Below, piece by piece: positions 1-64,000 of a DNA stretch of 64,000 nucleotides (position 1 is the stretch's first letter; each line of letters begins with the position of its first letter). Position numbers and translations under genes: made by a program. Origin of the DNA: Olleya sp. Bg11-27 (GTDB lineage Bacteria > Bacteroidota > Bacteroidia > Flavobacteriales > Flavobacteriaceae); contig NZ_CP025117.1 of the NCBI RefSeq assembly GCF_002831645.1, positions 4,169,001 to 4,233,000 of the forward strand, read 5' to 3'. The notes under the pieces are model-generated. The model worked only from the letters and a program-made list of their open reading frames with translations, was not told the DNA's origin and made no database searches.

Positions 1-9
1 GTAGATTTA

Positions 10-822
10 ATGTCTGATTTACATATGGAAGCACCATTGAGAGTCATTAATAAAATTCTATTTATTGACAAAGGGCTTGAAGACGCTTATCTTTTAGGAC
101 TATTAGAGCGAATATTTTCAGAGCAATCCGGTGTTACAGATACTATTGATAACACAACATGGGATCCAACGGAACAAATCCAAGGTAAATTTAAAGTCAC
201 TGATGTCCCAATTACTAATGAAGATGCTTATCACTCTAGAGGATTAAAATCCAAATTTGAAAAGTTTGTATCTGGTGCAGAGAAAAGCATCGCAGATGGA
301 AATTTAAAAGAATTCCTGATTAGATTAGTTAGCCAACTTATATCTAGTCAATCTATAAATGACATGAGTACCATTTTATGGTGGGCAGACCTTATATTTA
401 AAGATGAAGCCGATGACGAATTTAAAAAATTCAGAAAGGATTACCTTCCAAAATACAGTCAATTAATAGAGAAATATGAAGCGCATTTAATAGCGCCTCA
501 AGATAAGCCTGCAGAGAAAAAAACGGAGACAGATACAAAAACGCCTGACGGATTTACTGAAGCTGCAAAACTTGCATTTACTACCGAGTTAAATGCAATC
601 AATAGCATAACTAAACAAAACTGGGAAGCAACAGTTTTGGAAGAAAAAGAAAAAAAGAGAGAGGATGAAGAAAAGAATCCTCCTGCACCACCAGTAATTG
701 GAAGTTTGGCCCATTTTGCGACAGTTTCTCACGGTTTAAGCCATACGAAATTATGGGATGAAGTAGAACAAGAGCTAAAAAATAGTTTTAGTTCAGGAAA
801 AAACCCTGGCTATAAAGAATAG
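10..822 (+). CDS. Unrecognised helical protein (start uncertain)
   Basis: I do not recognise this 270-residue protein. It looks soluble and mostly helical: an N-terminal helical part (about residues 1-150, with a Trp-Trp pair near residue 124), a highly charged Lys/Glu-rich linker (about 160-225, including a run of K, E and R residues followed by a Pro-rich stretch), and a short C-terminal segment. There is no signal peptide or membrane segment. The frame is still open at base 1 of the window, and no clear ribosome binding site precedes the ATG at 10, so the true start may lie outside the window. The stop is 3 bases from the start of the next gene, which suggests an operon. A weak resemblance to the all-helical proteins of GTPase-associated conflict systems crossed my mind, but I cannot support it from sequence alone. 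Confidence 0.7.
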   Translation: MSDLHMEAPLRVINKILFIDKGLEDAYLLGLLERIFSEQSGVTDTIDNTTWDPTEQIQGKFKVTDVPITNEDAYHSRGLKSKFEKFVSGAEKSIADGNLKEFLIRLVSQLISSQSINDMSTILWWADLIFKDEADDEFKKFRKDYLPKYSQLIEKYEAHLIAPQDKPAEKKTETDTKTPDGFTEAAKLAFTTELNAINSITKQNWEATVLEEKEKKREDEEKNPPAPPVIGSLAHFATVSHGLSHTKLWDEVEQELKNSFSSGKNPGYKE

Positions 823-825
823 ATT

Positions 826-1125
826 ATGAAAAAAGCACTGCAGTACTTACTATTCATACTTTTATCAACAATCCTTTCTGTCTTTTTATTCTATTTATAT
901 GTGGAGGACAACACCTTTGAGGTTTTTGGAATGTTTTACATTGCTCCTCCTGCAGGGATTTTAACAGGAGTGATCTTTTTATTGGTTAACCATTTTCTAT
1001 TAAAAAAACATCAAAGTAAAACGACATTTTATCTAATAAGAGTATTGCTATTCATTTTAATTTATGCAACCGTTTGTTCTATAATGTTATTTGGAGGAGA
1101 TATCATCTATAGCCTTACTAGTTAA
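826..1125 (+). CDS. Small integral membrane protein, unknown function
   Basis: This 99-residue protein is almost entirely hydrophobic. Three membrane segments can be seen, at about residues 5-25, 33-55 and 68-93, separated by a short acidic loop (EDN) and a basic loop (KKHQSK). It starts 3 bases after the previous stop, so it is probably co-transcribed and may be translationally coupled. No catalytic motif is visible. A decayed relative with matching second and third membrane segments lies just downstream (1304-1564), so this family was once duplicated here. Function unknown. Confidence 0.7.
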   Translation: MKKALQYLLFILLSTILSVFLFYLYVEDNTFEVFGMFYIAPPAGILTGVIFLLVNHFLLKKHQSKTTFYLIRVLLFILIYATVCSIMLFGGDIIYSLTS

Positions 1126-1303
1126 AATCAGTCTTTATAAATAATGCTTAAAATGAAGGTGGTCACTTCTTTTCTTCTCACTATTTATATCACGAAAAAG
1201 CTATATTTAACACTGGTAAATTACACACAACAGCATTTGGATACTATCTCGGGCTCTAGTTAATATTTTATTTTCTATTGTAAATCAGTATGTTTTAACC
1301 TAA

Positions 1304-1564
1304 CCTAATAATACGACAAATAGTTATAGTCCGATTTGTGAGTATCGTTCAAGTATACTAGTTTTTGTTGATGGTCCTATTTTAGACATTCAAGGTACTC
1401 TCCTATTTTTATTAATAGCTTTTTTTTTATTTAGAAGAAAAACAAAAACACCTGTTTTTTTTATTAGAATAGCACTCGTTATTTTCATCGTCCTATTAAT
1501 TTCATGTATACAAAAGTTTTTTTTTAAAACATCAATAGGTACAAAACAAAGTATTCATAATTAA
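1304..1564 (+). pseudogene. Relic of a paralogue of the 826-1125 membrane protein
   Basis: Within the otherwise gene-free stretch 1126-1816, the frame from 1304 to the stop at 1562-1564 stays open and encodes two hydrophobic segments separated by a basic RRKTKT loop. The order and spacing match the last two membrane segments of the 826-1125 protein (KKHQSKT loop; FYLIRVLLFIL against FFIRIALVIFI). No ATG is present in frame, and the upstream half is missing or shifted, so I read this as a degraded duplicate. A 38-codon open frame at about 1144 may be part of its former 5' end. Bases 1565-1816 contain only the promoter described separately. Confidence 0.5.
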
Positions 1565-1630
1565 CTGGTTGATTAACATCTGTTCGACTAGTGATACTTT
1601 TATACACGACATTCACTATTAACAATGAAA

Positions 1631-1678
1631 TATCATTAAATTCAGTGATAACAAAACGGGTAATCTAATATACATTTG
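1631..1678 (+). promoter_or_regulatory. Palindromic operator plus -7 box upstream of the sensor kinase operon
   Basis: The 20-mer TATCATTAAATTCAGTGATA (1631-1650) is an imperfect palindrome. Exactly 20 bases further lies TACATTTG (1671-1678), a match to the Bacteroidetes -7 box TAnnTTTG. The kinase ATG is at 1817, leaving a leader of about 130 bases. The same operator and spacing recur at other promoters in the window, so this is likely an activator site and would make the two-component operon part of the regulon. Confidence 0.7.
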
Positions 1679-1816
1679 TAATTACAGCCATACAGCGATT
1701 AAGTCCAATTCATATCAACGCGGTATACACAAATTACTAAATAAATTTAGAAAGTATTAATTACACCGTATGACCTGCCGCATAGGACAAGTAAAATCTC
1801 TATTTTTGTATTAAAT

Positions 1817-3793
1817 ATGAATAAAATCAAATACTTATTATGTATTGTCCTTTGCTTATACTTACCCCAAATAAGTAACGCGCAAGAACTAAACACGACT
1901 TCAATTGAAGCCTATATTTCTGTATATCAAACAGAAATAAATACAAACCCAGAAAAAGCTCAAAAAGCAGTAAAAAAATGGCTGGAGTTAAGTATCAAGC
2001 AAAATGACGTCATAAAAGAAGCACAGGCGCATTATGCTTTAGCTAATATTGGTAACATTACCGGAAATTACAAGCAGACCATAAAAGAAGCTCCCAAAGC
2101 AATCTCCATACTAAAAGCACAGCATATGGAAATGGGACTACCTGCGAGTTACAACGTTTTAGCCTTAGGTTATAAAAACTTAGGTCAGTATCCAGAAGCT
2201 ATGGATAGTTTTCTATTGTGTCTTAGTTATGCCGAAAAAACGGATGACAAACAACAACAGGCAAATGCGTATCAGAACATATCAACTTTATATATTCTAC
2301 AAAAAAACTATGAAAAGGCAGCCAATAATTTAGATAGAGCTGCTCAAATATACAGAGCATTAGGTGACGATAACGGTGTCTTAGTTACGCTTTTCAATTT
2401 TGCTAACATTTTAAAAGAACAAGGACGCTACAAAGAGGCTTATAAACATTATAAAACCGTCTTAGATTACCGTATAAAAGAAGGCAACAAAGCTTCCATC
2501 GCCTATGTGAAAATTAACCTTTCACAATTACTAGTCGAAGAAGGTAATTATGAAGAGGCTATCCCACAACTTAACGAAACCTTAAGTTTATTAGAAGAAT
2601 TAAAATTTACATCAGACATGGCTATTGTCTTAAACGACTTAGGCCTATGTCATTCTAAATTAGGACATACCGGACAAGCTATTGCTTACTTTGAAAGATC
2701 TTTAAAAATTGGAAAATCAAAGTCCTTACCCCAATACAATTCTCAATTTTACAAGAACCTTTCCCACTTGTATAAAGACATTGGTAATTACAAACAAGCA
2801 TTATATTATTACGAAAAAACAGTTTTAGTTACAGAAGATATAAATGCGGTGGATAAAGAAAAATATGTTGCAAATTTACAGGAGCAATATGAAACGGAGC
2901 TAAAAGAAACCCGGATTAAACTATTAGAAAAAGAACAAAAACTTAGTGAAGCCGAACTAGAAAAAGCAGCTTTAAATTTAGAGAAGACCGCTCTAGATTT
3001 GGATAGACAGCGTATGGTGCGTAATATTTTTATTGCTGGTTTTATAATCTTGTTGGGGGTCTTAATATTGTTACGCTATCTGTATTTGCAGCGTCTAAAA
3101 ATCCAACGTCAATTAACACTTCAAAAAGAAGAGAATGCAAGACAAGAAATTAACCAGTTAGTAAAAGATCATAAACTATCGGTTATAGAGCAATATCAAG
3201 AAGGCCAAGAAGAAGAACGTGCTAGATTATCTAGAGAAATCCATGACGGAATTGGTAGTGACCTAGCCAGTATTAAAATTGGTTTTGAGCATTATTTAGA
3301 ATCTAAAAAGTTTAGCCCACAAGGAAAACGATTATTACAAGCTATTGAGCAATCTTGTAAAGATGTCCGTTTACTGTCTCATCAATTACATCCGCTACCA
3401 TTTTCCAAAATTGGTTTTAGTAGCTTTTTAAAAGAAGCTTTAGAGCAACTAAAGAATACGAATGTCTTTTCTATAACCTCTTTTTTATATCCTGAGGACG
3501 CTATAGACGAACTTCCGGAAGCACTTTTAGCAGACACCTATCGTATAATCCAAGAGCTACTAAACAATATTATTAAGCACGCCAAGGCTACAGAGGTTGA
3601 AGTACAACTAACCAAACACGCAGCCTATTTAAATCTAGTCGTTAGTGATAATGGTTCTGGCTTCAAAACAAATAACAAACCAGGTATTGGTATCAGAAAT
3701 ATTAAAGAACGTGTCCATAAAAGACACGGAGAGGTAACCATAGATAGCTCGCCACAACATGGAACTTCAATAACAATTGATTTTCCTTTATAA
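1817..3793 (+). CDS. TPR-containing sensor histidine kinase (HisKA_3 type)
   Basis: This is a 658-residue membrane sensor kinase that autophosphorylates and passes the phosphate to a partner response regulator. A signal peptide (residues 1-22, ending SNAQ) exports a periplasmic TPR domain (about 25-345; repeats with the A-x-Y...G-x-Y-x-x-A pattern). A coiled coil follows (about 350-398), then one membrane segment (about 402-424), a second coiled coil, the HisKA_3 box (REIHDGIG; phosphoacceptor His476) and a HATPase_c domain with N box NNIIKHA (about 581) and G boxes DNGSGF (about 612) and GIGIRN (about 627). The response regulator follows 11 bases downstream. The TPR domain suggests that a protein or peptide is sensed in the periplasm, but the signal is unknown. 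Its own promoter carries the shared operator, so autoregulation is likely. Confidence 0.93.
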   Translation: MNKIKYLLCIVLCLYLPQISNAQELNTTSIEAYISVYQTEINTNPEKAQKAVKKWLELSIKQNDVIKEAQAHYALANIGNITGNYKQTIKEAPKAISILKAQHMEMGLPASYNVLALGYKNLGQYPEAMDSFLLCLSYAEKTDDKQQQANAYQNISTLYILQKNYEKAANNLDRAAQIYRALGDDNGVLVTLFNFANILKEQGRYKEAYKHYKTVLDYRIKEGNKASIAYVKINLSQLLVEEGNYEEAIPQLNETLSLLEELKFTSDMAIVLNDLGLCHSKLGHTGQAIAYFERSLKIGKSKSLPQYNSQFYKNLSHLYKDIGNYKQALYYYEKTVLVTEDINAVDKEKYVANLQEQYETELKETRIKLLEKEQKLSEAELEKAALNLEKTALDLDRQRMVRNIFIAGFIILLGVLILLRYLYLQRLKIQRQLTLQKEENARQEINQLVKDHKLSVIEQYQEGQEEERARLSREIHDGIGSDLASIKIGFEHYLESKKFSPQGKRLLQAIEQSCKDVRLLSHQLHPLPFSKIGFSSFLKEALEQLKNTNVFSITSFLYPEDAIDELPEALLADTYRIIQELLNNIIKHAKATEVEVQLTKHAAYLNLVVSDNGSGFKTNNKPGIGIRNIKERVHKRHGEVTIDSSPQHGTSITIDFPL

Positions 3794-3804
3794 CACCATT
3801 AAGA

Positions 3805-4443
3805 ATGAAACAAATAAATCTTATCATAGCAGACGACCATTTAATGTTTTTAGAAGGTCTAAATACCATTTTAAGTGAAATGGAAGAAATTAACACCATA
3901 CATATCGCTACCGAAGGGAAACAAGTTCTGCGTTTACTAGAGCAGTTTCCTATAGACTTAGTGATTAGTGACATTAATATGCCGAAAATGGATGGTTTAG
4001 AACTATTAACCGAACTTAAAAAAAAGAGCAATCCTCCAAAAGTGATTATTTTAAGCATGCTGGATAATCATCGAACCATCTATAAGGTTATTCAAAAAAA
4101 AGCAGATGGATTTGTTCCTAAATTTACAAGTAAAGCAGAATTACAAAAAGCAGTAAAAACGGTCATTGATGGCGAACAATATTTTTCTGAAGCCATAAAA
4201 CACAAATATATGGAGAGTGTTTTTGAAAGAAAAAAATACAAAGATATTGAGCTTTCTAAAAGAGAAAAAGAAGTCCTAGAATTATTATCTAAAGAATTGA
4301 CGTCTAAAGAGATTTCTGCAAAACTTTTCATATCTGTTAATACCGTAGAAACCCATCGTAAAAACATACTGCTTAAAACAGGATCTAAAACCACAACTGG
4401 AGCTGTAAAATATGGTATAGAAAGTGGCTTGTTTGACAACTAA
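3805..4443 (+). CDS. NarL/LuxR-family response regulator
   Basis: This 212-residue cytoplasmic transcription factor is the partner of the upstream kinase. The receiver domain (about 1-120) has the acidic pair D10-D11, the phosphoacceptor Asp56 (ISDINMP), the conserved Ser near 84 (IILSM) and Lys near 106. The LuxR/GerE helix-turn-helix (about 147-210) has the family signature LSKREKEVLELL...SKEISAKLFISVNTVETHRKNI. Length is normal for the family. Regulators of this class bind inverted repeats as dimers. The 20-bp palindrome found upstream of its own operon and of about eleven other promoters in this window is therefore a natural candidate target, but the window contains no direct proof of the link. 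Confidence 0.95.
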   Translation: MKQINLIIADDHLMFLEGLNTILSEMEEINTIHIATEGKQVLRLLEQFPIDLVISDINMPKMDGLELLTELKKKSNPPKVIILSMLDNHRTIYKVIQKKADGFVPKFTSKAELQKAVKTVIDGEQYFSEAIKHKYMESVFERKKYKDIELSKREKEVLELLSKELTSKEISAKLFISVNTVETHRKNILLKTGSKTTTGAVKYGIESGLFDN

Positions 4444-4830
4444 AACCAGTAGTCTTCAAGTTCCTTTTTTAAAGCTAGACTATTAAACACCTGTTATGCC
4501 TTTAAGTAATATTCTTTAAAATATAATTTACAAAAGACACTAAATAATAACGCTTCTATTTAGTCACTTCTTTTAATATAAATGCGGTAAAAACTTGAAA
4601 TGGTATAAACCAACACTTTTACAAATAAGTAATTTTCTCTTTTCTAAAATTTTAGGAATACTTTAAGTACTCGCATAAAAATCAAGAACCAAAAGAGCTT
4701 GCTTGCATTTCTAATCCATCTATTGTGTACACCATTTAATAAAAAGAAAGGTTTTTATAATTTGAAACCTAAAAGCGACTTATTATGCACAAAATAACAC
4801 TATAATATTTATAGTGAATAATAGCAATAG

Positions 4831-5105
4831 GGCGATTACTTAATTAAAACACCTTGTTTTGAACTTATTTTACAACAGCTTTTAAAAAATTATCAAAATT
4901 ATCTGAAGCGTCTTTTTTTTGAGATCATATATCTAGATTCAACGATGCTTACCAAGACACTCCCCCATTACAATACATATTGGAATTGCTAACCGATTTG
5001 TTTAAATCCAATTTCCTTAAAACTAAGGCATTTGAATCATTACCTTTTATCATCACTGAATACAGTGAGTCTTTTATATCCCAAAATAAGGTCTTAAATA
5101 AATAA
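4831..5105 (+). pseudogene. Frameshifted remnant of an unknown gene
   Basis: The 719-base gap 4444-5162 has no intact gene. From 4831 a frame reads GDYLIKTPCFELILQQLLKN... up to a run of eight T at 4913-4920. Coding-like sequence then continues in a different frame from 4923 (DHISRFNDAYQDTPPLQ... to LNK and stop at 5103-5105). The join at a homopolymer points to slippage or a sequencing error. No start codon is visible in frame. I do not recognise the family. Bases 4444-4830 are AT-rich and show nothing I can support. An operator copy (5051-5070) lies inside the 3' end of this relic. Confidence 0.45.
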
Positions 5106-5124
5106 GACTTATGCTCTAATTTTG
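5051..5124 (+). promoter_or_regulatory. Operator copy and -7 box upstream of the 131-aa gene
   Basis: CATCACTGAATACAGTGAGT (5051-5070) is a strong copy of the window's operator. Unlike the other copies there is no -7 box 20 bases downstream. The nearest good one is TAATTTTG at 5117-5124, 46 bases away and 38 bases before the ATG at 5163. This would place the operator near -67, so it may act from a class I position or regulate differently. Confidence 0.5.
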
Positions 5125-5162
5125 CCCTAAGACATTAAATAAATAATAAATACAACATAATT

Positions 5163-5558
5163 ATGGGACTACAAGAAAAGAAAGCAATACGCATGGTTGA
5201 AGAGCAATACTTAGCGGATTATCAAAAAGAAATTAATGAAGCTGCAGGAAAAGAACTACCAATAACAATTAATTGGGATACGTTTGAATTAGACTATATC
5301 AAATTTGTACCAAGTGTATGTTTACAACGTTTGACAGATGGACTTACAAGTATTTGTGCAGATGACTTAGGCAAAGAAGCTGTTCAAGAAGGTATAAATA
5401 CGATCGTGATTAACTGTATTCAAAATGAAGGTGCTGAAGAAAAAAAATCTTTAAAAATCGAAGATGGTGTATTTACACTAACAGCATGTTGGGGAGGTCA
5501 TCACTCCGGTTGTTTCCCTGATATTGCATTAAAAACATTTATAGAAAACTACTTATAG
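5163..5558 (+). CDS. Unrecognised 131-residue protein
   Basis: This small soluble acidic protein has no signal peptide or membrane segment. The N-terminal third is helical (GLQEKKAIRMVEEQYL, then a second helix ending in EAAGKELP). The rest is mixed, ending in a beta-rich segment (ITIVINCIQ..., SLKIEDGVFTLTACWGG) and a last helix. I have an impression of a small family that starts with MGLQEKRAI and occurs near DUF4132/MolR-type genes, but I cannot verify it. The gene stands alone, with an operator upstream and a strong terminator at 5564. It is the nearest forward gene to the LRR/DUF4132 block and probably belongs to the same regulon. No catalytic motif is apparent. Confidence 0.75.
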   Translation: MGLQEKKAIRMVEEQYLADYQKEINEAAGKELPITINWDTFELDYIKFVPSVCLQRLTDGLTSICADDLGKEAVQEGINTIVINCIQNEGAEEKKSLKIEDGVFTLTACWGGHHSGCFPDIALKTFIENYL

Positions 5559-5563
5559 TACTT

Positions 5564-5598
5564 AAAAGGCCCGAAATTAATTTCAGGCCTTTTTTTTA
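5564..5598 (+). terminator. Rho-independent terminator after the 131-aa gene
   Basis: AAAAGGCC and AGGCCTTTT arms flank a short AT-rich loop, and a run of T follows. It begins six bases after the stop at 5558. Bases 5599-5766, between it and the end of the reverse-strand LRR gene, show no gene. Confidence 0.8.
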
Positions 5599-5766
5599 AA
5601 TTAAGATATTTCATTTTTTAGAAAGTTCACATTCATTATATACAGAATCTAATTGATGAAACTCTTCTACATTATTTATGATAATATAAAGTCTATTGAC
5701 GCTATCATTTTTAAAACTTTTTAAAATAATTGAATATTGATATCCTGTCTCTTTTTACTTTTTTCT

Positions 5767-8292
5767 CTACCCCCTAAATGGCGCTTCACTATCTTCATCA
5801 TCAAAATTTCTTTGCGACACTGATTTATTTTCTAGTGGCTCATAGAGTTCAGATTTCATATTACTACCATTAAATTTAGAGGTCCAGTAGACTAATTTTT
5901 GTAGGTTAAGGTTTCTAAATTCTTCGGCTACTTTTTCAGAGAAATCACAACCACTAATACTTAATACTTCCAGCTGTGTTAATGCTGCTAATTCTACAGG
6001 TAAAACAACTTGTTTAAAATTGTTTATTCCTAAAACACGTAGATTTTTCAGATTCGCAATCCAAATTGGTATTTTTTCCCCTCTGTTATGTGCGCTGATA
6101 AAAAGCATTTCTAAATTCAACTCAGAAATCGATTCTGGATATATGCTTCCTTTTTCATCTAAGCCTTCTAACCAAAGATGTTTTAAAGAATTCCAACGCG
6201 ATATTGCTATAATACTTTCATCGTTAATATGATCACAATGTATCAGTTTTACGGCTTCAATAGTGTCGACGTTTAAATTATTTATGGTTTTAAGCGCGAC
6301 ACTCTGCATTCTTAATTTTTTAAGCTGAGGCAATGTTACCGCAGGAAAAGCATCAAAACCTTTGGCTTCAAATATCCCTAAAAATTCAAGGCTTGGTGTA
6401 TGAGTTAATAAACGCTCTAAAGTTTCAGTAGTTCCGTTATAATCATCAATCCTTAGTACTTTTAAATTGGTGTGTTTAAAAGCGGTTAATGCATTGTTAT
6501 GTTCTGGATTGGCTTTTTTAAATGTGATGGTAAGTTCTTTTAAATTGACGAAGTTTTTAAATAAGCTATCTAATTGACTCACATCACTGGTAAAATCAAA
6601 CGATTCAATGTTCTCTGGATGTCTAAAGGTTTCAAAATTTAAAACATTATTAACGTCATCATTTCTATGTCCAAGATTAAATTTAGCAGCGCTAATTACT
6701 GCATAAAATTCCTTTAAATTAAGAATTGGTGTGGCTTTAATTTCCAGATTAAACACATCAAACGGTTCTGTTCCTGCTTTTATGCCTTTAATTTCAGAAA
6801 TCGTTAAATTGGTAATATGTTTTGGCAAGCAATCGGTATTTACAACTAAGGCACTCGCATTTTTAATCGTCAGGTTTTCTAACTGAGCTATTTTTGAAAA
6901 TACATTTGGAAAAATTCTAACCGCTAATTTTAGATCTTTAGTATGCCACTCTTTAAATCTGTATAACTCTACATTTTTAAGTTCTGTACATTGCTCAATC
7001 CCTTCAAAAAGCCAATCTAATTTATGTTCTAATTTGTAATTAAGCGTTGTTAAGTTTTTAAATACAGCTAATGATGTTTTATGCGGAATTTCTGGTGCTT
7101 CACAATCTACAGTTATCGTCTTTAAATTAGGAAAAAACGAAGCATTGTCTAACACAAAGTTCAGAAGTTTAGGCGAATCTATTTCTATAGACTCTCGCAG
7201 ACTAACTTTCGTCATTGGTGTAATATTAGTTTCTTCGCTATATGTAATTTTTGTTTCTAATTTAGGTCTAGGTGTATCTCCAAAACATCTAGACGCATCT
7301 CCAAAAAATAAGGTAGATGATATGGAGTTTATCTTAGGGGCATTAAGCTCAAAAAGTTCTAATTTTGGTAAATCTTCAAATCCACTTGGTAAGCTATCTA
7401 TGCTTTTAGATAAAATCTGAAACTCTTTTAGTTGCTTTAAGTGGCTAACATCTTTAGGTAATGCTGTTAATTCATTTAAGTAAAACAATTCTATACGTTT
7501 TAAAGATGCAGGAAACACAACTTGAGACAGGTCTTGCACGCCTACATAACGTAGTTTGAATACTTTTAATTCAGTAAGGTCTGTAAGCCAATTAAAATCA
7601 GTCAGATTCATATTAGGAATAATTTTTCCAATCCAATAATCACCTTCTATACATATTTTTTTTAAGGCTGTTAACTGAGACATTGTACTAGGAAACCTTA
7701 TTAAACAAGGCGCAACAAGCTTTAATTTTTTTAAATTTGATAAATTACCAAAATCCTCTGGTAGTTGTTCATAATCACCTTCTAGATCTAATTCTTCTAA
7801 AGACGTTAATTTTGATATCTCATTAAGAATACTATCATATTTATTACCAAAATCTTTTAAATGGATTTTTAAACTTTTTACGCCGTTAAATCGTCTTAAT
7901 ATATGTGGATGTTCTAACAAGCGATCTAAAAAATCTGTCGAAGAATGAAAAAGCCATAGTTCTGATCCTCCACTAATTATATCATATAATTTAAGAAGGT
8001 CTAAGTCTTCAGATAGCAATCCATATTCTAAAATAGAAATCATTCTGGCTACACGCTTTCCTTTTTGTGTTATTTTTTTTCGACTTTTAAAGGCTAATTG
8101 CAAAGCTTCTGGGGCTTGTTTTTTTATGATGTTAGCACACTCTGTTCTATTTTTTTTATTAGATGTTGCTTTTGCAATCACAAAAATTTCATAATAAAAA
8201 TCCTCTGGAAAGTTTTTACACTTTTTAATGTCTTCATAATACTCATCCATTGTATAAAACTTGAAAACAGGTGTTTCTGCTGGTTTTGTCAT
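5767..8292 (-). CDS. Giant leucine-rich-repeat protein, family member 1
   Basis: This is an 841-residue cytoplasmic protein with no signal peptide. The N-terminal 110 residues are helical and carry the block FPEDFYYEIFVIAKAT...ECANIIKKQAPEALQLAFKSRKKIT, which is nearly identical in the neighbour at 8371. From about residue 130 onward irregular leucine-rich repeats (L-x-x-L-x-L, with N/C-type turns) run almost to the end, forming a long solenoid expected to bind proteins. A short C-terminal cap carries SKFNGSNM, matched by FNGNNM and FGGYNM in the two relatives. The gene lies 78 bases downstream of the paralogue on the same strand and shares its operator promoter. The target is unknown. The N-terminal domain is the only part besides the cap that could hold an activity, and no catalytic motif is visible in it. 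Confidence 0.9.
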   Translation of the reverse strand: MTKPAETPVFKFYTMDEYYEDIKKCKNFPEDFYYEIFVIAKATSNKKNRTECANIIKKQAPEALQLAFKSRKKITQKGKRVARMISILEYGLLSEDLDLLKLYDIISGGSELWLFHSSTDFLDRLLEHPHILRRFNGVKSLKIHLKDFGNKYDSILNEISKLTSLEELDLEGDYEQLPEDFGNLSNLKKLKLVAPCLIRFPSTMSQLTALKKICIEGDYWIGKIIPNMNLTDFNWLTDLTELKVFKLRYVGVQDLSQVVFPASLKRIELFYLNELTALPKDVSHLKQLKEFQILSKSIDSLPSGFEDLPKLELFELNAPKINSISSTLFFGDASRCFGDTPRPKLETKITYSEETNITPMTKVSLRESIEIDSPKLLNFVLDNASFFPNLKTITVDCEAPEIPHKTSLAVFKNLTTLNYKLEHKLDWLFEGIEQCTELKNVELYRFKEWHTKDLKLAVRIFPNVFSKIAQLENLTIKNASALVVNTDCLPKHITNLTISEIKGIKAGTEPFDVFNLEIKATPILNLKEFYAVISAAKFNLGHRNDDVNNVLNFETFRHPENIESFDFTSDVSQLDSLFKNFVNLKELTITFKKANPEHNNALTAFKHTNLKVLRIDDYNGTTETLERLLTHTPSLEFLGIFEAKGFDAFPAVTLPQLKKLRMQSVALKTINNLNVDTIEAVKLIHCDHINDESIIAISRWNSLKHLWLEGLDEKGSIYPESISELNLEMLFISAHNRGEKIPIWIANLKNLRVLGINNFKQVVLPVELAALTQLEVLSISGCDFSEKVAEEFRNLNLQKLVYWTSKFNGSNMKSELYEPLENKSVSQRNFDDEDSEAPFRG

Positions 8293-8370
8293 AGTAATCG
8301 TTAATTTTTAAAGTATAAATTTCTTTTGGAAACAGTTTTTTTAGATACAGTACGTTGTGCTTTAATTTCT

Positions 8371-10884
8371 TTAACAGTACAGATTATATTTTTCATCTCT
8401 GTTATCAAAATCCTCTTTTAATATTTTATTTCCAGCTAATGCGTAAAATTTAGACCACTTCATATTGTTTCCATTAAATTTTGAAAACCTATAAATTAAT
8501 TCCTCTAAATTCAGATTCTTAAATTTATCAGACACTTGTTCTGTAAAATCACAGCCTCTAATACTCATTATTTTTAATTGGGTTAATTCGGCTAATTCTT
8601 CTGGTAATGGACAATAATAAAACTGTTCTATTCCTAGAACTCGTAAGGATTTCATTCTTCCTATCCATTTCGGGATTTGTCTTTTAGTTAAAAATCCATC
8701 AATAAAAAAGGTGTCTAAATTTAAGTCTGCAATGGTCTCTGGGTAGGTTTCAAGATCTCTACTAATGCTTTGTAACCAAAGAAATTTAAGCGTTTTCCAA
8801 TGCGATGCCGTAACCATAGCATCGTAACCAAAATTGTCACACGATAAAACTTTAAAAAGTTCTATGTTGGGCACTGTTAAGTTTTCTATAGACTGTATAT
8901 CATCGCTATAAAATAATTTCAGTATTTTTAGTTTGTTTAAAGTAACCTTAGGTAAATCTACAAGTCCTACACACTCGTAAATTTCTAAAAATTCTAGATG
9001 AGGCGTATGCTCCAATAATAACTTAATAACATTAGTGTTACCATTAAAATTTTTAATGGTTAAGTTTTTTAAATTATGGTGCGTATAAGCGGTTAAACCA
9101 TTGTTTTGTTCGACATTATCTTTATTAAAATCAATGGTTAGTGATTGTAAATTACAAAGTGTTTTTAATGCTTTGTCTAAGCCTTTTACATTACTATTAA
9201 ATATAAAATCTTTAAAGCTTTCAGGGTCTTTAAAATTATCAAAATCCAAAGTCTCATTTTTAACACTGTTTACATCGTCTAACTTAATTTTTTTAGCACG
9301 TATGACCGAATAAAATTTTTGCAATGCGGTAATAGGTGTACCTACTACTTTTATATGATTTACCTCAAAATCTTCAACACCTGGCTCAATGACTTTTATA
9401 TCTGTAATGGTAAGACTGTCTGTCTTTATAGGTAAATAATCTGTATTTAAAACTAGTGCTTTTGCACTTTGTACGCGTAAGGTTTGTAAATGCTTTACTC
9501 TAGAAAATGCTTGAGGGAAATTAGTAACGTCAGCGTTCGTTATTTCAGCATCAGCTCCATTATATATACCAGAAATAAAAACGTCTTCTAGCTTTTTACA
9601 TTTGTGAATACCCTCTAAAACCCATTCTAAATGATGTGCTAATTTATACTTAAGGTTTTTAAGTTTTTTAAATGCAGAAAACGTATGTGGACTTCTTCTT
9701 TGTGGTGCATCACAATTAATTTCTATCTCTTTTAAATTAGTAAAAGACAAGGCATTATCTAATACAAAACTAAGAAGCTCTGGATGGGTAAAAACGATTC
9801 TTTTTAGTTTAGTTACAGGTGTTACTCCATAAGGCATAAACTCTGTATACAAACCTAGTAGACGTTTAATATTTGGTCCAAAAATAAAAGATGCAGGAAC
9901 TTTTTTTAATTTAGATAAATGAATAGCTTCAAAAACCTCTAAGGTTTTAAATTCACTAACAGATGCAGGAAATTGTTCTAGCTCCCTCATACCACTTAGC
10001 CTTAATTTTTTCAATTTGGGCAAGTGACCAAGTGTTTCTGGTAAAGCGGTTAAATTCTCAAACCTAAAAAGCTCTAATTTTTTTAAACTTAGCGGAAGCT
10101 CAACATCAGAGAGGTCTTGTACCGCAAAAGAGCCTATTTTTAAATCCTTTAAACTTGTCAATTCTTTAAGCCAAGTAAAGTTAACTATGTTAGGGTTAGG
10201 CTCGTCTTCACCATAAGGAAAACTCCCCCTAAACTCCAACTTTTTAAGTGCTTTTAACTTGGTTATTCCTACGGGAATCCATACCAAGTTAGGTGCTGTT
10301 AGAATAAACTCTTTTAAGTTAACTAATCGTTCTAGTTCTTCTGGTATGTATTTATAATCAATTTCAAGCTCAAGTTTTTCTAATGAAATAAGTTGCGTTA
10401 TGTTGTTTACAACGCTACTAAAACCTTCTTTCTGTCTAGAGGTGCTAATTGTTAATTCTTTAACACCGTTAAACTGACTTAAAAGCCGTGGTGTTTTTAT
10501 GAAAAGTTCAATGACTTCTTTACTTCTATATTCAAGCGAAAGCGTTAAACGCTTACAAACAAGTGTGTATAGTTTACAAAGGTCTAAGTCTTCTGAGAGT
10601 ACGCCATACTCTAATATAGCAATCAGCTTCTTGTTAAAAGAATAAGAATCCTCTATTAACGTTATTTTTTTTCGACTCTTAAAGGCGAGTTGTAAAGCTT
10701 CTGGTGCCTGTTTTTTTATGATATTGGCACATTCGGTTCTAATCTGCTTGTTTTTAGTAGATTTAGCAAGTACAAAAATCTCATAATAAAAATCTTCTGG
10801 GTAATTTTCACATCCTTTAATTTTTTCAAAAGATGTTTCGTCTTCATAAAAGTTGAAACCAAATTCGTGTTTAGCAAATATCAT
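8371..10884 (-). CDS. Giant leucine-rich-repeat protein, family member 2
   Basis: This 837-residue paralogue of the 5767-8292 protein is its upstream neighbour and probably the first gene of a two-gene transcript. It has the same three-part build: a helical N-terminal domain (about 1-120, block YPEDFYYEIFVLAKST...ECANIIKKQAPEALQLAFKSRKKIT), a leucine-rich-repeat solenoid (about 130-790) and a C-terminal cap with SKFNGNNMKW. Divergence is greatest in the repeats, while the N-terminal block is almost unchanged. That pattern fits a constant functional end joined to a variable recognition surface. The promoter (10907-10954) faces away from the DUF4132 gene and the two promoters share the intergenic space. 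No signal peptide or membrane segment is present. Confidence 0.9.
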   Translation of the reverse strand: MIFAKHEFGFNFYEDETSFEKIKGCENYPEDFYYEIFVLAKSTKNKQIRTECANIIKKQAPEALQLAFKSRKKITLIEDSYSFNKKLIAILEYGVLSEDLDLCKLYTLVCKRLTLSLEYRSKEVIELFIKTPRLLSQFNGVKELTISTSRQKEGFSSVVNNITQLISLEKLELEIDYKYIPEELERLVNLKEFILTAPNLVWIPVGITKLKALKKLEFRGSFPYGEDEPNPNIVNFTWLKELTSLKDLKIGSFAVQDLSDVELPLSLKKLELFRFENLTALPETLGHLPKLKKLRLSGMRELEQFPASVSEFKTLEVFEAIHLSKLKKVPASFIFGPNIKRLLGLYTEFMPYGVTPVTKLKRIVFTHPELLSFVLDNALSFTNLKEIEINCDAPQRRSPHTFSAFKKLKNLKYKLAHHLEWVLEGIHKCKKLEDVFISGIYNGADAEITNADVTNFPQAFSRVKHLQTLRVQSAKALVLNTDYLPIKTDSLTITDIKVIEPGVEDFEVNHIKVVGTPITALQKFYSVIRAKKIKLDDVNSVKNETLDFDNFKDPESFKDFIFNSNVKGLDKALKTLCNLQSLTIDFNKDNVEQNNGLTAYTHHNLKNLTIKNFNGNTNVIKLLLEHTPHLEFLEIYECVGLVDLPKVTLNKLKILKLFYSDDIQSIENLTVPNIELFKVLSCDNFGYDAMVTASHWKTLKFLWLQSISRDLETYPETIADLNLDTFFIDGFLTKRQIPKWIGRMKSLRVLGIEQFYYCPLPEELAELTQLKIMSIRGCDFTEQVSDKFKNLNLEELIYRFSKFNGNNMKWSKFYALAGNKILKEDFDNRDEKYNLYC

Positions 10885-10906
10885 AAGGCAGTTTAATTTT
10901 ATGTTA

Positions 10907-10954
10907 CAAACCTATTTTAAAACACGGTGTTATTTGTCACTGTATTCTGTGATA
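10907..10954 (-). promoter_or_regulatory. Operator plus -7 box for the LRR pair
   Basis: On the reverse strand the operator occupies 10954-10935 (forward strand TGTCACTGTATTCTGTGATA). The -7 box TAGGTTTG is at 10914-10907, exactly 20 bases downstream and 22 bases before the ATG at 10884. It is divergent from the DUF4132 promoter, with only 31 bases between the two operators. Confidence 0.75.
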
Positions 10955-10985
10955 TTTTAAATTCTAGTTAAATCTTTATAAAAAA

Positions 10986-11033
10986 TATCATTAAATACAG
11001 TGAGTAAAAAAAGACTGTTTACTTTTATCTTGC
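10986..11033 (+). promoter_or_regulatory. Operator plus -7 box for the DUF4132 gene
   Basis: TATCATTAAATACAGTGAGT (10986-11005) is followed after 20 bases by TATCTTGC (11026-11033), a shortened match to TAnnTTTG. The ATG is at 11098. The distance from operator end to ATG (92 bases between) equals that at the 131-aa gene at 5163, which may be chance. Confidence 0.65.
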
Positions 11034-11097
11034 GATCAGTTATTTTAAAAAAAATAGAATAACTAACATTTATAATATACATAAAGTATTACAAGAT

Positions 11098-14000
11098 ATG
11101 ATTCCAGTAGAAGATGCTAAAAAATATGTAAGTAAACATAAAAAACCAGAAGTAGATCGGTTTGAATTTCGTCAATTCTCCGAACCCTATCGTGTTTTAG
11201 GCAAAATTTTAGGTCGTATAGATAAAGATAAAAGGGTCTATTATAATATTAATGATTTCATTACTGTATTTGATGATGCTATTACCGTAAACCCATGGAG
11301 AACCCAAGAAGGCATGCGTTTAGGAATGCAACTGTATGGTATCATTCAAACACCATATTTAGCAGATATGTGGGACTTTATGGATACGCTTCCTTATCAA
11401 AGAGACTATAATAGAAAAGCCTTTAGATCTGTAAAGACACAAGATACATTACGCAATAAATTACAATTTTTTACTCGGTTTTTACAATTAAGCAGAACTG
11501 GGTATGGCGGCTTAACACTACACGAGCACTTTCAATACAGCACCTATTTTCATGGTTCCAATAGTTATTTTTTAGCCACATTACTACATAATGGGAATGG
11601 TATTTTTGATGAATTGTTAGACGATATTATTCAAAATGAAGATGAAATTGGAGGTATTAGCGCAGATATTATAAAAGCGTTATTACTTTCTGAAGATGAA
11701 AAACACTGGGAGATGGTGGGTAAATTATTACTCGCAGCCCAACGTCAAGAAGGTTTAAGACAAACTATTTTAGAATCTCTAGACGTTTCTAATCTTGGTG
11801 CTCTAAAATATATGATTACTATTATTTTAGAAAATGACTTAGCCCGTTTTACAAGTGTAAACAGAGCTGTTTGTACTTGGTTCGGTTTAAAGTGGGAAAC
11901 GCCTAAAAAAGCAATAATTAATCGTGTGTTAGAGCTAGCACAATCTTTAATTCTAAATTCGGAAGACGTTGATACCCTACTAAAAAGCAAAGATAATTTA
12001 GAAGTTTTAGTGGCTTTATGGTCTATTGCTATAATAGATGTAGACAAAGCCAATACAAAAGCTTTGGACATCGTTTATACTTCAGAAGATCGGAATAAAA
12101 AGATTCTAGCTTTATATTTTATTCATACAACTGATAAAACCAACGATTCTTTAGTCGAATATTTCAAAAAAGAACTTGGTAAAGATTACGCCTTAGACCA
12201 TTGGATGGCGGTAAATTTACCTCTAACTACTTTAGACAACGACACCTTCCTAAAATTATTTGAAGTTGCAAAAACAGCAGAAGACAAAGGTAAAACTTTC
12301 GAGAGTAAAATATTTTCGTGGTGGAGCTTTACGCCTTCATCTTATTATTTCTATCAGTTTTTAATTAATGGCGCCAATGAAGAACAATTAGAATTAATAG
12401 CCAATGATTTAGAAATACTTCCAACAGAGTTTAGAGAAAGCTACATCCGTAAAGTATTTCCAAAAGATTACAGCTATTCCTTTTATAATTACGAACAGGA
12501 TGCAAAGAAAAAGGAGCGTTTAAATTACGATGAAAACTCTTGGAAAAGAGCTTTAGCAAGAAAAGCAATTTATAACAGAAATGAGTTATTAATGTCTACC
12601 GGACTTAGCCTGTTTAGTAGGATGCATCTTTATGATAAAGATTTAGAGATTGCCGAAGATTTATTAAGACGAAAACATAAAAACTTACGTACCTCATTAA
12701 TTAAATTGTTAGTAGAATTACCTGCCGACCGTTTAAGAACAAGTGCTACAAATTTAGTAACAGCAAAAAGTATAGATCAGCGTATCGCAGGTCTAGAGAT
12801 GTTAACCCTTTTACACGATGAAAACAGACAGTCTAATTTTGTAGAAAACCAAATTCGTCTCTATACCGAACGTCCTAAAATCACCAAAAACGAACAAGTT
12901 TATTTAGATAAATTTTCTGATAATGCCGAAGAATTCGATTTCAGTAATGGTTTTGGTGCTATAGATTATGATAACTTAACAGCATTGTATATTCCACAAT
13001 CGCGTTTTGAAAAAAAGACCAGTTTCTTTAACAAATTAGGAATTACAACCTCTGAATTTTCTGGTTTTAAATTCAAAGAATTTATAGATGCGAATAAAAT
13101 TATCAAGGAAGTCAATACGTTAATTGATATTGTCACTAAAAACAGAAATCACGAATATCAAACAGAACTATATAAGGGAGAAATAGTCACCACTTATATA
13201 GACAAAGGCATTCGTGATATTAAAAACTTAGGAAATGATGCAACACCAGAAGAACTGTTGTATAACTTACCTTTAGCAAACGTATGGATTGCTTGGTACG
13301 AGCAAAGCACCCTTAATGATTTTGAAATGTATGCTGCAATTCGTTACATTATTAATCATGATAATCCACTTGGAGACTATAAAGAATTAGGGTCTTTTGC
13401 TCGACAATATTATCCGGAATTAAGTGGTTTAAAACTAGGAAAAGAAGATCCTTACAATTCTAAATCTGATGCCTATAATAAAATTTTAATTCGTCTATTT
13501 AAAGTCTATGCAGAACAAAGAATTATAGCTAATTTTAAGCTAGATATTATGGAAGATATGATCGCTAATTTTCCTAAAAACCTCAAGTCAATACAGTATC
13601 AGACCTCTAATTATCGCTATAATAATAAAACGTATAATTGGGCAAATATTATTTTACCGCTTGTACCAAGTTTAAGTATGAATAGTTTAGAGTTTCTCAC
13701 AGAAGCACAGCTTCAAAGATATTGGGGACTTTATATGTATTTAGTTGCGCAAGATATTGTCTACCCTAATACAACTACAGATGTAAAAGTGATTACTAAA
13801 CAATTTAGCAGACCAGGCATTGTACCGTTCCCAAGTATTGCTGTTACTTTAAGTCTTTACAAAAAAGGATTACTCAACGATGACGATTTACGCTTTCAAG
13901 CCTTACATTCTCGTGAATTAATGGTCATTATGGATGGTGGATTTAATCATAGAATGAATTATAAATGGATAGAAAAAGACTGCGTACCTAAGCACGTATT

Positions 14001-16098
14001 AGCACCTTTAAAAACCAATTTATTAGAAACAGAATTAGAACGTGGCGATTTAGAAACCACTGCTACAGGATACATGAACGGTATTCACCGTGTAGAAGGT
14101 GTAGATTATGTCTTTAGAATATTAGAACGCTTAGGAAAAGATAATTTTGAACGTGGTTACAGTTATTATGGCGAGAGTAAAAAAACAATTTTTAGTGGCC
14201 TTCTAAAAAAATCTATTTTTAAAGATACTGAAAGTTATGCCGATTTCGCAGCACGTGCAGACACTTCTAAAGTGACTAAAAAACGATTAATAGAATTAGC
14301 GTGTTATGCTACACAATGGACAGGTGTTATTGGAGAATATTTAGGTTTAGAAAAATTAGAAGATGCCGTTTGGTGGTTTCAAGCACACGCATCAGATCGA
14401 ATGAATAGCGAACAAGAAACCATTATTTCTCGTTATTCTAACATTCCAAAAAGCGATTTTGCACTTGGTGCAATAGATGTAGATTGGTTTAATAGAGTGT
14501 ATAAAACCATCGGAAAAACCAATTGGAAATTACTACATGACGCAGCCAAATATATTTCTGATGGAAACGGACACAGACAAGTAAAACTATATTCTAGTGT
14601 CATGTTAGGCGAAGTAAAAATTACCGAAACGTTAAAGAAAATTAAAGACAAGCGCGACAAAGATTACGTGCGTGCTTTAGGATTAATTCCGTTAAGCAAA
14701 ACCATACCAGAAAAAGATTTATTAAAACGTTACAACCTGTTGCAAGACTTCTTAAAAGAAAGCAAACAATTTGGAGCGCAGCGACAAGAAAGTGAAGCTA
14801 TTGCTGTAGAAATTGGTTTAGACAATTTATCTCGTAACGCTGGTTATCAAGATCGTGTACGTTTTAGCTGGGCTATGGAAGCGAAGGCAACTCAAAAAAT
14901 CATGGAAAATTCTAAAATTTCCATAGAAGAAACGGAGATAGAATTGGTCATTAACAATCTTGGTAAAACAGATATTAAAGTTACCAAAGCCGGAAAATCA
15001 TTAAAAAATATTCCTGCCAAATTACGTAAAGACAAACAAGTAATTGCTTTAAAAGAAAGCAAAACATACCTGTCTAGACAATACAGTAGAACGCGTTTAT
15101 CGTTAGAAAACGCGATGGTAAAAGAAGATGAATTTACGGCACAAGAAATTCATAATATGATGCAACATCCTATTGTAAAAGTAATGTTGAGTAAATTAGT
15201 AATGTACGTTCCAGAAAAAGAAATTTCAGGGTTTTATAATGAAGGTATTTTAACAGATGCTTCTGGGAAAACGCATCAATTAGCAACAGACGATCTTTTA
15301 CTAATTGCGCACGCTTCTCATTTATACAAAGCGACCGAATGGGATACCTATCAAAAACACTTATTTGCAGAACGTTTAGCACAACCTTTTAAACAAGTCT
15401 TTAGAGAGTTATATTTAATTACCGATGATGAACGCGAACACAGTAATCGTTCAGAACGTTACCAAGGTCATCAAATTCAGCCTAAAAAAACCGTAGCACT
15501 TTTAAGAACTCGTGGTTGGACGGTTAGTATGGAAGAAGGCTTGCAAAAAGTATATCACAACCGTGGTTTTATAGCAACCATGTACGCTATGGCAGATTGG
15601 TATTCGCCCTCAGAAGCAGAAGCGCCAACCATAGAAGATATCTGTTTTCATTCCATAGATAACTACCAAAGAATTCCGCTTACCGAGATTCCGTCCGTCG
15701 TTTTTAGTGAAATTATGCGAGATATAGATCTTGTGGTAAGTGTTGCACATGTTGGTGGTGTAGATCCAGAAGCAAGTCATAGTACCATGCAAATGCGTGC
15801 TGCTTTGGCAGAAGAATCTGCAAGATTATTCAAACTTAAAAACATTACCGTTAAAGAACGTTTTGTGTTTATTAAAGGAACCTTTGGCGAATATAGTATT
15901 CATTTAGGAAGTGGCCAGGTCAGCAAAAACGGACTCGCGTTATCTATAATTCCAGTCCATAGTCAGCATCGCGGACGTATGTTTCTACCATTCGTGGACG
16001 ACGATCCAAAATCTGCCGAGATTATTTCTAAAATGAAATTACTTTCAGAAGACAATAAAATTCAAGATCCAACAATTTTAGCACAGATAAATAGCTAA
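11098..16098 (+). CDS. Very large DUF4132 / MolR-type protein
   Basis: This 1666-residue protein has no signal peptide or membrane segment. Most of it is alpha-helical and looks like a long repeat scaffold. The C-terminal part (about 1340-1640) carries the DUF4132 signature: QPFKQVFRELYLIT (about 1430), SERYQGHQI, then a RTRGWTV motif (about 1470). This is the domain of Escherichia coli MolR/YehI. Members usually occur with MoxR-type AAA ATPase, vWA and SWIM genes. Here no AAA ATPase is nearby, though a vWA gene lies about 20 kb away at 36470. A small 137-residue partner follows at 16217 after an intergenic repeat. The biochemical function of DUF4132 is not established. The promoter carries the shared operator, which ties it to the LRR and vWA genes. 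Confidence 0.88.
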   Translation: MIPVEDAKKYVSKHKKPEVDRFEFRQFSEPYRVLGKILGRIDKDKRVYYNINDFITVFDDAITVNPWRTQEGMRLGMQLYGIIQTPYLADMWDFMDTLPYQRDYNRKAFRSVKTQDTLRNKLQFFTRFLQLSRTGYGGLTLHEHFQYSTYFHGSNSYFLATLLHNGNGIFDELLDDIIQNEDEIGGISADIIKALLLSEDEKHWEMVGKLLLAAQRQEGLRQTILESLDVSNLGALKYMITIILENDLARFTSVNRAVCTWFGLKWETPKKAIINRVLELAQSLILNSEDVDTLLKSKDNLEVLVALWSIAIIDVDKANTKALDIVYTSEDRNKKILALYFIHTTDKTNDSLVEYFKKELGKDYALDHWMAVNLPLTTLDNDTFLKLFEVAKTAEDKGKTFESKIFSWWSFTPSSYYFYQFLINGANEEQLELIANDLEILPTEFRESYIRKVFPKDYSYSFYNYEQDAKKKERLNYDENSWKRALARKAIYNRNELLMSTGLSLFSRMHLYDKDLEIAEDLLRRKHKNLRTSLIKLLVELPADRLRTSATNLVTAKSIDQRIAGLEMLTLLHDENRQSNFVENQIRLYTERPKITKNEQVYLDKFSDNAEEFDFSNGFGAIDYDNLTALYIPQSRFEKKTSFFNKLGITTSEFSGFKFKEFIDANKIIKEVNTLIDIVTKNRNHEYQTELYKGEIVTTYIDKGIRDIKNLGNDATPEELLYNLPLANVWIAWYEQSTLNDFEMYAAIRYIINHDNPLGDYKELGSFARQYYPELSGLKLGKEDPYNSKSDAYNKILIRLFKVYAEQRIIANFKLDIMEDMIANFPKNLKSIQYQTSNYRYNNKTYNWANIILPLVPSLSMNSLEFLTEAQLQRYWGLYMYLVAQDIVYPNTTTDVKVITKQFSRPGIVPFPSIAVTLSLYKKGLLNDDDLRFQALHSRELMVIMDGGFNHRMNYKWIEKDCVPKHVLAPLKTNLLETELERGDLETTATGYMNGIHRVEGVDYVFRILERLGKDNFERGYSYYGESKKTIFSGLLKKSIFKDTESYADFAARADTSKVTKKRLIELACYATQWTGVIGEYLGLEKLEDAVWWFQAHASDRMNSEQETIISRYSNIPKSDFALGAIDVDWFNRVYKTIGKTNWKLLHDAAKYISDGNGHRQVKLYSSVMLGEVKITETLKKIKDKRDKDYVRALGLIPLSKTIPEKDLLKRYNLLQDFLKESKQFGAQRQESEAIAVEIGLDNLSRNAGYQDRVRFSWAMEAKATQKIMENSKISIEETEIELVINNLGKTDIKVTKAGKSLKNIPAKLRKDKQVIALKESKTYLSRQYSRTRLSLENAMVKEDEFTAQEIHNMMQHPIVKVMLSKLVMYVPEKEISGFYNEGILTDASGKTHQLATDDLLLIAHASHLYKATEWDTYQKHLFAERLAQPFKQVFRELYLITDDEREHSNRSERYQGHQIQPKKTVALLRTRGWTVSMEEGLQKVYHNRGFIATMYAMADWYSPSEAEAPTIEDICFHSIDNYQRIPLTEIPSVVFSEIMRDIDLVVSVAHVGGVDPEASHSTMQMRAALAEESARLFKLKNITVKERFVFIKGTFGEYSIHLGSGQVSKNGLALSIIPVHSQHRGRMFLPFVDDDPKSAEIISKMKLLSEDNKIQDPTILAQINS

Positions 16099-16109
16099 TA
16101 TAATCATTA

Positions 16110-16198
16110 GGGCGTTACCTCGCTTAGGCGAGGTCGGGCTTTCTGTTGCAAGTCCTCGTGCTATCGCACTGTGGGCTTTCCACGACAATCCCTAACGC
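16110..16198 (+). repeat. Structured intergenic repeat, copy 1
   Basis: The element runs GGGCGTTACC, then a short hairpin (TCGCTTAGGCGA), then GGTCGGGCTTTC, a variable part, and ends CAATCCCTAACGC. The ends GGGCGTTA and TAACGC are partly complementary. The same blocks in the same order occur in reverse at 49984-50082, with different sequence in the variable parts. I regard it as a REP-like mobile or structured intergenic repeat. It fills the space between the DUF4132 gene and its downstream partner. Confidence 0.7.
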
Positions 16199-16216
16199 AA
16201 AAAAAACCGTATTTAA

Positions 16217-16630
16217 ATGGAACTCACATTACAACTAAAAAGATTAGGTAAAAAAAAGGTTAAACAAGTCCCTTTTACACTAGAAGAAAGCCCTAAAAAC
16301 TTGGAAGATCTACTAATTGGTTGTGTAAAAAATCAAGTAGAAGCCTTTAATAAAAAACGAACAGAAGTCAATGTCATTGGTTTTTTAAGTCCTGCAGAAA
16401 TAGAAGAAAAAGCAGAAAGTGGCAAAGTAGAATTTGGCGAATTAGCCAATACCGATTTAGCCAATCTGCAAAAAGCAATCGATAATGTTTTACTCGCTTT
16501 TAAAGACGGATTGTTTGTGGTATTTGTAGACGACGATGAAATTACAGATTTAAAAACGCCTTTAGACCTAACGTCAGAAAGTGTTATTGCCTTTATAAGA
16601 ATGACCTTTTTAGTAGGTACGTATTGGTAG
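16217..16630 (+). CDS. Small protein downstream of DUF4132, unknown
   Basis: This 137-residue soluble protein begins with a basic beta-like segment (ELTLQLKRLGKKKVKQVPFTL) and ends in hydrophobic helices. The middle is acidic (SPAEIEEKAESGKVEFGELANTDL), and FVVFVDDDEITDL near residues 97-109 looks like a strand followed by an acidic turn. It lies 118 bases after the DUF4132 gene with only the intergenic repeat between, and I see no separate promoter, so co-transcription is likely. I recall unnamed proteins of this size next to MolR-type genes, but the function is unknown and no active site is visible. Confidence 0.75.
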   Translation: MELTLQLKRLGKKKVKQVPFTLEESPKNLEDLLIGCVKNQVEAFNKKRTEVNVIGFLSPAEIEEKAESGKVEFGELANTDLANLQKAIDNVLLAFKDGLFVVFVDDDEITDLKTPLDLTSESVIAFIRMTFLVGTYW

Positions 16631-16648
16631 TTTTTTTAATCAGTAAAT

Positions 16649-16993
16649 ATGAAAACAGAAAACATACACTGCCAATTAGTAACACAAATTTCTAACCATA
16701 ATACAACCTGGGGAAATTTATTAGCGAATACTAATTTTGGAAACGAAGCTTCTAGTTATTGGACTGTTACATTACAACCAATCCATATTTCTGTAGATCG
16801 TATAAACAATTCTTTCACCTTTAAAAACGCAAAATTTTTATTTGATGTTAATGTAGGTGTTTCTTCTGGTGATGATATTAGACTTTTCACAAAACAAGTT
16901 TCCGGACACGGCACATTTCAATTTGTGGACGCTAAAATTATTCAACTACAAACATTAATATTAAATAAGGCTTTAACCTCTCAAAATAAATAA
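16649..16993 (+). CDS. Unrecognised 114-residue protein
   Basis: This small protein is rich in beta-type segments (SYWTVTLQPIHISVD, NSFTFKNAKFLFDVNVGV) with a short helical C-terminus. There is no signal peptide, Cys cluster or catalytic motif. It starts 18 bases after the previous gene and is followed 21 bases later by the SIMPL gene, so it sits in the middle of a short forward operon. It might be a lipocalin-like or cystatin-like beta protein, but that is only an impression. No function assigned. Confidence 0.65.
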   Translation: MKTENIHCQLVTQISNHNTTWGNLLANTNFGNEASSYWTVTLQPIHISVDRINNSFTFKNAKFLFDVNVGVSSGDDIRLFTKQVSGHGTFQFVDAKIIQLQTLILNKALTSQNK

Positions 16994-17014
16994 AAACTTT
17001 AAATAACATAAATT

Positions 17015-17746
17015 ATGAAACAAAATACAAACGCAATCATTTTTGCAATAGCTATAGTTGCATCTTCAATTTTCTTAGGGAAAGCATATACCGACAGAAA
17101 TAAAGTAGACGGAAAAATTGAAGTTACAGGCTTAGGAAAAACAGATTTCTCATCAGACTTAATTGTTTGGGAAGGAAGTTTTGGCTCTGTAAATACGGAC
17201 TTAAAAGAGGCTTACATCTCTTTAGAACAAAAAAAAGCAACCATAAACGATTATTTAACTAAAAAAGGAATTAAACCAGAAGAGCTTATTTATAGCGCCG
17301 TTTCTACAAACCAAAAAACAAAACAACTATACACGCCTACTGGCGATTATGCAGCTGAAGAATTTGTAGGGTATCAACTCTCACAATCTGTAGAAATCGA
17401 ATCTAAAGAAGTCGATAAAATAGAGAAAGTATCTCGAGAAATTACAGAATTATTAAATCAAGGGGTTCAGTTTTATTCACAAGCGCCAAGATATTATTAT
17501 ACAAAACTCGCAGATCTTAAAATTGAAATGATTTCTAAAGCGACAGAAGATGCAAGACTAAGAGCAGAAAATATAGCTAAATTTTCAGGTGGAAATTTAA
17601 GTACTTTAGAATCTGCTAAAATGGGGATTTTTCAAATCACAGGGCAAAACTCTGGAGAAGACTACTCTTGGGGAGGAACTTTTAATACTGCTAACAGAGA
17701 AAAAACAGCTTCAATTACCATGAAATTGGTTTATAAAGTAGACTAA
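17015..17746 (+). CDS. SIMPL (DUF541) domain protein, envelope-anchored
   Basis: This 243-residue protein has an N-terminal membrane segment or signal peptide (residues 7-24, no clear cleavage site) followed by the SIMPL/DUF541 domain. Visible family features are the opening strand GKIEVTGLGKTDFSSDLIVW, the YISLEQKKATINDYL helix, the SQSVEIESKEVDKIEKVSREITELL segment, and the TEDARLRAENIAKFSG helix near the C-terminus. SIMPL proteins are usually exported and may form ring-like oligomers; some are linked to stress defence, and many have no known role. It ends the operon that starts with the DUF4132 gene or at 16217, and a terminator follows. Confidence 0.88.
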   Translation: MKQNTNAIIFAIAIVASSIFLGKAYTDRNKVDGKIEVTGLGKTDFSSDLIVWEGSFGSVNTDLKEAYISLEQKKATINDYLTKKGIKPEELIYSAVSTNQKTKQLYTPTGDYAAEEFVGYQLSQSVEIESKEVDKIEKVSREITELLNQGVQFYSQAPRYYYTKLADLKIEMISKATEDARLRAENIAKFSGGNLSTLESAKMGIFQITGQNSGEDYSWGGTFNTANREKTASITMKLVYKVD

Positions 17747-17769
17747 TCCCCTACTCGATTTATATGTTA

Positions 17770-17803
17770 AAAAAGGTATTCTTATCCGCTAGAATACCTT
17801 TCT
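17770..17803 (+). terminator. Rho-independent terminator after the SIMPL gene
   Basis: The arms AAAGGTATTC and GAATACCTTT are separated by a short loop and followed by a T-rich stretch, 24 bases after the stop. Confidence 0.75.
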
Positions 17804-17863
17804 TTATATCTGAAACTGAATAACAAAAAAGACCTTCAAAATAAAGAAGTAAAACAAATTAAA

Positions 17864-18379
17864 ATGGTTGAAATTATACAAGCGAACGCCGAGCATTCCG
17901 ACTTAATTGCAAAACTAGCACAACGGACCTTTTCCGAATCTCATGGCCATAGTGCTTCTAAAGAGGATATAAATAACTTCATTTTAAGAACCTACAATAC
18001 CGAAGTCATTCGTAAAGAATTCGAAAACAAACAGGTAGATTATCATCTCATCTATTTTAATAAAACCATAGCTGGATTTTCAAAAATAGAATTGCAATGT
18101 CCTAATATAAATATAAGCGAGAAAAACATAACCAAATTAGACCGTATCTATCTTTTAGAAGCCTTTCAAGGAAAACAATTAGGTGTAAAATTACTCGATT
18201 TTAATATTGCGCTATCTAAAAAACAGCACCAAAACGGAATTTGGTTAGTCGTTTGGACAGAAAACCAAAAGGCGATAAATTTTTATTCAAAAATGGGCTT
18301 TGAGATTGCTGGAGCTTATGATTTTAAAATATCTGAGACGCATACAAACCCTAATCATGTTATGTATTTAAAATACTAA
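17864..18379 (+). CDS. GNAT-family N-acetyltransferase
   Basis: This 171-residue cytoplasmic enzyme would transfer an acetyl group from acetyl-CoA to an amine. The GNAT core is visible: a strand with LDRIYLLEAFQGKQLGVKLLDF (acetyl-CoA pyrophosphate loop Q-G-K-Q-L-G, about residues 105-112), and the C-terminal WLVVWTENQKAINFYSKMGFEIAG motif in which NQKAINFY is the typical substrate-side helix. Length is normal. It is a monocistronic gene flanked by terminators and has no copy of the regulon operator. The substrate cannot be predicted. Confidence 0.9.
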   Translation: MVEIIQANAEHSDLIAKLAQRTFSESHGHSASKEDINNFILRTYNTEVIRKEFENKQVDYHLIYFNKTIAGFSKIELQCPNINISEKNITKLDRIYLLEAFQGKQLGVKLLDFNIALSKKQHQNGIWLVVWTENQKAINFYSKMGFEIAGAYDFKISETHTNPNHVMYLKY

Positions 18380-18402
18380 AATAAATACTTAACTATAGAT
18401 TT

Positions 18403-18441
18403 AACAAGGTGTTCTTCTTTATAAGAACACCTTTTTTTGTT
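18403..18441 (+). terminator. Rho-independent terminator after the GNAT gene
   Basis: AACAAGGTGTTCTT pairs with AAGAACACC, followed by a run of seven T. It begins 24 bases after the stop. Confidence 0.8.
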
Positions 18442-18470
18442 GATGAATTAGGTAAACCATTATATCTCGA

Positions 18471-18518
18471 AATAGCTGAATACCATGACAAAAAAACTGA
18501 GATACTGCTTTAATTTTG
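18471..18518 (+). promoter_or_regulatory. Operator plus -7 box, YtpQ-like paralogue 1
   Basis: AATAGCTGAATACCATGACA (18471-18490) is followed after 20 bases by TAATTTTG (18511-18518). The ATG at 18545 lies 27 bases further. Because the promoter covers 18485-18518, an upstream in-frame ATG at 18485 cannot be the start. The same arrangement precedes the two sister genes. Confidence 0.75.
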
Positions 18519-18544
18519 TAATAAATAATAAAAAAATCAACATT

Positions 18545-19159
18545 ATGAGCGGTACACTTCACGGTAAAGAAAAATCTCAAGAAGAAATAGAAAAAATAAT
18601 AGAGCAAACTAAAAATAGTGATCAAAAGATCTATCCTATTTTAAAACCAGGAAATTGGGTTGGATTAAAAGCAGGAGCTTTGAGTTCTACTTTAATTCCG
18701 TCCGAAGATGGCGCTGAAGTCGTGATTGGTTATGGTATGGATACGCCAGACAACTTTGTGTTTTTAACTAAAAAACATTTAGAAACTATGGATAGCAAAC
18801 AAATTACACAAGAAGCTTTTGAAAATTTAGCAAACTGTGATACGGGATTAGAATTTGTTGAAGCTTTAGATAATAAAGCAGTTGGTGCTAACGGAAACGA
18901 TTTTTCAAGTGAAACCATTCTTTCTAGAACACATATGTTAAAAGCACATGCCATGTTAGACGCTGAAGAATTATTAGTATCTATTCCTAGAAGAACCTGT
19001 ATGACTATTATTTCAAGACAAACAGATGAAGAAACAATGAATAAATTCGTTTACTTACACAACTATACTTGGGAGGATGATAGTTTTAGTAATGCGCCTA
19101 TTACTAATTCTCTTTTTATCGTTAAAGACGGGAATATTGTTGGACATATCCCTTTATAA
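18545..19159 (+). CDS. YtpQ/DUF1444-like protein, tandem paralogue 1
   Basis: This 204-residue soluble protein starts at MSGTLHGKEKSQEE; the longer frame from 18485 would overlap the promoter. The middle resembles DUF1444/YtpQ proteins: a strand (VVIGYGMDTPDNFVFL), a helix (HLETMDSKQITQEAFENL), then LKAHAMLDAEELLVSIPRRTCMTII and a C-terminal LFIVKDGNIVGHIPL. In that family the IPxR segment is conserved; no enzymatic role is established. It is about 60 percent identical by eye to the next gene (19346) and more distant from the third (20187). Each has its own operator promoter and terminator, so the three are separately expressed duplicates under common control. Confidence 0.8.
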   Translation: MSGTLHGKEKSQEEIEKIIEQTKNSDQKIYPILKPGNWVGLKAGALSSTLIPSEDGAEVVIGYGMDTPDNFVFLTKKHLETMDSKQITQEAFENLANCDTGLEFVEALDNKAVGANGNDFSSETILSRTHMLKAHAMLDAEELLVSIPRRTCMTIISRQTDEETMNKFVYLHNYTWEDDSFSNAPITNSLFIVKDGNIVGHIPL

Positions 19160-19182
19160 TTCAATTAAAAAACAAAGATAAA

Positions 19183-19220
19183 AAAAGGCATTCTTAGTTT
19201 TAAGAATGCCTTTTTTTTTT
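19183..19220 (+). terminator. Rho-independent terminator
   Basis: AAAAGGCATTCTTA pairs with TAAGAATGCCTTTT around a short loop, with ten T at the end. It follows the first YtpQ-like gene. Confidence 0.85.
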
Positions 19221-19272
19221 ATGGTTTCAATGCTATATAATTAAGTGTTATAGCTAATTCATCACACTTAGA

Positions 19273-19320
19273 AATAGCTGAATCCCGTGATAAAAAACAA
19301 CAATTGCTTCTCTAATTTTG
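19273..19320 (+). promoter_or_regulatory. Operator plus -7 box, YtpQ-like paralogue 2
   Basis: AATAGCTGAATCCCGTGATA (19273-19292), then 20 bases, then TAATTTTG (19313-19320). The ATG at 19346 is 26 bases downstream. Confidence 0.75.
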
Positions 19321-19345
19321 TACTAATCAATAAACACACAACATT

Positions 19346-19981
19346 ATGAGTGGTACACTTTACGGAAAAGAAAAATCTCAAGAAGAAATAGACAAAATAG
19401 TTGAACAGACTAAAAATAGTGATCAAAAAATCTATCCTATTTTAAAACCAGGAAATTGGGTGGGTTTAAGAGCTGGAGCATTAAATTCTAATTTAATACA
19501 GACAGAAGCCGGGCCAAAAGTAGTTATTGCCTATGGAATGGATACACCAGATAATATTGTATTTCTTACGCAACAGCATTTAAAAACTATGGATCAAAAG
19601 GAAATTACAAATGAAGCTTTTAGAAACTTAGGAAATTATGAAACAGAATTCACCTATTCTGAAGCATTACAAAATAAGGTTCTGACTTCTAGTGGAAACG
19701 ATTTTTCTAGTGAACGCATTCTCAATGAAGCACATATGTTAAAAGCCCACACTATGTTAGAAGCTGACGAATTATTTGTTTCTGTTCCTAGACGCACGTG
19801 TATGATGGTGATTTCAGGAGACTCAGACGAAGCTTTACTCGGAACATTTTTAAACCTACACAAGGATGCTTGGGAAGACGATAGCTACGGAAATGCGCCT
19901 ATAGCGAATATTCTTTTTACCATGAAAGCAGGTCGTATTACGGGACATATCGCCTTGGATAATTTGTCTGAAGACGAATAA
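19346..19981 (+). CDS. YtpQ/DUF1444-like protein, tandem paralogue 2
   Basis: This 211-residue protein is a close relative of the 18545 gene. The first 45 residues are nearly the same (MSGTLYGKEKSQEEIDK..., KNSDQKIYPILKPGNWVGL), and so are YGMDTPDN, GNDFSSE, HMLKAHTMLEADELFVSVPRRTCMMVIS and NAPIANILF. It has an extra acidic tail (DNLSEDE). The strong conservation of the N-terminal block and of the P-R-R-T-C segment shows which parts are constrained. Own promoter and terminator. No membrane segment or signal peptide. Function unknown; the duplication suggests dosage or partner diversification. Confidence 0.8.
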   Translation: MSGTLYGKEKSQEEIDKIVEQTKNSDQKIYPILKPGNWVGLRAGALNSNLIQTEAGPKVVIAYGMDTPDNIVFLTQQHLKTMDQKEITNEAFRNLGNYETEFTYSEALQNKVLTSSGNDFSSERILNEAHMLKAHTMLEADELFVSVPRRTCMMVISGDSDEALLGTFLNLHKDAWEDDSYGNAPIANILFTMKAGRITGHIALDNLSEDE

Positions 19982-20026
19982 AACTTAATGCTTCAATAAA
20001 ATTAAACATTAAGTTTAGCGTGCTAT

Positions 20027-20062
20027 AAAAAAGGTGTTTACAACAACGTGAATACCTTTTTT
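20027..20062 (+). terminator. Rho-independent terminator
   Basis: AAAAAAGGTGTTTAC pairs with GTGAATACCTTTTTT (one G-T pair), 46 bases after the stop of the second YtpQ-like gene. Confidence 0.7.
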
Positions 20063-20115
20063 CATGTATTAAACAGAAAGAAATTCCTGTTATGAAGCAA
20101 ACCCTTAAATTCATA

Positions 20116-20163
20116 AATAGCTGAATACGGTGATAAAAACAGTGGCCTGCTTCAATAATTTTG
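20116..20163 (+). promoter_or_regulatory. Operator plus -7 box, YtpQ-like paralogue 3
   Basis: AATAGCTGAATACGGTGATA (20116-20135), then 20 bases, then TAATTTTG (20156-20163). The ATG at 20187 is 24 bases downstream. The upstream in-frame ATG-like start at 20130 lies inside the operator and is rejected. Confidence 0.75.
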
Positions 20164-20186
20164 TGGTAAACAATAAAACAAATAAG

Positions 20187-20810
20187 ATGAAAATCAATCC
20201 ACTTAATAGAAAAGAAAATTTAGCAGAAATTCAGGCTATCGTAACAAAAGCAAGCCAAGGCGAATACAAAGTGTATCCTATTGTAAAAGCAGGAACTTGG
20301 GACTGTTTAGATGGTGAGATTTTACAAACTACTGCAGTAAAAGGCGATAATGAAAACGATCCCTCTAAAATAGTTGCTGTTTATGGGATAGACACACCAG
20401 ATGGTTTTGTGTATTTAACTATGGCCGATTTAGAAATTTACGATGGAACAAAATTGCTTGATGATGCGTACAAAAACTTAGACGACTTAGAAAGTGTCTT
20501 AGAATATGCTGAAGCACTAAACAATAAAGTACTTATTTCTATAGGCTCTTATTTTGCTAGTGAACGCGTTTTTAGCAAAGTAGAAATGAGCAAAGCTCAT
20601 GCTATGCTAGAATCGGAAGAATTATTTGTATCAACATCTGTATATGGAGAGTTAATGATTATTTCACAACATGCGGACAAAGACACTAAAGATAAGTTTG
20701 CTTACTTACACAAATACAACTGGAATGATGATGAAAATTCTAACAAGCGTATAGCAGACCTTGTATATTCCGTAAAAAACGGAGCAATTGTAGGACATAT
20801 TCCATTATAA
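20187..20810 (+). CDS. YtpQ/DUF1444-like protein, tandem paralogue 3
   Basis: This 207-residue protein is the most diverged of the three. It keeps NRKENLAEIQ at the N-terminus, KVYPIVKAGTWDCL, AVYGIDTPDGFVYL, the LLDDAYKNLDDLES helix, MSKAHAMLESEELFVS and the C-terminal GAIVGHIPL shared with paralogue 1. The PRRTC segment of its sisters is replaced by SVYGELM. Its promoter has the same operator with the same spacing. The start is MKINPLN, directly after a purine-rich AATAAG. The weaker match to its sisters suggests it is the oldest duplicate or has a different partner. Confidence 0.78.
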   Translation: MKINPLNRKENLAEIQAIVTKASQGEYKVYPIVKAGTWDCLDGEILQTTAVKGDNENDPSKIVAVYGIDTPDGFVYLTMADLEIYDGTKLLDDAYKNLDDLESVLEYAEALNNKVLISIGSYFASERVFSKVEMSKAHAMLESEELFVSTSVYGELMIISQHADKDTKDKFAYLHKYNWNDDENSNKRIADLVYSVKNGAIVGHIPL

Positions 20811-20837
20811 GTCTAACAATTATTGACACTTACACAT

Positions 20838-20880
20838 TTCTTTATTGTTTAGTTATTTAAAACTAACAATAAAGAATTTT
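20838..20880 (+). terminator. Stem-loop, probable terminator
   Basis: TTCTTTATTGTTTAGTT pairs with AACTAACAATAAAGAA apart from one bulged T, followed by TTTTA. It lies 28 bases after the third YtpQ-like gene. It is AT-rich, so termination may be partial and the next gene may be read through. Confidence 0.6.
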
Positions 20881-20902
20881 ACCAATTTAAAACCCACAAG
20901 AT

Positions 20903-21277
20903 TTGAAATATTTAGACCTTAGCACAAATAGAAGAGTTGAAAATTTAATGACTGATGTCTTTGAAGCCATAAGCACTTTAGAAAAATCCGAACTTAAAAT
21001 AAGCGAACTCATGGAGACGCAAAGCATCTTTGAACTTGTTTTTGAAATCGTTAAAAACACAGGGTTTTATAATCATGATGAAAATTTCAACTTAATTAAA
21101 GCGTTAAATGTTGACACTAATGATCATGATACAAAAAATGTTTTATACACCACATGGACAGCAATGGGCATTAATCTAAATACTTCAAAAACACAACAAG
21201 AATTTAATGCTAAGTTTGCTTTGTTTGTACCTATTATTTTAAAACGCATGGAAGCAATTAACTGTATTTCTGCATAA
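20903..21277 (+). CDS. Unrecognised small helical protein (TTG start or ATG at 20948)
   Basis: This protein of 124 residues, if the TTG at 20903 is used (109 from the ATG at 20948), is soluble and helical. It shows amphipathic helices such as VFEAISTLEKSELKISELMETQSIFELVFEIV and ends MEAINCISA. There is no strong ribosome binding site in front of either start. I see no operator copy upstream, so it may depend on read-through from the YtpQ-like gene or on an unmarked promoter. It is followed after 78 bases by the third LRR gene. Function unknown. Confidence 0.55.
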   Translation: MKYLDLSTNRRVENLMTDVFEAISTLEKSELKISELMETQSIFELVFEIVKNTGFYNHDENFNLIKALNVDTNDHDTKNVLYTTWTAMGINLNTSKTQQEFNAKFALFVPIILKRMEAINCISA

Positions 21278-21355
21278 AATTTTACATTATTTACGATTCT
21301 CAATAATTCGATTTGCCTAATAAATAGTCACGATTCGTATTAACAAATTTATATT

Positions 21356-23731
21356 ATGATATTAGATATATCCAACCTTCAACGTTATTACAACAATTTA
21401 AAAGAAGAAGAAAATTACCCTAAAGCTAATGTATATGAGCTTTTTGCAGTTGGTAAACTTTCTAGAGATCCAATTATTATTGATGAGGTTTCTAAAACCT
21501 TAGAAGCGCACGGTACGCCAGAACTTCTTAGCGCTTTTAACACCCGTGATAAACTACCTGAAGATGGTCAAAATTCAGGGAAAGTTTTAAACGCCTTACT
21601 TAAATACGGACTTAAAGATCCATTGTTTCCTATTGGTAAAATCTACAATGCTTTTCAATTTTCGTCACTTTCTATTAGAGAGGAAACGATTGCAGAAACC
21701 CTAGAAAAGCAACCTGATCTTATTTCGCGTTTAAATGGTATTAGGCACCTAAGAATAGATGATGTGTTTAGTAACGGTTTGCCAAAGGAAATTTGTGATA
21801 TTACCTCTTTAGCGGGTTTAGAAATTAAAGGTGATTACAAAGCATTACCAGTTTCTATAGGGAATTTAAAACAGCTAGAAAGTGTTACTCTAAAATTACC
21901 AAAACTCGTTACATTTCCAGAATCGTTTTGGTCTTTAAAAAACATAAAAGAACTAGAATTAAGCGACATAGAAACAGACTTTCAAGAGTCGCTTCAGCTA
22001 GAAAAACTTATAAACTTAGAAGAGTTAGATTTCGTTTTAGTCAATTTAAAAGACGCCTCTCAGTTACAATTACCAACAAGTTTAAAGGGAATAAGTTTTA
22101 TTCGTTTAAAACATTTAACCCAACTTCCTGCGCATATTTCTATGCTTAAAAACCTTAAGAAATTCGATTTGTACATGTGTCCTAATTTGAGTGAAATCCC
22201 TAACGGATTCAACCAATTAGACAATTTATTTGTACTGAAGTTAGATGCCATTCCTTTAATTAAAACCATTGAAGACACTAACATATTTACCAAAAATTGT
22301 GAAAACATCACTTTAGATGATGACTTAGAAATTGTACCAGGAAATTCGCCAATTTTAAATACTGAATTATTAATTAATGATGTCGAAATCTTAAACTACG
22401 TGTTATCGCATCCAGAACGTTTTTTGCATCTTGAAAAATTAAAAATTCAATATATCACAGATTTTTCTGCTGTAACACTCGGATTTAGACAATTAACAAC
22501 ACTTAAAGCTATTGATATTCATCAAGGAAGCCAAATGGAAACCTTGTTTCAAAATATTGAAAACTGCACACAATTACGCTGTTTAAAATTATACGGTGCC
22601 AACATAGAAAGCATTCCTGAAGGTTTAAAAGACTTACAACACTTAGACTATTTATGTTTTAACAGCTGTAGAAGTTTAGTTTTAGAGGCTAAAAATTTAC
22701 CTTCTAAAATTAACGAATTGCATTTATTTGATATTAAGGAATATGTTGCTTCAGAAAAATTATTAGAAACAGAACAGGCTTATTTTGGTGATTTAGCGAT
22801 TGAAGATCCAAAAATGTTATTTAATAACATAATTACAACATCGCTTCATTTTTCGGGTATTAACGAATGCGAAAACACAGAAGAAGACTTAATACAATAC
22901 TTGCCAAAACCGGAAGTATTGACCACTCTAAAGGCTTATACTAATACGGGGCATTTTCAAAATGTACTTCATTATTGTACCAACTTAGCATATTTACATT
23001 TAGATAATAATGAAGCCAGCCTTGTCCCCTTAACGCCTAAACCTGCGCCTCAATTAAAATATTTAAAATTAGATTTTTATAAAGCTGAAAACCTAGAGGA
23101 CATTATTGCTAATATGCCAAATCTAGAAACCTTAGAAATGGCCCATTATGACGTTACACCTACATTTCCTAAAGTTAAATTGCAACATCTAAAAACTTTG
23201 GAACTAAGTTATACGTCTTTTGAAACGCTTGAAACTTTAGACGCACCTGTTTTAGAATCTCTGTATATCGCGTTAAGTTACCAATTTGGAATGGAGGCTT
23301 ATGCTAAATTAAATCAGTTTAAAGCTTTACAAAAACTAAAGCTTATGGGCATTGGTGATGATGTAAACAGCATTCCTGAAAGTATTACGGAATTAAAGCT
23401 TACCGAATTTTTAATAGGTCACAAATATGACGCTTTACCAGAGTATATTCAGCAGATTAAAACTTTAAAAACCTTATCCTTAGGCGGAAATAACTTTGTA
23501 GATTTACCAACTTGGATAGCCGATTTACCTCAATTAGAACGCTTAGATATTGATGGTTGTAAGTTTGAAAATGCAGTACCAGAATACTTTACAAAACTAA
23601 AACTGAAAGAACTAAAATATTACCTTTCTGGTTTTGGTGGTTATAATATGAATCCAAAAAAATACAACAACTTAATAACGCTAGGTTATACCGAATTGAA
23701 AAAAGAGTTTAGTAAAGAAGCTATTGCATAA
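21356..23731 (+). CDS. Giant leucine-rich-repeat protein, family member 3
   Basis: This 791-residue cytoplasmic protein has the same build as the two reverse-strand LRR proteins at 5767 and 8371 but is clearly more diverged. It has a helical N-terminal domain (residues 1-110; YYNNLKEEENYPKANVYELF, then APTLE-type helices), LRRs from about 125 to 755 (for example LGGNNFVDLPTWIADLPQLERLDIDG near 725), and a C-terminal cap with SGFGGYNMNPKKY, matching the FNGxNM motif of its relatives. No signal peptide. The next gene (23766) starts 34 bases after its stop, so the pair may be co-transcribed. I could not find a good operator copy in 21278-21355. Confidence 0.9.
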   Translation: MILDISNLQRYYNNLKEEENYPKANVYELFAVGKLSRDPIIIDEVSKTLEAHGTPELLSAFNTRDKLPEDGQNSGKVLNALLKYGLKDPLFPIGKIYNAFQFSSLSIREETIAETLEKQPDLISRLNGIRHLRIDDVFSNGLPKEICDITSLAGLEIKGDYKALPVSIGNLKQLESVTLKLPKLVTFPESFWSLKNIKELELSDIETDFQESLQLEKLINLEELDFVLVNLKDASQLQLPTSLKGISFIRLKHLTQLPAHISMLKNLKKFDLYMCPNLSEIPNGFNQLDNLFVLKLDAIPLIKTIEDTNIFTKNCENITLDDDLEIVPGNSPILNTELLINDVEILNYVLSHPERFLHLEKLKIQYITDFSAVTLGFRQLTTLKAIDIHQGSQMETLFQNIENCTQLRCLKLYGANIESIPEGLKDLQHLDYLCFNSCRSLVLEAKNLPSKINELHLFDIKEYVASEKLLETEQAYFGDLAIEDPKMLFNNIITTSLHFSGINECENTEEDLIQYLPKPEVLTTLKAYTNTGHFQNVLHYCTNLAYLHLDNNEASLVPLTPKPAPQLKYLKLDFYKAENLEDIIANMPNLETLEMAHYDVTPTFPKVKLQHLKTLELSYTSFETLETLDAPVLESLYIALSYQFGMEAYAKLNQFKALQKLKLMGIGDDVNSIPESITELKLTEFLIGHKYDALPEYIQQIKTLKTLSLGGNNFVDLPTWIADLPQLERLDIDGCKFENAVPEYFTKLKLKELKYYLSGFGGYNMNPKKYNNLITLGYTELKKEFSKEAIA

Positions 23732-23765
23732 CTTCTGATATTACCTGCTATTTAAAACAAAACAG

Positions 23766-24536
23766 ATGAAAATAGAAAAATTAACTAATAATCGTTCGCC
23801 TTACCACGAAATGTTGTTTGACAGTTTCTTAATCGAAAATATAAAGTCGTACGAGGAACTTATAGACGTTTATCAAAGCTATAAACAAAATCATCCCGAC
23901 AAGACTATAATCTTAACCCTTGATGATTTAGGTCAAGCCGAATATACTAGTGGTCACTCTTGTGACTACAACAGCCTGCTTGATACTGATGGCTATGATT
24001 TATCTGGACTTGATGAAGCTTGTTATGATGAAGACAACGAACATTTGGGGCATCTTTCTACACCATCTGAATATTTCATTATAAAGGAAAACTTTTTAAA
24101 ACACACAAAAGGGATTGATTTTAAAACGGTTTGTGAAAGGAACTTAACCATTTCTGAAGACGAAGTTTTAGATTTAGAAAACATTAATGAATCACCATTA
24201 GCTTTTCTAGACCAACAGGTTATCCTGAAAATTCTTCCAGTTGAAAAACCATACGAAGGACTTACAGGATTTCCGAATGGATATTTTGATGCCGACTTAA
24301 GTCCTTTTGAAAATTATGCGCTATCGAAGTACTTATTTGAAACCTATAATTTTGAACTTTTTGGCATAGGCGCTTCCTTTTTAGGATTTGTTAAAAATGA
24401 AAAATTAGAAGACAATAAAGTAAAAGCATTGATAGCTGACTTGGCAAAAATGTATAACACAACAGCATCAGAATTTGAAAAGTTAGCAGACATCATTAAA
24501 AATAAAAACCATTTATTTCTAAGATACACCGAATAA
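23766..24536 (+). CDS. Unrecognised acidic protein, C-terminus slightly DUF4253-like
   Basis: This 256-residue soluble protein is very acidic. The N-terminal half contains a Trp-free segment HPDKTIILTLDDLGQAEYTSGHSCDYNSLLDTDGYDLS with an Asp-rich stretch. The C-terminal half (about 165-250) reads GYFDADLSPFENYALSKYLFETYNFELFGIGASFLGF and ends LADIIKNKNHLFLRYTE, which loosely resembles the DUF4253 pattern of an alternating helix and Gly-Ile-Gly strand. Confidence in that link is low. It sits in tandem with the LRR gene and before a bidirectional terminator. It may be the LRR protein's partner. Confidence 0.65.
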   Translation: MKIEKLTNNRSPYHEMLFDSFLIENIKSYEELIDVYQSYKQNHPDKTIILTLDDLGQAEYTSGHSCDYNSLLDTDGYDLSGLDEACYDEDNEHLGHLSTPSEYFIIKENFLKHTKGIDFKTVCERNLTISEDEVLDLENINESPLAFLDQQVILKILPVEKPYEGLTGFPNGYFDADLSPFENYALSKYLFETYNFELFGIGASFLGFVKNEKLEDNKVKALIADLAKMYNTTASEFEKLADIIKNKNHLFLRYTE

Positions 24537-24555
24537 TTTCAGTCATAAAAAAACT

Positions 24556-24593
24556 AAAAAGCCCAATTATACATTTATAATTGGGCTTTTTTT
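24556..24593. terminator. Bidirectional terminator between converging genes
   Basis: AAAAGCCCAATTATA and TATAATTGGGCTTTT flank a six-base loop, with A and T runs on both sides. It serves the forward gene ending at 24536 and the reverse gene ending at 24615. Confidence 0.85.
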
Positions 24594-24614
24594 ATTTACG
24601 ATGAATACCTGAAT

Positions 24615-25046
24615 TTACTCAGAAAATTGTTTAATAATTTCAAACAAGGTTAATTTAGTTCTCTTTATACTGCCATCATCGTGACGAAATAAATGTACTT
24701 TAGTATTATCATAGCAACCAAAAAACAATAAATCACCTTCAGAATTAGCACCAATAGCTTTACCTAAAGCTAATTTTTCTAAACTCCACTTGTACCCATC
24801 TAAATCTTTAAATGACGGATTCATAAATTCACTTAACGTTTTAACATACGGATTTAATGCGTGAATCTTACTGACTTCCATTCCATCTATGTTGGTAAGC
24901 TCCATCATCTTTTCAAAATTATATAAGGTAAATTCTTCTTCCTCAAAAACAACAGTCCTTGGTTTTTCCGCAATAAATTCTCTGTAATTTTTTCTAAACA
25001 TTGGTTTTAGTTCATCTACAGAGGTTATGAGTAAATGGTCATTCAT
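24615..25046 (-). CDS. SMI1/KNR4 (SUKH)-like small protein
   Basis: This 143-residue soluble protein has a C-terminal segment (about 95-140), LALGKAIGANSEGDLLFFG...KVHLFRHDDGSIKRTKLTLFEIIKQF, that fits the end of SUKH-type domains: G(A/T)xxxGDLLFF, a strand with VHLF, then a helix. In the wider SUKH superfamily such proteins often act as immunity or adaptor proteins. The N-terminal half is diverged, so the match is not certain. The gene is the last of a reverse-strand run and lies 20 bases from the EndoV-like gene. No toxin gene that it would neutralise is recognisable nearby. Confidence 0.6.
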   Translation of the reverse strand: MNDHLLITSVDELKPMFRKNYREFIAEKPRTVVFEEEEFTLYNFEKMMELTNIDGMEVSKIHALNPYVKTLSEFMNPSFKDLDGYKWSLEKLALGKAIGANSEGDLLFFGCYDNTKVHLFRHDDGSIKRTKLTLFEIIKQFSE

Positions 25047-25066
25047 ATTTTTAACTTTTTAAAGTA

Positions 25067-25576
25067 TTAGTTCTTAGTATTTTCTTTTGTTTTAGTATCT
25101 ACAATTTGTAGTAATGTTGGCATTCGGTATTTACCGTGCATTCGTTTTATGGCGTTACAAACCTCATCTCTATCAGTACCAATAGAGGTTACATACAATG
25201 GTTTTTTACTTTCACCACGAAACACTTCTTTAAATACAGATGTTTTAGACACAAACTCAGATTTAGCGATGCCAACAACCGGAATTTTGGCTTCTAAAGC
25301 TTGGTACAAATAACCACCTAAGCCCAAATGTTTTTCTTCTAGAATCACGTAACCATCTACAATAATGACATCTATTTCGTCTAAATTGACTTGTTTCAAC
25401 AAGCTTAAAATACATGGTAATTCTCTTTTGTAAAAAGAACCAGGTTCGTATTCGGCAACACCTTCTATAATATCTGTATAGATTTGTATTGGCTCTTCAT
25501 CTTCCCAATCATTAAAGCTTACCGCAATTGTTTTGGCTTTTCCGTCGTAATAATAAGTGTCAAAAGCAAGTATCAT
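25067..25576 (-). CDS. Divergent endonuclease V-like protein
   Basis: This 169-residue protein is shorter than typical endonuclease V (about 220). It keeps the order of the family motifs: D6 in the first strand (LAFDTYY), YEPGSFYKREL with the catalytic-type Glu52, IIVDGYVILE with Asp74 (normally DGQGxxHPR), GLGGYLYQALEAKIPVVGIAKSEF (normally GxASHLGxxxxxPTIGVAK), the PLYVTSIG strand and the YRMP segment. The HPR triplet and the C-terminal R-x-AD/His region are changed, so cleavage next to deaminated bases (inosine) is uncertain. It may bind DNA or RNA without cutting. It lies in a run with two 2OG-Fe(II) oxygenases, which suggests a nucleic-acid repair or modification context. Confidence 0.8.
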   Translation of the reverse strand: MILAFDTYYYDGKAKTIAVSFNDWEDEEPIQIYTDIIEGVAEYEPGSFYKRELPCILSLLKQVNLDEIDVIIVDGYVILEEKHLGLGGYLYQALEAKIPVVGIAKSEFVSKTSVFKEVFRGESKKPLYVTSIGTDRDEVCNAIKRMHGKYRMPTLLQIVDTKTKENTKN

Positions 25577-25611
25577 AATTGTTGTGTTTTTTTGTTTTTG
25601 TATGTATCGTT

Positions 25612-26400
25612 CTAATCTAATTTAGGAACAATAAGATCTGCTTTACTAAGCGTATATTTTAAATCTGGATAGGTATAATCTAGACTTCTATTCTCTTCTC
25701 CTCTCAATTTATAAAATTCCTTTTCTTGTACTTCATTTGCTAGTTCCATTAATGTACCATCTTCAAAAAATGGGATATCATTATTGAATTTCACGAAGGT
25801 TTTAGACGTTCTAAAAGTGATCCCCAACCATTTATTGTCTGCTAATTTTAACGCGTCACGATTTGGGTTCTCTAGTATTATTTTATGGGAATATTTAGCA
25901 TTCGTTTCAACAGAAAATAAAACGAAAGAATTATGAGTTAGAGTGATATCAAATTCTTCTTCGGTAGATTTATCCTTAATTCTAAGAATACGTGTGGTTG
26001 TAGCTGTTAACTTTTCAGGATGTTTATAACACGAAAACAAACCAATATAAGAGTCCGTTTTTAGATCTAAACTTAAATCTGAATGGTAACCCATTTTTGT
26101 GTAATTCTCGTCATACATTTCAATAAGACCACAGTTAAAAGCTGTTTTTAGTTGATTTTCCGCTGCTAAAGTATTATCAATATGATTTAAAATATCAAGA
26201 TGATTTACAGTAAAATAATGCGCAGGACTAGTAAACTGTGTTGTTGTTCTTACAATCGGAATACCATCATTAATAGACTTCGCAATAGTATTACCAGTAC
26301 GACCTTTTCCTAAAGCTTCAAAAGTAATTTCTTCGGATAAATCTTTAAAAAGCGTACTTTCTAAAGGAAGTGTTGTTTTATAAAATGCCTGATTACTCAT
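25612..26400 (-). CDS. 2OG-Fe(II) oxygenase, AlkB-like fold, 262 aa
   Basis: This 262-residue soluble enzyme has the Fe(II)-binding triad in order: His106 and Asp108 in GYHSDLS, and His172 in YSHKI. An Arg follows at 197 in LGITFRTS, where AlkB-type enzymes bind 2-oxoglutarate. Between them is a beta-helix core with a LTHNSFVLFSVETN turn. AlkB relatives use 2-oxoglutarate and oxygen to hydroxylate methylated bases or proteins; the substrate here is unknown. A second oxygenase with the same triad follows upstream in the transcript (26418-27635), with only a 17-base gap, so they probably work together or as a pair of paralogues. Confidence 0.85.
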   Translation of the reverse strand: MSNQAFYKTTLPLESTLFKDLSEEITFEALGKGRTGNTIAKSINDGIPIVRTTTQFTSPAHYFTVNHLDILNHIDNTLAAENQLKTAFNCGLIEMYDENYTKMGYHSDLSLDLKTDSYIGLFSCYKHPEKLTATTTRILRIKDKSTEEEFDITLTHNSFVLFSVETNAKYSHKIILENPNRDALKLADNKWLGITFRTSKTFVKFNNDIPFFEDGTLMELANEVQEKEFYKLRGEENRSLDYTYPDLKYTLSKADLIVPKLD

Positions 26401-26417
26401 AAGATTATACTTTCAAA

Positions 26418-27635
26418 TTAATAGATTGGTTTTTTATAATCTCCAGTATTCATACTAAAGTGAACCTTACCATAAGCTACACGTTTTACGGTCTTGTTTT
26501 CTTCGTAATAAGACGTTCTTAAATCTTCTAGGTTTTCGGTAACCATTGGTTCTAATTTAATCAGTTCACCTTCATTTTCAATATAGGTTTGATCGTTTGT
26601 GTAAACAGCTTCTAGATTAGAACAACGAATGACATACCCCATTCTAATCGGAATTAAATCGATATCTAAAACCGATGGTCTAATTTCGTGCGTGTATAAT
26701 CTGTTGGTAGACAACGGAATTAAAAACACAGAATTTGGGTACAAAGTCACAGAGAATTCTTTGACTAAAATAGCATCGTTTACAGACGATTTTAATTTAA
26801 AAAGCAATCTACTTAAGCCACTAGATTTACCGTAAACCTTATCAAATTTATTGGTTTTAGAAGGACTTAATTTATCCAAATTAGTATTATCATAAAAAGT
26901 ACAGAAAGCAATTAAACCTTCTTTAGGCATATCTTTCGTTTTGTCGGAATGCGCTTTTATCTTAGCTTTTACATCTTTTGGATGGTCTTTATCTTTCTTT
27001 TTATTCTCGTAAATTTGAGCTAAAACATGGTTTAATTCGGTTTTTTTTTCAAAATCAAATTTTACGGCTTCGTTAATTTTGTTGACGATATGCGTATCTG
27101 TTGTTCTAAAATTATCTGTTGGCCCAGTTAGGTTAGTAGAACATCGTAATAGTTTAAAATGAAATTGTTCTTCGTTTTTAGATGATTCTTTCTTGGTAAT
27201 TCTACTTAAATAAATCCCTTTTCTTAAGGCTACCGATTGCTTAGTAGATTCGGTTAAATGCTGAAACTGATGCTCTGCTTCTATTTTAGAAAAGTAATTC
27301 TCATCTTCAAAAAATTGACGATAAAATACACCTGCATTATGTAAATGTACTGGCACTTGACCTTCGCCTATAATTTTGAAATTATCAGTATTGATATTGT
27401 CATAATTAAAAGAATATTCTTTAATTATTAAAACAGCTTTAGCATCAGTATCTAATAATTGAATATCTCCAATTACATACATTCTAATCGCTTTCTCTGT
27501 GTTTTTAATATCAGAAAAACGTTTTACTACATTTCCGTTAAAATTGGTTTTTAAATAATTTAAGGCTTCCGAAGTATCTTCAGAATTAGTTAAATCAATT
27601 AAAATATTTTTAGTTTTAGAAAGTGTGTTTTCCAT
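26418..27635 (-). CDS. 2OG-Fe(II) oxygenase-like, longer form, 405 aa
   Basis: In this 405-residue soluble protein the oxygenase core is at the C-terminal half: His229 and Asp231 in AHSDKTK, the strand GLIAFCTFYDN, KLKSS...ILVKEFSVTLYPNSVFLIPLS, His316 in LYTHEI, and Arg331/Arg337 in IPIRMGYVIRCS. This is the same triad and order as in the 25612 protein. The N-terminal 200 residues are additional and not recognised; they contain an IPVHLHNAGVFYRQFFEDENYF stretch. It starts 2 bases from the stop of the 152-aa gene (27638). The pairing of a short and a long oxygenase is unusual. The substrate is unknown. Confidence 0.8.
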   Translation of the reverse strand: MENTLSKTKNILIDLTNSEDTSEALNYLKTNFNGNVVKRFSDIKNTEKAIRMYVIGDIQLLDTDAKAVLIIKEYSFNYDNINTDNFKIIGEGQVPVHLHNAGVFYRQFFEDENYFSKIEAEHQFQHLTESTKQSVALRKGIYLSRITKKESSKNEEQFHFKLLRCSTNLTGPTDNFRTTDTHIVNKINEAVKFDFEKKTELNHVLAQIYENKKKDKDHPKDVKAKIKAHSDKTKDMPKEGLIAFCTFYDNTNLDKLSPSKTNKFDKVYGKSSGLSRLLFKLKSSVNDAILVKEFSVTLYPNSVFLIPLSTNRLYTHEIRPSVLDIDLIPIRMGYVIRCSNLEAVYTNDQTYIENEGELIKLEPMVTENLEDLRTSYYEENKTVKRVAYGKVHFSMNTGDYKKPIY

Positions 27636-27637
27636 AT

Positions 27638-28096
27638 TTATCCTTTTTCCATTTGATGTTCGTAATAACTCAATGCTTCAACTCTAACAAAGTCGGTATA
27701 ATTCCTATTCTCAGATATCACTTTTAATAAATCGATATATTTTTTACGTTCCTTTTCTTTTAAACCATTGATAAACCTATTCAATAAAAGAGTAGCCGTA
27801 GTAGTTCCGTTTTCTGTATTGAATTTTAATAACTCAGCATCATAAATCTTGTAATCTGGTTTGTCTACATGTTCTATAAAATGGATGAAAGAAAAGTTTT
27901 CTTCTAACTCTGGATCTTGACGTTTTAGAAAATCAAAAAGCACCTGAATCAATTGTTGCTTTTGAGAACTTGTAAACGTTTTCACATCAGTTAATTCGTC
28001 TCCAATAGCATCAAAAAATTCACTAATTTCATAATCTTCCATACCATCATTGACATCGAAGTTTTGAATTTTTATGATAGCATTTTCTAAATCCAT
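27638..28096 (-). CDS. Unrecognised small all-helical protein
   Basis: This 152-residue acidic soluble protein is predicted to be mostly helical (FTSSQKQQLIQVLFDFLKRQDPEL, then NGTTTATLLLNRFINGLKEKERKKYIDLL, ending RVEALSYYEHQMEKG), a HEAT-like build common among immunity proteins of contact systems. No catalytic residues. It is the first gene of the run 28096 to 24615 that includes the oxygenases, with a 2-base gap to the next. No promoter could be identified in 28097-28181. Function unknown. Confidence 0.7.
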   Translation of the reverse strand: MDLENAIIKIQNFDVNDGMEDYEISEFFDAIGDELTDVKTFTSSQKQQLIQVLFDFLKRQDPELEENFSFIHFIEHVDKPDYKIYDAELLKFNTENGTTTATLLLNRFINGLKEKERKKYIDLLKVISENRNYTDFVRVEALSYYEHQMEKG

Positions 28097-28181
28097 ATTG
28101 TTATTATTCTATTAGAATTATTACTTTTTATTTATGAAAAACTCACCTAAGAGACCACTTAAACGTCTAATCTAAATACGT

Positions 28182-28616
28182 TTATTCTTTCTTTTCGTAA
28201 AAGCTAAAATTACTCAAATCAATTTCATAGCTTAACGCTTTTTCATCATTTACAGCCGCTTGATTAATACTGACTGTATTGCTTCTCTCATGCCATTTAA
28301 AAGTTGTAATTCTAGCATAAAATTTTAAAGGAATATAGAATAATGCCTTCGGATTGTTTTTCTGCAATTTTGATGGAAATGTCCCTTGTTCCTTTAAATT
28401 TGGATACACTTTTGTTTCAAAAAGGAAAATTTTACAATAAGCATCATGATCCATTTTTCCTGATTCCATAAATAGCACTAAACGCCCATCTAAAGACTGA
28501 GAAATATGGCTTTCATATACTGTAAAATTTTCTCGATTGGTATAATGAATAATCGAATACGTTATTAAAGCAACAAGAAATATGGTAAGCGAGATTACTA
28601 TTTTTTTCATATCCAA
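28182..28616 (-). CDS. Unrecognised protein with one N-terminal membrane segment
   Basis: This 144-residue protein begins with MDMKK and one membrane segment at about residues 7-25 (ISLTIFLVALITYSIIH). The remainder is predicted to be beta-rich and outside the cytoplasm, with the strand YESHISQSLDGRLVLFM and a conserved-looking YAR followed by W near 112-118. It has Cys residues but no metal-binding cluster. The gene stands between the oxygenase run and the SUFU gene. Function unknown. Confidence 0.6.
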   Translation of the reverse strand: MDMKKIVISLTIFLVALITYSIIHYTNRENFTVYESHISQSLDGRLVLFMESGKMDHDAYCKIFLFETKVYPNLKEQGTFPSKLQKNNPKALFYIPLKFYARITTFKWHERSNTVSINQAAVNDEKALSYEIDLSNFSFYEKKE

Positions 28617-28654
28617 TATGGATTACCCCCTTTTAAAAATTTTCACTTTGTTCC

Positions 28655-28712
28655 AACGGTATTACTAAATCCATTTAATACCGTTTAAATAGGTTATACC
28701 TATTTTTTAACT
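28655..28712 (-). terminator. Two hairpins after the SUFU gene
   Basis: Reading on the reverse strand, AAATAGG-TATAACC-TATTT-type arms (28691-28712) are followed by AACGGTATTA / TAATACCGTT arms (28657-28690). They lie between the end of the SUFU gene (28718) and the next reverse gene (28616). The second has no U-run, so termination strength is unclear. Confidence 0.4.
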
Positions 28713-28717
28713 TGAAA

Positions 28718-29374
28718 CTATTCTCTATCTAAATCTGTTATTAATAACGGATTTTCTTTTTTTAACTCATTAATTAACTTTTCAACTTCAGTTGTACTTG
28801 GGGCATCCTTTAATCTTTTTAGTTCATCTTCGGTAATACCTACCAATTGTAAAAATGTAACTTCCCCATGTGGTGTTTCTACTTTTCCTAATTCAGGATC
28901 AATTGCAAAAACAAAACCAACAAGTTTAGTATCAGTATTTAATTTAATTGGTCCGTTTGCTGGAATAAAATGATTCTCTTCAAACCAATTTCCACTTTTA
29001 TACATATAACGCGCCAAATTATTCATCACTTGTATAATCCATGTCGGTTCGTCTTTATTGTCTTCACTTGTTTTAAGCCTGAAAGTAAATTCTAATCCCC
29101 ATTTACTAAATTCGCCACCTGCTTTGTCTTCATTATAATGCAACTCAGACATTCCATAACTAACCACATGTTTATGAGATTCTTGTGCATTAGAATTATA
29201 AATACTAGCACCATCTATTGGATCTTCTCCTCCAGCACTATAATGAATACCACATAAAGGACCATAATGTTTAGGCTCAGAATCTCCATAAATTTTCTCT
29301 AAGGCTTCATCTATTGATTTCCATCCAACTGCATCATCTTCTGTAAATTTATTTTTGTAAGTCTCCTTATCCAT
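28718..29374 (-). CDS. Suppressor of fused (SUFU) domain protein
   Basis: This 218-residue soluble protein matches the bacterial SUFU family along its length. GWKSIDEALEKIYG is followed by EPKHYG, the DGASIYNS turn, HVVSYGMSELHYNE, FSKWGLEFTFRL, PTWIIQVMNNLARYMYKSGNWFEENH, DPELGKVETPHGEVTFLQLVGITEDEL, then a helical tail. Eukaryotic SUFU inhibits Hedgehog signalling. Bacterial copies are frequent in polymorphic toxin loci, where they act as immunity or adaptor proteins, but here no toxin is visible. The gene is followed on the same strand by other adaptor-type proteins (SMI1, ankyrin). The start at 29374 is followed by the expected N-terminal helix. Confidence 0.95.
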   Translation of the reverse strand: MDKETYKNKFTEDDAVGWKSIDEALEKIYGDSEPKHYGPLCGIHYSAGGEDPIDGASIYNSNAQESHKHVVSYGMSELHYNEDKAGGEFSKWGLEFTFRLKTSEDNKDEPTWIIQVMNNLARYMYKSGNWFEENHFIPANGPIKLNTDTKLVGFVFAIDPELGKVETPHGEVTFLQLVGITEDELKRLKDAPSTTEVEKLINELKKENPLLITDLDRE

Positions 29375-29415
29375 ATTAATTTTAATTAAATTTAGTTTAC
29401 CATTTAAAGATAGTA

Positions 29416-30021
29416 CTAATCTAAATTATCTTCACGGATAAAATGGAATTCGTAATCTATTAGCATTTGTAAATATGCGTCAAAACTATTTGCTATCACT
29501 TCAAACTCATTTGGATCATGAAGAAACCTCACTACTTGCCCTATTGTTCCTTTTTCTGAAGGACTATAATCTATGTAAAGTTGAGAGGTTCCACCATTAT
29601 TTGTACAATCTGAAAAATGAAGCCAATTAAGATCTTTAGCGTTTTTTAAGATTTTTTCATCTATGTCTACACCATCATATTCGCCATCTAAATAATCTTG
29701 ATAATTATATGGTGCATCATCTTGATTTTCTAGAATTTGTTGAGAGGATAATAAGTAATATCGACGTTTAGATAAATCAGACCCTAATAAGGTAAAAGCA
29801 ATATCTTCGTCACCATAGGTTCTCCAATACGTGCCATCTACATACTGTAATAGATTAATTAATGCGTTAGGAATATTAGGACAAGCTGCTTTAAGTTTAT
29901 CTAAATCTTCTTTAAATACACCGTGTTTTATGTTTTCAAAATGGTCCCAAATGTCTTTGCCTTTAGCATTATAATAGGCTCTTTTTAGTCCTGAAATGTA
30001 TTTATCTGCTATCGTATCCAT
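29416..30021 (-). CDS. SMI1/KNR4 (SUKH-1) family protein
   Basis: This 201-residue soluble protein shows the SUKH-1 features in order: an N-terminal helix with LKAACPNIPNALINLLQYVDGTYW (about 35-65), the DEDIAFTLLGSDL strand, DLNWLHFSDCTNNGGTSQLYIDYSPSEKGTIGQVVRFLHDPNEFEVIANSFDAYLQMLI (about 135-190; the LYIDYSP and GQVV(R)F segments are typical). Yeast SMI1/KNR4 regulates cell-wall synthesis, and bacterial members are widespread immunity proteins. A C-terminal FIREDNLD tail completes the fold. It is adjacent to the SUFU gene (41 bases) and the YiiX-like gene (12 bases). Confidence 0.87.
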   Translation of the reverse strand: MDTIADKYISGLKRAYYNAKGKDIWDHFENIKHGVFKEDLDKLKAACPNIPNALINLLQYVDGTYWRTYGDEDIAFTLLGSDLSKRRYYLLSSQQILENQDDAPYNYQDYLDGEYDGVDIDEKILKNAKDLNWLHFSDCTNNGGTSQLYIDYSPSEKGTIGQVVRFLHDPNEFEVIANSFDAYLQMLIDYEFHFIREDNLD

Positions 30022-30033
30022 TTCATCTTTTTT

Positions 30034-30453
30034 TTAATTTTTGACTTGTTTATTTTCAGTTATAAACTCTAAAGCATCAGAATTCATTACATGATTATAT
30101 GTCCCATTTTTCAGTTCTTGCTTATTGATATCAAACTCTAACGATTTCATGCTATACACTTTAATATGGCCTCCGTTTCCTTCCTTTACCCAGTCTTGAA
30201 AACTTCTTTTCAGTGTATTTTGGTTATCCCAAACATAAAGTTTACCTAATGACTTTTCGATAATTCCAAATTCATTATAATGTATTGCGTCGGAATCCCC
30301 TGTATTAACAGAGCGAAAAACAAGATCTCCATCATTAATTTTTTTATCAAAAATTAAATCCAGACTTGCATTTTCCTGATGATTAAAAAACGACCAAGAA
30401 AGTGCAAGAATGGATAAACCCCCTATAAAAATGGATATGAATTTTGTTTTCAT
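30034..30453 (-). CDS. Membrane-anchored protein, distantly YiiX/NlpC-like
   Basis: This 139-residue protein has an N-terminal membrane segment (residues 5-22, with a short cytoplasmic KTK). The rest reads DGDLVFRSVNTGDSDAIHYNEFGIIEKSLGKLYVWDNQ...FQDWVKEGNGGHIKVYSM, which loosely follows the YiiX/YebB order (GD(I/L)VFR, xxHxGIV, ViEA, W, v.R). No Cys is present in the position of the NlpC/P60 nucleophile, so if the relation is real, it has lost peptidase activity. Function unknown. Confidence 0.5.
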   Translation of the reverse strand: MKTKFISIFIGGLSILALSWSFFNHQENASLDLIFDKKINDGDLVFRSVNTGDSDAIHYNEFGIIEKSLGKLYVWDNQNTLKRSFQDWVKEGNGGHIKVYSMKSLEFDINKQELKNGTYNHVMNSDALEFITENKQVKN

Positions 30454-30473
30454 TTTAAAAATGGCGCGTTACA

Positions 30474-31232
30474 TTATTGTAAAACAGGTATAAGGTGTGA
30501 CCAATTTAAAGTTGTAGCAAAATCTAAAGCTGTTTTTCCTGTTTTGGTTTTAGCCTTTTTATCGGCACCTAGTTCTAACAAAATCTTTACTGCTGTTTCA
30601 TTTCCCGCAATAGTTTCGGTATGTAATCTGGTTACTCCATTTTCATCTGCAGCCTTTACAACATCTAAATTCCCGGTAAAGTAATCCCTAGCAGGTTGCT
30701 CCATCGCTTTACTCATTGGGTGCTCAATAAGATTCTCTTTTTCCTCTTCTTGTAAGTGTGCCACTAAAATAGTATTGTAGTCACCAAAATCTAATCCCCA
30801 AGCCTTATCGTGTTGTACTCTGGCCTCCTCTGTCATACCAGAGCGTAGTACTTGAATGGTATATCCGCCGTAAGTTTTACGGTCTATAGATAACATCCAA
30901 TCTGAAATTTCTGATAGTTTTCTGGTAATAGTATCGCCTTCCGCAACATTAGTTAATTTATTTGGTGCGTTTTGTAAAACTCCAGTAATTAGTTCACCAT
31001 CAAAATCAATGTCGCTAATCCACATATGCTCTACCAAAGGCGCTTCTCTACCTTCAATGACTTGTTGAAAAGGAATTTTTACTAAAGCTAAATCGTGTGC
31101 AGGAACAACTCTTTTACCTTCCCAGTACACTTCACGCCAGAAGTAATTAAATGTTGTCTGTGCTTTAACATAGGCGTCTTCCATCTTTTTGTTTTGCTTT
31201 GCGTAAAAAATAGCTTTATTATCTTCTTTCAT
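30474..31232 (-). CDS. DUF2314 protein with C-terminal ankyrin repeats
   Basis: This 252-residue soluble protein has a DUF2314 domain (about 20-130): FNYFWREVYWEG, DLALVKIPFQQVIEGREAPLVEHMWISDIDFDGELITGVLQNAPNKLTNVAEGDTITRKLSEISDWMLSI. DUF2314 proteins are of unknown activity, though they have a recognisable EHMW segment. The last 65 residues form two ankyrin-like repeats (NGVTRLHTETIAGNETAVKILLELGADKKAKTKTGKTALDFA). Such fusions occur in immunity-like loci of Bacteroidota. It starts 20 bases before the next gene on this strand. Function unknown. Confidence 0.88.
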   Translation of the reverse strand: MKEDNKAIFYAKQNKKMEDAYVKAQTTFNYFWREVYWEGKRVVPAHDLALVKIPFQQVIEGREAPLVEHMWISDIDFDGELITGVLQNAPNKLTNVAEGDTITRKLSEISDWMLSIDRKTYGGYTIQVLRSGMTEEARVQHDKAWGLDFGDYNTILVAHLQEEEKENLIEHPMSKAMEQPARDYFTGNLDVVKAADENGVTRLHTETIAGNETAVKILLELGADKKAKTKTGKTALDFATTLNWSHLIPVLQ

Positions 31233-31252
31233 AATTTGATTTAAATTTTATT

Positions 31253-31774
31253 TTATTTAAAAAAAGTACCAGACTCAGTCATTCCTATTGGGAATTTTGT
31301 GCGTTCTGTCCATTCTTCGTTATTTAAAATTGCATTGGGTTGCATTTTGATTTTAATCTCTAAACTTTTTCTACCTACCAATACTATTTTATCTTCTATA
31401 TTGGATTTTGTCGTATTGAAAACGTCTAAATAGTTTTCATTAAAATGCATAAGCATAATTTGTGTTTTATTACCAATTTTATAGATATCTAACACCTTAA
31501 AATAAGCACCAGAAGTAATTATATGAAATCCATATTTTGCAACATCAGGATTTATTTCGCCTAAATTTGATGCTGCATTTGAAGCAATGGCAAACCTAAC
31601 ATTTTTACTTAAACCTTCTGCATGGTTAGACACGTCTGCAAACCCTCTTTCTTGTATAATTTGGTCTATTTTATAGGCAGAAATTAAATGTTCTGTAAGT
31701 TCGCAATCTCTATAATACATTGTTAATCCTGAAAATGTACTTTGATAAGCTTGTTCTATTTTTTCGTTTTTCAT
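31253..31774 (-). CDS. Unrecognised 173-residue protein
   Basis: Read from the ATG at 31774 (MKNEKIEQAYQSTF), this protein has no signal peptide. A longer frame starts at 31843, but it would overlap the 3' end of the neighbouring DUF1963-like gene, so I prefer the shorter start, 16 bases after that stop. It is mixed alpha/beta: LISAYKIDQIIQERGF helix, then KYGFHIITSGAYFKVLDIYKIGNKTQIMLMHFN with alternating strands. One Cys, no metal-binding cluster. Function unknown. Confidence 0.6.
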   Translation of the reverse strand: MKNEKIEQAYQSTFSGLTMYYRDCELTEHLISAYKIDQIIQERGFADVSNHAEGLSKNVRFAIASNAASNLGEINPDVAKYGFHIITSGAYFKVLDIYKIGNKTQIMLMHFNENYLDVFNTTKSNIEDKIVLVGRKSLEIKIKMQPNAILNNEEWTERTKFPIGMTESGTFFK

Positions 31775-31790
31775 TTCATAATTTATGTTA

Positions 31791-32861
31791 CTAATAAAAA
31801 TCGTAATAAACGCTCCATTGGTTAGTGTCACTATTTTTAGCAAACATTAAACTACCATTATCTATCACGTTAAAATTGGCCTTCTCATCTGATGAAATCT
31901 GAAAAACAAACTGAAACCCTTCTCCAAACCCATCAGAATCACCAATTCCAGATTGACAAAAAGAGGGATAACCACCTATTTTATGGTCGTATATATGTTC
32001 GGTGATATCAAAATAATCTTCAATAATGCCTTCATTTTCGAGCTTTAAAACTTCTGCTTCATCTTCCATAGATAAACCACCACCATCCCATAAGGGAAAA
32101 TCATTTTCGTCTAATTCTGCCTGTAGCGGAAATGCTTTTAAAAATGAATTAGGGTTTTCTAATTTTTTAATTTTGATCGTGTCTAAATTTTCATATTCTC
32201 TTATAACCCAATTCTCTCCCATTGGTTCAAAACATTCTGGCAATTCTCCAGTAATAAAAACAGTTATTAGTTTTGTCTTACTGATACGTGGGTGAACATA
32301 AGGCAAATTAGGAAGATAAAATTGCGCCAAAGGAACCATTAAGTCTCCGTTTTTATCTTTCGGAATTTCTTCGTCTTCATGATAAGCAAACACTTTGCCT
32401 ATCCAACTTTCTTCAATAGTATTTTTAGGTCTAAAGCCTCCAGTAGTAAGTTTAGTTACAGGTTTAGCAATTTTATTTTTCAGGTCTTCTACTGTCATTT
32501 TTTTTTGTTTTTGACCAAATATTGTGGTGTCATCAAAAGTTTTGCTATCATGAAAATGCGTTACTAAATAATGGTTTCCAAACATGCCGTCTTCAGTCCA
32601 AAAAACATCTATTACGTTTTTTGAATAAAAATTAATCTGTAATGTAAAACGATAATCATCAAACTCATGTTTAGCTACTTAAAAGGATTCAGGAATAACT
32701 GAATGCCCCTGCTTACATAAGCCTATAAATTCTTTTGAATAATTCTCATGTTCTATTGTTATGGAGGGTAACATCATAGATTTTAAATAGGCTTCTTTTG
32801 TATGTAAATCGTATTTCCCTCCTTTAATAATTTTATCTAAACTTACAATATTTATTGTCCT
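31791..32861 (-). pseudogene. DUF1963/YwqG-like gene broken by an in-frame stop
   Basis: The intact part (31791-32585) encodes 264 residues that read like DUF1963/YwqG proteins: NGDLMVPLAQFYLPNLPYVHPRISKTKLITVFITGELPE, then GGYPSFCQSG, GFQFVFQISSDE, NGSLMFA. Upstream of its ATG the same frame continues without start codon to a TAA at 32679-32681, and on the far side it goes on as VAKHEF... preceded by SIT(I)EHENYSKEFIGLCKQGHSVIPE. So about 60 further residues of coding sequence lie upstream of one stop codon, up to about 32861, where the frame closes. I read this as a gene whose 5' part has been cut off by a nonsense mutation; the 264-residue part could still be made from 32585. Confidence 0.6.
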
Positions 32862-32883
32862 TTAAGTATTTCTAGAACTTTAA

Positions 32884-32931
32884 CAAAGGTGAAATTTTAC
32901 TTATGTTTTTAAATACCGATTTTTAGTAATT
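32884..32931 (-). promoter_or_regulatory. Weak candidate operator and -7 box for the broken DUF1963-like gene
   Basis: On the reverse strand a degenerate operator (32931-32912, ACTAAA core, 11 of 20 positions) precedes CACCTTTG at 32891-32884, with the same 20-base gap seen at the good copies. The sequence match alone is poor; it is listed because of the spacing and its position in front of the gene's 5' end. Confidence 0.3.
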
Positions 32932-32951
32932 TGATAATTTACAAAAACAAC

Positions 32952-34109
32952 TTACAGTTCTTTTTCTAGTTCTTGAAGCTTTAATATTAGTAAATCAATA
33001 TTTTTTAGTTTATTTTCATATTCACGCCTAATCACTTTTTGTGATGTTTCCACAGTTTCATTTGCGTCAAAATATTCTGCTGTATTATGAAGTTTAAAAA
33101 GTTTATCATTTTTAACTAGTAAATTATTTTCTCCTTTCGATTTGAATAACATAACAGATGAATTTGCTTGGTTTTTTAAATCGTTTACAGCAATTATTTT
33201 AACGGTTCCTAATTGAGCTATTGCTAACGAATCTTTTACAAGTGCCTGTTTATTTAATGAAACTGTTACCTTTCCTGAAGCAGGGCTTCGGTAAACAATA
33301 CCTTCTAAAGACTTTTGATTAATTAATTCTGAGAATGAAGCTGTTTCTGGTTTTTGAACTTCTATAGTTATAACATCATTCAAAACCGCTTTATCTTTAA
33401 AAAGATGTTTAGGAGCAATAGTATGGCTGATTTTATCCCCCTTAAGTTTAGACCAATTTCCAGGATTAGAATAAAGTTGAGATGGATCAATAATAACCGT
33501 ATATTTTATTTTAGATTTTTTAATATATGGTTTAAAATCTTTACTGGCTCGAGTGGATTGATCTTTGTACAACTGCAGTAAGTTTAATGTGAATTCAGCC
33601 TCATCTTTAGTCTTAATTTTTGAAATATTATTCTTTATTTCTAACACAGAATTATAAGCCCCTACCTCAATATTAGAGTCCGTTAAAAAGGCTAGTTGCA
33701 ACTTATTAACAGCTTCTATATTTTCAGAAGAAATAGTGACACTATCTTTAATAATAACATCCTTTGCTTTATCTCCAATATTAACAAAAGAAGCATCAGA
33801 CAACTGCTTTCCTTTAATAAAGAATGTTTGAGACTTATCTGCTACTAAAAGTTTGGTTATTTTAATGGGGTCTTCTATCGTTACCTGGCTCCCATTTAAT
33901 CCCAATGGTTGATCTAAACCATTTTTTTGTACTCTTGGCTCATTTAGAGTGTAAACAATCTCTAATTTTAAAAGATTTTTTGATAAATGATACTTGACTT
34001 CATCTCCTAATAAAATAGAATTTTCACTATAAAGTGCTGTGTAGCTTTTTTGACTGCAAGATGAAAGCATCACGAGTAATAAGATAAAATAAGGCTGAAG
34101 TGTTTTCAA
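32952..34109 (-). CDS. Outer-membrane-type lipoprotein, unknown
   Basis: This 385-residue protein has a signal peptide with a lipobox (residues 8-18, LLLVMLSSCSQ, Cys at position 18), so it is probably a lipid-anchored envelope protein. The mature part is beta-rich with Ser/Thr/Lys-rich strands, and ends in a coiled-coil segment (about 350-385, YENKLKNIDLLILKLQELEKEL). This size and layout resemble Bacteroidota DUF4831-type lipoproteins, but I cannot confirm it. It is the first gene upstream of the DUF1963-like gene on this strand. Function unknown. Confidence 0.75.
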   Translation of the reverse strand: MKTLQPYFILLLVMLSSCSQKSYTALYSENSILLGDEVKYHLSKNLLKLEIVYTLNEPRVQKNGLDQPLGLNGSQVTIEDPIKITKLLVADKSQTFFIKGKQLSDASFVNIGDKAKDVIIKDSVTISSENIEAVNKLQLAFLTDSNIEVGAYNSVLEIKNNISKIKTKDEAEFTLNLLQLYKDQSTRASKDFKPYIKKSKIKYTVIIDPSQLYSNPGNWSKLKGDKISHTIAPKHLFKDKAVLNDVITIEVQKPETASFSELINQKSLEGIVYRSPASGKVTVSLNKQALVKDSLAIAQLGTVKIIAVNDLKNQANSSVMLFKSKGENNLLVKNDKLFKLHNTAEYFDANETVETSQKVIRREYENKLKNIDLLILKLQELEKEL

Positions 34110-34182
34110 TGTGAATACGTTTTATTAAAAATTATAATTGGTTAATTGCTTATTGTAAAATTTACAATTAGGTGATTTTTGT

Positions 34183-34824
34183 CTAATTAAAAATAATAGC
34201 TGTTTTATTTGTAATACTATATTTAGCAGCTTCTAAAAGCGTAACACAAACTAATATTTCAATCCAAAAAGGCCCCTCATTCTCAATAATTACATTTAAT
34301 TCTGATAAATTTGTAATGGTGTCATTTTCGCCTAATTTTATACCTAAAGACGTTGTTACATCTTTCAATTCTTTTAAAAGATTATAAGATGATCCTATCA
34401 TTGCTCCAGGAACAGGTGCTTCGTCAGTACTAAAAAGGACTTCTGGCAATTCTACAGGAAGATAGAAACCTTCAGAGTCTGAATGCGTTAATAAGTGGCT
34501 AGACATATAAGAATAGTGGTCCTCTAAAATAGGATCTTCTGTTGGATCCTCTTCTGCGGAAAAAGGCAAAGGCGACCAAGCATCATTATCTTCGTTTTCC
34601 CAAGTATGGGCTAAAAAACGTCTTAAATGATGTAAAAAACTATAAGAAAAACCACCGACATGTAAAGGTGTATTTTCTAGAACATCAGGCTCTTGATGAG
34701 GCTCTAAATTATTAGAAGCCAATATCACATTTATATTTTCAAAAATATTTTTATAAGCTTCATATCCTTCTGGCTCGTTCTCTATAAAGTCTACTAAAAT
34801 TCCACTTGAAATTGTTAATCCCAT
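34183..34824 (-). CDS. Unrecognised 213-residue protein
   Basis: This soluble protein has no signal peptide. N-terminal segment: GLTISSGILVDFIENEPEGYEAYKNIFENINVIL. The middle contains HVGGFSYSFLHHLRRFLAHTW with two His and Arg residues followed by an acidic Pro-rich loop, and DHYSYMSSHLLTHSDSEGFYLPVEL. The C-terminus is hydrophobic helix (WIEILVCVTLLEAAKYSI). The mixture of His and Asp/Glu in the centre could bind a metal, but this is a guess. The gene is the sole user of the operator promoter at 34850-34897. Confidence 0.7.
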   Translation of the reverse strand: MGLTISSGILVDFIENEPEGYEAYKNIFENINVILASNNLEPHQEPDVLENTPLHVGGFSYSFLHHLRRFLAHTWENEDNDAWSPLPFSAEEDPTEDPILEDHYSYMSSHLLTHSDSEGFYLPVELPEVLFSTDEAPVPGAMIGSSYNLLKELKDVTTSLGIKLGENDTITNLSELNVIIENEGPFWIEILVCVTLLEAAKYSITNKTAIIFN

Positions 34825-34849
34825 AATATTATTGTTATTGTTTACATGG

Positions 34850-34897
34850 CAAAATTAGGATTAATGTGGGCCCTGCTTATCACTGAAATCAGTGATA
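34850..34897 (-). promoter_or_regulatory. Operator plus -7 box for the 213-aa gene
   Basis: TATCACTGAAATCAGTGATA (34878-34897) is the most symmetrical copy in the window: only the central two positions break the palindrome. On the reverse strand TAATTTTG lies at 34857-34850, 20 bases away, and the ATG is at 34824. Confidence 0.8.
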
Positions 34898-34934
34898 TCA
34901 ATAAATACTGAAATTGCTTTCTAAGTTTTAAGCA

Positions 34935-34970
34935 CAAAAAAAAGCACGCAGTAATTAGCGTGCTTTTTAT
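34935..34970 (-). terminator. Terminator after the DUF6892-like gene
   Basis: Reverse-strand arms AAAAAGCACGC and GCGTGCTTTTT flank a short loop, with T-rich sequence following, 58 bases after the stop at 35028. It separates this gene from the operator promoter of the 213-aa gene. Confidence 0.8.
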
Positions 34971-35027
34971 AATTTTAAATTTTATTTTTAAGTATAAATA
35001 ACTATTTACAGATCTAAGCTTAAGTGA

Positions 35028-35933
35028 TTATAACCATTCTGTATTTATACCCATTGCAACAAACTCGTTATAAACATGCTCTTTTGCATAACATAGTGTT
35101 ACTTTTTTTAAATTAGGAAACTGTTTAGCATCAGTACTAAGTTCAATATCCCAATCGGATTCACTACCACCAGAAAAAGGTGCCAAATTCATATAAATAT
35201 CGTTTCCTCCATCTTGATAGATTTCTGTAATTTCCGAAGCTAATTTTTTAGGTATTGGTAAATCTTTAAAATATTGTACAACCTCAGCAATAGGTTCATA
35301 TCCTTCTTCATCAATATCTATTTTACGGTCTTTGTACCACTTTGCAAATTCATAGATATCAAATTTAGGTTGCAATAATTCCTTCACATACATTAACTCC
35401 TCAATAATAGACAGTTTAAATCCAAAATCTGTAAACGTGATTTGTTCTTCAGCAAGTTGTTTTATAGTGTACTTATCTTCCACAATACCTGCCGAACGTT
35501 GATATGGTTCGTAATTACTTATTTCAATAGCACTAATAATAGTATCATTAACATCAAACCAAGCACTAATATTATGTTGTACCAACGCACCACAATCATC
35601 ACCTTCAAACAGTTCTACCCGTTCTGATTTATGGTCTTTATAATAACTCGTAATCTCTTCATCATTAAAATAAAACGTTCCAGAGAATTTTTGTTTTGGA
35701 CTAAAATCGTAAGCATCTGGTTCGAATTCTAAAGTTAGTGAATCTATAAATTCTCCGTTTTCAGAATATCCTAAAATCCCTAAATCATCCCATGTAAAAA
35801 TAGTGTTGTTTTTCGCTTTAAATGTTCTAAAATCATTATCCAAACTACTTATTAATTTTGTTACAGAAACGGGGAATGTAATAGAAATTGAATTAATTAG
35901 AAATTCAGTTGAAGATAGGTGTATTGTTGTCAT
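35028..35933 (-). CDS. Protein with DUF6892-like C-terminus
   Basis: This 301-residue soluble acidic protein has a beta-rich N-terminal half (FTWDDLGILGYSENGEFIDSLTLEF, then a YDFSPKQKFSGTFYFNDEEIT segment). The C-terminal third (about 225-301: FKDLPIPKKLASEITEIYQDGGNDIYMNLAPFSGGSESDWDIEL..FPNLKKVTLCYAKEHV) is what I recall of DUF6892-type domains, with the conserved DGGNDIY and FPNLKKV segments. Function unknown; family members often lie next to SMI1 or LRR genes in such loci. It has its own operator promoter on the reverse strand. Confidence 0.65.
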   Translation of the reverse strand: MTTIHLSSTEFLINSISITFPVSVTKLISSLDNDFRTFKAKNNTIFTWDDLGILGYSENGEFIDSLTLEFEPDAYDFSPKQKFSGTFYFNDEEITSYYKDHKSERVELFEGDDCGALVQHNISAWFDVNDTIISAIEISNYEPYQRSAGIVEDKYTIKQLAEEQITFTDFGFKLSIIEELMYVKELLQPKFDIYEFAKWYKDRKIDIDEEGYEPIAEVVQYFKDLPIPKKLASEITEIYQDGGNDIYMNLAPFSGGSESDWDIELSTDAKQFPNLKKVTLCYAKEHVYNEFVAMGINTEWL

Positions 35934-35952
35934 AAGTGCATTTTAATAACAC

Positions 35953-36000
35953 CAAAGATAATCACTTAACAAGTAAATTAAGACTCCTTTTTCAGAGATA
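35953..36000 (-). promoter_or_regulatory. Operator plus -7 box for the DUF6892-like gene
   Basis: Reverse strand TATCTCTGAA (first half of the operator, 36000-35991) is intact while the second half is degenerate. TATCTTTG (35960-35953) is a perfect -7 box 20 bases downstream. Only 50 bases separate it from the operator of the divergent vWA operon. Confidence 0.6.
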
Positions 36001-36050
36001 ATAGGACATCTAAAAACGTGTATTAAATTAATTTTTTCTATAAAAACTAA

Positions 36051-36099
36051 AATCACCCTTTTCAGTGATTAAAAAAGCAAGTTGTAATGGTTAACTTTG
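36051..36099 (+). promoter_or_regulatory. Operator plus -7 box for the coiled-coil/vWA/PurA-like operon
   Basis: AATCACCCTTTTCAGTGATT (36051-36070) is followed by TAACTTTG at 36092-36099 (gap of 21 bases). The ATG at 36117 is 18 bases beyond the box. An upstream in-frame ATG at 36087 falls on the promoter and is rejected as the start. Confidence 0.7.
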
Positions 36100-36116
36100 T
36101 TGTAAACCTTTTTTTT

Positions 36117-36467
36117 ATGGAAGATAATGTTAAAAGTGCTGCTTTTTTAGATTCATTAAAGCGTAATAACGAAAAAATAAGAGACGATCGTGCCAATGCT
36201 ATTGCAGAAGATGCACAATTAATGTACAAACGCGAAACAGAAGATTTAGCGTTATCATTAAGACGTTTAAAACGCGAGCAAGAAAACATGTTAGACATGA
36301 GTCCGACAGACGCAAACAGTTTAGTTTTAGCCTCAGATTTTGATGCGAAAAATTATGTAACCAAAGACTTAGAAATGTCTGTTAAGATTAGAAACTTAGA
36401 AATTAAATTAGAATTAGCTAAAAAGCGCTACACGCACTTATTTGGTGGAATCATAAACGAATTATAA
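36117..36467 (+). CDS. Small coiled-coil protein, first gene of the vWA operon
   Basis: This 116-residue soluble protein is almost entirely helical. The segment at about 15-60 (LKRNNEKIRDDRANAIAEDAQLMYKRETEDLALSLRRLKREQENML) has heptad-like spacing of Leu and charged residues, and so does the C-terminal part (MSVKIRNLEIKLELAKKRYTHLFGG). It ends 2 bases before the vWA gene, so the two are tightly linked and probably bind each other. No known family is recognised. Such short coiled-coil proteins are often partners of vWA proteins in Bacteroidota gene clusters. Confidence 0.7.
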   Translation: MEDNVKSAAFLDSLKRNNEKIRDDRANAIAEDAQLMYKRETEDLALSLRRLKREQENMLDMSPTDANSLVLASDFDAKNYVTKDLEMSVKIRNLEIKLELAKKRYTHLFGGIINEL

Positions 36468-36469
36468 TT

Positions 36470-37333
36470 ATGGGAGGAGGAAGATTTAGTAACGATGCTT
36501 ATAAACGTTTACGAAAAACGAAAGATTACAGTAACAAGTCTAGAGAAGAGATATTTACATCTCGACAAATAGACCCAGAAATGGATCCTGTAAAAGCAGT
36601 TGTAAGAGAATCTAGAGATTCTGAAGAACATCCTGAAACCGTATCTATTATTGTAGCACTAGATGTTACTGGAAGTATGGGGTTTGTGCCAGAACATATT
36701 GTAAAAGAAGCCTTACCAGACCTTATTGGTTCTTTAATGGAAGCTGGGATTGAAGATCCACAAGTCTTATTTTTAGGTATTGGAGATTTTATTTATGACA
36801 GCGCACCTTTACAAGTTGGACAATTTGAGTCTTCTGCAGAATTATTAGACCGTTGGTTAACACGCGTCTATTTAGAAAGTGGCGGTGGCGGAAACAATCA
36901 AGAAGGTTATAACTTGGCACATTTGTTTGCGGCACGTCATACCGTTATTGATTGTTGGGAAAAAAGACAACAAAAAGGCTTTTTATTCACCATTGGTGAT
37001 GAGCCTGTCTTTCCTACGATTCCAGCAGAAATCATTAAACGATACACCTGTGCTGATGAAGCAGAAACCATTACTACAGAAGCTATCATAAAAGAAGCTC
37101 AAGAAAAATATAATGTGTTTCATTTGCATTTAGAGCATAATGATTATGCCAAGCAAGACCGAAGAAAAGGAAATTGGAAAGCACTTTTAGGTGACCATTT
37201 TATAGAAATTCCTGATTTTAAAACGGTAGCAAAACGTATTGCAGATGTGGTTATTCAAAATCACAAACCATATAACGCGACAACAAACACCAATACAGCT
37301 TCTGATAATACAGAAGTAGAAAACATGTTATAA
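36470..37333 (+). CDS. von Willebrand factor A (vWA) domain protein
   Basis: This 287-residue cytoplasmic protein carries a vWA domain (about 58-260). The metal-binding MIDAS motif is D65-V-T67-G-S69 (LDVTGSMG), with the threonine (about T160-185) and Asp-type loop positions expected in the GYNLAHLFAARHT and GDEPVFP segments. The first 55 residues are basic, with KRLRKTK. In related conflict or stress systems, vWA proteins work with MoxR-type ATPases; none is seen in this window. It is followed with no gap (1 base) by the PurA-like gene and preceded by the coiled-coil gene, so all three are a transcriptional unit. Confidence 0.92.
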   Translation: MGGGRFSNDAYKRLRKTKDYSNKSREEIFTSRQIDPEMDPVKAVVRESRDSEEHPETVSIIVALDVTGSMGFVPEHIVKEALPDLIGSLMEAGIEDPQVLFLGIGDFIYDSAPLQVGQFESSAELLDRWLTRVYLESGGGGNNQEGYNLAHLFAARHTVIDCWEKRQQKGFLFTIGDEPVFPTIPAEIIKRYTCADEAETITTEAIIKEAQEKYNVFHLHLEHNDYAKQDRRKGNWKALLGDHFIEIPDFKTVAKRIADVVIQNHKPYNATTNTNTASDNTEVENML

Positions 37334-38470
37334 ATGCCAAAGTGCAGTATAGTTATAGATTTAGGATTTGGAGATGCTGGAAAAGGGTTAACTACCGACT
37401 TTCTGGCATCTCAACATCCTGAAAAAAGTGTCGTGGTTCGGTTTTCTGGTGGTCATCAAATTGGGCACACAGTAAGCACAGATAAGCTCACGCATACCTT
37501 TAGTAATTTTGGTTCCGGGACATTATTGGGAGTTCCAACGTATTACTCGGAACATACGACCCTATTTCCGCCTGCTATTTTAGACGAAGGTGATTTCTTA
37601 AAAACCTATCAGCCTAAATTATATTTTCATCCCTTAGCGATGATTACTACCTTTTATGATATTGCTTATAACAGAGCGCTAGAAAAACTACAAAACCATG
37701 GGTCTTGTGGCTTAGGTTTTGGAACAACCATTGCTAGAAATAAAGATGAAGTTTATTTGTATGCCAACGATTTACAGTTTAAATGGGTTTTAAAACAGCG
37801 CTTACAAAGTATAAAGACCTATTACGAAACAAAGCTAAAAAGTCAGCCAAAACCGGTACAAGAGTATTATAAAAATGAACTAAAGGAGTATAACGAAAAC
37901 TATTTTACAGACAGTTGTTTAGATATTAAAAAGTTTTATAGTGTAACGTCCCTTTCAGAATTAGCGACAACATTTGAGCATTTTATTTTTGAGGGCAGCC
38001 AGGGAATTTTACTAGATACCCAACATGGATTTTATCCGCACACTACCTGGAGCTACACCTCTTCTAAAAATGCCATTCAACTTATAAAAACACATTTAAG
38101 TAATACAACACAAATTGATATATTTTACGTTACGCGTTGTTATCAAACTAGACATGGAAACGGACCAATGTCTGATACATTTGCAGTAACATTACAAAAT
38201 AATGAGAATGAAGCCAATATAACTAATGAATTTCAAGGTGAATTTAGAGCCAAATCTTTAGACTCAGGATTACTTAATTATGCTTTAAGTTGTGACGCTA
38301 TTCATCATCAGGATTTAAAAATATCTAAAAACTTAATTATTACCTGTCTTGATCAACTCCCTTGTTTCTCTCTCTCAGACTTACTTAAAAGCATAACGAC
38401 TAACTTCAAATCCACTTATGCTAGTTATGGTCCCATGCGTCAATTTATAAAAAAAACTTGTTATAAGTAA
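37334..38470 (+). CDS. Divergent adenylosuccinate synthetase (PurA)-like protein
   Basis: This 378-residue protein is shorter than PurA (about 430). It keeps the family order: GFGDAGKG (residues 11-18, the GTP-binding loop, normally WGDEGKG) with catalytic-type Asp14, VRFSGGHQIGHTV with His45 (H41 in E. coli PurA), GLGFGTTIARNK (normally GTTGRGIGP), FEGSQGILLDTQHGFYPHTTWS, TRCYQTRHGNGPM (normally TRVGxGPFPT), EFRAKSLDSGLLNYAL and ITCLDQLPC (normally TKLDVL). The replacement of the DEGKG glutamate by Ala and the lost TGRGIGP motif suggest it no longer does normal purine synthesis. It starts directly at the end of the vWA gene. Confidence 0.88.
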   Translation: MPKCSIVIDLGFGDAGKGLTTDFLASQHPEKSVVVRFSGGHQIGHTVSTDKLTHTFSNFGSGTLLGVPTYYSEHTTLFPPAILDEGDFLKTYQPKLYFHPLAMITTFYDIAYNRALEKLQNHGSCGLGFGTTIARNKDEVYLYANDLQFKWVLKQRLQSIKTYYETKLKSQPKPVQEYYKNELKEYNENYFTDSCLDIKKFYSVTSLSELATTFEHFIFEGSQGILLDTQHGFYPHTTWSYTSSKNAIQLIKTHLSNTTQIDIFYVTRCYQTRHGNGPMSDTFAVTLQNNENEANITNEFQGEFRAKSLDSGLLNYALSCDAIHHQDLKISKNLIITCLDQLPCFSLSDLLKSITTNFKSTYASYGPMRQFIKKTCYK

Positions 38471-38519
38471 AAGCAAACTATTACTATTTACTTGCTAAAA
38501 AATATCTTGTAATAATTAA

Positions 38520-38567
38520 AATCATCGTTTTCGGGGATAGTCCGCCCCATATAGCCAAGTACCTTAG
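38520..38567 (+). promoter_or_regulatory. Operator-like site plus -7-like box upstream of the SMI1-fusion operon
   Basis: AATCATCGTTTTCGGGGATA (38520-38539) matches 13 of 20 consensus positions, the right half best. TACCTTAG (38560-38567) differs at one position from TAnnTTTG and lies exactly 20 bases downstream. The ATG is at 38591. Confidence 0.55.
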
Positions 38568-38590
38568 CAGTCTAATAATAAAAATCGGAA

Positions 38591-39655
38591 ATGAGAAATA
38601 TTACTGCATATACAGCTAATTTAAAGGAGATGAAATGGAATGATTTTAATTTTGATCCAATCGCCATAGACACACTTGTTAAACTAGAAAACCCCGAGCA
38701 CTACAAGAATAGTTTTTCTTTTAGAGATGCCCTGCTAAAAGCTGTGCAAGAATTTTCAAACAAAGAAGTTTACAAACTATTAGTCATTACTCCTGACAAC
38801 ATATCTACTACCAATTTTTATGGTATTGCCTTTTTAGAAGGTAAAAACATCTTAACCTTACAAATTGAAAACACTCCAATTTTTAAAGAATGGTTTGATG
38901 ACATAGACCTTGATAAAGACGATGCAGGTAAAACGACGCCTAAAATCTATTCTTTTGCAGAAAATTTATATAGTAGTCAATCAACTTCAAATATTACAGA
39001 AGGGTTAATTTATAAAGACACAGGTGCCTTTATTACTCAATTTATTCCGAATCAATTTATTGCTGAAAAATTAGCCAAAGAAAAAGCAGATTTTCTAGAG
39101 CCATTCATTCAATTAAATGCCAACAGTAATTTTGAAGACATCTCCCAAAACTTTAAAAAACTTATAGACATTAAAGGGCTAAACGTTTTTCCTCCAAAAA
39201 ACAATGAGGCTATTTATAATGCATTTGAAAAAGAAGCCAACTTCCCATTCCCTTCGTTAATAAAAGATTATTTATCGTTACACAATGGTATTGAAAACTT
39301 TCCAATTATGAGTGCCGAAAAAATAGTAAAAGAATGGAAAAGTTGGAAAAATGTTTATGACAACTGGACACAGGACGAGTTATTAGATACATACAGTACA
39401 AACAAAGGCAAAACCTTACTTATGTACACAACCCCTTATTGGATTCCCTTCTTTGACTTAGAAAACGGTAATTTTTTAGCCTTAGATTTTGCTCCAAATA
39501 CTATGGGTGTTTCTGGCCAAGTTATTCGTTTTGGTGCCGACCAAGACATTGGTTATATTGAAGCAGACAGTTTAAACACCTTTATCAAAAGCTTATTAGG
39601 AGAACAAGTTGAAATGGAAGATGAGAATGGTTTAGTAATAACTAATAGGTCTTAA
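38591..39655 (+). CDS. SMI1/KNR4-type protein with N-terminal extension
   Basis: This 354-residue soluble protein has a C-terminal SMI1/KNR4 (SUKH) domain (about 190-345): EKEANFPFPSLIKDYLSLHNGIENFPIMSAEKIVKEWKSWKNVY, YWIPFFDLENGNFLALDFAPNTMGVSGQVIRFGAD. The N-terminal part (1-185) is unfamiliar and has mixed alpha/beta segments including VYKLLVITPDNISTTNFYGIAFLEGKN. It is the first gene of a four-gene unit (SMI1-type, 829-aa, DUF1266, TPR). SUKH domains act as immunity or recruiting modules; the N-terminal part may decide its target. It differs from the 29416 protein in having this long N-terminal extension. Confidence 0.85.
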   Translation: MRNITAYTANLKEMKWNDFNFDPIAIDTLVKLENPEHYKNSFSFRDALLKAVQEFSNKEVYKLLVITPDNISTTNFYGIAFLEGKNILTLQIENTPIFKEWFDDIDLDKDDAGKTTPKIYSFAENLYSSQSTSNITEGLIYKDTGAFITQFIPNQFIAEKLAKEKADFLEPFIQLNANSNFEDISQNFKKLIDIKGLNVFPPKNNEAIYNAFEKEANFPFPSLIKDYLSLHNGIENFPIMSAEKIVKEWKSWKNVYDNWTQDELLDTYSTNKGKTLLMYTTPYWIPFFDLENGNFLALDFAPNTMGVSGQVIRFGADQDIGYIEADSLNTFIKSLLGEQVEMEDENGLVITNRS

Positions 39656-39707
39656 AACAAATGTTTTTTCAAAAACAAGAATATTAAATTTGAATCCCCC
39701 CTTGCAC

Positions 39708-42197
39708 ATGTCTGCGATATTTAAAGAAAAAATAGTACCCAAATTAAAGTTAGCCTCTTTAGTTCCTTCCGAGGTAAAAGCCATACTTCACATTTTAGAA
39801 TTAATGGATGCTACAGATACTGATGCTTATAAAAAGGCTAAAAAGAATAGTGATTCAGAAAATACCATTGTTAGTTTTACAGAAAACGTAGCACAAAATA
39901 TTTATTTTCATCCGAAGGTATATGGCGATAAAAAAGAAGGCTTAGAGCTTATCGCTTCGTGGTTACCACTATTAAAAAAAGGATTTTTTCCTGACGAAAA
40001 AAGCGCCAATAAGCTCGTCGAGTTTTTAACTTTTAGTCTGAGTTATTTACAAACCGACGCTGTTTCTGAAGATTTAAAAACACAACTCTTTCAAGTTTTA
40101 AAAATGCTCGTACAAAGTGAATCGGAAGCTTCCCTTCCTATCGCTAGTTTTTTAATAGACCGTATTTTTGATATTCGAGATGTGTTGAGTGCCGACTTTT
40201 TAATTCAGTTTTGTATTAGATATCAAATTTTAAACGAAACGTATTCGGTTGTCCATTCAGATAAAACGATAACTAAATTTCCGTTTAAAATAGATAATGC
40301 TTTCATTCAACATTTTTTTGATAATGATTGGCGTAAATTCATTACAAAATTTCATCACATATTACCTGTCGGTCGTATATATGTTACTAGTGCTTACGAT
40401 TTAATGTTGCCTTGGTTTACTACAGATTTAGCAGCTTATTATTACAATAATTTAGAAGTTATTTTTGAAGCGCATAAAGCGATAAAAGAACGCTTAATTT
40501 TTGGAGACGCTAAAAGTTTAGAATTACTTAATTTAAAAACGTCTGAAGGTTTTTACCCGTTAATTGCCGCTTTAGGACCTAGATTGTTATGGGATGCAGG
40601 CGATACATTGTTGTTTAATAATCGAGATAAAGATATCCCGCAAGAACAATTAGATGTTTGCTATTTAAGATTTATAGATTGGTTAATTGCCGATGGGGGA
40701 AGCAATTTTTACTCAGAAGCTTTTAAAGATTATGGTAAATTAATTTTTACAGAAAATACAGCAGAAGCACTTCCTTTAAAATGCATTCCGTTTTGGTTTG
40801 ATAAATGCCATCCACAATCAGGTATTAAAAACCAAACAGAAACATACAACACCATTTTTTCAGATCTATTGATTGAAGAACGGCAAGGAAAACTTCCTAT
40901 CATGCGTTTTGATCACAAGGATTTTCAAATGACGGGTGAATTTTTAATTAAAAACGTTTTTCAAACTAAAGATAACTTAAAGGGTTTTCTCCATGGTTTT
41001 ATTAAACAAAGTATTAAAAATCCATTAAATCAGTTTTTAGTTCGTACGTTTTTTGATGCTCGCGAGCAACTATTTAATTTATACAACGCAGAACAGCAAG
41101 AAATTTTACAGTTGTATTTATTAGAAATGGCCTATTCTACAAGAGATGTTAGGGACGATATTAGAAAACAAAACCTACCGTTAATCACAAAAACACTCAT
41201 TACTTTATGTGTTGAACCAGGAAATTATTCTCGTGTAAACGAGATTGGGGCGCTTAAAAGTATTGATGCTTGTGTTGCCAAAATTTGTAACACGTTTGCT
41301 GGCGGACATTACATCAATGAAGCGCGTCCATTAGAACTGAATATTATTCAAGCGTGGTTTAATTATTTAGGTGATTTTTATTACAGTTCTAGACAAGAAG
41401 CTGTTTGGGTTTCCGATCTTTTAACTACGCAAGGCGCAAGAACAGCCACCTATTTTAATGATCGCGAAGATGATACTAGTTATTTTTTAGATAAGGCTAT
41501 CAATCGTATCATCACTTTTCATAGAAAATGTAAAATTAAAACTTCTGAAAATGTCACTTTCGCCAAAATTTCTAAAGAAATTGAAGTGTATTTAACTGAT
41601 TTTCTAAGTGAATTAAAAAAAGATAAACTAATCCTAAACACCACTAAGTTTCTTTCTGATTATAGTCAAAGTACGATCGCCGATTTCAGTAATCAAACAG
41701 AATTAGTAACTGCTATTGAAGCCTTTTATAATATTCACTTTAAAGGAGAAACAATAACAGAAACACCCACAGCTGTTGATAATTCTCAAACCATTACATT
41801 TAAAATGGAAGTTACAGAAATTAACCAAAAATATGTCGATGCTGTACTTCATAATTTAGAACATTATAGTGAAAACGGAAGTTACGACACCGAACTTCTA
41901 CAACCTTTAGATGAAAAAATAGAAGAATATAAAGTTTGGTTACTTGATGATGAAACAGGAATGCAAGTACGAATGGGTCAGGCACTTTATATGACTTTAC
42001 TCGACACCAATTTAGCACCAGGAACAGCACAAGAAACCTACGGAAATCTTTGCCGAAGTTTATTTGTACACTTAGTAAAAGACACTCAAATGGCACCTTC
42101 ATACGGCATGGGATTACAAGCAATGGCAAAATCTGGAGCCTATTCAGACCATTTAACAACCGCTTTATTACAAGTTGTTGACGACTTAAACGCTTAG
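39708..42197 (+). CDS. Unrecognised 829-residue helical protein
   Basis: This large soluble protein is predicted to be mostly helical, with no signal peptide or membrane segment. I start it at the ATG at 39708 (MSAIFKEK): the longer reading from the TTG at 39690 lies on a -7-like box (TAAATTTG, 39685-39692). Notable segments are WWL-free repeats such as FTENVAQNIYFHPKVYG (about 60), DNDWRKFITKFHHILPVGRIY (about 205), and VARIMGQALYMTLLDT in the C-terminal helix (about 760). It may be a scaffold similar to DUF6138, but I cannot confirm it. It ends 3 bases before the DUF1266 gene. Confidence 0.8.
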   Translation: MSAIFKEKIVPKLKLASLVPSEVKAILHILELMDATDTDAYKKAKKNSDSENTIVSFTENVAQNIYFHPKVYGDKKEGLELIASWLPLLKKGFFPDEKSANKLVEFLTFSLSYLQTDAVSEDLKTQLFQVLKMLVQSESEASLPIASFLIDRIFDIRDVLSADFLIQFCIRYQILNETYSVVHSDKTITKFPFKIDNAFIQHFFDNDWRKFITKFHHILPVGRIYVTSAYDLMLPWFTTDLAAYYYNNLEVIFEAHKAIKERLIFGDAKSLELLNLKTSEGFYPLIAALGPRLLWDAGDTLLFNNRDKDIPQEQLDVCYLRFIDWLIADGGSNFYSEAFKDYGKLIFTENTAEALPLKCIPFWFDKCHPQSGIKNQTETYNTIFSDLLIEERQGKLPIMRFDHKDFQMTGEFLIKNVFQTKDNLKGFLHGFIKQSIKNPLNQFLVRTFFDAREQLFNLYNAEQQEILQLYLLEMAYSTRDVRDDIRKQNLPLITKTLITLCVEPGNYSRVNEIGALKSIDACVAKICNTFAGGHYINEARPLELNIIQAWFNYLGDFYYSSRQEAVWVSDLLTTQGARTATYFNDREDDTSYFLDKAINRIITFHRKCKIKTSENVTFAKISKEIEVYLTDFLSELKKDKLILNTTKFLSDYSQSTIADFSNQTELVTAIEAFYNIHFKGETITETPTAVDNSQTITFKMEVTEINQKYVDAVLHNLEHYSENGSYDTELLQPLDEKIEEYKVWLLDDETGMQVRMGQALYMTLLDTNLAPGTAQETYGNLCRSLFVHLVKDTQMAPSYGMGLQAMAKSGAYSDHLTTALLQVVDDLNA

Positions 42198-42200
42198 ATA

Positions 42201-42860
42201 ATGACACAAGAGATAACACCCAAAATACAAGACCAATTAAATTTATCGGCCTTGATTTTAAAAAAAAATTATAAAAACGCAGATTTAACAAGTTGGTCTG
42301 GCTTTGACTTAGAAAACCAAATGCATGTAAAGCAAGCCAAACGCCTTTTAAGTTTATTTGGCATAAAATCTGGTTTGCATTTACGTAATAGTTTACAACG
42401 TTATGAAAACGGACAAATGGTATCTCATAATTTTGAAAAACTTGCTTCAGAGTTTCGTATGAGTACCACAACCGACTTTGATGCCAAATACAATGCCGAA
42501 GAAAATCAAATAACAAAAGGCATCTATAAAATGGTGTGGAAATACCGTTTTAGCTTAAGAAAAGAGAAACTTATTGGATACGAAATGGCCTACTATATTT
42601 TTCAAATGCGTTTAGGTCACGTATTAGGTTTTATGGATACAGATGAAATCATTTTACGTTTAGAAGAAGCTAATGACACTATAAAATCGACCTTTTCAAG
42701 TTGGAGCGATTTTCACCGTAACGTATGTTTAGGCGATGAATACGTTTTGGGAGCAACAGAACAAGATGTTAGCAAATTTCCAGGAACAGCAACGCTTTGG
42801 GAATGCTACCAACGTTTACATATAGAACATGCCGATTGGTTTAAAACATGGAAAAAATGA
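42201..42860 (+). CDS. DUF1266-type protein
   Basis: This 219-residue soluble protein has the DUF1266 signature in the C-terminal half: YKMVWKYRFSLRKEKLIGYEMAYYIFQMRLGHVLGFMDTDEIILRLEEANDTIKSTFSSWSDFHRNVCLGDEYVLGA. The SSWxxFxxxxxLGxxxxxG segment is typical. DUF1266 proteins are about 200-300 residues and have no known activity; they appear with SMI1-type and TPR proteins. Its C-terminus overlaps the next gene by 4 bases (ATGA at 42857-42860) or 13 bases if the earlier ATG is used. Confidence 0.85.
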   Translation: MTQEITPKIQDQLNLSALILKKNYKNADLTSWSGFDLENQMHVKQAKRLLSLFGIKSGLHLRNSLQRYENGQMVSHNFEKLASEFRMSTTTDFDAKYNAEENQITKGIYKMVWKYRFSLRKEKLIGYEMAYYIFQMRLGHVLGFMDTDEIILRLEEANDTIKSTFSSWSDFHRNVCLGDEYVLGATEQDVSKFPGTATLWECYQRLHIEHADWFKTWKK

Positions 42861-45103
42861 GTTTAACAAGAAAAGAAGTTATAAAACAAATTGAGCATGC
42901 AGAAGCACTTTATAAAGCCAATCTTTATGCGCCTTTACAATCTGTAATAAGTAATATTCAAGAAAATTTTGACGTATTAGGAGATAACAATCTTGCCGAT
43001 AATGCTAGATATTATCGTATTTACATGCTTTATCTTGGTGCTTTTGAAGAGATAAATATGGACGTTATGGAGTCTTATTTACAAGCTTTAATCGATATAA
43101 ATGAAGTATTACCTTCCGATTACGAATATGTGTGTAGTTACTATAAACAATGCAAAGAATGGGTGTATGAAACGGCGTTAATGACGCATTCATATAATGA
43201 AACCTTACACCTCCATTACGCATTAAAATTACAAGAAGACAAACGTTTTGAAGAAGCTATTATTACGCTTAAATATATTTTAGAATGTTATCCTGCATTA
43301 ACAGAAGCGCGATTATTACTTTGGGATATTCAATCGGCTCAATTAGAACAATTATGTGCGTCTTCCGAAGAAGCAGATTGTTTTGAATTATTAGATTTAG
43401 CATCGGCAACACATAATAAAACGGTTTTAAAAGGTTTACAATTAGATGACCGCTTAGATCAAGCTGGTAAAAACTTAGCCATGATACAAGTCGAGATTTG
43501 GACAAAATGGTCGGCAGAAATAAAAAAATTATGGGACAAAGAATGGAAACATTTTGATTTAACGGATCATACACGTTTATTACTAGCCGATTTTGCTAAG
43601 AGTTTTATGAAATACGATTTTGTATCTAAAATAGTAGCAACACCACCTGAACCGGAATTCCCTGAAGAAAACTACACCAATTTTGAGGAGTATCAAATCT
43701 ATATGAAAGCCTTAGCTAACTCAGGTTGGCAAACAGCGCAGCATCAATATGTACTGATAGGAAATTCGGGATATTATCATACAAAACACAAACAAACTAT
43801 TGAGGCTTGTGTTGAACGTGGTTTAGCTTTAAACCCTAAAAATCCGTTACTTCATGTTCTAAAAGCGAAGTCTTTTTTCCTTGACGAAGACTATAACCAA
43901 ACAGGAAATGCTTACCACGACGCTTTTAGAAACGGACTAAGAATGAGTGAGTATTTGCAATATTTACTAGAGGTTAATGGCCGAATAGAAAGCTGGCAAG
44001 GCATTTTAGATATCGTTGTTCAGTTTCATCGCAGAGAAACACCAACACTTAAAACCTTATTTTTTCAAGCACGTGCATTATTTAGATTACATAGATTTGA
44101 CGAAGCACTTGAAGTGATTAATGAAGCGCTTGCAGATTTTCCGCTACCAAAACATTCTTTTGCCCCTTGGTTGTATAATTTACGAATGATTATTCATAGA
44201 AGAAACCATAATTACACGGCCTTTTTTGAAGATATGCATGCAGAAATTGACTTTTATGAAGTTGGAGATAATGATTACTGCGGTACAATGAATATGTGTG
44301 TGGAAGCACTTGTAGAAATGGGAGATTATGAAGAATGTCATAAATACGCCATCTATAATTTTGAACACGGTAAATTGTCACCTGAACTGCGTCCTGTATT
44401 TCAATGGATTTGTTATTATACTTTTCTAGAAACCCCGGAAGCATTAGGAAAAGTTACAGCAGCTGATTTAATAGATAACCCAACGACATTCAGTGAATAC
44501 AGAAACAATGGATTCATTCAATGGATGTTGAGAGATAACACTGCTGGATCAGAATCTTTAAAAATGGCAGCAGAACTATCAACTAACAAAGCTTGTTATT
44601 TAAAATTAGCATTACATTGTTTAACTGCAGGTTTTGATAATAAGGCAACTATTTCGCTTTGCGAAACCATAAAAAAAGAAGTTCCAGAAGCTCGAAGCTG
44701 GCAACTAGATTTTGATTATGCCAATACATTACAACAAGATAAAAGATATAAAGACACTATAACTGCGTATCAAAATCTACTGCAAAGTTATCCTAAAAAA
44801 ACATTTATTAATTTCCCTAAAGACCAATATCATATGATGTTGAAAGCGTTTAAAGACACCTCAAAAGGATTGGAAAACGTAGAAGACTATACCAAATACA
44901 ACGCTATGTTTTTAAGTAAAGATAATCCGTCAGACACTGCATTATTGGATCATTTAGAAATTGCAAAAACGCATTCTAAAGATGATCTATTTCTTCAACA
45001 TAATTTATTAGAAAGCATCTCTAAATTAAATATTGAATTTAAAAACGGAGAGTTAGAAATGTTAAAAGAAATAAAATCAAGAATAAGAGCTGACTATTTT
45101 TAA
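42857..45103 (+). CDS. Large TPR-type helical protein
   Basis: This protein is 748 residues (751 if the ATG at 42848 is used). Helical pairs run along the length: LYKANLYAPLQSVISNIQENFDVLGDNNLADNARYYRIYM, FEEAIITLKYILECYPALTEARLLL, FRLHRFDEALEVINEALADFPLP and KRYKDTITAYQNLLQSYPKKT are TPR-like. No signal peptide or membrane segment. The overlapping ATGA with the DUF1266 gene suggests translational coupling, and I favour 42857 for that reason. The TPR scaffold probably assembles a complex with the other proteins of the unit. Confidence 0.8.
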   Translation: MSLTRKEVIKQIEHAEALYKANLYAPLQSVISNIQENFDVLGDNNLADNARYYRIYMLYLGAFEEINMDVMESYLQALIDINEVLPSDYEYVCSYYKQCKEWVYETALMTHSYNETLHLHYALKLQEDKRFEEAIITLKYILECYPALTEARLLLWDIQSAQLEQLCASSEEADCFELLDLASATHNKTVLKGLQLDDRLDQAGKNLAMIQVEIWTKWSAEIKKLWDKEWKHFDLTDHTRLLLADFAKSFMKYDFVSKIVATPPEPEFPEENYTNFEEYQIYMKALANSGWQTAQHQYVLIGNSGYYHTKHKQTIEACVERGLALNPKNPLLHVLKAKSFFLDEDYNQTGNAYHDAFRNGLRMSEYLQYLLEVNGRIESWQGILDIVVQFHRRETPTLKTLFFQARALFRLHRFDEALEVINEALADFPLPKHSFAPWLYNLRMIIHRRNHNYTAFFEDMHAEIDFYEVGDNDYCGTMNMCVEALVEMGDYEECHKYAIYNFEHGKLSPELRPVFQWICYYTFLETPEALGKVTAADLIDNPTTFSEYRNNGFIQWMLRDNTAGSESLKMAAELSTNKACYLKLALHCLTAGFDNKATISLCETIKKEVPEARSWQLDFDYANTLQQDKRYKDTITAYQNLLQSYPKKTFINFPKDQYHMMLKAFKDTSKGLENVEDYTKYNAMFLSKDNPSDTALLDHLEIAKTHSKDDLFLQHNLLESISKLNIEFKNGELEMLKEIKSRIRADYF

Positions 45104-45223
45104 AATTTACAATTCATTCCCCTCAGAATACACTGTCGGGAATGCGACAAAATAATCAGATAGTTTTAAATTGGTAAAAAAAATGAATACAGTTTAAAAG
45201 AATGTTACCTAGACACTAATCCT

Positions 45224-45916
45224 TTATTGGAAGAACTCGCGATACTGTAGTACTCTAAAGTCAAACGTATTAAATTTTGGGTTGCTAGCTTTTAGTTGTT
45301 TATATAGTGGATTGCTGCCTATTGCTATATTTGCGGCTCCAGAACCAGAGGTTAAGGATACCGTTTTAATGACTCTTTTTTGATCAGGAGATTCTTCCTT
45401 TTTTGCTATAAGATTAGGCATCACAAATTGATGAATCTTAGGAGTTACTTTACTAACCAATTCTAACTTGATATTATAATCCTTTATATGTTTTCTAAAA
45501 AAATACTCTGGCCCATTTTTACTATTTCCTCCTGTAAAAAGCAGCGTATCTATGCTTGGATATTTTTTCAAATACCCAATAACATCTCTTAGTTTAATAT
45601 TGGTCATTCCTAAATCTGATGCATCAATTTTTTTGCGTTCGGCACTATCCACAATATCACAGACTCCTATTTTATGTGTTATTAAAAATGCTTTCCGCTC
45701 TTCAATAGCTTCTTGAGAGTTATCAAAACGTAGACCTAAATCATGAATTTTATCGATAAACAACCATAAACTATTGTAGTAACTCCCATAACAAAAATCA
45801 ACATCCTTTTCCAATAAGTCGCCTGTTGTAAAGCGTGGAGGAGGTAATGTCCCTACAATTAACTTTTGGGTATCCTTTTGTATAAAAGGTTGGTATGGAT
45901 GCGTATGTTTAAACAT
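45224..45916 (-). CDS. Uracil-DNA glycosylase superfamily protein
   Basis: This 230-residue soluble protein has an N-terminus matching the UDG-like family opening HPYQPFIQKDTQKLIVGTLPPPRF, followed by FCYGSYYNSLW (about 42-52). The C-terminal LTSGSGAANIAIGSNPLYKQLK segment corresponds to the family's final motif. Enzymes of this superfamily remove damaged or deaminated bases from DNA. The substrate is not inferable. It stands alone between the TPR gene (converging) and the Hcp-like gene. The intergenic stretch 45917-46095 holds only a terminator of the next gene and short hairpin-like sequences. Confidence 0.85.
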   Translation of the reverse strand: MFKHTHPYQPFIQKDTQKLIVGTLPPPRFTTGDLLEKDVDFCYGSYYNSLWLFIDKIHDLGLRFDNSQEAIEERKAFLITHKIGVCDIVDSAERKKIDASDLGMTNIKLRDVIGYLKKYPSIDTLLFTGGNSKNGPEYFFRKHIKDYNIKLELVSKVTPKIHQFVMPNLIAKKEESPDQKRVIKTVSLTSGSGAANIAIGSNPLYKQLKASNPKFNTFDFRVLQYREFFQ

Positions 45917-46039
45917 GATATGTATTACGTAAAAATAGAACTATTTCTGTTAATCTCTTTATAGTGTCAAGATTTCAATCTTGGTTAAAATAATGGATTA
46001 ACAGCTTACAAATACAATTTGCAGTAAAAATATGCACTA

Positions 46040-46073
46040 AAAAAACGCCTTTATAAAAAATCTAAAGACGTTT
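46040..46073 (-). terminator. Terminator after the Hcp-like gene
   Basis: Reverse-strand arms AACGTCTTTA and TAAAGGCGTT (one G-T pair), followed by a run of seven T, 23 bases after the stop at 46096. Confidence 0.65.
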
Positions 46074-46095
46074 TGTTACTCTATTTGAGTATACC

Positions 46096-46503
46096 TTAAT
46101 TAATTTTTACATCATTTAAAACAACGCCTTTAAGAATAGCATTGAAGTAAGAATAAGATCGCGCGTACTCATCTTCAGCCACAAAAGATTGATTAAGATT
46201 AGTTACTATCGCTTTTTCAAAATTAAAGAAGGCAGTAGGTTCCTCTTGGTTTTGATGATAAATTTTTAACGATCCAGACCAATCGCCGGGGTGATTAGAA
46301 ATCCATTCTAAAAAGAAAGTATCAATAGCCTCATTGATAGCGCCAGAAAGATTAACATCTAAAGTCCGATCTTGTTCATCTTGCTCTGAGTAATAATTAG
46401 ATGAAAAATTGTAATCACATTGATTCAACGTAAATAACTTTTCAGTATTAGCTTCTTTTTTTATTAATAATTCTATTCGCTCTATTGGTTTTACTTCTTT
46501 CAT
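46096..46503 (-). CDS. TssD/Hcp-like small beta-barrel protein (tentative)
   Basis: This 135-residue soluble protein is predicted to be beta-rich. NFSSNYYSEQDEQDRTLDVNLSGAINEAIDTFFLEWISNHPGDWSGSLKIYHQNQEEPTAFFNFEKAIVTNLNQSF and a final strand LKGVVLNDVKIN match the spacing of Bacteroidetes TssD (Hcp-type T6SS tube) proteins: Y.FS, two inner strands, D..EW, G.I.(F), F..A, closing strand. Sequence identity is low, and no other T6SS genes occur in the window. It follows the 229-aa gene (26-base gap) and its operator promoter. Might instead be an orphan tube-like protein or a beta-barrel with another role. Confidence 0.5.
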   Translation of the reverse strand: MKEVKPIERIELLIKKEANTEKLFTLNQCDYNFSSNYYSEQDEQDRTLDVNLSGAINEAIDTFFLEWISNHPGDWSGSLKIYHQNQEEPTAFFNFEKAIVTNLNQSFVAEDEYARSYSYFNAILKGVVLNDVKIN

Positions 46504-46528
46504 AAGTATGTTTTATTATATAATTATT

Positions 46529-47218
46529 TTATAGACATTGCTCTATTTGATTTTGCAACTCTGTTTTAGAAGCTACACTTTTTAAATTTTTAGATATATC
46601 TAAAGTTATCAGAAGTCCTTTATTTTTTAATACCACTTTATTCTCTGTTCCTAATTTAAAATCGACAGTCGTAATCATTTCTGTAAATGTCGTTTTTACT
46701 AATTTATCTTCAGAGAGACTAGTTATTGTTTCTTTTAACAACGCTATACCTTTAGCTGCATAATACTTCTCGATATCGCTAGGTGTATCATCGTAGTTAA
46801 AACTTATAGCGATTTCTATATCTAAAGCAGCCTTCAACTCTATTTCTACATTTTTCAGGTCTTTTTTTAGTTGGAGTATGGTCGGTATTTCATTCGCTGG
46901 CGGCATAAAAGCAATCTTTCCATCAGAAAAAAGATAAGTATAACTATTGATATTAGTCAAGGAAATAGAAGCTATAGCATGTGACTGAATGTATTGTAAT
47001 TCGGCATTACGATCATATAAATCACATAGTAAAATTGTACGCTTTTCACTGCTGTAATTCACAAAAAATCCAGAAACATGACCAGCCTGCGTACTAATAG
47101 AAACCTTTGGCATACTCGGTTTTTCCTTACTGCGCTCTTTATCTGCGATCTCCTGAAGTAAACTTATAACCTGGCTAATATCTAGTACAGGTAATTGTAA
47201 TAATGTTTTAAAATCCAT
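46529..47218 (-). CDS. Unrecognised 229-residue protein, partly Sm-like
   Basis: This soluble protein has an N-terminal helix (residues 8-30). Then comes a beta-rich segment (about 38-105, VSISTQAGHVSGFFVNYSSEKRTILLCDLYDRNAELQYIQSHAIASISL) that loosely resembles Sm-like barrels (GHVSG, then YIP-type strand, then I.AI.L). A helical part (AALDIEIAISFNY...KYYAAKGIALLKETI) and a terminal strand-helix segment follow. The fold guess is weak. It is probably co-transcribed with the Hcp-like gene from the operator promoter at 47244-47291. Confidence 0.6.
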   Translation of the reverse strand: MDFKTLLQLPVLDISQVISLLQEIADKERSKEKPSMPKVSISTQAGHVSGFFVNYSSEKRTILLCDLYDRNAELQYIQSHAIASISLTNINSYTYLFSDGKIAFMPPANEIPTILQLKKDLKNVEIELKAALDIEIAISFNYDDTPSDIEKYYAAKGIALLKETITSLSEDKLVKTTFTEMITTVDFKLGTENKVVLKNKGLLITLDISKNLKSVASKTELQNQIEQCL

Positions 47219-47243
47219 AGTCGTATTTTTTTAAGTAATACCA

Positions 47244-47291
47244 CAAAGTTGGCGTATTCTATAGGATACATGTTCACTGTATTCAGTGATA
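47244..47291 (-). promoter_or_regulatory. Operator plus -7 box for the Hcp-like pair
   Basis: GTTCACTGTATTCAGTGATA (47272-47291) includes an intact TCACTG...CAGTGA core. On the reverse strand CAACTTTG (47251-47244), one mismatch from TAnnTTTG, follows 20 bases away. The ATG is at 47218. Confidence 0.75.
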
Positions 47292-47353
47292 TTAAATAAT
47301 ACCCCAATTAAAACATTCAGATTAAAACGTAAATAAGGCTCTTTTACGGCTAT

Positions 47354-48232
47354 CTATTTTTTAGAGATTCCGATCACATTTGGAATTTTCCAAAAATCGT
47401 TATTCTTATCGTTTTCATTAAAACCAGTTTCGTAACTCCCCATTCGCTCTACCTTAGTTCCATTATGGTTAAGATAAAAAGAGGCTTCTGGCCCACCTTC
47501 TAAATACATTAAGTTATATAAATCAAGAGAGGAATTTGAAAGCATATCTATAAAATTATGAACTGAATAAGGCGACCGCACAAAAATAAACAACACATTA
47601 CCTTTTTTATCTTTTCCAATAACAACCATACTCCACTTTTTGTTTTGTTGGCTCCATTTATTGTTTTGATTACAATCCATCATTCTTATCGATTGTGTAA
47701 ATGAATTGTATTGCGTTTTTAGCTGTTCCCAATTTTGACATTTTAGATCAATAATCTGAAATTCGGGAACACTATCATTTTTTCTATTAAATGCTGCAAC
47801 GGTATTATCACGACTGACCCTTCCATTATTAATAACATCAAAATTTTTCATGTATCCCACATTTGTAGAATGGTCCGTCATATACATTCCGGCATTAATT
47901 ACAGCTATTTGTTTTTTTTGATTAGACCAGTCTTTAGCAGTTCTAGTTTGCGCTTCATTTTCTTGAGCTGTTAATAAATTTAAGTTATATAACGATGGAG
48001 CAATTTTCAAGATATTAATTTTACTATCTCCAAAATTAGATTGTATTGGAGCGTTATATTCTGCATAATACAAACCGTCATCAATTTTATCCCAAACAAT
48101 AGTGTCTTCAGAAAATTTAAAAGAGGATAGAAAAATGATTGTACTTGCCGCAAGTATTAGGTACAAAAAGCTTTTTATGATATTCCGATTATTATATCCT
48201 AAAAGATTTATTTTTCCTATTAAGTTATTCAT
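47354..48232 (-). CDS. Phosphodiester glycosidase family (NAGPA/DUF2233) protein
   Basis: This 292-residue protein has an N-terminal membrane segment at about residues 19-37 (SFLYLILAASTIIFLSSF), so it is likely anchored or exported. The family core follows: VINAGMYMTDHSTNVGYMKNFDVINNGRV, SMVVIGKDKKGNVLFIFVRSPYSVHNFIDML, LMYLEGGPEASFYLN (the LEGGPE segment is diagnostic). The phosphodiester glycosidase family removes terminal sugars from phosphodiester links, and bacterial substrates are mostly unknown. It marks the boundary where the shared operators stop. Confidence 0.87.
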   Translation of the reverse strand: MNNLIGKINLLGYNNRNIIKSFLYLILAASTIIFLSSFKFSEDTIVWDKIDDGLYYAEYNAPIQSNFGDSKINILKIAPSLYNLNLLTAQENEAQTRTAKDWSNQKKQIAVINAGMYMTDHSTNVGYMKNFDVINNGRVSRDNTVAAFNRKNDSVPEFQIIDLKCQNWEQLKTQYNSFTQSIRMMDCNQNNKWSQQNKKWSMVVIGKDKKGNVLFIFVRSPYSVHNFIDMLSNSSLDLYNLMYLEGGPEASFYLNHNGTKVERMGSYETGFNENDKNNDFWKIPNVIGISKK

Positions 48233-48477
48233 ATTACTTTTTATTTATTGTTTAAATTACAGTAAAACTATACATTTTTATGATGTCACCACACTAAATC
48301 GCTATTTAAAGCTAACAGCATACTTTACACTTATAGACACTGAAAATTATATATTAAAAAGATTTATAACAACTTTAGGATTTTAATCTTGTTTAAAAAC
48401 AGTGTTTTAGTTACCTTATAAAAAGTAATTTTAACTACTATTTTTCACTGACGTGGAAATTAAAACAAACAAAAACT

Positions 48478-48615
48478 ATGGGTAAAGGAGATAAAAAATC
48501 GAGACGTGGAAAAATTAATAGAGGAACTTTTGGAGTGAGACGTCCACGAATTAAAAAGCAAGTAAGACCAGAAACTAAAATCGATATTGATAAAAAAGGG
48601 GCGGTTAGACCTTAA
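48478..48615 (+). CDS. 30S ribosomal protein bTHX
   Basis: This 45-residue, very basic protein begins MGKGDKKSRRGKINRGTFGV, which is the signature of bTHX, the short 30S subunit protein in the head of the ribosome. Bacteroidota copies often have a C-terminal tail as here (RRPRIKKQVRPETKIDIDKKGAVRP). It is too short for many gene callers. The stop overlaps the 3' end of the converging membrane-protein gene by a few bases. Upstream bases 48233-48477 contain no other gene. Confidence 0.92.
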   Translation: MGKGDKKSRRGKINRGTFGVRRPRIKKQVRPETKIDIDKKGAVRP

Positions 48616-48946
48616 ACCTATCCCCAATTTTTTTTCCCATTACGTAAGCACCATAGATCGCTAAAATCAAGATCACAATAGTGCAAAAGATATATAATGG
48701 ATATAAAATCACATCGTGCTGCGAGTTAAGGCAAAACGTATCTGTAATACAAACAGATACGACCTCATCATATAACATTGGCAATAAAAAGCTAACTGCT
48801 AACAACACACCTATTACAGAGAACAAATACATGACGTTTTTGTTCTTTTTTGTTTTTCCTGTGGCTTTAAATTGATTTCGTTGATCTTCTGTACGCTTAT
48901 TATCTTGTAAAGACCAAGTCTTTTTCGGTTGAGAGGTTTCCATCAA
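48605..48946 (-). CDS. Small membrane protein next to yaaA, unknown
   Basis: This 113-residue protein has a basic N-terminus (about 1-37; KKTWSLQDNKRTEDQRNQFKATGKTKKNK) followed by two membrane segments (about 39-58 and 82-103) separated by a loop with two Cys. The start overlaps the end of yaaA by about 47 bases on the same strand, so both may be on one transcript; the two overlapping reading frames make the exact start uncertain. Function unknown. Confidence 0.65.
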   Translation of the reverse strand: MMETSQPKKTWSLQDNKRTEDQRNQFKATGKTKKNKNVMYLFSVIGVLLAVSFLLPMLYDEVVSVCITDTFCLNSQHDVILYPLYIFCTIVILILAIYGAYVMGKKIGDRFKV

Positions 48947-49658
48947 ATTGATAGTTATTATAATTAAATTGTTTTAAATCGTCTATTGTTTTTGCGTTGG
49001 TATCAATGACATATTTAGCCATTAAACCACGAGCTTCCTTAGCATAGAAAGATATTATTTTTAGCTTACCATTTTTAAACTCTTTAAAATTAGCCGTCAC
49101 TACTGGTACTTTAAGTGCTTTGGTATCTACAGCTTTAAAATACTCGTTAGAGGCTAAATTTAAAAATAACTCGTCCTCTTCAAGCGCTTCATTTAAAGCT
49201 TTTACAATATCTTTTTTCCAAAACTCATATAAATTTTTATTGCTTCCTACAGTTAGCTTTGTTCCCATTTCTAATCGGTAAGGCTGTATTAAATCCAATG
49301 GTTTTAATACCCCATAAAGCCCTGATAAAATCCTTACTGTGTTTTGAGTCAACTCTAACTTATCATCCGGAATATTGTAAGCATCTAATCCTTTATAAAC
49401 ATCTCCGTTAAACGAGTAAATGGCCGGTCTTGCATTGTCTTTTGTAAATGGTAATGTCCAGTCTTGATTACGCTGGTAATTTAACTGTGCTAATTTATCA
49501 CTAATACTCATCAATTTAGATAAGTCTTGCGGTGTTTGCTTTTTTAATACCGTATTTAACTTTTTAGATTGTTCTAAAAATAAAGATTCTGTCGCTTTTG
49601 TTGTTGGCAATTTAGATTCAAAATCTAATGATTTTGCTGGAGATATGACTAGTTTCAT
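48900..49658 (-). CDS. yaaA: YaaA-family peroxide stress protein
   Basis: This 252-residue cytoplasmic protein starts MKLVISPAKSLDFE, the family opening, with further landmarks: NYQRNQDW, ARPAIYSFNGDVYKGLDAY, ILSGLYGVLKPLDLIQPYRLEMGTKL, NLASNEYFKAV and KIISFYAKEARGLMAKYV. YaaA lowers free iron during hydrogen peroxide stress in E. coli, protecting DNA from Fenton damage. Length is normal. The upstream stretch 49659-49983 contains no gene; it holds a perfect 14-base palindrome (TTTAGATATCTAAA, 49943-49956) next to a -7-like TAAATTTG. Confidence 0.95.
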   Translation of the reverse strand: MKLVISPAKSLDFESKLPTTKATESLFLEQSKKLNTVLKKQTPQDLSKLMSISDKLAQLNYQRNQDWTLPFTKDNARPAIYSFNGDVYKGLDAYNIPDDKLELTQNTVRILSGLYGVLKPLDLIQPYRLEMGTKLTVGSNKNLYEFWKKDIVKALNEALEEDELFLNLASNEYFKAVDTKALKVPVVTANFKEFKNGKLKIISFYAKEARGLMAKYVIDTNAKTIDDLKQFNYNNYQFDGNLSTEKDLVFTR

Positions 49659-49983
49659 AATAGTTTCTATTTAATTCAATTTACGTATTTGTTTATTTGA
49701 TACAAACGCCACCATTATTATTAGTGGTGTCATCAATTAAAAAAAATAAAAACACCAAAATTAGTAAGCTTTTACTTCAAATATGACTTGAGATGTATAA
49801 TCCGAAATTTAGTTCTTTATAAATTTTGATTTTTCTACATCTCTCAGCATTTCAAATACGTTATTAATGACTTTTACAGTCGTTTAACTTATCACGAAAT
49901 TACGAATTGTATGGTGGTTATTAACGCTGAAACTATAGTAATTTTAGATATCTAAATTTGATTTTACTATGGACAACAGACTT

Positions 49984-50082
49984 GCGTTAGGGATTGAACG
50001 GTCTGTCTGAGCTCCTCGCAGAGAGCGAGTAGTGAAAGCGCGACCTTTGTCCTGAACTATATTCAGGATAAAGGTAACGCCC
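49984..50082 (-). repeat. Structured intergenic repeat, copy 2 (reverse orientation)
   Basis: Read on the reverse strand it begins GGGCGTTACC, then a hairpin (TTTATCCTGAA/TTCAGGACAAA), then GGTCGCGCTTTC, a variable part and CAATCCCTAACGC at the end. Both end blocks and the central GGTCG(C/G)GCTTTC match copy 1 at 16110-16198 while the inner parts differ. It lies between yaaA and rluD, 17 bases from the rluD stop. Confidence 0.7.
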
Positions 50083-50098
50083 AAATTACTTATGTGTA

Positions 50099-51136
50099 TT
50101 ATTCCATGTGTTTTGAATACCCTCTCCATTTTTCGATACAGTTTGCTATATCTTCTGGAATTGGAGACTCAAAGCTCATAAATTTATTTGTTGTTGGATG
50201 CACAAACCCTAACGTTTTTGCATGTAAGGCTTGACGTGGTAATACTTTAAAACAGTTATCTACAAATTGTTTGTATTTTGTAAATGTGGTTCCTTTTAAA
50301 ATTAGATTTCCGCCATAACGTTCGTCATTAAACAAAGTGTGTCCAATGTATTTCATGTGCACACGGATCTGATGCGTACGTCCAGTTTCTAACTTACAAC
50401 TGACTAAGGTCACATAACCTAAACGCTCTATCACTTTATAGTGTGTTACTGCCGGTTTACCTTTATCTGCATCATCGTCAAAAAACACGGTGTTTTGTAG
50501 TCTGTTTTTTGGGTGACGACCAATATTACCTTCTATTGTCCCTTCTTCCTCATCCATATTCCCCCAAACTATGGCTACGTATTCACGTTCGCTAGTTTTG
50601 GCTTTAAATTGTGCTGACAGATGTGCCATAGCAACTTCTGTTTTGGCAACAACTAACAATCCTGAGGTATCTTTATCTATCCTGTGGACTAATCCTGGAC
50701 GATCACTAGAGTTATTTGGTAAGTTATCAAAATGAAATATTAATGCATTTATCAATGTCCCAGAATAATTACCGTGTCCTGGATGTACAACCATACCTGC
50801 TGGTTTGTTAACGACTAATAATTGGTCGTCTTCATACACAACGTCCAAAGGTAGGTCCTCGCCTACTAAAAGATTTTCGTGTGGTGGATACGCTAGACGG
50901 ACTGCAATGGCATCGTCTGGCTTAACTTTGTAATTAGATTTTACTGGAGTCTCGTTTACAAATATGCTTCCATTTTTGGCAGCATCTTGGATTTTGTTAC
51001 GTGTCGCATTTTCGATTTTGTTCATCAACCATTTATCTATTCGTAATGGTTTTTGACCTTTGTCGGCTACAAACGAGTGATGCTCGTATAACGTTCCTTC
51101 TTCTTCTTCGGGTAATTCTGGTGTATAGTCGTTCAT
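50099..51136 (-). CDS. rluD: RluD-type pseudouridine synthase
   Basis: This 345-residue protein has an N-terminal S4 RNA-binding domain (LRIDKWLMNKIENATRNKIQDAAKNGSIFVN) followed by the RluA-type catalytic domain: VVHPGHGNYSGTLINAL, the catalytic-type motif GLVHRIDKDTSGLLVVAKT with its Asp at about residue 154, then GRTHQIRVHMKYIGHTLFNDERYGG. The enzyme isomerises uridines in 23S rRNA. The gene is separated by 2 bases from the PASTA gene, so they share a transcript. The identity as RluD rather than another RluA-type enzyme rests on the S4 domain and general length. Confidence 0.92.
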   Translation of the reverse strand: MNDYTPELPEEEEGTLYEHHSFVADKGQKPLRIDKWLMNKIENATRNKIQDAAKNGSIFVNETPVKSNYKVKPDDAIAVRLAYPPHENLLVGEDLPLDVVYEDDQLLVVNKPAGMVVHPGHGNYSGTLINALIFHFDNLPNNSSDRPGLVHRIDKDTSGLLVVAKTEVAMAHLSAQFKAKTSEREYVAIVWGNMDEEEGTIEGNIGRHPKNRLQNTVFFDDDADKGKPAVTHYKVIERLGYVTLVSCKLETGRTHQIRVHMKYIGHTLFNDERYGGNLILKGTTFTKYKQFVDNCFKVLPRQALHAKTLGFVHPTTNKFMSFESPIPEDIANCIEKWRGYSKHME

Positions 51137-51138
51137 AA

Positions 51139-51702
51139 TTAATTACCTCCTGGACGATTACCGTTACCCAAAACTACATCAATTACTGATGTTTTTGGTA
51201 GTTTTGTATTGGGGTCTAAAACATTGCCTTTATAACGTAGGCTTAAGACCATGTCTTTTCCTATATTATCGATATAAGTTGTTTTTCCAACTTTAAAGCC
51301 TAAAGCTTCTATCATTGGTTTTGCTTGTCTAAAACTTTTTTGACGCAAATCAGGCACTGCTATCTTACGGTATCCAGAGGGATTTAAGGTGATATATATT
51401 TTACGGTTTTCTTTTACTTGTGCATTTACTTTTGGGTCCTGCTCTATAACAGAAAACTTTGGGTAATTAGGGTTAAAATTAGCCGAGTCTTGTATTTGCA
51501 TTACCAAATTGTTTTGTTTTAGCTCAATCTCTGCTACTTTAATAGATTTTCCTGTCAAATCTGGAACGGTTTCAAACTTGCCATTATTAGTCGTTATATC
51601 CAACCACTTAAGCATCAAAAACACGATAACAACCATTGCGACTACCGCTATTGCTAATTGTTTAAAAAACGCTTTACTTTTAAGAAAACTGATTACACTC
51701 AT
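51139..51702 (-). CDS. PASTA domain membrane protein
   Basis: This 187-residue protein has one N-terminal membrane segment (about residues 15-33; LAIAVVAMVVIVFLMLKWL) followed by two PASTA domains (about 40-107 and 113-185; VPDLTGKSIKVAEIELKQNNLVMQIQD and VPDLRQKSFRQAKPMIEALGFKVGKT). PASTA domains bind peptidoglycan fragments or beta-lactams. In Bacteroidota such single-pass proteins lie next to ddl and rluD. It shares an operon with rluD and runs divergently from ddl. Confidence 0.92.
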   Translation of the reverse strand: MSVISFLKSKAFFKQLAIAVVAMVVIVFLMLKWLDITTNNGKFETVPDLTGKSIKVAEIELKQNNLVMQIQDSANFNPNYPKFSVIEQDPKVNAQVKENRKIYITLNPSGYRKIAVPDLRQKSFRQAKPMIEALGFKVGKTTYIDNIGKDMVLSLRYKGNVLDPNTKLPKTSVIDVVLGNGNRPGGN

Positions 51703-51815
51703 TTAACTATTTTTTTGTAGGCAAATATATAAAAACTAAAAGGTTTTATCTTCGGAATAAAATAAATGATATTTTTACAAAACGAATATTTTAATGGTTT
51801 ATTGAATATCTGAAA

Positions 51816-51823
51816 TAATTTTG
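51816..51823 (+). promoter_or_regulatory. -7 box upstream of ddl
   Basis: TAATTTTG, a perfect match to TAnnTTTG, lies just 7 bases before the ddl ATG (51830), so the leader would be very short or absent. No copy of the 20-bp operator precedes it. Confidence 0.4.
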
Positions 51824-51829
51824 ATTTAA

Positions 51830-52804
51830 ATGAAAAAAAACATTGCCATAATAATGGGAGGTTATTCTAGCGAATATAAGATCTCTCTTAACAGCGGAAA
51901 CGTTGTTTATCAAAATTTGGACAACACAAAATATAATGCTTTTCGTGTTCATATTTTTAAAGATAAATGGGTGTATGTTGATGATAACAACACCGAATTT
52001 ACTATAGATAAAAATGATTTCTCCGTTGTTATAAATGACACAAAAACAACGTTTGATTGCGTCTTTAACGCCATACATGGTAGTCCTGGAGAAGATGGTT
52101 TTATGCAAGGTTACTTTGCCTTAATAACTATGCCACAAACTAGCTGTGACATGTATCAAGCGGGTTTAACCTTTAATAAAAGAGACTGTTTAAGTGTTTT
52201 AAAACCTTACGGAATTTTAACCGCTGAGAGTTATTATCTTAATCTTGGAGATGTTATTAATGAAACTGAAATTGTTGCCAAAGTAGGCCTGCCTTGTTTT
52301 GTAAAAGCAAATAAAGCCGGTAGTAGTTTTGGGATTAGTAAAGTGCATAAAAAAGAAGATTTACAACAGGCTATTGCTGTTGCTTTTAAGGAAGATGATG
52401 AGATTATAATAGAATCGTTTTTAGATGGTGTAGAAGTATCCGTAGGTGTGATTACTTATAAAGGTGAAACTAAGGTGTTACCCATTACAGAAATTGTAAG
52501 CGAGAACGATTTTTTTGACTACGAAGCCAAATATTTAGGTAAATCTCAAGAAATTACGCCTGCTAGATTAACAAAAACACAAGAAGAACAGGTCAATACC
52601 GTTGCAAAAAAGGTATATGAGGTTTTAAAAATGAAAGGATTTTCTAGAAGTGAGTTTATATTTAAAGATGGCGAGCCACATTTATTAGAAATGAATACCA
52701 TTCCTGGATTAACAACCGCTAGTATTTTACCGCAACAAGCTAAAGCTGCTGGCATAACTATGGAAGACCTATTTAGTAGCGCTATTGAAGAAGCTTTAAA
52801 ATAA
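51830..52804 (+). CDS. ddl: D-alanine--D-alanine ligase
   Basis: This 324-residue ATP-grasp enzyme joins two D-alanines for peptidoglycan. It opens with IAIIMGGYSSEYKISLNSGN, then FNAIHGSPGEDGFMQGYF, and the ATP-grasp core: CFVKANKAGSSFGISKV, IIIESFLDGVEVSVGVITYKG, YEAKYLGKSQEITPARL and the final FSRSEFIFKDGEPHLLEMNTIPGLT, all typical of Ddl. The length is normal. It lies divergently from the PASTA/rluD operon, a common arrangement in this phylum. Confidence 0.96.
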   Translation: MKKNIAIIMGGYSSEYKISLNSGNVVYQNLDNTKYNAFRVHIFKDKWVYVDDNNTEFTIDKNDFSVVINDTKTTFDCVFNAIHGSPGEDGFMQGYFALITMPQTSCDMYQAGLTFNKRDCLSVLKPYGILTAESYYLNLGDVINETEIVAKVGLPCFVKANKAGSSFGISKVHKKEDLQQAIAVAFKEDDEIIIESFLDGVEVSVGVITYKGETKVLPITEIVSENDFFDYEAKYLGKSQEITPARLTKTQEEQVNTVAKKVYEVLKMKGFSRSEFIFKDGEPHLLEMNTIPGLTTASILPQQAKAAGITMEDLFSSAIEEALK

Positions 52805-52847
52805 AAAGCCTACATTTAAATACTAACTAAAACAAACCAAAACTAAC

Positions 52848-53456
52848 ATGATTTTTTACGGCAGCAAAGCAACCAAGCTAAAAGACGGTACGCTTAATAA
52901 TATTAAATGTCCCAATTGTGAAGATGGACGCACCATGCATTATGCTATTTTTGGAAAATATGCTTATTTATATTGGATCCCGATGTTTCCAATAGGAAAA
53001 GAAAATATATTAGAGTGTGCTAGTTGCAAAAAAACTTATAAATTAAAAACGCTTCCTAATCAGGTTAGGGAAAAGTTTAATCTCGAAAAAGCGGATGTTA
53101 AATATCCTATTTGGTATTTTAGTGGCTTAGCAGTTTTAGCTGTTATTATTGCCTTTTTAGTGTATTCTGGTAAGCAGAATACCGAAAACGAAAAACGCTA
53201 CATAGAAGATCCTGCGGTGGGAGATGTTTACGCTTTAGAAACACCTCAAAAAGGATATTACAGTACAATGAAGATTAACAAAGTTACTGCCGACAGTATT
53301 TTTGTGATTTACAATGACGTGTCTATTGACAAAAAATCAAAGACCTACAAAATAGACAAACCTGAAAATTATACTACAGAATTTGATGGTTATTCAAAAG
53401 CAGAAATAAAATCTCTTTTTGCAAAAAAAACCATTTACGATGTTGACAGAGACTAA
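52848..53456 (+). CDS. Zinc-ribbon protein with one membrane segment, unknown
   Basis: This 202-residue protein has a four-Cys zinc ribbon near the N-terminus (CPNCEDGRTMHY...LECASCKK, about residues 19-62), then a membrane segment (about 86-104, YFSGLAVLAVIIAFLVYS), and an outer domain of about 95 residues (AVGDVYALETPQKGYYSTMKINKVTADSIFVIYND), beta-rich. It lies between ddl and coaD with short gaps (43 and 10 bases). No activity can be given. Confidence 0.8.
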   Translation: MIFYGSKATKLKDGTLNNIKCPNCEDGRTMHYAIFGKYAYLYWIPMFPIGKENILECASCKKTYKLKTLPNQVREKFNLEKADVKYPIWYFSGLAVLAVIIAFLVYSGKQNTENEKRYIEDPAVGDVYALETPQKGYYSTMKINKVTADSIFVIYNDVSIDKKSKTYKIDKPENYTTEFDGYSKAEIKSLFAKKTIYDVDRD

Positions 53457-53466
53457 AAAACAAACT

Positions 53467-53925
53467 ATGAGACGCGCACTTTTTCCAGGATCTTTTGATC
53501 CGATTACATTAGGTCATTACGATATCATTAAACGAGGCATCAAACTTTTTGACGAAGTTATTGTTGCTATTGGTGTCAATTCTGAAAAAAAATATATGTT
53601 TTCTTTAGAAGAAAGAAAACGCTTTTTAGAAGATACTTTTAAGGACGAACCAAAAGTAAAAATTGTAACCTATAAAGGCTTAACTATCGATTTTTGTAAA
53701 GTTGTAGATGCCCAATTTATTTTACGTGGTTTGCGTAATCCTGCAGATTTTGAATTCGAAAAAGCAATTGCACATACCAACCGTAAACTTTCTAAAATTG
53801 AAACGGTCTTTTTGCTAACTGCTGCAAGAACCAGCTATATCTCTTCTTCTATTGTTAGAGAGGTTATTAGAAACAATGGAGATTACACTGTTTTAGTACC
53901 CGATAGTGTTAGGACAAAACATTAG
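53467..53925 (+). CDS. coaD: Phosphopantetheine adenylyltransferase
   Basis: This 152-residue enzyme catalyses the penultimate step of coenzyme A synthesis (4'-phosphopantetheine + ATP). Family motifs: RRALFPGSFDPITLGHYDIIKRG at the N-terminus (the T/HxGH nucleotide loop), VAIGVNSEKKYMFSLEERKRFL, LRGLRNPADFEFEKAIAHTNRKL, VFLLTAARTSYISSSIVREVIRNNGD. I start at the ATG at 53467 (MRRALFPG); a longer in-frame start at 53419 would add 16 residues that overlap the previous gene. The stop codon (cat tag, 53923-53925) coincides with a CATTAGG repeat. Confidence 0.96.
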   Translation: MRRALFPGSFDPITLGHYDIIKRGIKLFDEVIVAIGVNSEKKYMFSLEERKRFLEDTFKDEPKVKIVTYKGLTIDFCKVVDAQFILRGLRNPADFEFEKAIAHTNRKLSKIETVFLLTAARTSYISSSIVREVIRNNGDYTVLVPDSVRTKH

Positions 53926-53954
53926 GCATTAGGCATTAGGCATTAGGCATTAGG
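53920..53954 (+). repeat. Heptanucleotide tandem repeat (CATTAGG)5 across the coaD stop
   Basis: Five perfect tandem copies of CATTAGG occupy 53920-53954. The first supplies the final His codon and TAG stop of coaD. Seven is not a multiple of three, so copy-number change downstream of the stop would not alter the protein. Confidence 0.85.
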
Positions 53955-53957
53955 AAA

Positions 53958-54002
53958 ACTAAAAAAAGCATCATGATTTAAATCATGATGCTTTTTTTAG
54001 TT
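53958..54002. terminator. Long perfect-palindrome terminator, coaD/SulP
   Basis: AACTAAAAAAAGCATCATGA and TCATGATGCTTTTTTTAGTT flank a short AT loop and form a near-perfect palindrome with A and T runs on both strands, so it can serve both converging genes (coaD forward, SulP reverse). The following 54003-54085 is T/C-rich. Confidence 0.85.
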
Positions 54003-54085
54003 AAAGACTATTTCTTTTGCCTTTTTGCTTCTGCCTTATCCCTTTTAGTTTTTGCCTTTTGCCTATTCAAAGACCGAGTCAAAGC

Positions 54086-55747
54086 CTAAAACTTATATTC
54101 TGACAAAGGCTTAGGGAAATCCTCAGGATTAGCTGCTAAATGATATCTAGGATCGTCTATATCCTCTACAACCACTTCTCTAAACTTAGGACTAGATTTA
54201 TATAGTAGCACTTTACAATCTTCGCTTAAATGCTTTAAACGGATTTGCTTTCCTTCTTTTTCATACTTTTCTACTAGATTAAAAATAGCTTCTAAAGCAG
54301 AATGGTCGCTAATTCTAGATTCGACAAAATCTATCTCCACTTTTTCAGGATCGTTTTTAGCATCAAACTTCTCATTAAATGCTTGGATACTTCCAAAAAA
54401 TAATGGTCCCCAGATTTCGTAAATCTTAGTTCCGTCTGCTTTGATACGTTTTCTTGCCCTAATTTTAGTTGCGTTTTCCCATGCAAATACTAATGCTGAA
54501 ATTATGACTCCAATAAATACAGCCACTGCTAAATCTACAAACACTGTTACTAAAGACACTGTAATAAGAACCACTGCATCAGACTTAGGTATTTTCTTTA
54601 ATATTCTAAAACTTGACCATGCAAATGTTTCAATAACCATCATAAACATAACACCAACTAACGCTGCAATTGGCACCATTTCTATCAACTGATCAGCAAA
54701 TAATATAAAAGATAGTAAGGTTACCGCCATCATAATACCAGATAATCTTCCACGTCCACCAGCATTAATATTAATAACTGTTTGACCAATCATACCACAA
54801 CCACCGGTACCACCAAATAGCCCAGAAACAATATTTCCGGCACCTTGTGCGACACATTCTCTGTTCCCGTTTCCTCTAGTTTCTGTTAACTCGTCCACTA
54901 AATTCATAGTCATTAAAGACTCAATTAATCCAACAGATGCTGCTAAAAATGCAGGTAGTGCAATAAACTTTAAAGTATCTAAATTAAAAGGTAATTTCTC
55001 CCAAAGCTCCATGTTTGGTGTTGGAAATTCTCCTTTTAAACCTGTACCACCACCTTCAACAATATAAGATCCAACGGTAGACACATCCATATTAAAACCA
55101 ATAACTATTAAACTAGTCACCAATATAGCCGTTAATGCTGCTGGCAATTTTTTAGTTAGTTTAGGTAATCCCCAAATAATACCCATTGTTAGTAACACTA
55201 ACCCAATCATGATATATAACTCTGACCCTTGCATGTACGTACTAATGTATTCCTTTACACCTGCATCAGAAATTTGTAATGATTTATGAGAGAACATTTT
55301 GACTTGTGCCATAAAAATTACAATAGACAACCCGTTTACAAACCCCATCATTACTGGATGCGGAATCAAACGCACAAAACGTCCTAGTTTAAAAACACCT
55401 GCTAAAATTTGTATTATCCCCATTAACACGACACACCCCATTAGGTAGAAAAACCCCATATTTTCAATAGGTGTATCCATCAACATTCCTTTAGTATGCC
55501 CATCGGCAATCATCGTTACAAAAATAACGGCTACCGCTCCTGCTGCTCCAGATATCAAACCTGGTCTTCCACCAAAAATAGCGGTAATTAATCCAATTAT
55601 AAACGCACCAGATAATGCCATTAATGGATCAATTTGTGCCACAAAAGCAAATGCCACCACCTCTGGAATCATAGCTAGAGACACTGTTATTCCTGCTAAT
55701 ACATCATCCTTTGCATTCGGGATTATTTTTCTAATAAACTCAGTCAT
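54086..55747 (-). CDS. SulP-family anion transporter with STAS domain
   Basis: This 553-residue inner-membrane protein has the SulP family opening NAKDDVLAGITVSLAMIPEVVAFAFVAQIDPLMALSGAF, with about 10-12 membrane segments (to residue about 430). A cytoplasmic STAS domain follows (about 445-540; WGPLFFGSIQAFNEKFD, VEIDFVESRISDHSALEAI). SulP transporters move sulfate, bicarbonate or other anions; the substrate is unclear. The motif QGAGNIVSGLFGGTGGCGMIGQTVIN is also characteristic. It is transcribed alone, divergently from the M14 peptidase gene. Confidence 0.95.
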   Translation of the reverse strand: MTEFIRKIIPNAKDDVLAGITVSLAMIPEVVAFAFVAQIDPLMALSGAFIIGLITAIFGGRPGLISGAAGAVAVIFVTMIADGHTKGMLMDTPIENMGFFYLMGCVVLMGIIQILAGVFKLGRFVRLIPHPVMMGFVNGLSIVIFMAQVKMFSHKSLQISDAGVKEYISTYMQGSELYIMIGLVLLTMGIIWGLPKLTKKLPAALTAILVTSLIVIGFNMDVSTVGSYIVEGGGTGLKGEFPTPNMELWEKLPFNLDTLKFIALPAFLAASVGLIESLMTMNLVDELTETRGNGNRECVAQGAGNIVSGLFGGTGGCGMIGQTVININAGGRGRLSGIMMAVTLLSFILFADQLIEMVPIAALVGVMFMMVIETFAWSSFRILKKIPKSDAVVLITVSLVTVFVDLAVAVFIGVIISALVFAWENATKIRARKRIKADGTKIYEIWGPLFFGSIQAFNEKFDAKNDPEKVEIDFVESRISDHSALEAIFNLVEKYEKEGKQIRLKHLSEDCKVLLYKSSPKFREVVVEDIDDPRYHLAANPEDFPKPLSEYKF

Positions 55748-55808
55748 ATCTTCAATTTTTCAAGCTGCAAAAGTACGTTTAATTACAACAATCACAAGTC
55801 TATAGTAT

Positions 55809-55816
55809 TATATTTG
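55809..55816 (+). promoter_or_regulatory. -7 box of the M14 peptidase gene
   Basis: TATATTTG matches TAnnTTTG and lies 28 bases before the ATG at 55844. It overlaps the TTG at 55814 that would start a longer reading frame, which argues against that start. Confidence 0.6.
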
Positions 55817-55843
55817 TGTAACCCCTTTTTTAAAACAGTAGTA

Positions 55844-57577
55844 ATGAAAAAAATAATAGTCCTATTTATTCTAATCGTTTCATGTCAAACAGCAACTAAA
55901 ACCGACTTCGATTTTGAAACAGTATTTGAGAAGTCTAATGGATTAGAAACGGCTACTTATTATCAAACTATTCAATTTTATAAAAACTTAGCGACTGCCC
56001 ACCCTTCCATTACTATAGATTCCATTGGCACAACAGACTCAGGCAAACCATTACATTTAGTAACCTTAAACCCTGATGGTAACTTTAATTATAATAACAT
56101 TAGAAGTGAAAAACGCATTTTACTAATTAATAACGGAATTCACCCTGGAGAATCCGATGGTATTGATGCTACAATGCTATTGTTTAGAGATATTGCCAAT
56201 GGTACAATCACTGCTCCAAAGCATACCGTATTAACAACCATTCCTATTTACAATGTTGGTGGAAGCTTAAACCGTAACACAGGGACAAGAACCAATCAAA
56301 ACGGACCAAAAGCATATGGATTTAGAGGTAATGCTAGAAACTTTGACCTGAACAGAGATTTTATAAAAAGTGATACTAAAAATGCAAAGACGTTTGCACA
56401 GATTTTTCATTTAGTACAACCCGACGTTTTTATTGATAATCACGTTAGTAATGGTGCTGATTACCAATACACCTTAACTCATTTATTTACACAACATAAC
56501 AAACTAGGCGGATCATTAGGAAGCTATCTTCACAATACAATGCAACCTAATTTAGAACATAAGTTAGCTAAAAAAAAATGGGACATCACACCTTATGTCA
56601 ATGTTTTTAATACGGTTCCCGAAGCTGGTTTTAGTCAATTTATGGACAGCCCGCGCTATTCTACTGGATACACAACATTATTTAACACATTAGGCATGAT
56701 GGTAGAAACACACATGCTTAAACCTTATAAACAACGTGTAGAAGGGACTTATGAGTTAATGAAATCTATGATAGAAATTATAGAAGAAGACCATGAGCAA
56801 ATAAAAACTCTACGCCTAGAGGCGAATCAAAAACTTTTAGCTAAAACAACTTATCCTTTACAATGGGAAATTGATACCACAAAAACCACAACATTACAAT
56901 TTAAAGGTTTTGAAGGTCACAGAATACCGAGTAATATTACTGAAGCCGATCGTTTAAAATACGACGTTAACAAACCGTTTACAAAACCTATTGCCTACCA
57001 AAACTACTTCAAACCTAGTGTTGAGGTTAGTATTCCAAAAGCGTACATCATACCACAAGGTTGGTGGCCTGTTATTGAACTTTTAAAATTGAATACTGTA
57101 GAACTGAAAACGTTAACCAAGGACACAACCATAACGGTACAATCTTATAAAATTGATACGTTTGAAACTAGAACAAAAGCTTACGAGGGACATTACCAAC
57201 ATTATAATACTTCCATAAAATCTTCAGAAGAAGCTATTCTTTTCAGAAAAGGAGATTTTTTAATTGAAACCAATCAAGCCGCGTTTAGATATCTCATTGA
57301 AACTTTAGAACCACAAGCTCCAGATTCATTTTTCAACTGGAATTTCTTTGATACAATTCTACAACAAAAAGAAGGATTTTCGCCCTACGTTTGGGAAGAT
57401 AAAGCGGAATTATTATTGGCAAAAAAACCTAAACTAGAAACAGAATTTAATCTTAAAAAATCGCACGATAAAAATTTCGCAACTAATTGGTACTCACAAT
57501 TAGACTGGCTTCATAAGCACAGCGATAATTATGAAAAATCACACTTACAATATCCTGTTTTTAGAGTGAAAAAATAA
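55844..57577 (+). CDS. M14-family zinc metallopeptidase, lipoprotein
   Basis: This 577-residue exported protein begins MKKIIVLFILIVSCQTA, a lipoprotein signal with Cys at residue 14. The M14 carboxypeptidase fold is visible: NNGIHPGESDGIDATM with zinc ligands His100 and Glu103, NRDFIKSD, DNHVSNGADYQYT with the third ligand His near 200, and LGMMVETHMLKPYKQR with the catalytic-type Glu near 288. The C-terminal part (about 380-577) is beta-rich and unassigned. It probably cleaves peptide bonds at the cell surface. The start at 55844 is chosen over the TTG at 55814 because of the promoter there. Confidence 0.93.
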   Translation: MKKIIVLFILIVSCQTATKTDFDFETVFEKSNGLETATYYQTIQFYKNLATAHPSITIDSIGTTDSGKPLHLVTLNPDGNFNYNNIRSEKRILLINNGIHPGESDGIDATMLLFRDIANGTITAPKHTVLTTIPIYNVGGSLNRNTGTRTNQNGPKAYGFRGNARNFDLNRDFIKSDTKNAKTFAQIFHLVQPDVFIDNHVSNGADYQYTLTHLFTQHNKLGGSLGSYLHNTMQPNLEHKLAKKKWDITPYVNVFNTVPEAGFSQFMDSPRYSTGYTTLFNTLGMMVETHMLKPYKQRVEGTYELMKSMIEIIEEDHEQIKTLRLEANQKLLAKTTYPLQWEIDTTKTTTLQFKGFEGHRIPSNITEADRLKYDVNKPFTKPIAYQNYFKPSVEVSIPKAYIIPQGWWPVIELLKLNTVELKTLTKDTTITVQSYKIDTFETRTKAYEGHYQHYNTSIKSSEEAILFRKGDFLIETNQAAFRYLIETLEPQAPDSFFNWNFFDTILQQKEGFSPYVWEDKAELLLAKKPKLETEFNLKKSHDKNFATNWYSQLDWLHKHSDNYEKSHLQYPVFRVKK

Positions 57578-57653
57578 ATGTAAAAAATATTTTTTTGAGT
57601 TGTTTTTTCAATTTGTTTTTATACTACATTTACTTAAAATATCAAGTATAAAA

Positions 57654-59180
57654 ATGAAACCACAAGACATTGAAAATATTGAATTAGCATACCTTACTTT
57701 GGATGATTATCAAGAGTTAAAAGAGGCTATGCAAGAAGCATATAAGTCTATGCCTAATTTATATTGGAGAGAACATCAAATTAAAACCTTAATAGACAAG
57801 TTTCCGGAAGGACAAGTTGTTATTAAAATCAACAACCAAATTGCCGGTTGTGCATTATCTATAATAGTAGATTACGATAGGATCGAAGAAGAACACACCT
57901 ACGAGGATATTACAGGCAACTACTCTTTCAACACACATACCAAATCTGGAGATGTCCTTTATGGTATTGATGTTTTTATAAAACCTAAATTTAGAGGGTT
58001 ACGTTTAGGAAGACGTTTATATGATTATAGAAAAGAATTAAGCGAACAACTTAACCTAAGAGGTATTGTTTTTGGCGGTCGTATTCCAAACTACCACAAT
58101 CACCAAGACAAAATGACGCCTAAGGAATACATGGATAAAGTGAAGCGTAAGGAAATCCATGATTCCGTACTAAACTTTCAAATATCAAATGACTTTCACC
58201 CACTACGTGTTTTAAAAGGCTACTTAGAAGGGGATAAAGATTCTGGAGAATTTGCGGTGCTTTTAGAATGGGATAATATTTATTACAAAAAACCATCTAA
58301 AAAAGCAGCTACCAAGAAAAAAGTAGTACGTCTAGGCCTTATACAGTGGCAAATGCGTTTGTATAAGGACCTGGAAGAATTAATGCAGCAAGCCGAATAT
58401 TTTGTCGATGCCGTATCTGGATACCGTTCTGACTTTGCGTTATTTCCTGAGTTTTTTAACGCGCCTTTAATGGCTACCAACAACCATTTACCGGTGTCTG
58501 AAGCTATTAGAGAATTAGCAAAACATACGGATGAGATTGTACAACGCTTTTCGGAATTAGCAATTACTTATAACATCAATATTATTACAGGAAGTTTTCC
58601 AGAGATGAAAGACGACCTATTATATAACGTAGGTTATTTATGTAGACGAGATGGAACATTAGAACGTTATGAAAAATTACACGTCACACCCGATGAAGCT
58701 AAAGTTTGGGGGATGCAAGGTGGTAATAAACTACAGGCATTTGATACCGATTGCGGAAAAATAGGAATTTTAATTTGCTACGATTCTGAGTTCCCTGAGT
58801 TAAGCAGATTATTAGCTGATGAAGGTATGGACATATTATTTGTCCCGTTTTTAACGGATACACAAAACGGGTATTCTAGAGTCCGTCATTGTGCACAAGC
58901 ACGTGCTATAGAAAACGAATGTTATGTTGCTATTGCGGGTAGCGTTGGTAACTTACCAAAAGTACATAACATGGACATCCAATATGCGCAATCCATGGTG
59001 TTTACGCCTTGCGATTTTGCGTTCCCTGCAAATGGTATAAAAGCAGAAGCTACAGCAAACACAGAAATGATTTTAATTGCAGATGTGGACATAGATTTAC
59101 TACGCGAATTAAACCAATTTGGTAGCGTTAGAAACCTAAAAGACAGACGTAAAGACATTTTCAGCTTGACTAAAAAATAG
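57654..59180 (+). CDS. GNAT acetyltransferase fused to a carbon-nitrogen hydrolase
   Basis: This 508-residue protein has an N-terminal GNAT domain (about 1-200; YGIDVFIKPKFRGLRLGRRLYDYRKEL is the acetyl-CoA loop) and a C-terminal nitrilase-superfamily domain (about 228-505). The catalytic triad is visible: Glu266 in FPEFFN, Lys near 340 in YEKLHVTPDE, and Cys near 376 in LICYDSEFPE. This fusion is known in several bacterial groups, including Bacteroidota, but the substrate is not settled. An ATG at 57654 is preferred; a longer frame from 57600 has a TTG start in T-rich sequence. A terminator follows. Confidence 0.94.
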   Translation: MKPQDIENIELAYLTLDDYQELKEAMQEAYKSMPNLYWREHQIKTLIDKFPEGQVVIKINNQIAGCALSIIVDYDRIEEEHTYEDITGNYSFNTHTKSGDVLYGIDVFIKPKFRGLRLGRRLYDYRKELSEQLNLRGIVFGGRIPNYHNHQDKMTPKEYMDKVKRKEIHDSVLNFQISNDFHPLRVLKGYLEGDKDSGEFAVLLEWDNIYYKKPSKKAATKKKVVRLGLIQWQMRLYKDLEELMQQAEYFVDAVSGYRSDFALFPEFFNAPLMATNNHLPVSEAIRELAKHTDEIVQRFSELAITYNINIITGSFPEMKDDLLYNVGYLCRRDGTLERYEKLHVTPDEAKVWGMQGGNKLQAFDTDCGKIGILICYDSEFPELSRLLADEGMDILFVPFLTDTQNGYSRVRHCAQARAIENECYVAIAGSVGNLPKVHNMDIQYAQSMVFTPCDFAFPANGIKAEATANTEMILIADVDIDLLRELNQFGSVRNLKDRRKDIFSLTKK

Positions 59181-59206
59181 GCTTTACTATTTATTAAAAA
59201 TTTAAC

Positions 59207-59240
59207 TAAACTGGTTTTACTTTTTGTGAAACCAGTTTAA
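59207..59240 (+). terminator. Rho-independent terminator
   Basis: TAAACTGGTTT pairs with AAACCAGTTTA around a short loop, followed by AAAAATAATAT. Located after the GNAT/hydrolase gene. Confidence 0.65.
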
Positions 59241-59287
59241 AAATAATATAACTTTACTTATAATTTATATCGCGATCATCGCATAAA

Positions 59288-60733
59288 ATGAACAAATACA
59301 TTGTTGTCAATCAACCTGAAAAATGGCATTTTTCGATTGAGAATATTACGGTAATTTCTTCTCAAGACTATCTTACCAATCCTAAGTTTTCACTTTTAAA
59401 AAAAGCGAGAATATTTAACCTTTGCAAAGACTACAGCTACCAATCTAAAGGATATTACGTGTCTTTATTAGCAGAAGCCAGAGGCCATTTAGCCATTCCT
59501 ACGGTTAGAAACATTGTAGATTTAAAAACTTTAAAACTCGTTAAAATTGTATCGGACGAGTTTGATGATGTTATCCAACAAAGTTTAAAAAGTATTAAAT
59601 CAAGAGAATTTACATTAAGCATCTATTTTGGACAAAATGTAGCTCAAAAATATAAAGAGCTAAGCAGCTTATTTTATAAACATTTTCAAGTGCCTTTTTT
59701 ACGTATTAAGTTTCATCATAACAACAAATGGAACATACAAAGTATTAAAGCCATTTCAGAATCCGAAATCCCAGCGGATCATATCGAAAGTGTCAACGTA
59801 TTCGCCAATCAATATTTTGCAAAAAAACGTTACGACACACCTAAATTAGCGACGTCAGATTTTGATTTAGCTATTTTAGTTAACCCAAACGACCCCGCGC
59901 CTCCAAGCAACGCCAAAGCCTTAAAAAAGTTTATTGATATTGCTGAAAAAATGAATATTTATGCCGAAATCATAGAACCTAAAGACTTAAGTCGCCTATC
60001 GTCTTTTGATGCTTTATTTATTAGACAAAGTACAGAAGTTAATAATGAAGCCTATGCTTTTGCTAGAAAAGCACAACAAGAAGGACTCGCAATTATTGAT
60101 TATCCCGAAGCAATTTTAAAATGTTGCAACAAAGTGTATATGGCAGAGGCTTTGAACAATGCACATATTGCAACACCAAAAACAGTCATTGTACATAAAG
60201 AGAATAGAGCGTTAGTTTTAGAACAAGTAGGCTTACCATGTGTTTTAAAAGCACCAGATAGCACGTTTTCGTTTGGTGTAAAAAAAGCAAAAACAGCAGC
60301 AGAATATGATACGTTAGTCTCTGAAATGCTTAAAGAATCAGACTTAATTATTGCGCAAGAATTTTGCCCATCTGATTACGATTGGCGTATTGGAATTATA
60401 GACGATGTGCCTTTTTATGCCTGTAAATACTACATGGCAAAAGGACATTGGCAAATCTATAATTGGAATGCCGATAAAAAAAACGATCAAGATGGTGACG
60501 CAGATTGCCTACCAATAGAAGACGTCCCAAAAACGGTTATTACTATGGCTATAAAATCGGCTAAACTGATGGGGAAAGGTTTATATGGTATTGACATCAA
60601 AGTGGTAAACAATACACCAATGGTTATTGAAATTAATGATAACCCTAACATTGACTTTGGAGTAGAAGACGCATTTTATGGTGATCTAGTCTACACAAAA
60701 ATATTGAATGCTTTAAAAACAAGATTGGAATAA
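59288..60733 (+). CDS. RimK-like ATP-grasp ligase
   Basis: This 481-residue cytoplasmic protein has a RimK-family N-terminal part (about 1-190: SSQDYLTNPKFSLLKKARIFNLCKDYSYQSKGYYVSLLAEARGH), then an ATP-grasp domain (about 280-475): CCNKVYMAEALNNAHIATPKTVIVHKENRALV, LPCVLKAPDSTFSFGVKKA, LIIAQEFCPSDYDWRIGIID, and a final VVNNTPMVIEINDNPNIDFGVEDAFYGDLVYTKIL. RimK-type ligases attach amino acids to proteins or small molecules. The next gene starts 3 bases after the stop. Together with the GCS2-like ligase and amidohydrolase it forms a conserved three-gene unit. Confidence 0.94.
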   Translation: MNKYIVVNQPEKWHFSIENITVISSQDYLTNPKFSLLKKARIFNLCKDYSYQSKGYYVSLLAEARGHLAIPTVRNIVDLKTLKLVKIVSDEFDDVIQQSLKSIKSREFTLSIYFGQNVAQKYKELSSLFYKHFQVPFLRIKFHHNNKWNIQSIKAISESEIPADHIESVNVFANQYFAKKRYDTPKLATSDFDLAILVNPNDPAPPSNAKALKKFIDIAEKMNIYAEIIEPKDLSRLSSFDALFIRQSTEVNNEAYAFARKAQQEGLAIIDYPEAILKCCNKVYMAEALNNAHIATPKTVIVHKENRALVLEQVGLPCVLKAPDSTFSFGVKKAKTAAEYDTLVSEMLKESDLIIAQEFCPSDYDWRIGIIDDVPFYACKYYMAKGHWQIYNWNADKKNDQDGDADCLPIEDVPKTVITMAIKSAKLMGKGLYGIDIKVVNNTPMVIEINDNPNIDFGVEDAFYGDLVYTKILNALKTRLE

Positions 60734-60735
60734 TT

Positions 60736-61968
60736 ATGGGTAAAAAGTATCACTTATTTGAGGTCTATGGAATAGAGCTTGAATACATGTTGGTTAACAC
60801 TAATAGCTTTAAAGTGGCACCGATTGTTGATGTATTACTAACTAAAAAGAATGGTGAATTAACTTCCGATATTGAAAACGGAGCCATTGCCTGGAGTAAT
60901 GAGTTGGTTGCCCATGTGGTTGAACTAAAAACCAATGGACCGACTAACGATTTAAATTCGTTAGCGGAAGCATTTCATAAAAACGTATTAGAAATTAATG
61001 CGTTATTAAAACCGTTGCAAGCTAACTTACTCCCTACAGCATGTCATCCAACAATGAATCCTCTAAAGGATACGCAATTATGGAAACATAGTTATAGCGA
61101 AGTGTATGAATTGTACAATAGGATTTTTGACTGTAAAGGTCATGGCTGGAGTAATGTACAGAGCACACACATTAACCTTCCTTTTTATGACGATAAGGAG
61201 TTTGAAAAACTACATGCAGCCGTTAGAGTTATTTTGCCTCTAATACCTGGATTATGTGCCAGCTCTCCAATATTAGATGGAAAAATTACAGGTTATAAAG
61301 ACACGAGATTAGAATATTATAAAACCAACCAGAAAGAAATTCCAGAAATGACTGGATTAGTTATTCCTGAGCGCGTCTTTACTAAAGCAGATTACCACGC
61401 TACTATTTTTGACCCTATAAAAAAGGCGATTAAAAAATACGACACAAACAATATTCTCGATCATCATTTTTTAAATAGTCGTGGTGCTATTGCTAGATTT
61501 GACAGAAACGCTATTGAGATAAGATTAGTAGATATACAAGAGTGTCCAAAAGCTGATATTGCAATTTGCTCTCTGATTATTGAAGTTTTAAAACTTTTAG
61601 TAAATGGAAAAACGGTTAGTTTAAAAAAGCAAAAGAAATGGCTAAAACAAGATCTTTTTGCCATTTTGAATAACACTATTAAAGATGGCGAATTTTATAA
61701 TATCTCAGACCTAGAGTATTTGTCTTTATTTGACTTAAACGAAACCACTTCTGTTAAAAACATATGGCAGCATTTATACGATTTGGTCAAACCAAACATC
61801 AATAAAGACTACCAACAAGCATTAGAAGTCATTTTTAAACATGGCACACTTTCTACAAGGATTCTGCAAGCTATAAGCAACGATGACTCTGCAAAACCTA
61901 TAGAAACCGTTTATATGCACCTAGCAAATTGTCTACAAGAGAACAAGTTATTCATACCTCATTTATAA
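60736..61968 (+). CDS. Glutamate-cysteine ligase family (GCS2-type) protein
   Basis: This 410-residue cytoplasmic protein has the GCS2 opening FEVYGIELEYMLVNTNSFKV, then NGAIAWSNELVAHVVELKTNGPT (the VELKTNGP segment), HPTMNPLKDTQLW, WSNVQSTHINLPFYDDKEF, the SSPILDGKITGYKDTRLEYYKTNQ segment, and a final FDRNAIEIRLVDIQECPKADIA, consistent with an ATP-dependent amino acid ligase. The real substrate may not be cysteine. It sits between the RimK-like and amidohydrolase genes with gaps of 2 and 1 bases. Confidence 0.93.
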   Translation: MGKKYHLFEVYGIELEYMLVNTNSFKVAPIVDVLLTKKNGELTSDIENGAIAWSNELVAHVVELKTNGPTNDLNSLAEAFHKNVLEINALLKPLQANLLPTACHPTMNPLKDTQLWKHSYSEVYELYNRIFDCKGHGWSNVQSTHINLPFYDDKEFEKLHAAVRVILPLIPGLCASSPILDGKITGYKDTRLEYYKTNQKEIPEMTGLVIPERVFTKADYHATIFDPIKKAIKKYDTNNILDHHFLNSRGAIARFDRNAIEIRLVDIQECPKADIAICSLIIEVLKLLVNGKTVSLKKQKKWLKQDLFAILNNTIKDGEFYNISDLEYLSLFDLNETTSVKNIWQHLYDLVKPNINKDYQQALEVIFKHGTLSTRILQAISNDDSAKPIETVYMHLANCLQENKLFIPHL

Positions 61969-61969
61969 A

Positions 61970-62650
61970 ATGAAACTAGTGATAACTTGTGAACATGGTG
62001 GAAATACTATTCCGCCAGAATACCAATCGTTCTTTACAGATACTGATCTATTACATTCTCATAGAGGTTATGATTTAGGCGCTTTAGATGTCTTCCAATA
62101 TCTAAAGCCAATAGCAGACTATACTAATTACAGCACAACAAGTAGGTTACTAATCGAATTAAACAGATCATTAGGTCACAAAAATTTATATTCAGAATTC
62201 ACAAAAGACTTACCCAATATTAAAAAGCACAAAATAGTTGCAAACTACTATGCAAATTACAGAACAGAAGTTATAGATTATATTGACACTAACATCAAAA
62301 ATAATGAAAGTATAATACATGTATCCATTCATTCATTTACACCGCAATTACACTCTGTTGTTCGACATTGTGACATCGGTTTACTCTTTGATTCTAGAAA
62401 GTCTAATGAAAAGCAATTTGCTATCGCTTTAAAAAACAACATTAAAAATATAGACCCAAATTATCATGTCCGGTTTAACTATCCTTATTTAGGTAAAGCT
62501 GATGGGTTTACAACAGCATTAAGGACACAATTCCCTAATAACTATATTGGGATTGAAATTGAAATAAACCAATCTTTTTGTGTCGACAATAAAATGCCCG
62601 ATGCTATTAAGACTGTTCTAAAAGAAAGCATACTTAAATCTAAGGCATAA
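61970..62650 (+). CDS. N-formylglutamate amidohydrolase family protein
   Basis: This 226-residue cytoplasmic enzyme opens KLVITCEHGGNTIPPEYQ, then SHRGYDLGALDVFQYL, TTSRLLIELNRSLGHKNLYSEF, IIHVSIHSFTP, VRHCDIGLLFDSRKSNEKQF and GIEIEINQSF, all characteristic of this family, which hydrolyses N-formylglutamate or related amides. Its place after RimK-like and GCS2-like genes suggests a shared pathway acting on a small amide or peptide conjugate. The terminator lies immediately after the stop. Confidence 0.93.
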   Translation: MKLVITCEHGGNTIPPEYQSFFTDTDLLHSHRGYDLGALDVFQYLKPIADYTNYSTTSRLLIELNRSLGHKNLYSEFTKDLPNIKKHKIVANYYANYRTEVIDYIDTNIKNNESIIHVSIHSFTPQLHSVVRHCDIGLLFDSRKSNEKQFAIALKNNIKNIDPNYHVRFNYPYLGKADGFTTALRTQFPNNYIGIEIEINQSFCVDNKMPDAIKTVLKESILKSKA

Positions 62651-62682
62651 AAAAACCGTTACATCACTGTAACGGGTTTTTA
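62650..62682. terminator. Bidirectional terminator between amidohydrolase and T9SS protein
   Basis: AAAAAACCGTTACA and TGTAACGGGTTTTT arms flank a short loop, with T and A runs on both sides. Converging genes end at 62650 and 62699. Confidence 0.85.
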
Positions 62683-62698
62683 TATAAATAATTAGTGA

Positions 62699-64000
62699 TT
62701 ATTTTCTCACTACTACCTTTTTAGTAAAGCTTCTTGTTTCAGAAGTCATTCTTAAAATGTAAAGTCCACCAGCTAATTGATTTGTTTGAATCCTATTAGT
62801 ATTGTTAGATAAACGACCAGCTAAGACTTGCTTACCATTTACGTCCATCATAGCGTAAGTTAAAACTTCACCTTGTAGTAAAGTAATGTTTACGTTTAAC
62901 TGGTCTACTACAGGATTTGGGTATAGCTTAATATCAGACTCTAAAATAGCCGATGTTTTAGTTTCAGCTGTTACTGCAACTCTATCTGTAGACCCTGTCA
63001 TTATAACCGTTAACGGTACTCCTGCCTCATTTATATCTGCACAAATTTCATTGTTCGCAATTAAATCTAAAATATTAAAAACCGTAGTATTACCTAAAGA
63101 GATATCGCTTAAATTAAAAGTTGCGGGGTTGTAGGCTATTGTATGAACTTTATAAAATCCACCTACCTCAGGCATACTGATAGTTGTTGAACTACTCACT
63201 TTTTCAATGATTAAATCATTCCCTTTAGTCAATACTGTTCCTAATTGATAACCTAGTGGTAAAATAGCATCATTATTTGTAATTACATTTACAGATACAG
63301 TCACACCTGGAGAAACAATTACAAGACCTGTCGACAATACCCCTGTACCTGCATAAACAGCTTCACATTCTAAAACATCAACTAAAGTAAAGTTAACCGT
63401 TTGTACATCACATAAAGTTCCGGTACTAGTGTCTCCAGAAAACAATTCAGCTTGAATTTGGAAGTTTCCTAATCCTAAACTCCAAGCAGCACCTTCTAAA
63501 GGATACACATTTTCAACAAAAACAAGGGACGCATTAGTATCTAAATTTGTAGCAGTTAATCTAACGCTTTCAGAACCACCTTCCGTAATTGCACTTACAT
63601 AAAAATCTGTTGGTAAATCTGAAACATTGTATTCACCTCCGTCAGCAACAGTTATGTTATCTGTTCCATTAGAAAAAGCAAACTCACTAATAGCGCCACA
63701 AGGAACTTCACAGTTAATAGTAAATGTTACACAAAGGTTACCACATTCGATTCCATTTGTATTGTTCTCTAAATAAATATTAGAACAGATATTAAATGTA
63801 CCACAACCATGAGGCCATACGGCATTAGTAGCCCCTGGGTATGTAAAAGGCACAACGTTTTCTGTTTTAGTAAACACCTCTCCTGTTTCTGTATTAGTTA
63901 AAGTGAAAAATGCACTTTCTAAAGGTCCTGATGTTATTAAGTTAATATTAAAATCAGTTGGAAGATTATTAAGGTCATAACTTCCTCCATCTACAATTGA
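62699..64000 (-). CDS. Secreted T9SS protein with repeat domains (partial, start outside window)
   Basis: The reading frame stays open to base 64000, so only the C-terminal part (about 434 residues) is present; the GTG at 63877 is internal. The last 80 residues form the type IX sorting domain (Por_Secre_tail): DIKLYPNPVVDQLNVNIT, MMDVNGKQVLAGRLSNNTNRIQ, LAGGLYILRMTSETRSFTKKVVVRK. Before it lie at least two related repeats, each containing VDGG(S/E)Y, a LPTDF motif, and a Cys-rich segment (GTFNICSN, ECGNLCVTFTINCEVPCG), followed by a longer beta-rich domain with S/T-rich strands. Such proteins are exported by T9SS and are surface adhesins or enzymes. No catalytic motif is visible. Confidence 0.9.
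   Translation of the reverse strand, partial: SIVDGGSYDLNNLPTDFNINLITSGPLESAFFTLTNTETGEVFTKTENVVPFTYPGATNAVWPHGCGTFNICSNIYLENNTNGIECGNLCVTFTINCEVPCGAISEFAFSNGTDNITVADGGEYNVSDLPTDFYVSAITEGGSESVRLTATNLDTNASLVFVENVYPLEGAAWSLGLGNFQIQAELFSGDTSTGTLCDVQTVNFTLVDVLECEAVYAGTGVLSTGLVIVSPGVTVSVNVITNNDAILPLGYQLGTVLTKGNDLIIEKVSSSTTISMPEVGGFYKVHTIAYNPATFNLSDISLGNTTVFNILDLIANNEICADINEAGVPLTVIMTGSTDRVAVTAETKTSAILESDIKLYPNPVVDQLNVNITLLQGEVLTYAMMDVNGKQVLAGRLSNNTNRIQTNQLAGGLYILRMTSETRSFTKKVVVRK

Follow-up and report, generated by a model that had tools for sequence, protein, structure and literature searches.

A conserved palindromic operator at fixed distance from sigma-A promoter boxes, and its very likely two-component regulator, in one gene block of Olleya sp. 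Bg11-27

The window analysed here is a stretch of 64,000 nucleotides from contig NZ_CP025117.1 of the marine flavobacterium Olleya sp. Bg11-27, and all coordinates refer to it unless another genome is named. It contains a 46-kb block, most of its genes uncharacterised, with twelve operator sites distributed over both strands and sharing the consensus TATCACTGAATTCAGTGATA, an imperfect palindrome. An initial annotation, made from the sequence alone, had listed twelve such sites followed by TAnnTTTG-like boxes at distances of 20 nt (ten sites), 21 nt and 46 nt; all coordinates were verified, and both the positions and the distances held. The box, oriented towards the gene, lies exactly 20 nt 3' of the operator in ten of the twelve sites (1631, 10986, 18471, 19273, 20116 and 38520 on the plus strand; 10935, 34878, 35981 and 47272 on the minus strand), and at 21 nt and 46 nt in the plus-strand sites 36051 and 5051, respectively. 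With these last two counted at their own spacing, nine boxes are exact TAnnTTTG, the inexact ones being TATCTTGC (10986), TACCTTAG (38520) and CAACTTTG (47272). The further claim that no copy exists between 47.3 and 64 kb held for operator-box pairs.

The operator at 1631–1650 (plus strand; box TACATTTG at 1671–1678, gap of 20 nt) belongs to the promoter of a kinase-regulator pair transcribed from the same strand: a TPR sensor histidine kinase of 658 aa (1817–3793) with HisKA_3 and HATPase_c Pfam domains, and a response regulator of the NarL/FixJ type (3805–4443) with a receiver and a GerE HTH domain, which is the proposed operator-binding protein. The gene for a 131-aa protein (5163–5558, plus) is preceded by a strong distal operator (5051–5070, plus; box TAATTTTG at 5117–5124, gap of 46 nt) and by a degenerate second operator-like element (5077–5096, plus), which starts 26 nt after the start of the former and ends 20 nt before the box. 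Two minus-strand genes (5767–10884) code for LRR proteins of 841 and 837 aa matching Pfam LRR_14; the operator at 10935–10954 (minus; box TAGGTTTG at 10907–10914) precedes the LRR gene 8371–10884 and possibly also serves 5767–8292. On the other strand, the operator at 10986–11005 (plus; box TATCTTGC at 11026–11033, of the TAnnTTGY type) precedes the gene for a DUF5724-DUF4132-DUF7737 protein (Pfam) of 1666 aa (11098–16098, plus).

Three plus-strand operators with the box TAATTTTG precede paralogues of one family, named 18485: paralogue 1 (operator 18471–18490, box 18511–18518), paralogue 2 (19346–19981; operator 19273–19292, box 19313–19320) and paralogue 3 (operator 20116–20135, box 20156–20163). 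The true start of paralogue 1 must fall 3' of its box. It is possible that the 20116 operator also serves the same-strand run to 24536, which includes an LRR protein. The minus-strand operator at 34878–34897 (box TAATTTTG at 34850–34857), self-complementary in 18 of its 20 positions, precedes gene 34183–34824 and might also serve the minus-strand run below that gene. A weak operator (35981–36000, minus; box TATCTTTG at 35953–35960) belongs to the DUF7738-DUF6892 gene 35028–35933, and the operator at 36051–36070 (plus; box TAACTTTG at 36092–36099, gap of 21 nt) to the genes at 36087, 36470 (vWA-like) and 37334 (PurA-like). The two remaining operators are at 38520–38539 (plus; box TACCTTAG at 38560–38567), ahead of genes at 38591 (SUKH), 39690, 42201 (DUF1266) and 42848 (TPR), and at 47272–47291 (minus; box CAACTTTG at 47244–47251), ahead of gene 46529–47218 and the TssD-like gene 46096–46503.

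Most of the protein labels proposed in the initial annotation held. LRR, DUF4132, SMI1 and PurA-like were borne out by Pfam, and the Hcp-like protein (46096–46503) was identified as TssD. The YtpQ-like label (DUF1444) was confirmed in part, one of the three paralogues scoring above the cut-off and one just below it; the vWA label found no family match and is based on visual recognition of a motif. Many block proteins are without a family match. The 131-aa protein matched nothing in Pfam or NCBIfam, and a fold search gave no PDB match (best E 0.65); a homologue is present in 29 of the 31 loci with a regulator orthologue described below. TssC (PF17541) is present in genomes G000, G004 and G005 and was not found in G001, G003 and G023, despite the presence of the regulator and operators. 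The candidate of a regulon bound to a type VI secretion system (T6SS) was rejected because PF17541 was not found in three of these six regulon genomes; PF05943 matched none of 60 genomes and is uninformative on the TssC of Bacteroidota. A PADLOC scan of eight block proteins returned only a weak AbiEii match (E=0.005), and no defence system is claimed.

The regulator matched Response_reg (7e-26) followed by GerE (1e-14) in Pfam, and among solved structures its best match was NarL (1a04; E=8e-26, residues 5–200), with VraR next. It meets the NarL/FixJ criteria in domain order, in full-length structural similarity and in the adjacent HisKA_3 kinase; phosphorylation-dependent DNA binding is inferred. 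It is also the sole protein among the 40 block proteins scanned with a DNA-binding domain of the transcription-factor type above the Pfam cut-off. No regulator had been named earlier, and the evidence points to this protein. A kinase homologue was found in all 31 GTDB loci with a regulator orthologue, and only the kinase and the regulator occur in every one of them, the next proteins being found in 29; only about 10 kb on either side of the regulator is covered in these loci, and genes close to it are thereby favoured. In 24 of the 31 loci the pair forms the end of a same-strand run of genes that begins with a promoter of operator, 20-nt gap and box; in Olleya sp. Bg11-27 it stands apart, with its own operator (1631). 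No operator-box promoter was found ahead of the kinase in seven of the 31 loci, including L101, whose regulator is 93% identical.

The operator was then weighed against chance. Leave-one-out scores ranged from 11.9 to 23.4 bits for eleven sites and fell to 4.1 bits for 35981, and the full 20-mer with at most 3 mismatches occurs four times in the window against 0.01 expected. The bare core TCACTGNNNTCAGTGA, at most 2 mismatches allowed, showed no enrichment over the genome (59 strand matches, 74 in the reversed control), and its scan was dropped as evidence because the reversed control was not exceeded; the signal is the full operator with its fixed spacing, not the bare core. A profile built from ten sites, leaving out 35981 and 5051, was searched against the 4.31-Mb genome, scoring 150 of 5776 first-look candidates. 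It gave 11 matches at E<0.05, all inside the block, and the best match outside had E=0.17. Ten of these had served to build the profile, the eleventh being the 5051 palindrome, and the evidence consists of the absence elsewhere. The 35981 site, on which the profile was not trained, was not recovered at E<=10; in genomes G003 and G004 the orthologous genes carry better versions of this operator at the same place. A regulator paralogue in the same genome (2970873) has a weak profile match about 4 kb off (E=0.34), overlapping a terminator-like inverted repeat, and no operator-box pair turned up in a 20-kb scan around the paralogue when an exact box and at least 16 self-complementary positions were required; most of the sister sites described below also escaped these criteria, and the negative carries little weight. 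One possible exception to the lack of copies outside the block lies beyond the window, at G000:C1:1564765.

The spacing was examined around 103 operators of relatives on both strands. This set excluded G005, which is too close to the window, and skipped operators less than about 110–130 bases from the ends; loci L105 and L125, the same contigs as G003 and G004, were dropped from this and from the gap and 46-nt analyses. Boxes with at least 5 of 6 matches were found at offset 20 in 90 cases and at offset 46 in 35, the other offsets averaging 2.2 boxes with a highest value of 11 at offset 26; exact boxes numbered 15 at offset 20 and 29 at offset 46. Information in the 20-nt gap amounts to about 0.1 bit per position across 119 distinct promoters. 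These promoters were picked by operator score and box, and only the gap's lack of information is independent. The initial annotation had put the operator at about -41. A published study locates the flavobacterial sigma-A box at -12 to -5 (PMC9723704), and because of this the operator centre is refined to about -42.5; the operator overlaps the -33 region, and the -33 position is occupied by operator sequence. Promoter classes SM1-3 (TAnnTTTG) and SM5 (TAnnTTGY) have been described in F. psychrophilum (PMC9723704), and the TAnnTTGY box of the DUF4132 promoter (10986) was kept in all seven genomes examined. In relatives, single operator copies face boxes on both strands, and in most of them the opposite strand of the 5051 operator faces a gene of about 330 aa at a gap of 20 nt; the best match to a remnant of this gene beside 5051 had E=1 (in G005). 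The 46-nt arrangement is conserved in relatives and includes, 20 nt from the box, a degenerate operator-like element; the promoter of the 131-aa gene, in which a strong distal operator is joined by a degenerate one in the standard place, is not a plain exception.

Distribution of the operator was compared with that of the regulator. Among 60 relatives, at least three profile matches occurred in six, exactly the six with a close regulator orthologue (78–100% identity; next best 48%); five congeners without the regulator, one of them only 75% complete, had no profile match. Fisher tests gave p=2e-8 for at least three matches and 4e-6 if any match counts, both ignoring kinship. One or two profile matches each were found in G040, G054, G058 and G203. 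G059 contains operator-like palindromes and no regulator match at E<=1e-40, and G132 contains the regulator and no profile match at E<=0.01, its operators being found only with a matrix. In 80 GTDB loci, all 31 profile matches fell in 19 of the 31 orthologue loci and none in the 49 loci with more distant regulators; the other 12 orthologue loci gave no profile match at E<=0.1, though all hold operator-matrix sites. The operator-only matrix, which did not include 35981, found 80 sites across all 31 orthologue loci and a single site in one of the 49 others; some of the 31 loci are near-duplicates (such as L127 and L128). Among regulator orthologues the HTH hardly varies. In five sister Flavobacterium loci the HTH is altered and so is the operator (CTA for CTG), the boxes keeping a distance of 19–20 nt; the sister pattern was derived from these loci themselves, and the evidence it gives is limited to its absence elsewhere and to the box spacing. 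The DUF4132 giant was co-distributed as tightly as the regulator in the 60 relatives, except for a 37% homologue in G053. Orthologous promoters retain the operator across genera, and matches in the genome and its relatives are concentrated upstream of homologues of block genes. The earlier proposal of one regulon with a fixed operator-box distance is thus well supported by these comparisons.

By computation, conservation of the operator and its spacing, confinement to the block, co-inheritance with the regulator and conservation before orthologous genes are shown, and the regulon and its regulator are strongly supported by comparison; co-inheritance alone cannot separate the regulator from another protein that is always co-inherited. 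It is very likely that the block's own TPR-kinase/NarL-type pair binds the palindrome and activates sigma-A promoters, including its own, binding and activation being inferred. According to this model, the kinase 1817–3793 would be the partner that phosphorylates the regulator 3805–4443, and a phosphorylated dimer would bind the operator near -42.5, where the bound operator would stand in for the -33 element. The regulator would then recruit sigma-A RNA polymerase at the -7 box 20 nt downstream, and the whole block, kinase-regulator pair included, would be switched on in a positive autoregulation. Direct binding, phosphorylation, activation rather than repression, positive autoregulation, the signal and the biological output are all inferred, with no binding or expression data. 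The class II activation proposed in the initial annotation fits the fixed spacing, the operator over -33 and the nearly unconstrained gap, and the criteria of a class II sigma-A promoter are met in the fixed operator place and the TAnnTTTG box; activation is again an inference, in the absence of expression data.

Four other explanations were considered. The same regulator might act as a repressor, covering the -33 region and blocking RNA polymerase until a signal removes it, in agreement with the overlap between operator and -33 region. This is unlikely: were the protein merely blocking, its site should be free to vary in position, whereas the same 20-nt spacing recurs over many genera, the -33 position itself consists of operator sequence, and in the 46-nt promoters, too, an operator-like element is retained 20 nt from the box. 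We regard as very unlikely that the palindrome is bound not by the response regulator but by another DNA-binding protein travelling with the block. The many proteins without a family match could hide an unrecognised DNA-binding domain, and the DUF4132 giant is as tightly co-distributed in the 60 relatives, bar the G053 homologue; against this, only kinase and regulator occur in 31 of 31 loci (next 29, with the bias of the 10-kb flanks towards neighbours), and in the sister loci HTH and operator have changed together.

Less likely still is that the element serves as a -35 region for an alternative sigma factor and not as an operator bound by a regulator. Fixed spacing to the -7 box would be expected of a promoter element, and the DUF4132 promoters carry TAnnTTGY, the SM5 class of F. 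psychrophilum; however, the element forms a palindrome, in relatives a single copy may have a box on each strand, nine of the twelve window boxes are ordinary sigma-A TAnnTTTG, and 46-nt spacing also occurs. Finally, the copies could be no more than a family assembled by chance, or a dispersed repeat that happened to fall in promoters, as would suit a bare core no commoner genome-wide than its reversed control. This reading is contradicted by the comparative data and all but excluded, the gaps being unrelated between copies, the orthologous promoters keeping the site across genera and the spacing peak being overwhelming.

Activation by the block's own pair, the preferred reading, resembles two-component systems of the NarL/FixJ family (NarXL, VraSR, DegSU type) in the HisKA_3 kinase and the receiver plus GerE HTH regulator; it differs from them in operator sequence, in the TPR sensor domain, in the Bacteroidota sigma-A promoter and in having its regulon restricted almost wholly to one genomic block. 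In class II activator-dependent promoters the operator lies near -41.5. The block promoters are similar in the operator near -42.5, the covered -33 and the fixed distance to the -7 box, but that box is the TAnnTTTG of Bacteroidota and not the -10 box of other bacteria, activation being inferred. The block boxes fall in the SM1-3 and SM5 classes of F. psychrophilum, the DUF4132 promoters matching TAnnTTGY, and no such upstream operator is described in the sections of that study bearing on promoter classes (PMC9723704). A search of the open-access literature, partial in coverage, found nothing on this regulator, operator or gene block, nor any counterpart of the island response considered next.

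A bolder reading, which we consider somewhat less likely than not, is that of a self-contained, horizontally exchanged island regulon in which one two-component system drives its own uncharacterised multi-protein response, made up of the DUF4132 giant, the vWA-like, PurA-like and TPR genes, the LRR proteins and immunity-like proteins. The system would belong to a wider family whose operators and HTH domains diverged together into CTG and CTA classes, with the consequence that neighbouring systems stay insulated, and the island's role would be that of an inducible response of marine flavobacteria to conflict or envelope stress. Among Bacteroidota, the regulon is a clear example of sigma-A promoters held at set distances from an operator, varying naturally in spacing (20, 21, 19 and 46 nt) and comprising two box classes and a sister operator class, and its DNA signature lets further members be found in other genomes. 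Unknown proteins that look unrelated would in this way be brought together in one co-regulated, testable response with a named candidate regulator.

All twelve operator-like sites claimed in the initial annotation, a 20-bp imperfect palindrome, were found where it had placed them between 1631 and 47291. The claim of a fixed distance also held: in ten of the twelve, a -7-like box lies exactly 20 nt downstream, toward the gene, and the odd distances reported for 36051 (21 nt) and 5051 (46 nt) were confirmed. Boxes match TAnnTTTG exactly at nine of the twelve sites. Site 10986 has a TAnnTTGY-type box, TATCTTGC; this site precedes the gene for a 1666-aa DUF5724-DUF4132-DUF7737 giant protein (11098-16098), whose promoters keep the box as TATCTTGC or TATATTGC in all seven related genomes examined. 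By leave-one-out scoring the weakest operator was 35981 (4.1 bits), the other eleven reaching 11.9-23.4 bits; the next best match in the window (32% GC), at 41675, lies within coding sequence and has no box.

The whole-genome scan proposed in that annotation was carried out with a sequence profile, and in this search the operator-gap-box combination was confined to the block at E<0.05. The bare operator core was not enriched, with 59 strand hits at up to two mismatches across the genome (4.31 Mb) versus 74 for a reversed control. A profile of operator, gap and box, based on sequence only, was built from ten of the twelve sites, and 150 of 5776 first-look candidates were scored with it. This gave 11 hits at E<0.05, all inside 4170631-4216291 of the contig, and the best match outside the block had E=0.17. 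Since all but one of these hits are training sites, the exception being the 5051 palindrome, the evidence here is that nothing comparable turned up elsewhere in the genome. One weaker match outside the block (G000:C1:1564765-1564809, E=0.29) is located 73 nt ahead of a gene for an ankyrin-repeat protein and has a TAnnTTGY box at a distance of 19 nt; in the orthologue from the related genome G005 the operator is identical, although the flanks are similar as well. This site might be a thirteenth regulon member.

The first operator (1631) directly precedes two genes: one (1817-3793) encodes a TPR sensor kinase and the other (3805-4443) a NarL-type response regulator, the proposed operator-binding protein. 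Of 60 related genomes, ten gave one or more profile hits at E<=0.05 and six gave three or more (G000, the genome of the window, 11; G005, 9; G003 and G023, 4; G001 and G004, 3). Exactly these six encode the regulator at 78-100% identity; the best match in any other genome reaches 48%. The DUF4132 giant was present in the same six, with a 37% homologue in G053. Congeners G002 and G006-G009, all without the regulator, had zero profile hits (G006 is only 75% complete). When 199 genomes sampled evenly from the family were searched, G000 and G023 had both the regulator and profile hits, G132 the regulator only and G203 a single profile hit only (E=0.005). The carrier G132 had zero profile hits at E<=0.01; the operator matrix (threshold 13) located seven sites within 60 kb of its island, and orthologous genes follow six of these. 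Operator-like palindromes were also observed in G059, from another family (L198:4951-4996, L198:9162-9216 and L199:10130), one pair being in tandem with 26-nt spacing; neither a regulator match at E<=1e-40 nor a good box 20 nt from these palindromes was found there.

The search of relatives, likewise proposed in the initial annotation, was extended to GTDB using six regulators, and the best 80 of 114 relatives were kept. In 31 loci the regulator is 74-93% identical, and in the other 49 it is 46% identical or less. The 31 orthologue loci belong to Joostella, Mesonia, Winogradskyella, Olleya, Maribacter, Formosa, Leeuwenhoekiella, Flavobacterium, Salegentibacter, Myroides, Zunongwangia and Bizionia. 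At E<=0.1 the profile matched 31 times, always within these loci (19 of them) and never in the 49 less similar ones. With a matrix of the operator alone (threshold 16), each of the 31 orthologue loci (640 kb in total) yielded at least one site, 80 altogether, and the 49 others (804 kb) a single one, in L132. Operators are concentrated, before orthologous genes, at loci with a close regulator orthologue.

Could shared descent account for this co-occurrence? Fisher values overstate the case because the species are not independent, but with twelve genera involved common ancestry by itself is unlikely to explain it. The regulator shares 93% identity with its counterpart in Joostella atrarenae (L101) and 78-81% with those of congeners G001, G003 and G004, and this greater closeness to another genus suggests horizontal exchange of the module. 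In five Flavobacterium loci (L133, L134, L135, L137 and L141) the regulator is 43-46% identical and the sites are AATCACTATAAATAGTGATT-like, a pattern absent from the remaining 75 loci. The box lies at 19-20 nt in 11 of 14 site orientations of this sister class, and its sites precede LRR-like genes (L137) and homologues of the 131-aa gene behind operator 5051 (L133, L134). The helix-turn-helix reads TVNTHKRN in these regulators versus TVETHRKN in the orthologues shown. Crocinitomix L132 keeps TVETHRKN, with a CTG-type palindrome and a box of 5/6 matches at 20 nt. The sister class could reflect co-divergence of regulator and operator; the numbers are small.

Spacing was counted on both strands of 103 operators in relatives, excluding G005, L105 and L125. 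Boxes with at least 5/6 matches numbered 90 at offset 20 and 35 at offset 46, other offsets having a mean of 2.2 and a maximum of 11 (offset 26); exact TAnnTTTG boxes numbered 15 and 29, respectively. Across 119 distinct gap-20 promoters, the information content of the gap is about 0.1 bit per position. The distance between operator and box is conserved, the bases between them are not. F. psychrophilum has its sigma-A box at -12 to -5, with TAnnTTGY at the same position in a second promoter class, SM5 (PMC9723704). On this basis the operator, initially placed at about -41, would occupy about -52 to -33, centred at -42.5.

The 5051 promoter is not a plain exception to the 20-nt rule, as its 46-nt distance to the box of the 131-aa gene (5163-5558) is conserved, with 27 exact boxes in the 31 named loci. 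In 36 promoters of this type the best-scoring offset after the operator itself was 26, the position of a degenerate element that resembles the operator and is separated from the box by exactly 20 nt. It keeps operator positions T3, C4, C6 and G15 in 71-97%; its mean score, only -4.6 bits (versus -17.9 over offsets at large; 4.2 in G000), means that it cannot be called as a site alone. In most relatives the opposite strand of the palindrome faces a box at 20 nt, followed by an ORF of about 330 aa with a hydrophobic N-terminus, found in 28 of the 31 loci (homology by eye) and not found beside 5051 in G000. The best candidate for a remnant of this gene had only E=1 (in G005).

In 24 of the 31 named loci the kinase-regulator pair comes last in a run of genes on one strand, mostly <125 nt apart, and an operator-20-box promoter stands at the head of this run; no such promoter was seen in the remaining seven. 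In G000 and G005 the pair stands apart with its own operator (1631 in the window), and retention of the operator despite this rearrangement suggests selection for autoregulation.

The regulated families comprise the giant, LRR, DUF1444-like, SUKH/SMI1, SUFU, DUF1963, DUF2314-ankyrin, DUF7738-DUF6892, divergent PurA-like, DUF1266, TPR and TssD-like proteins. Several of these families are known to include immunity proteins of toxin systems. The initial vWA label rests, for the 36470 protein, on a vWA-like DVTGS motif, recognized by eye and invariant in four of four sequences; family searches gave no match. This protein is followed by a PurA (adenylosuccinate synthetase)-like protein (37334-38470; 95.7 bits versus a cut-off of 402). 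The longest ORFs at 18485, 20130 and 36087 start at their -7 boxes or farther upstream, so their true start codons lie downstream (for example MSGTLHGKEK, MKINPLNRKEN and MEDNVKSAAF). A minus-strand run of twelve ORFs (24615-32585; SUFU, SUKH, DUF1963, DUF2314-ankyrin, endonuclease V-like and oxygenase-like) resembles a set of immunity genes, and it may or may not be transcribed from 34878. Two TssD (Hcp) proteins are encoded, one in the regulon (46096-46503) and one just left of the window (L018:18192-18956). The TssC gene of G000 is about 740 kb distant, and three of the six regulon-bearing genomes gave no TssC match, so a T6SS was rejected as a requirement for it. A study of the radiation-desiccation response regulon of Deinococcus (PMC8533742) mentions DUF4132 once, and a stress role for these proteins is conceivable.

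The claim of one regulon held on comparative evidence, which makes it almost certain that the regulon is real. We consider it very likely that the encoded response regulator binds the operator, the binding itself being inferred; activation of the promoters likewise remains an inference. The system would be a NarL-type two-component regulon, a known kind, and is unusual in being restricted to a single island whose function is unknown.
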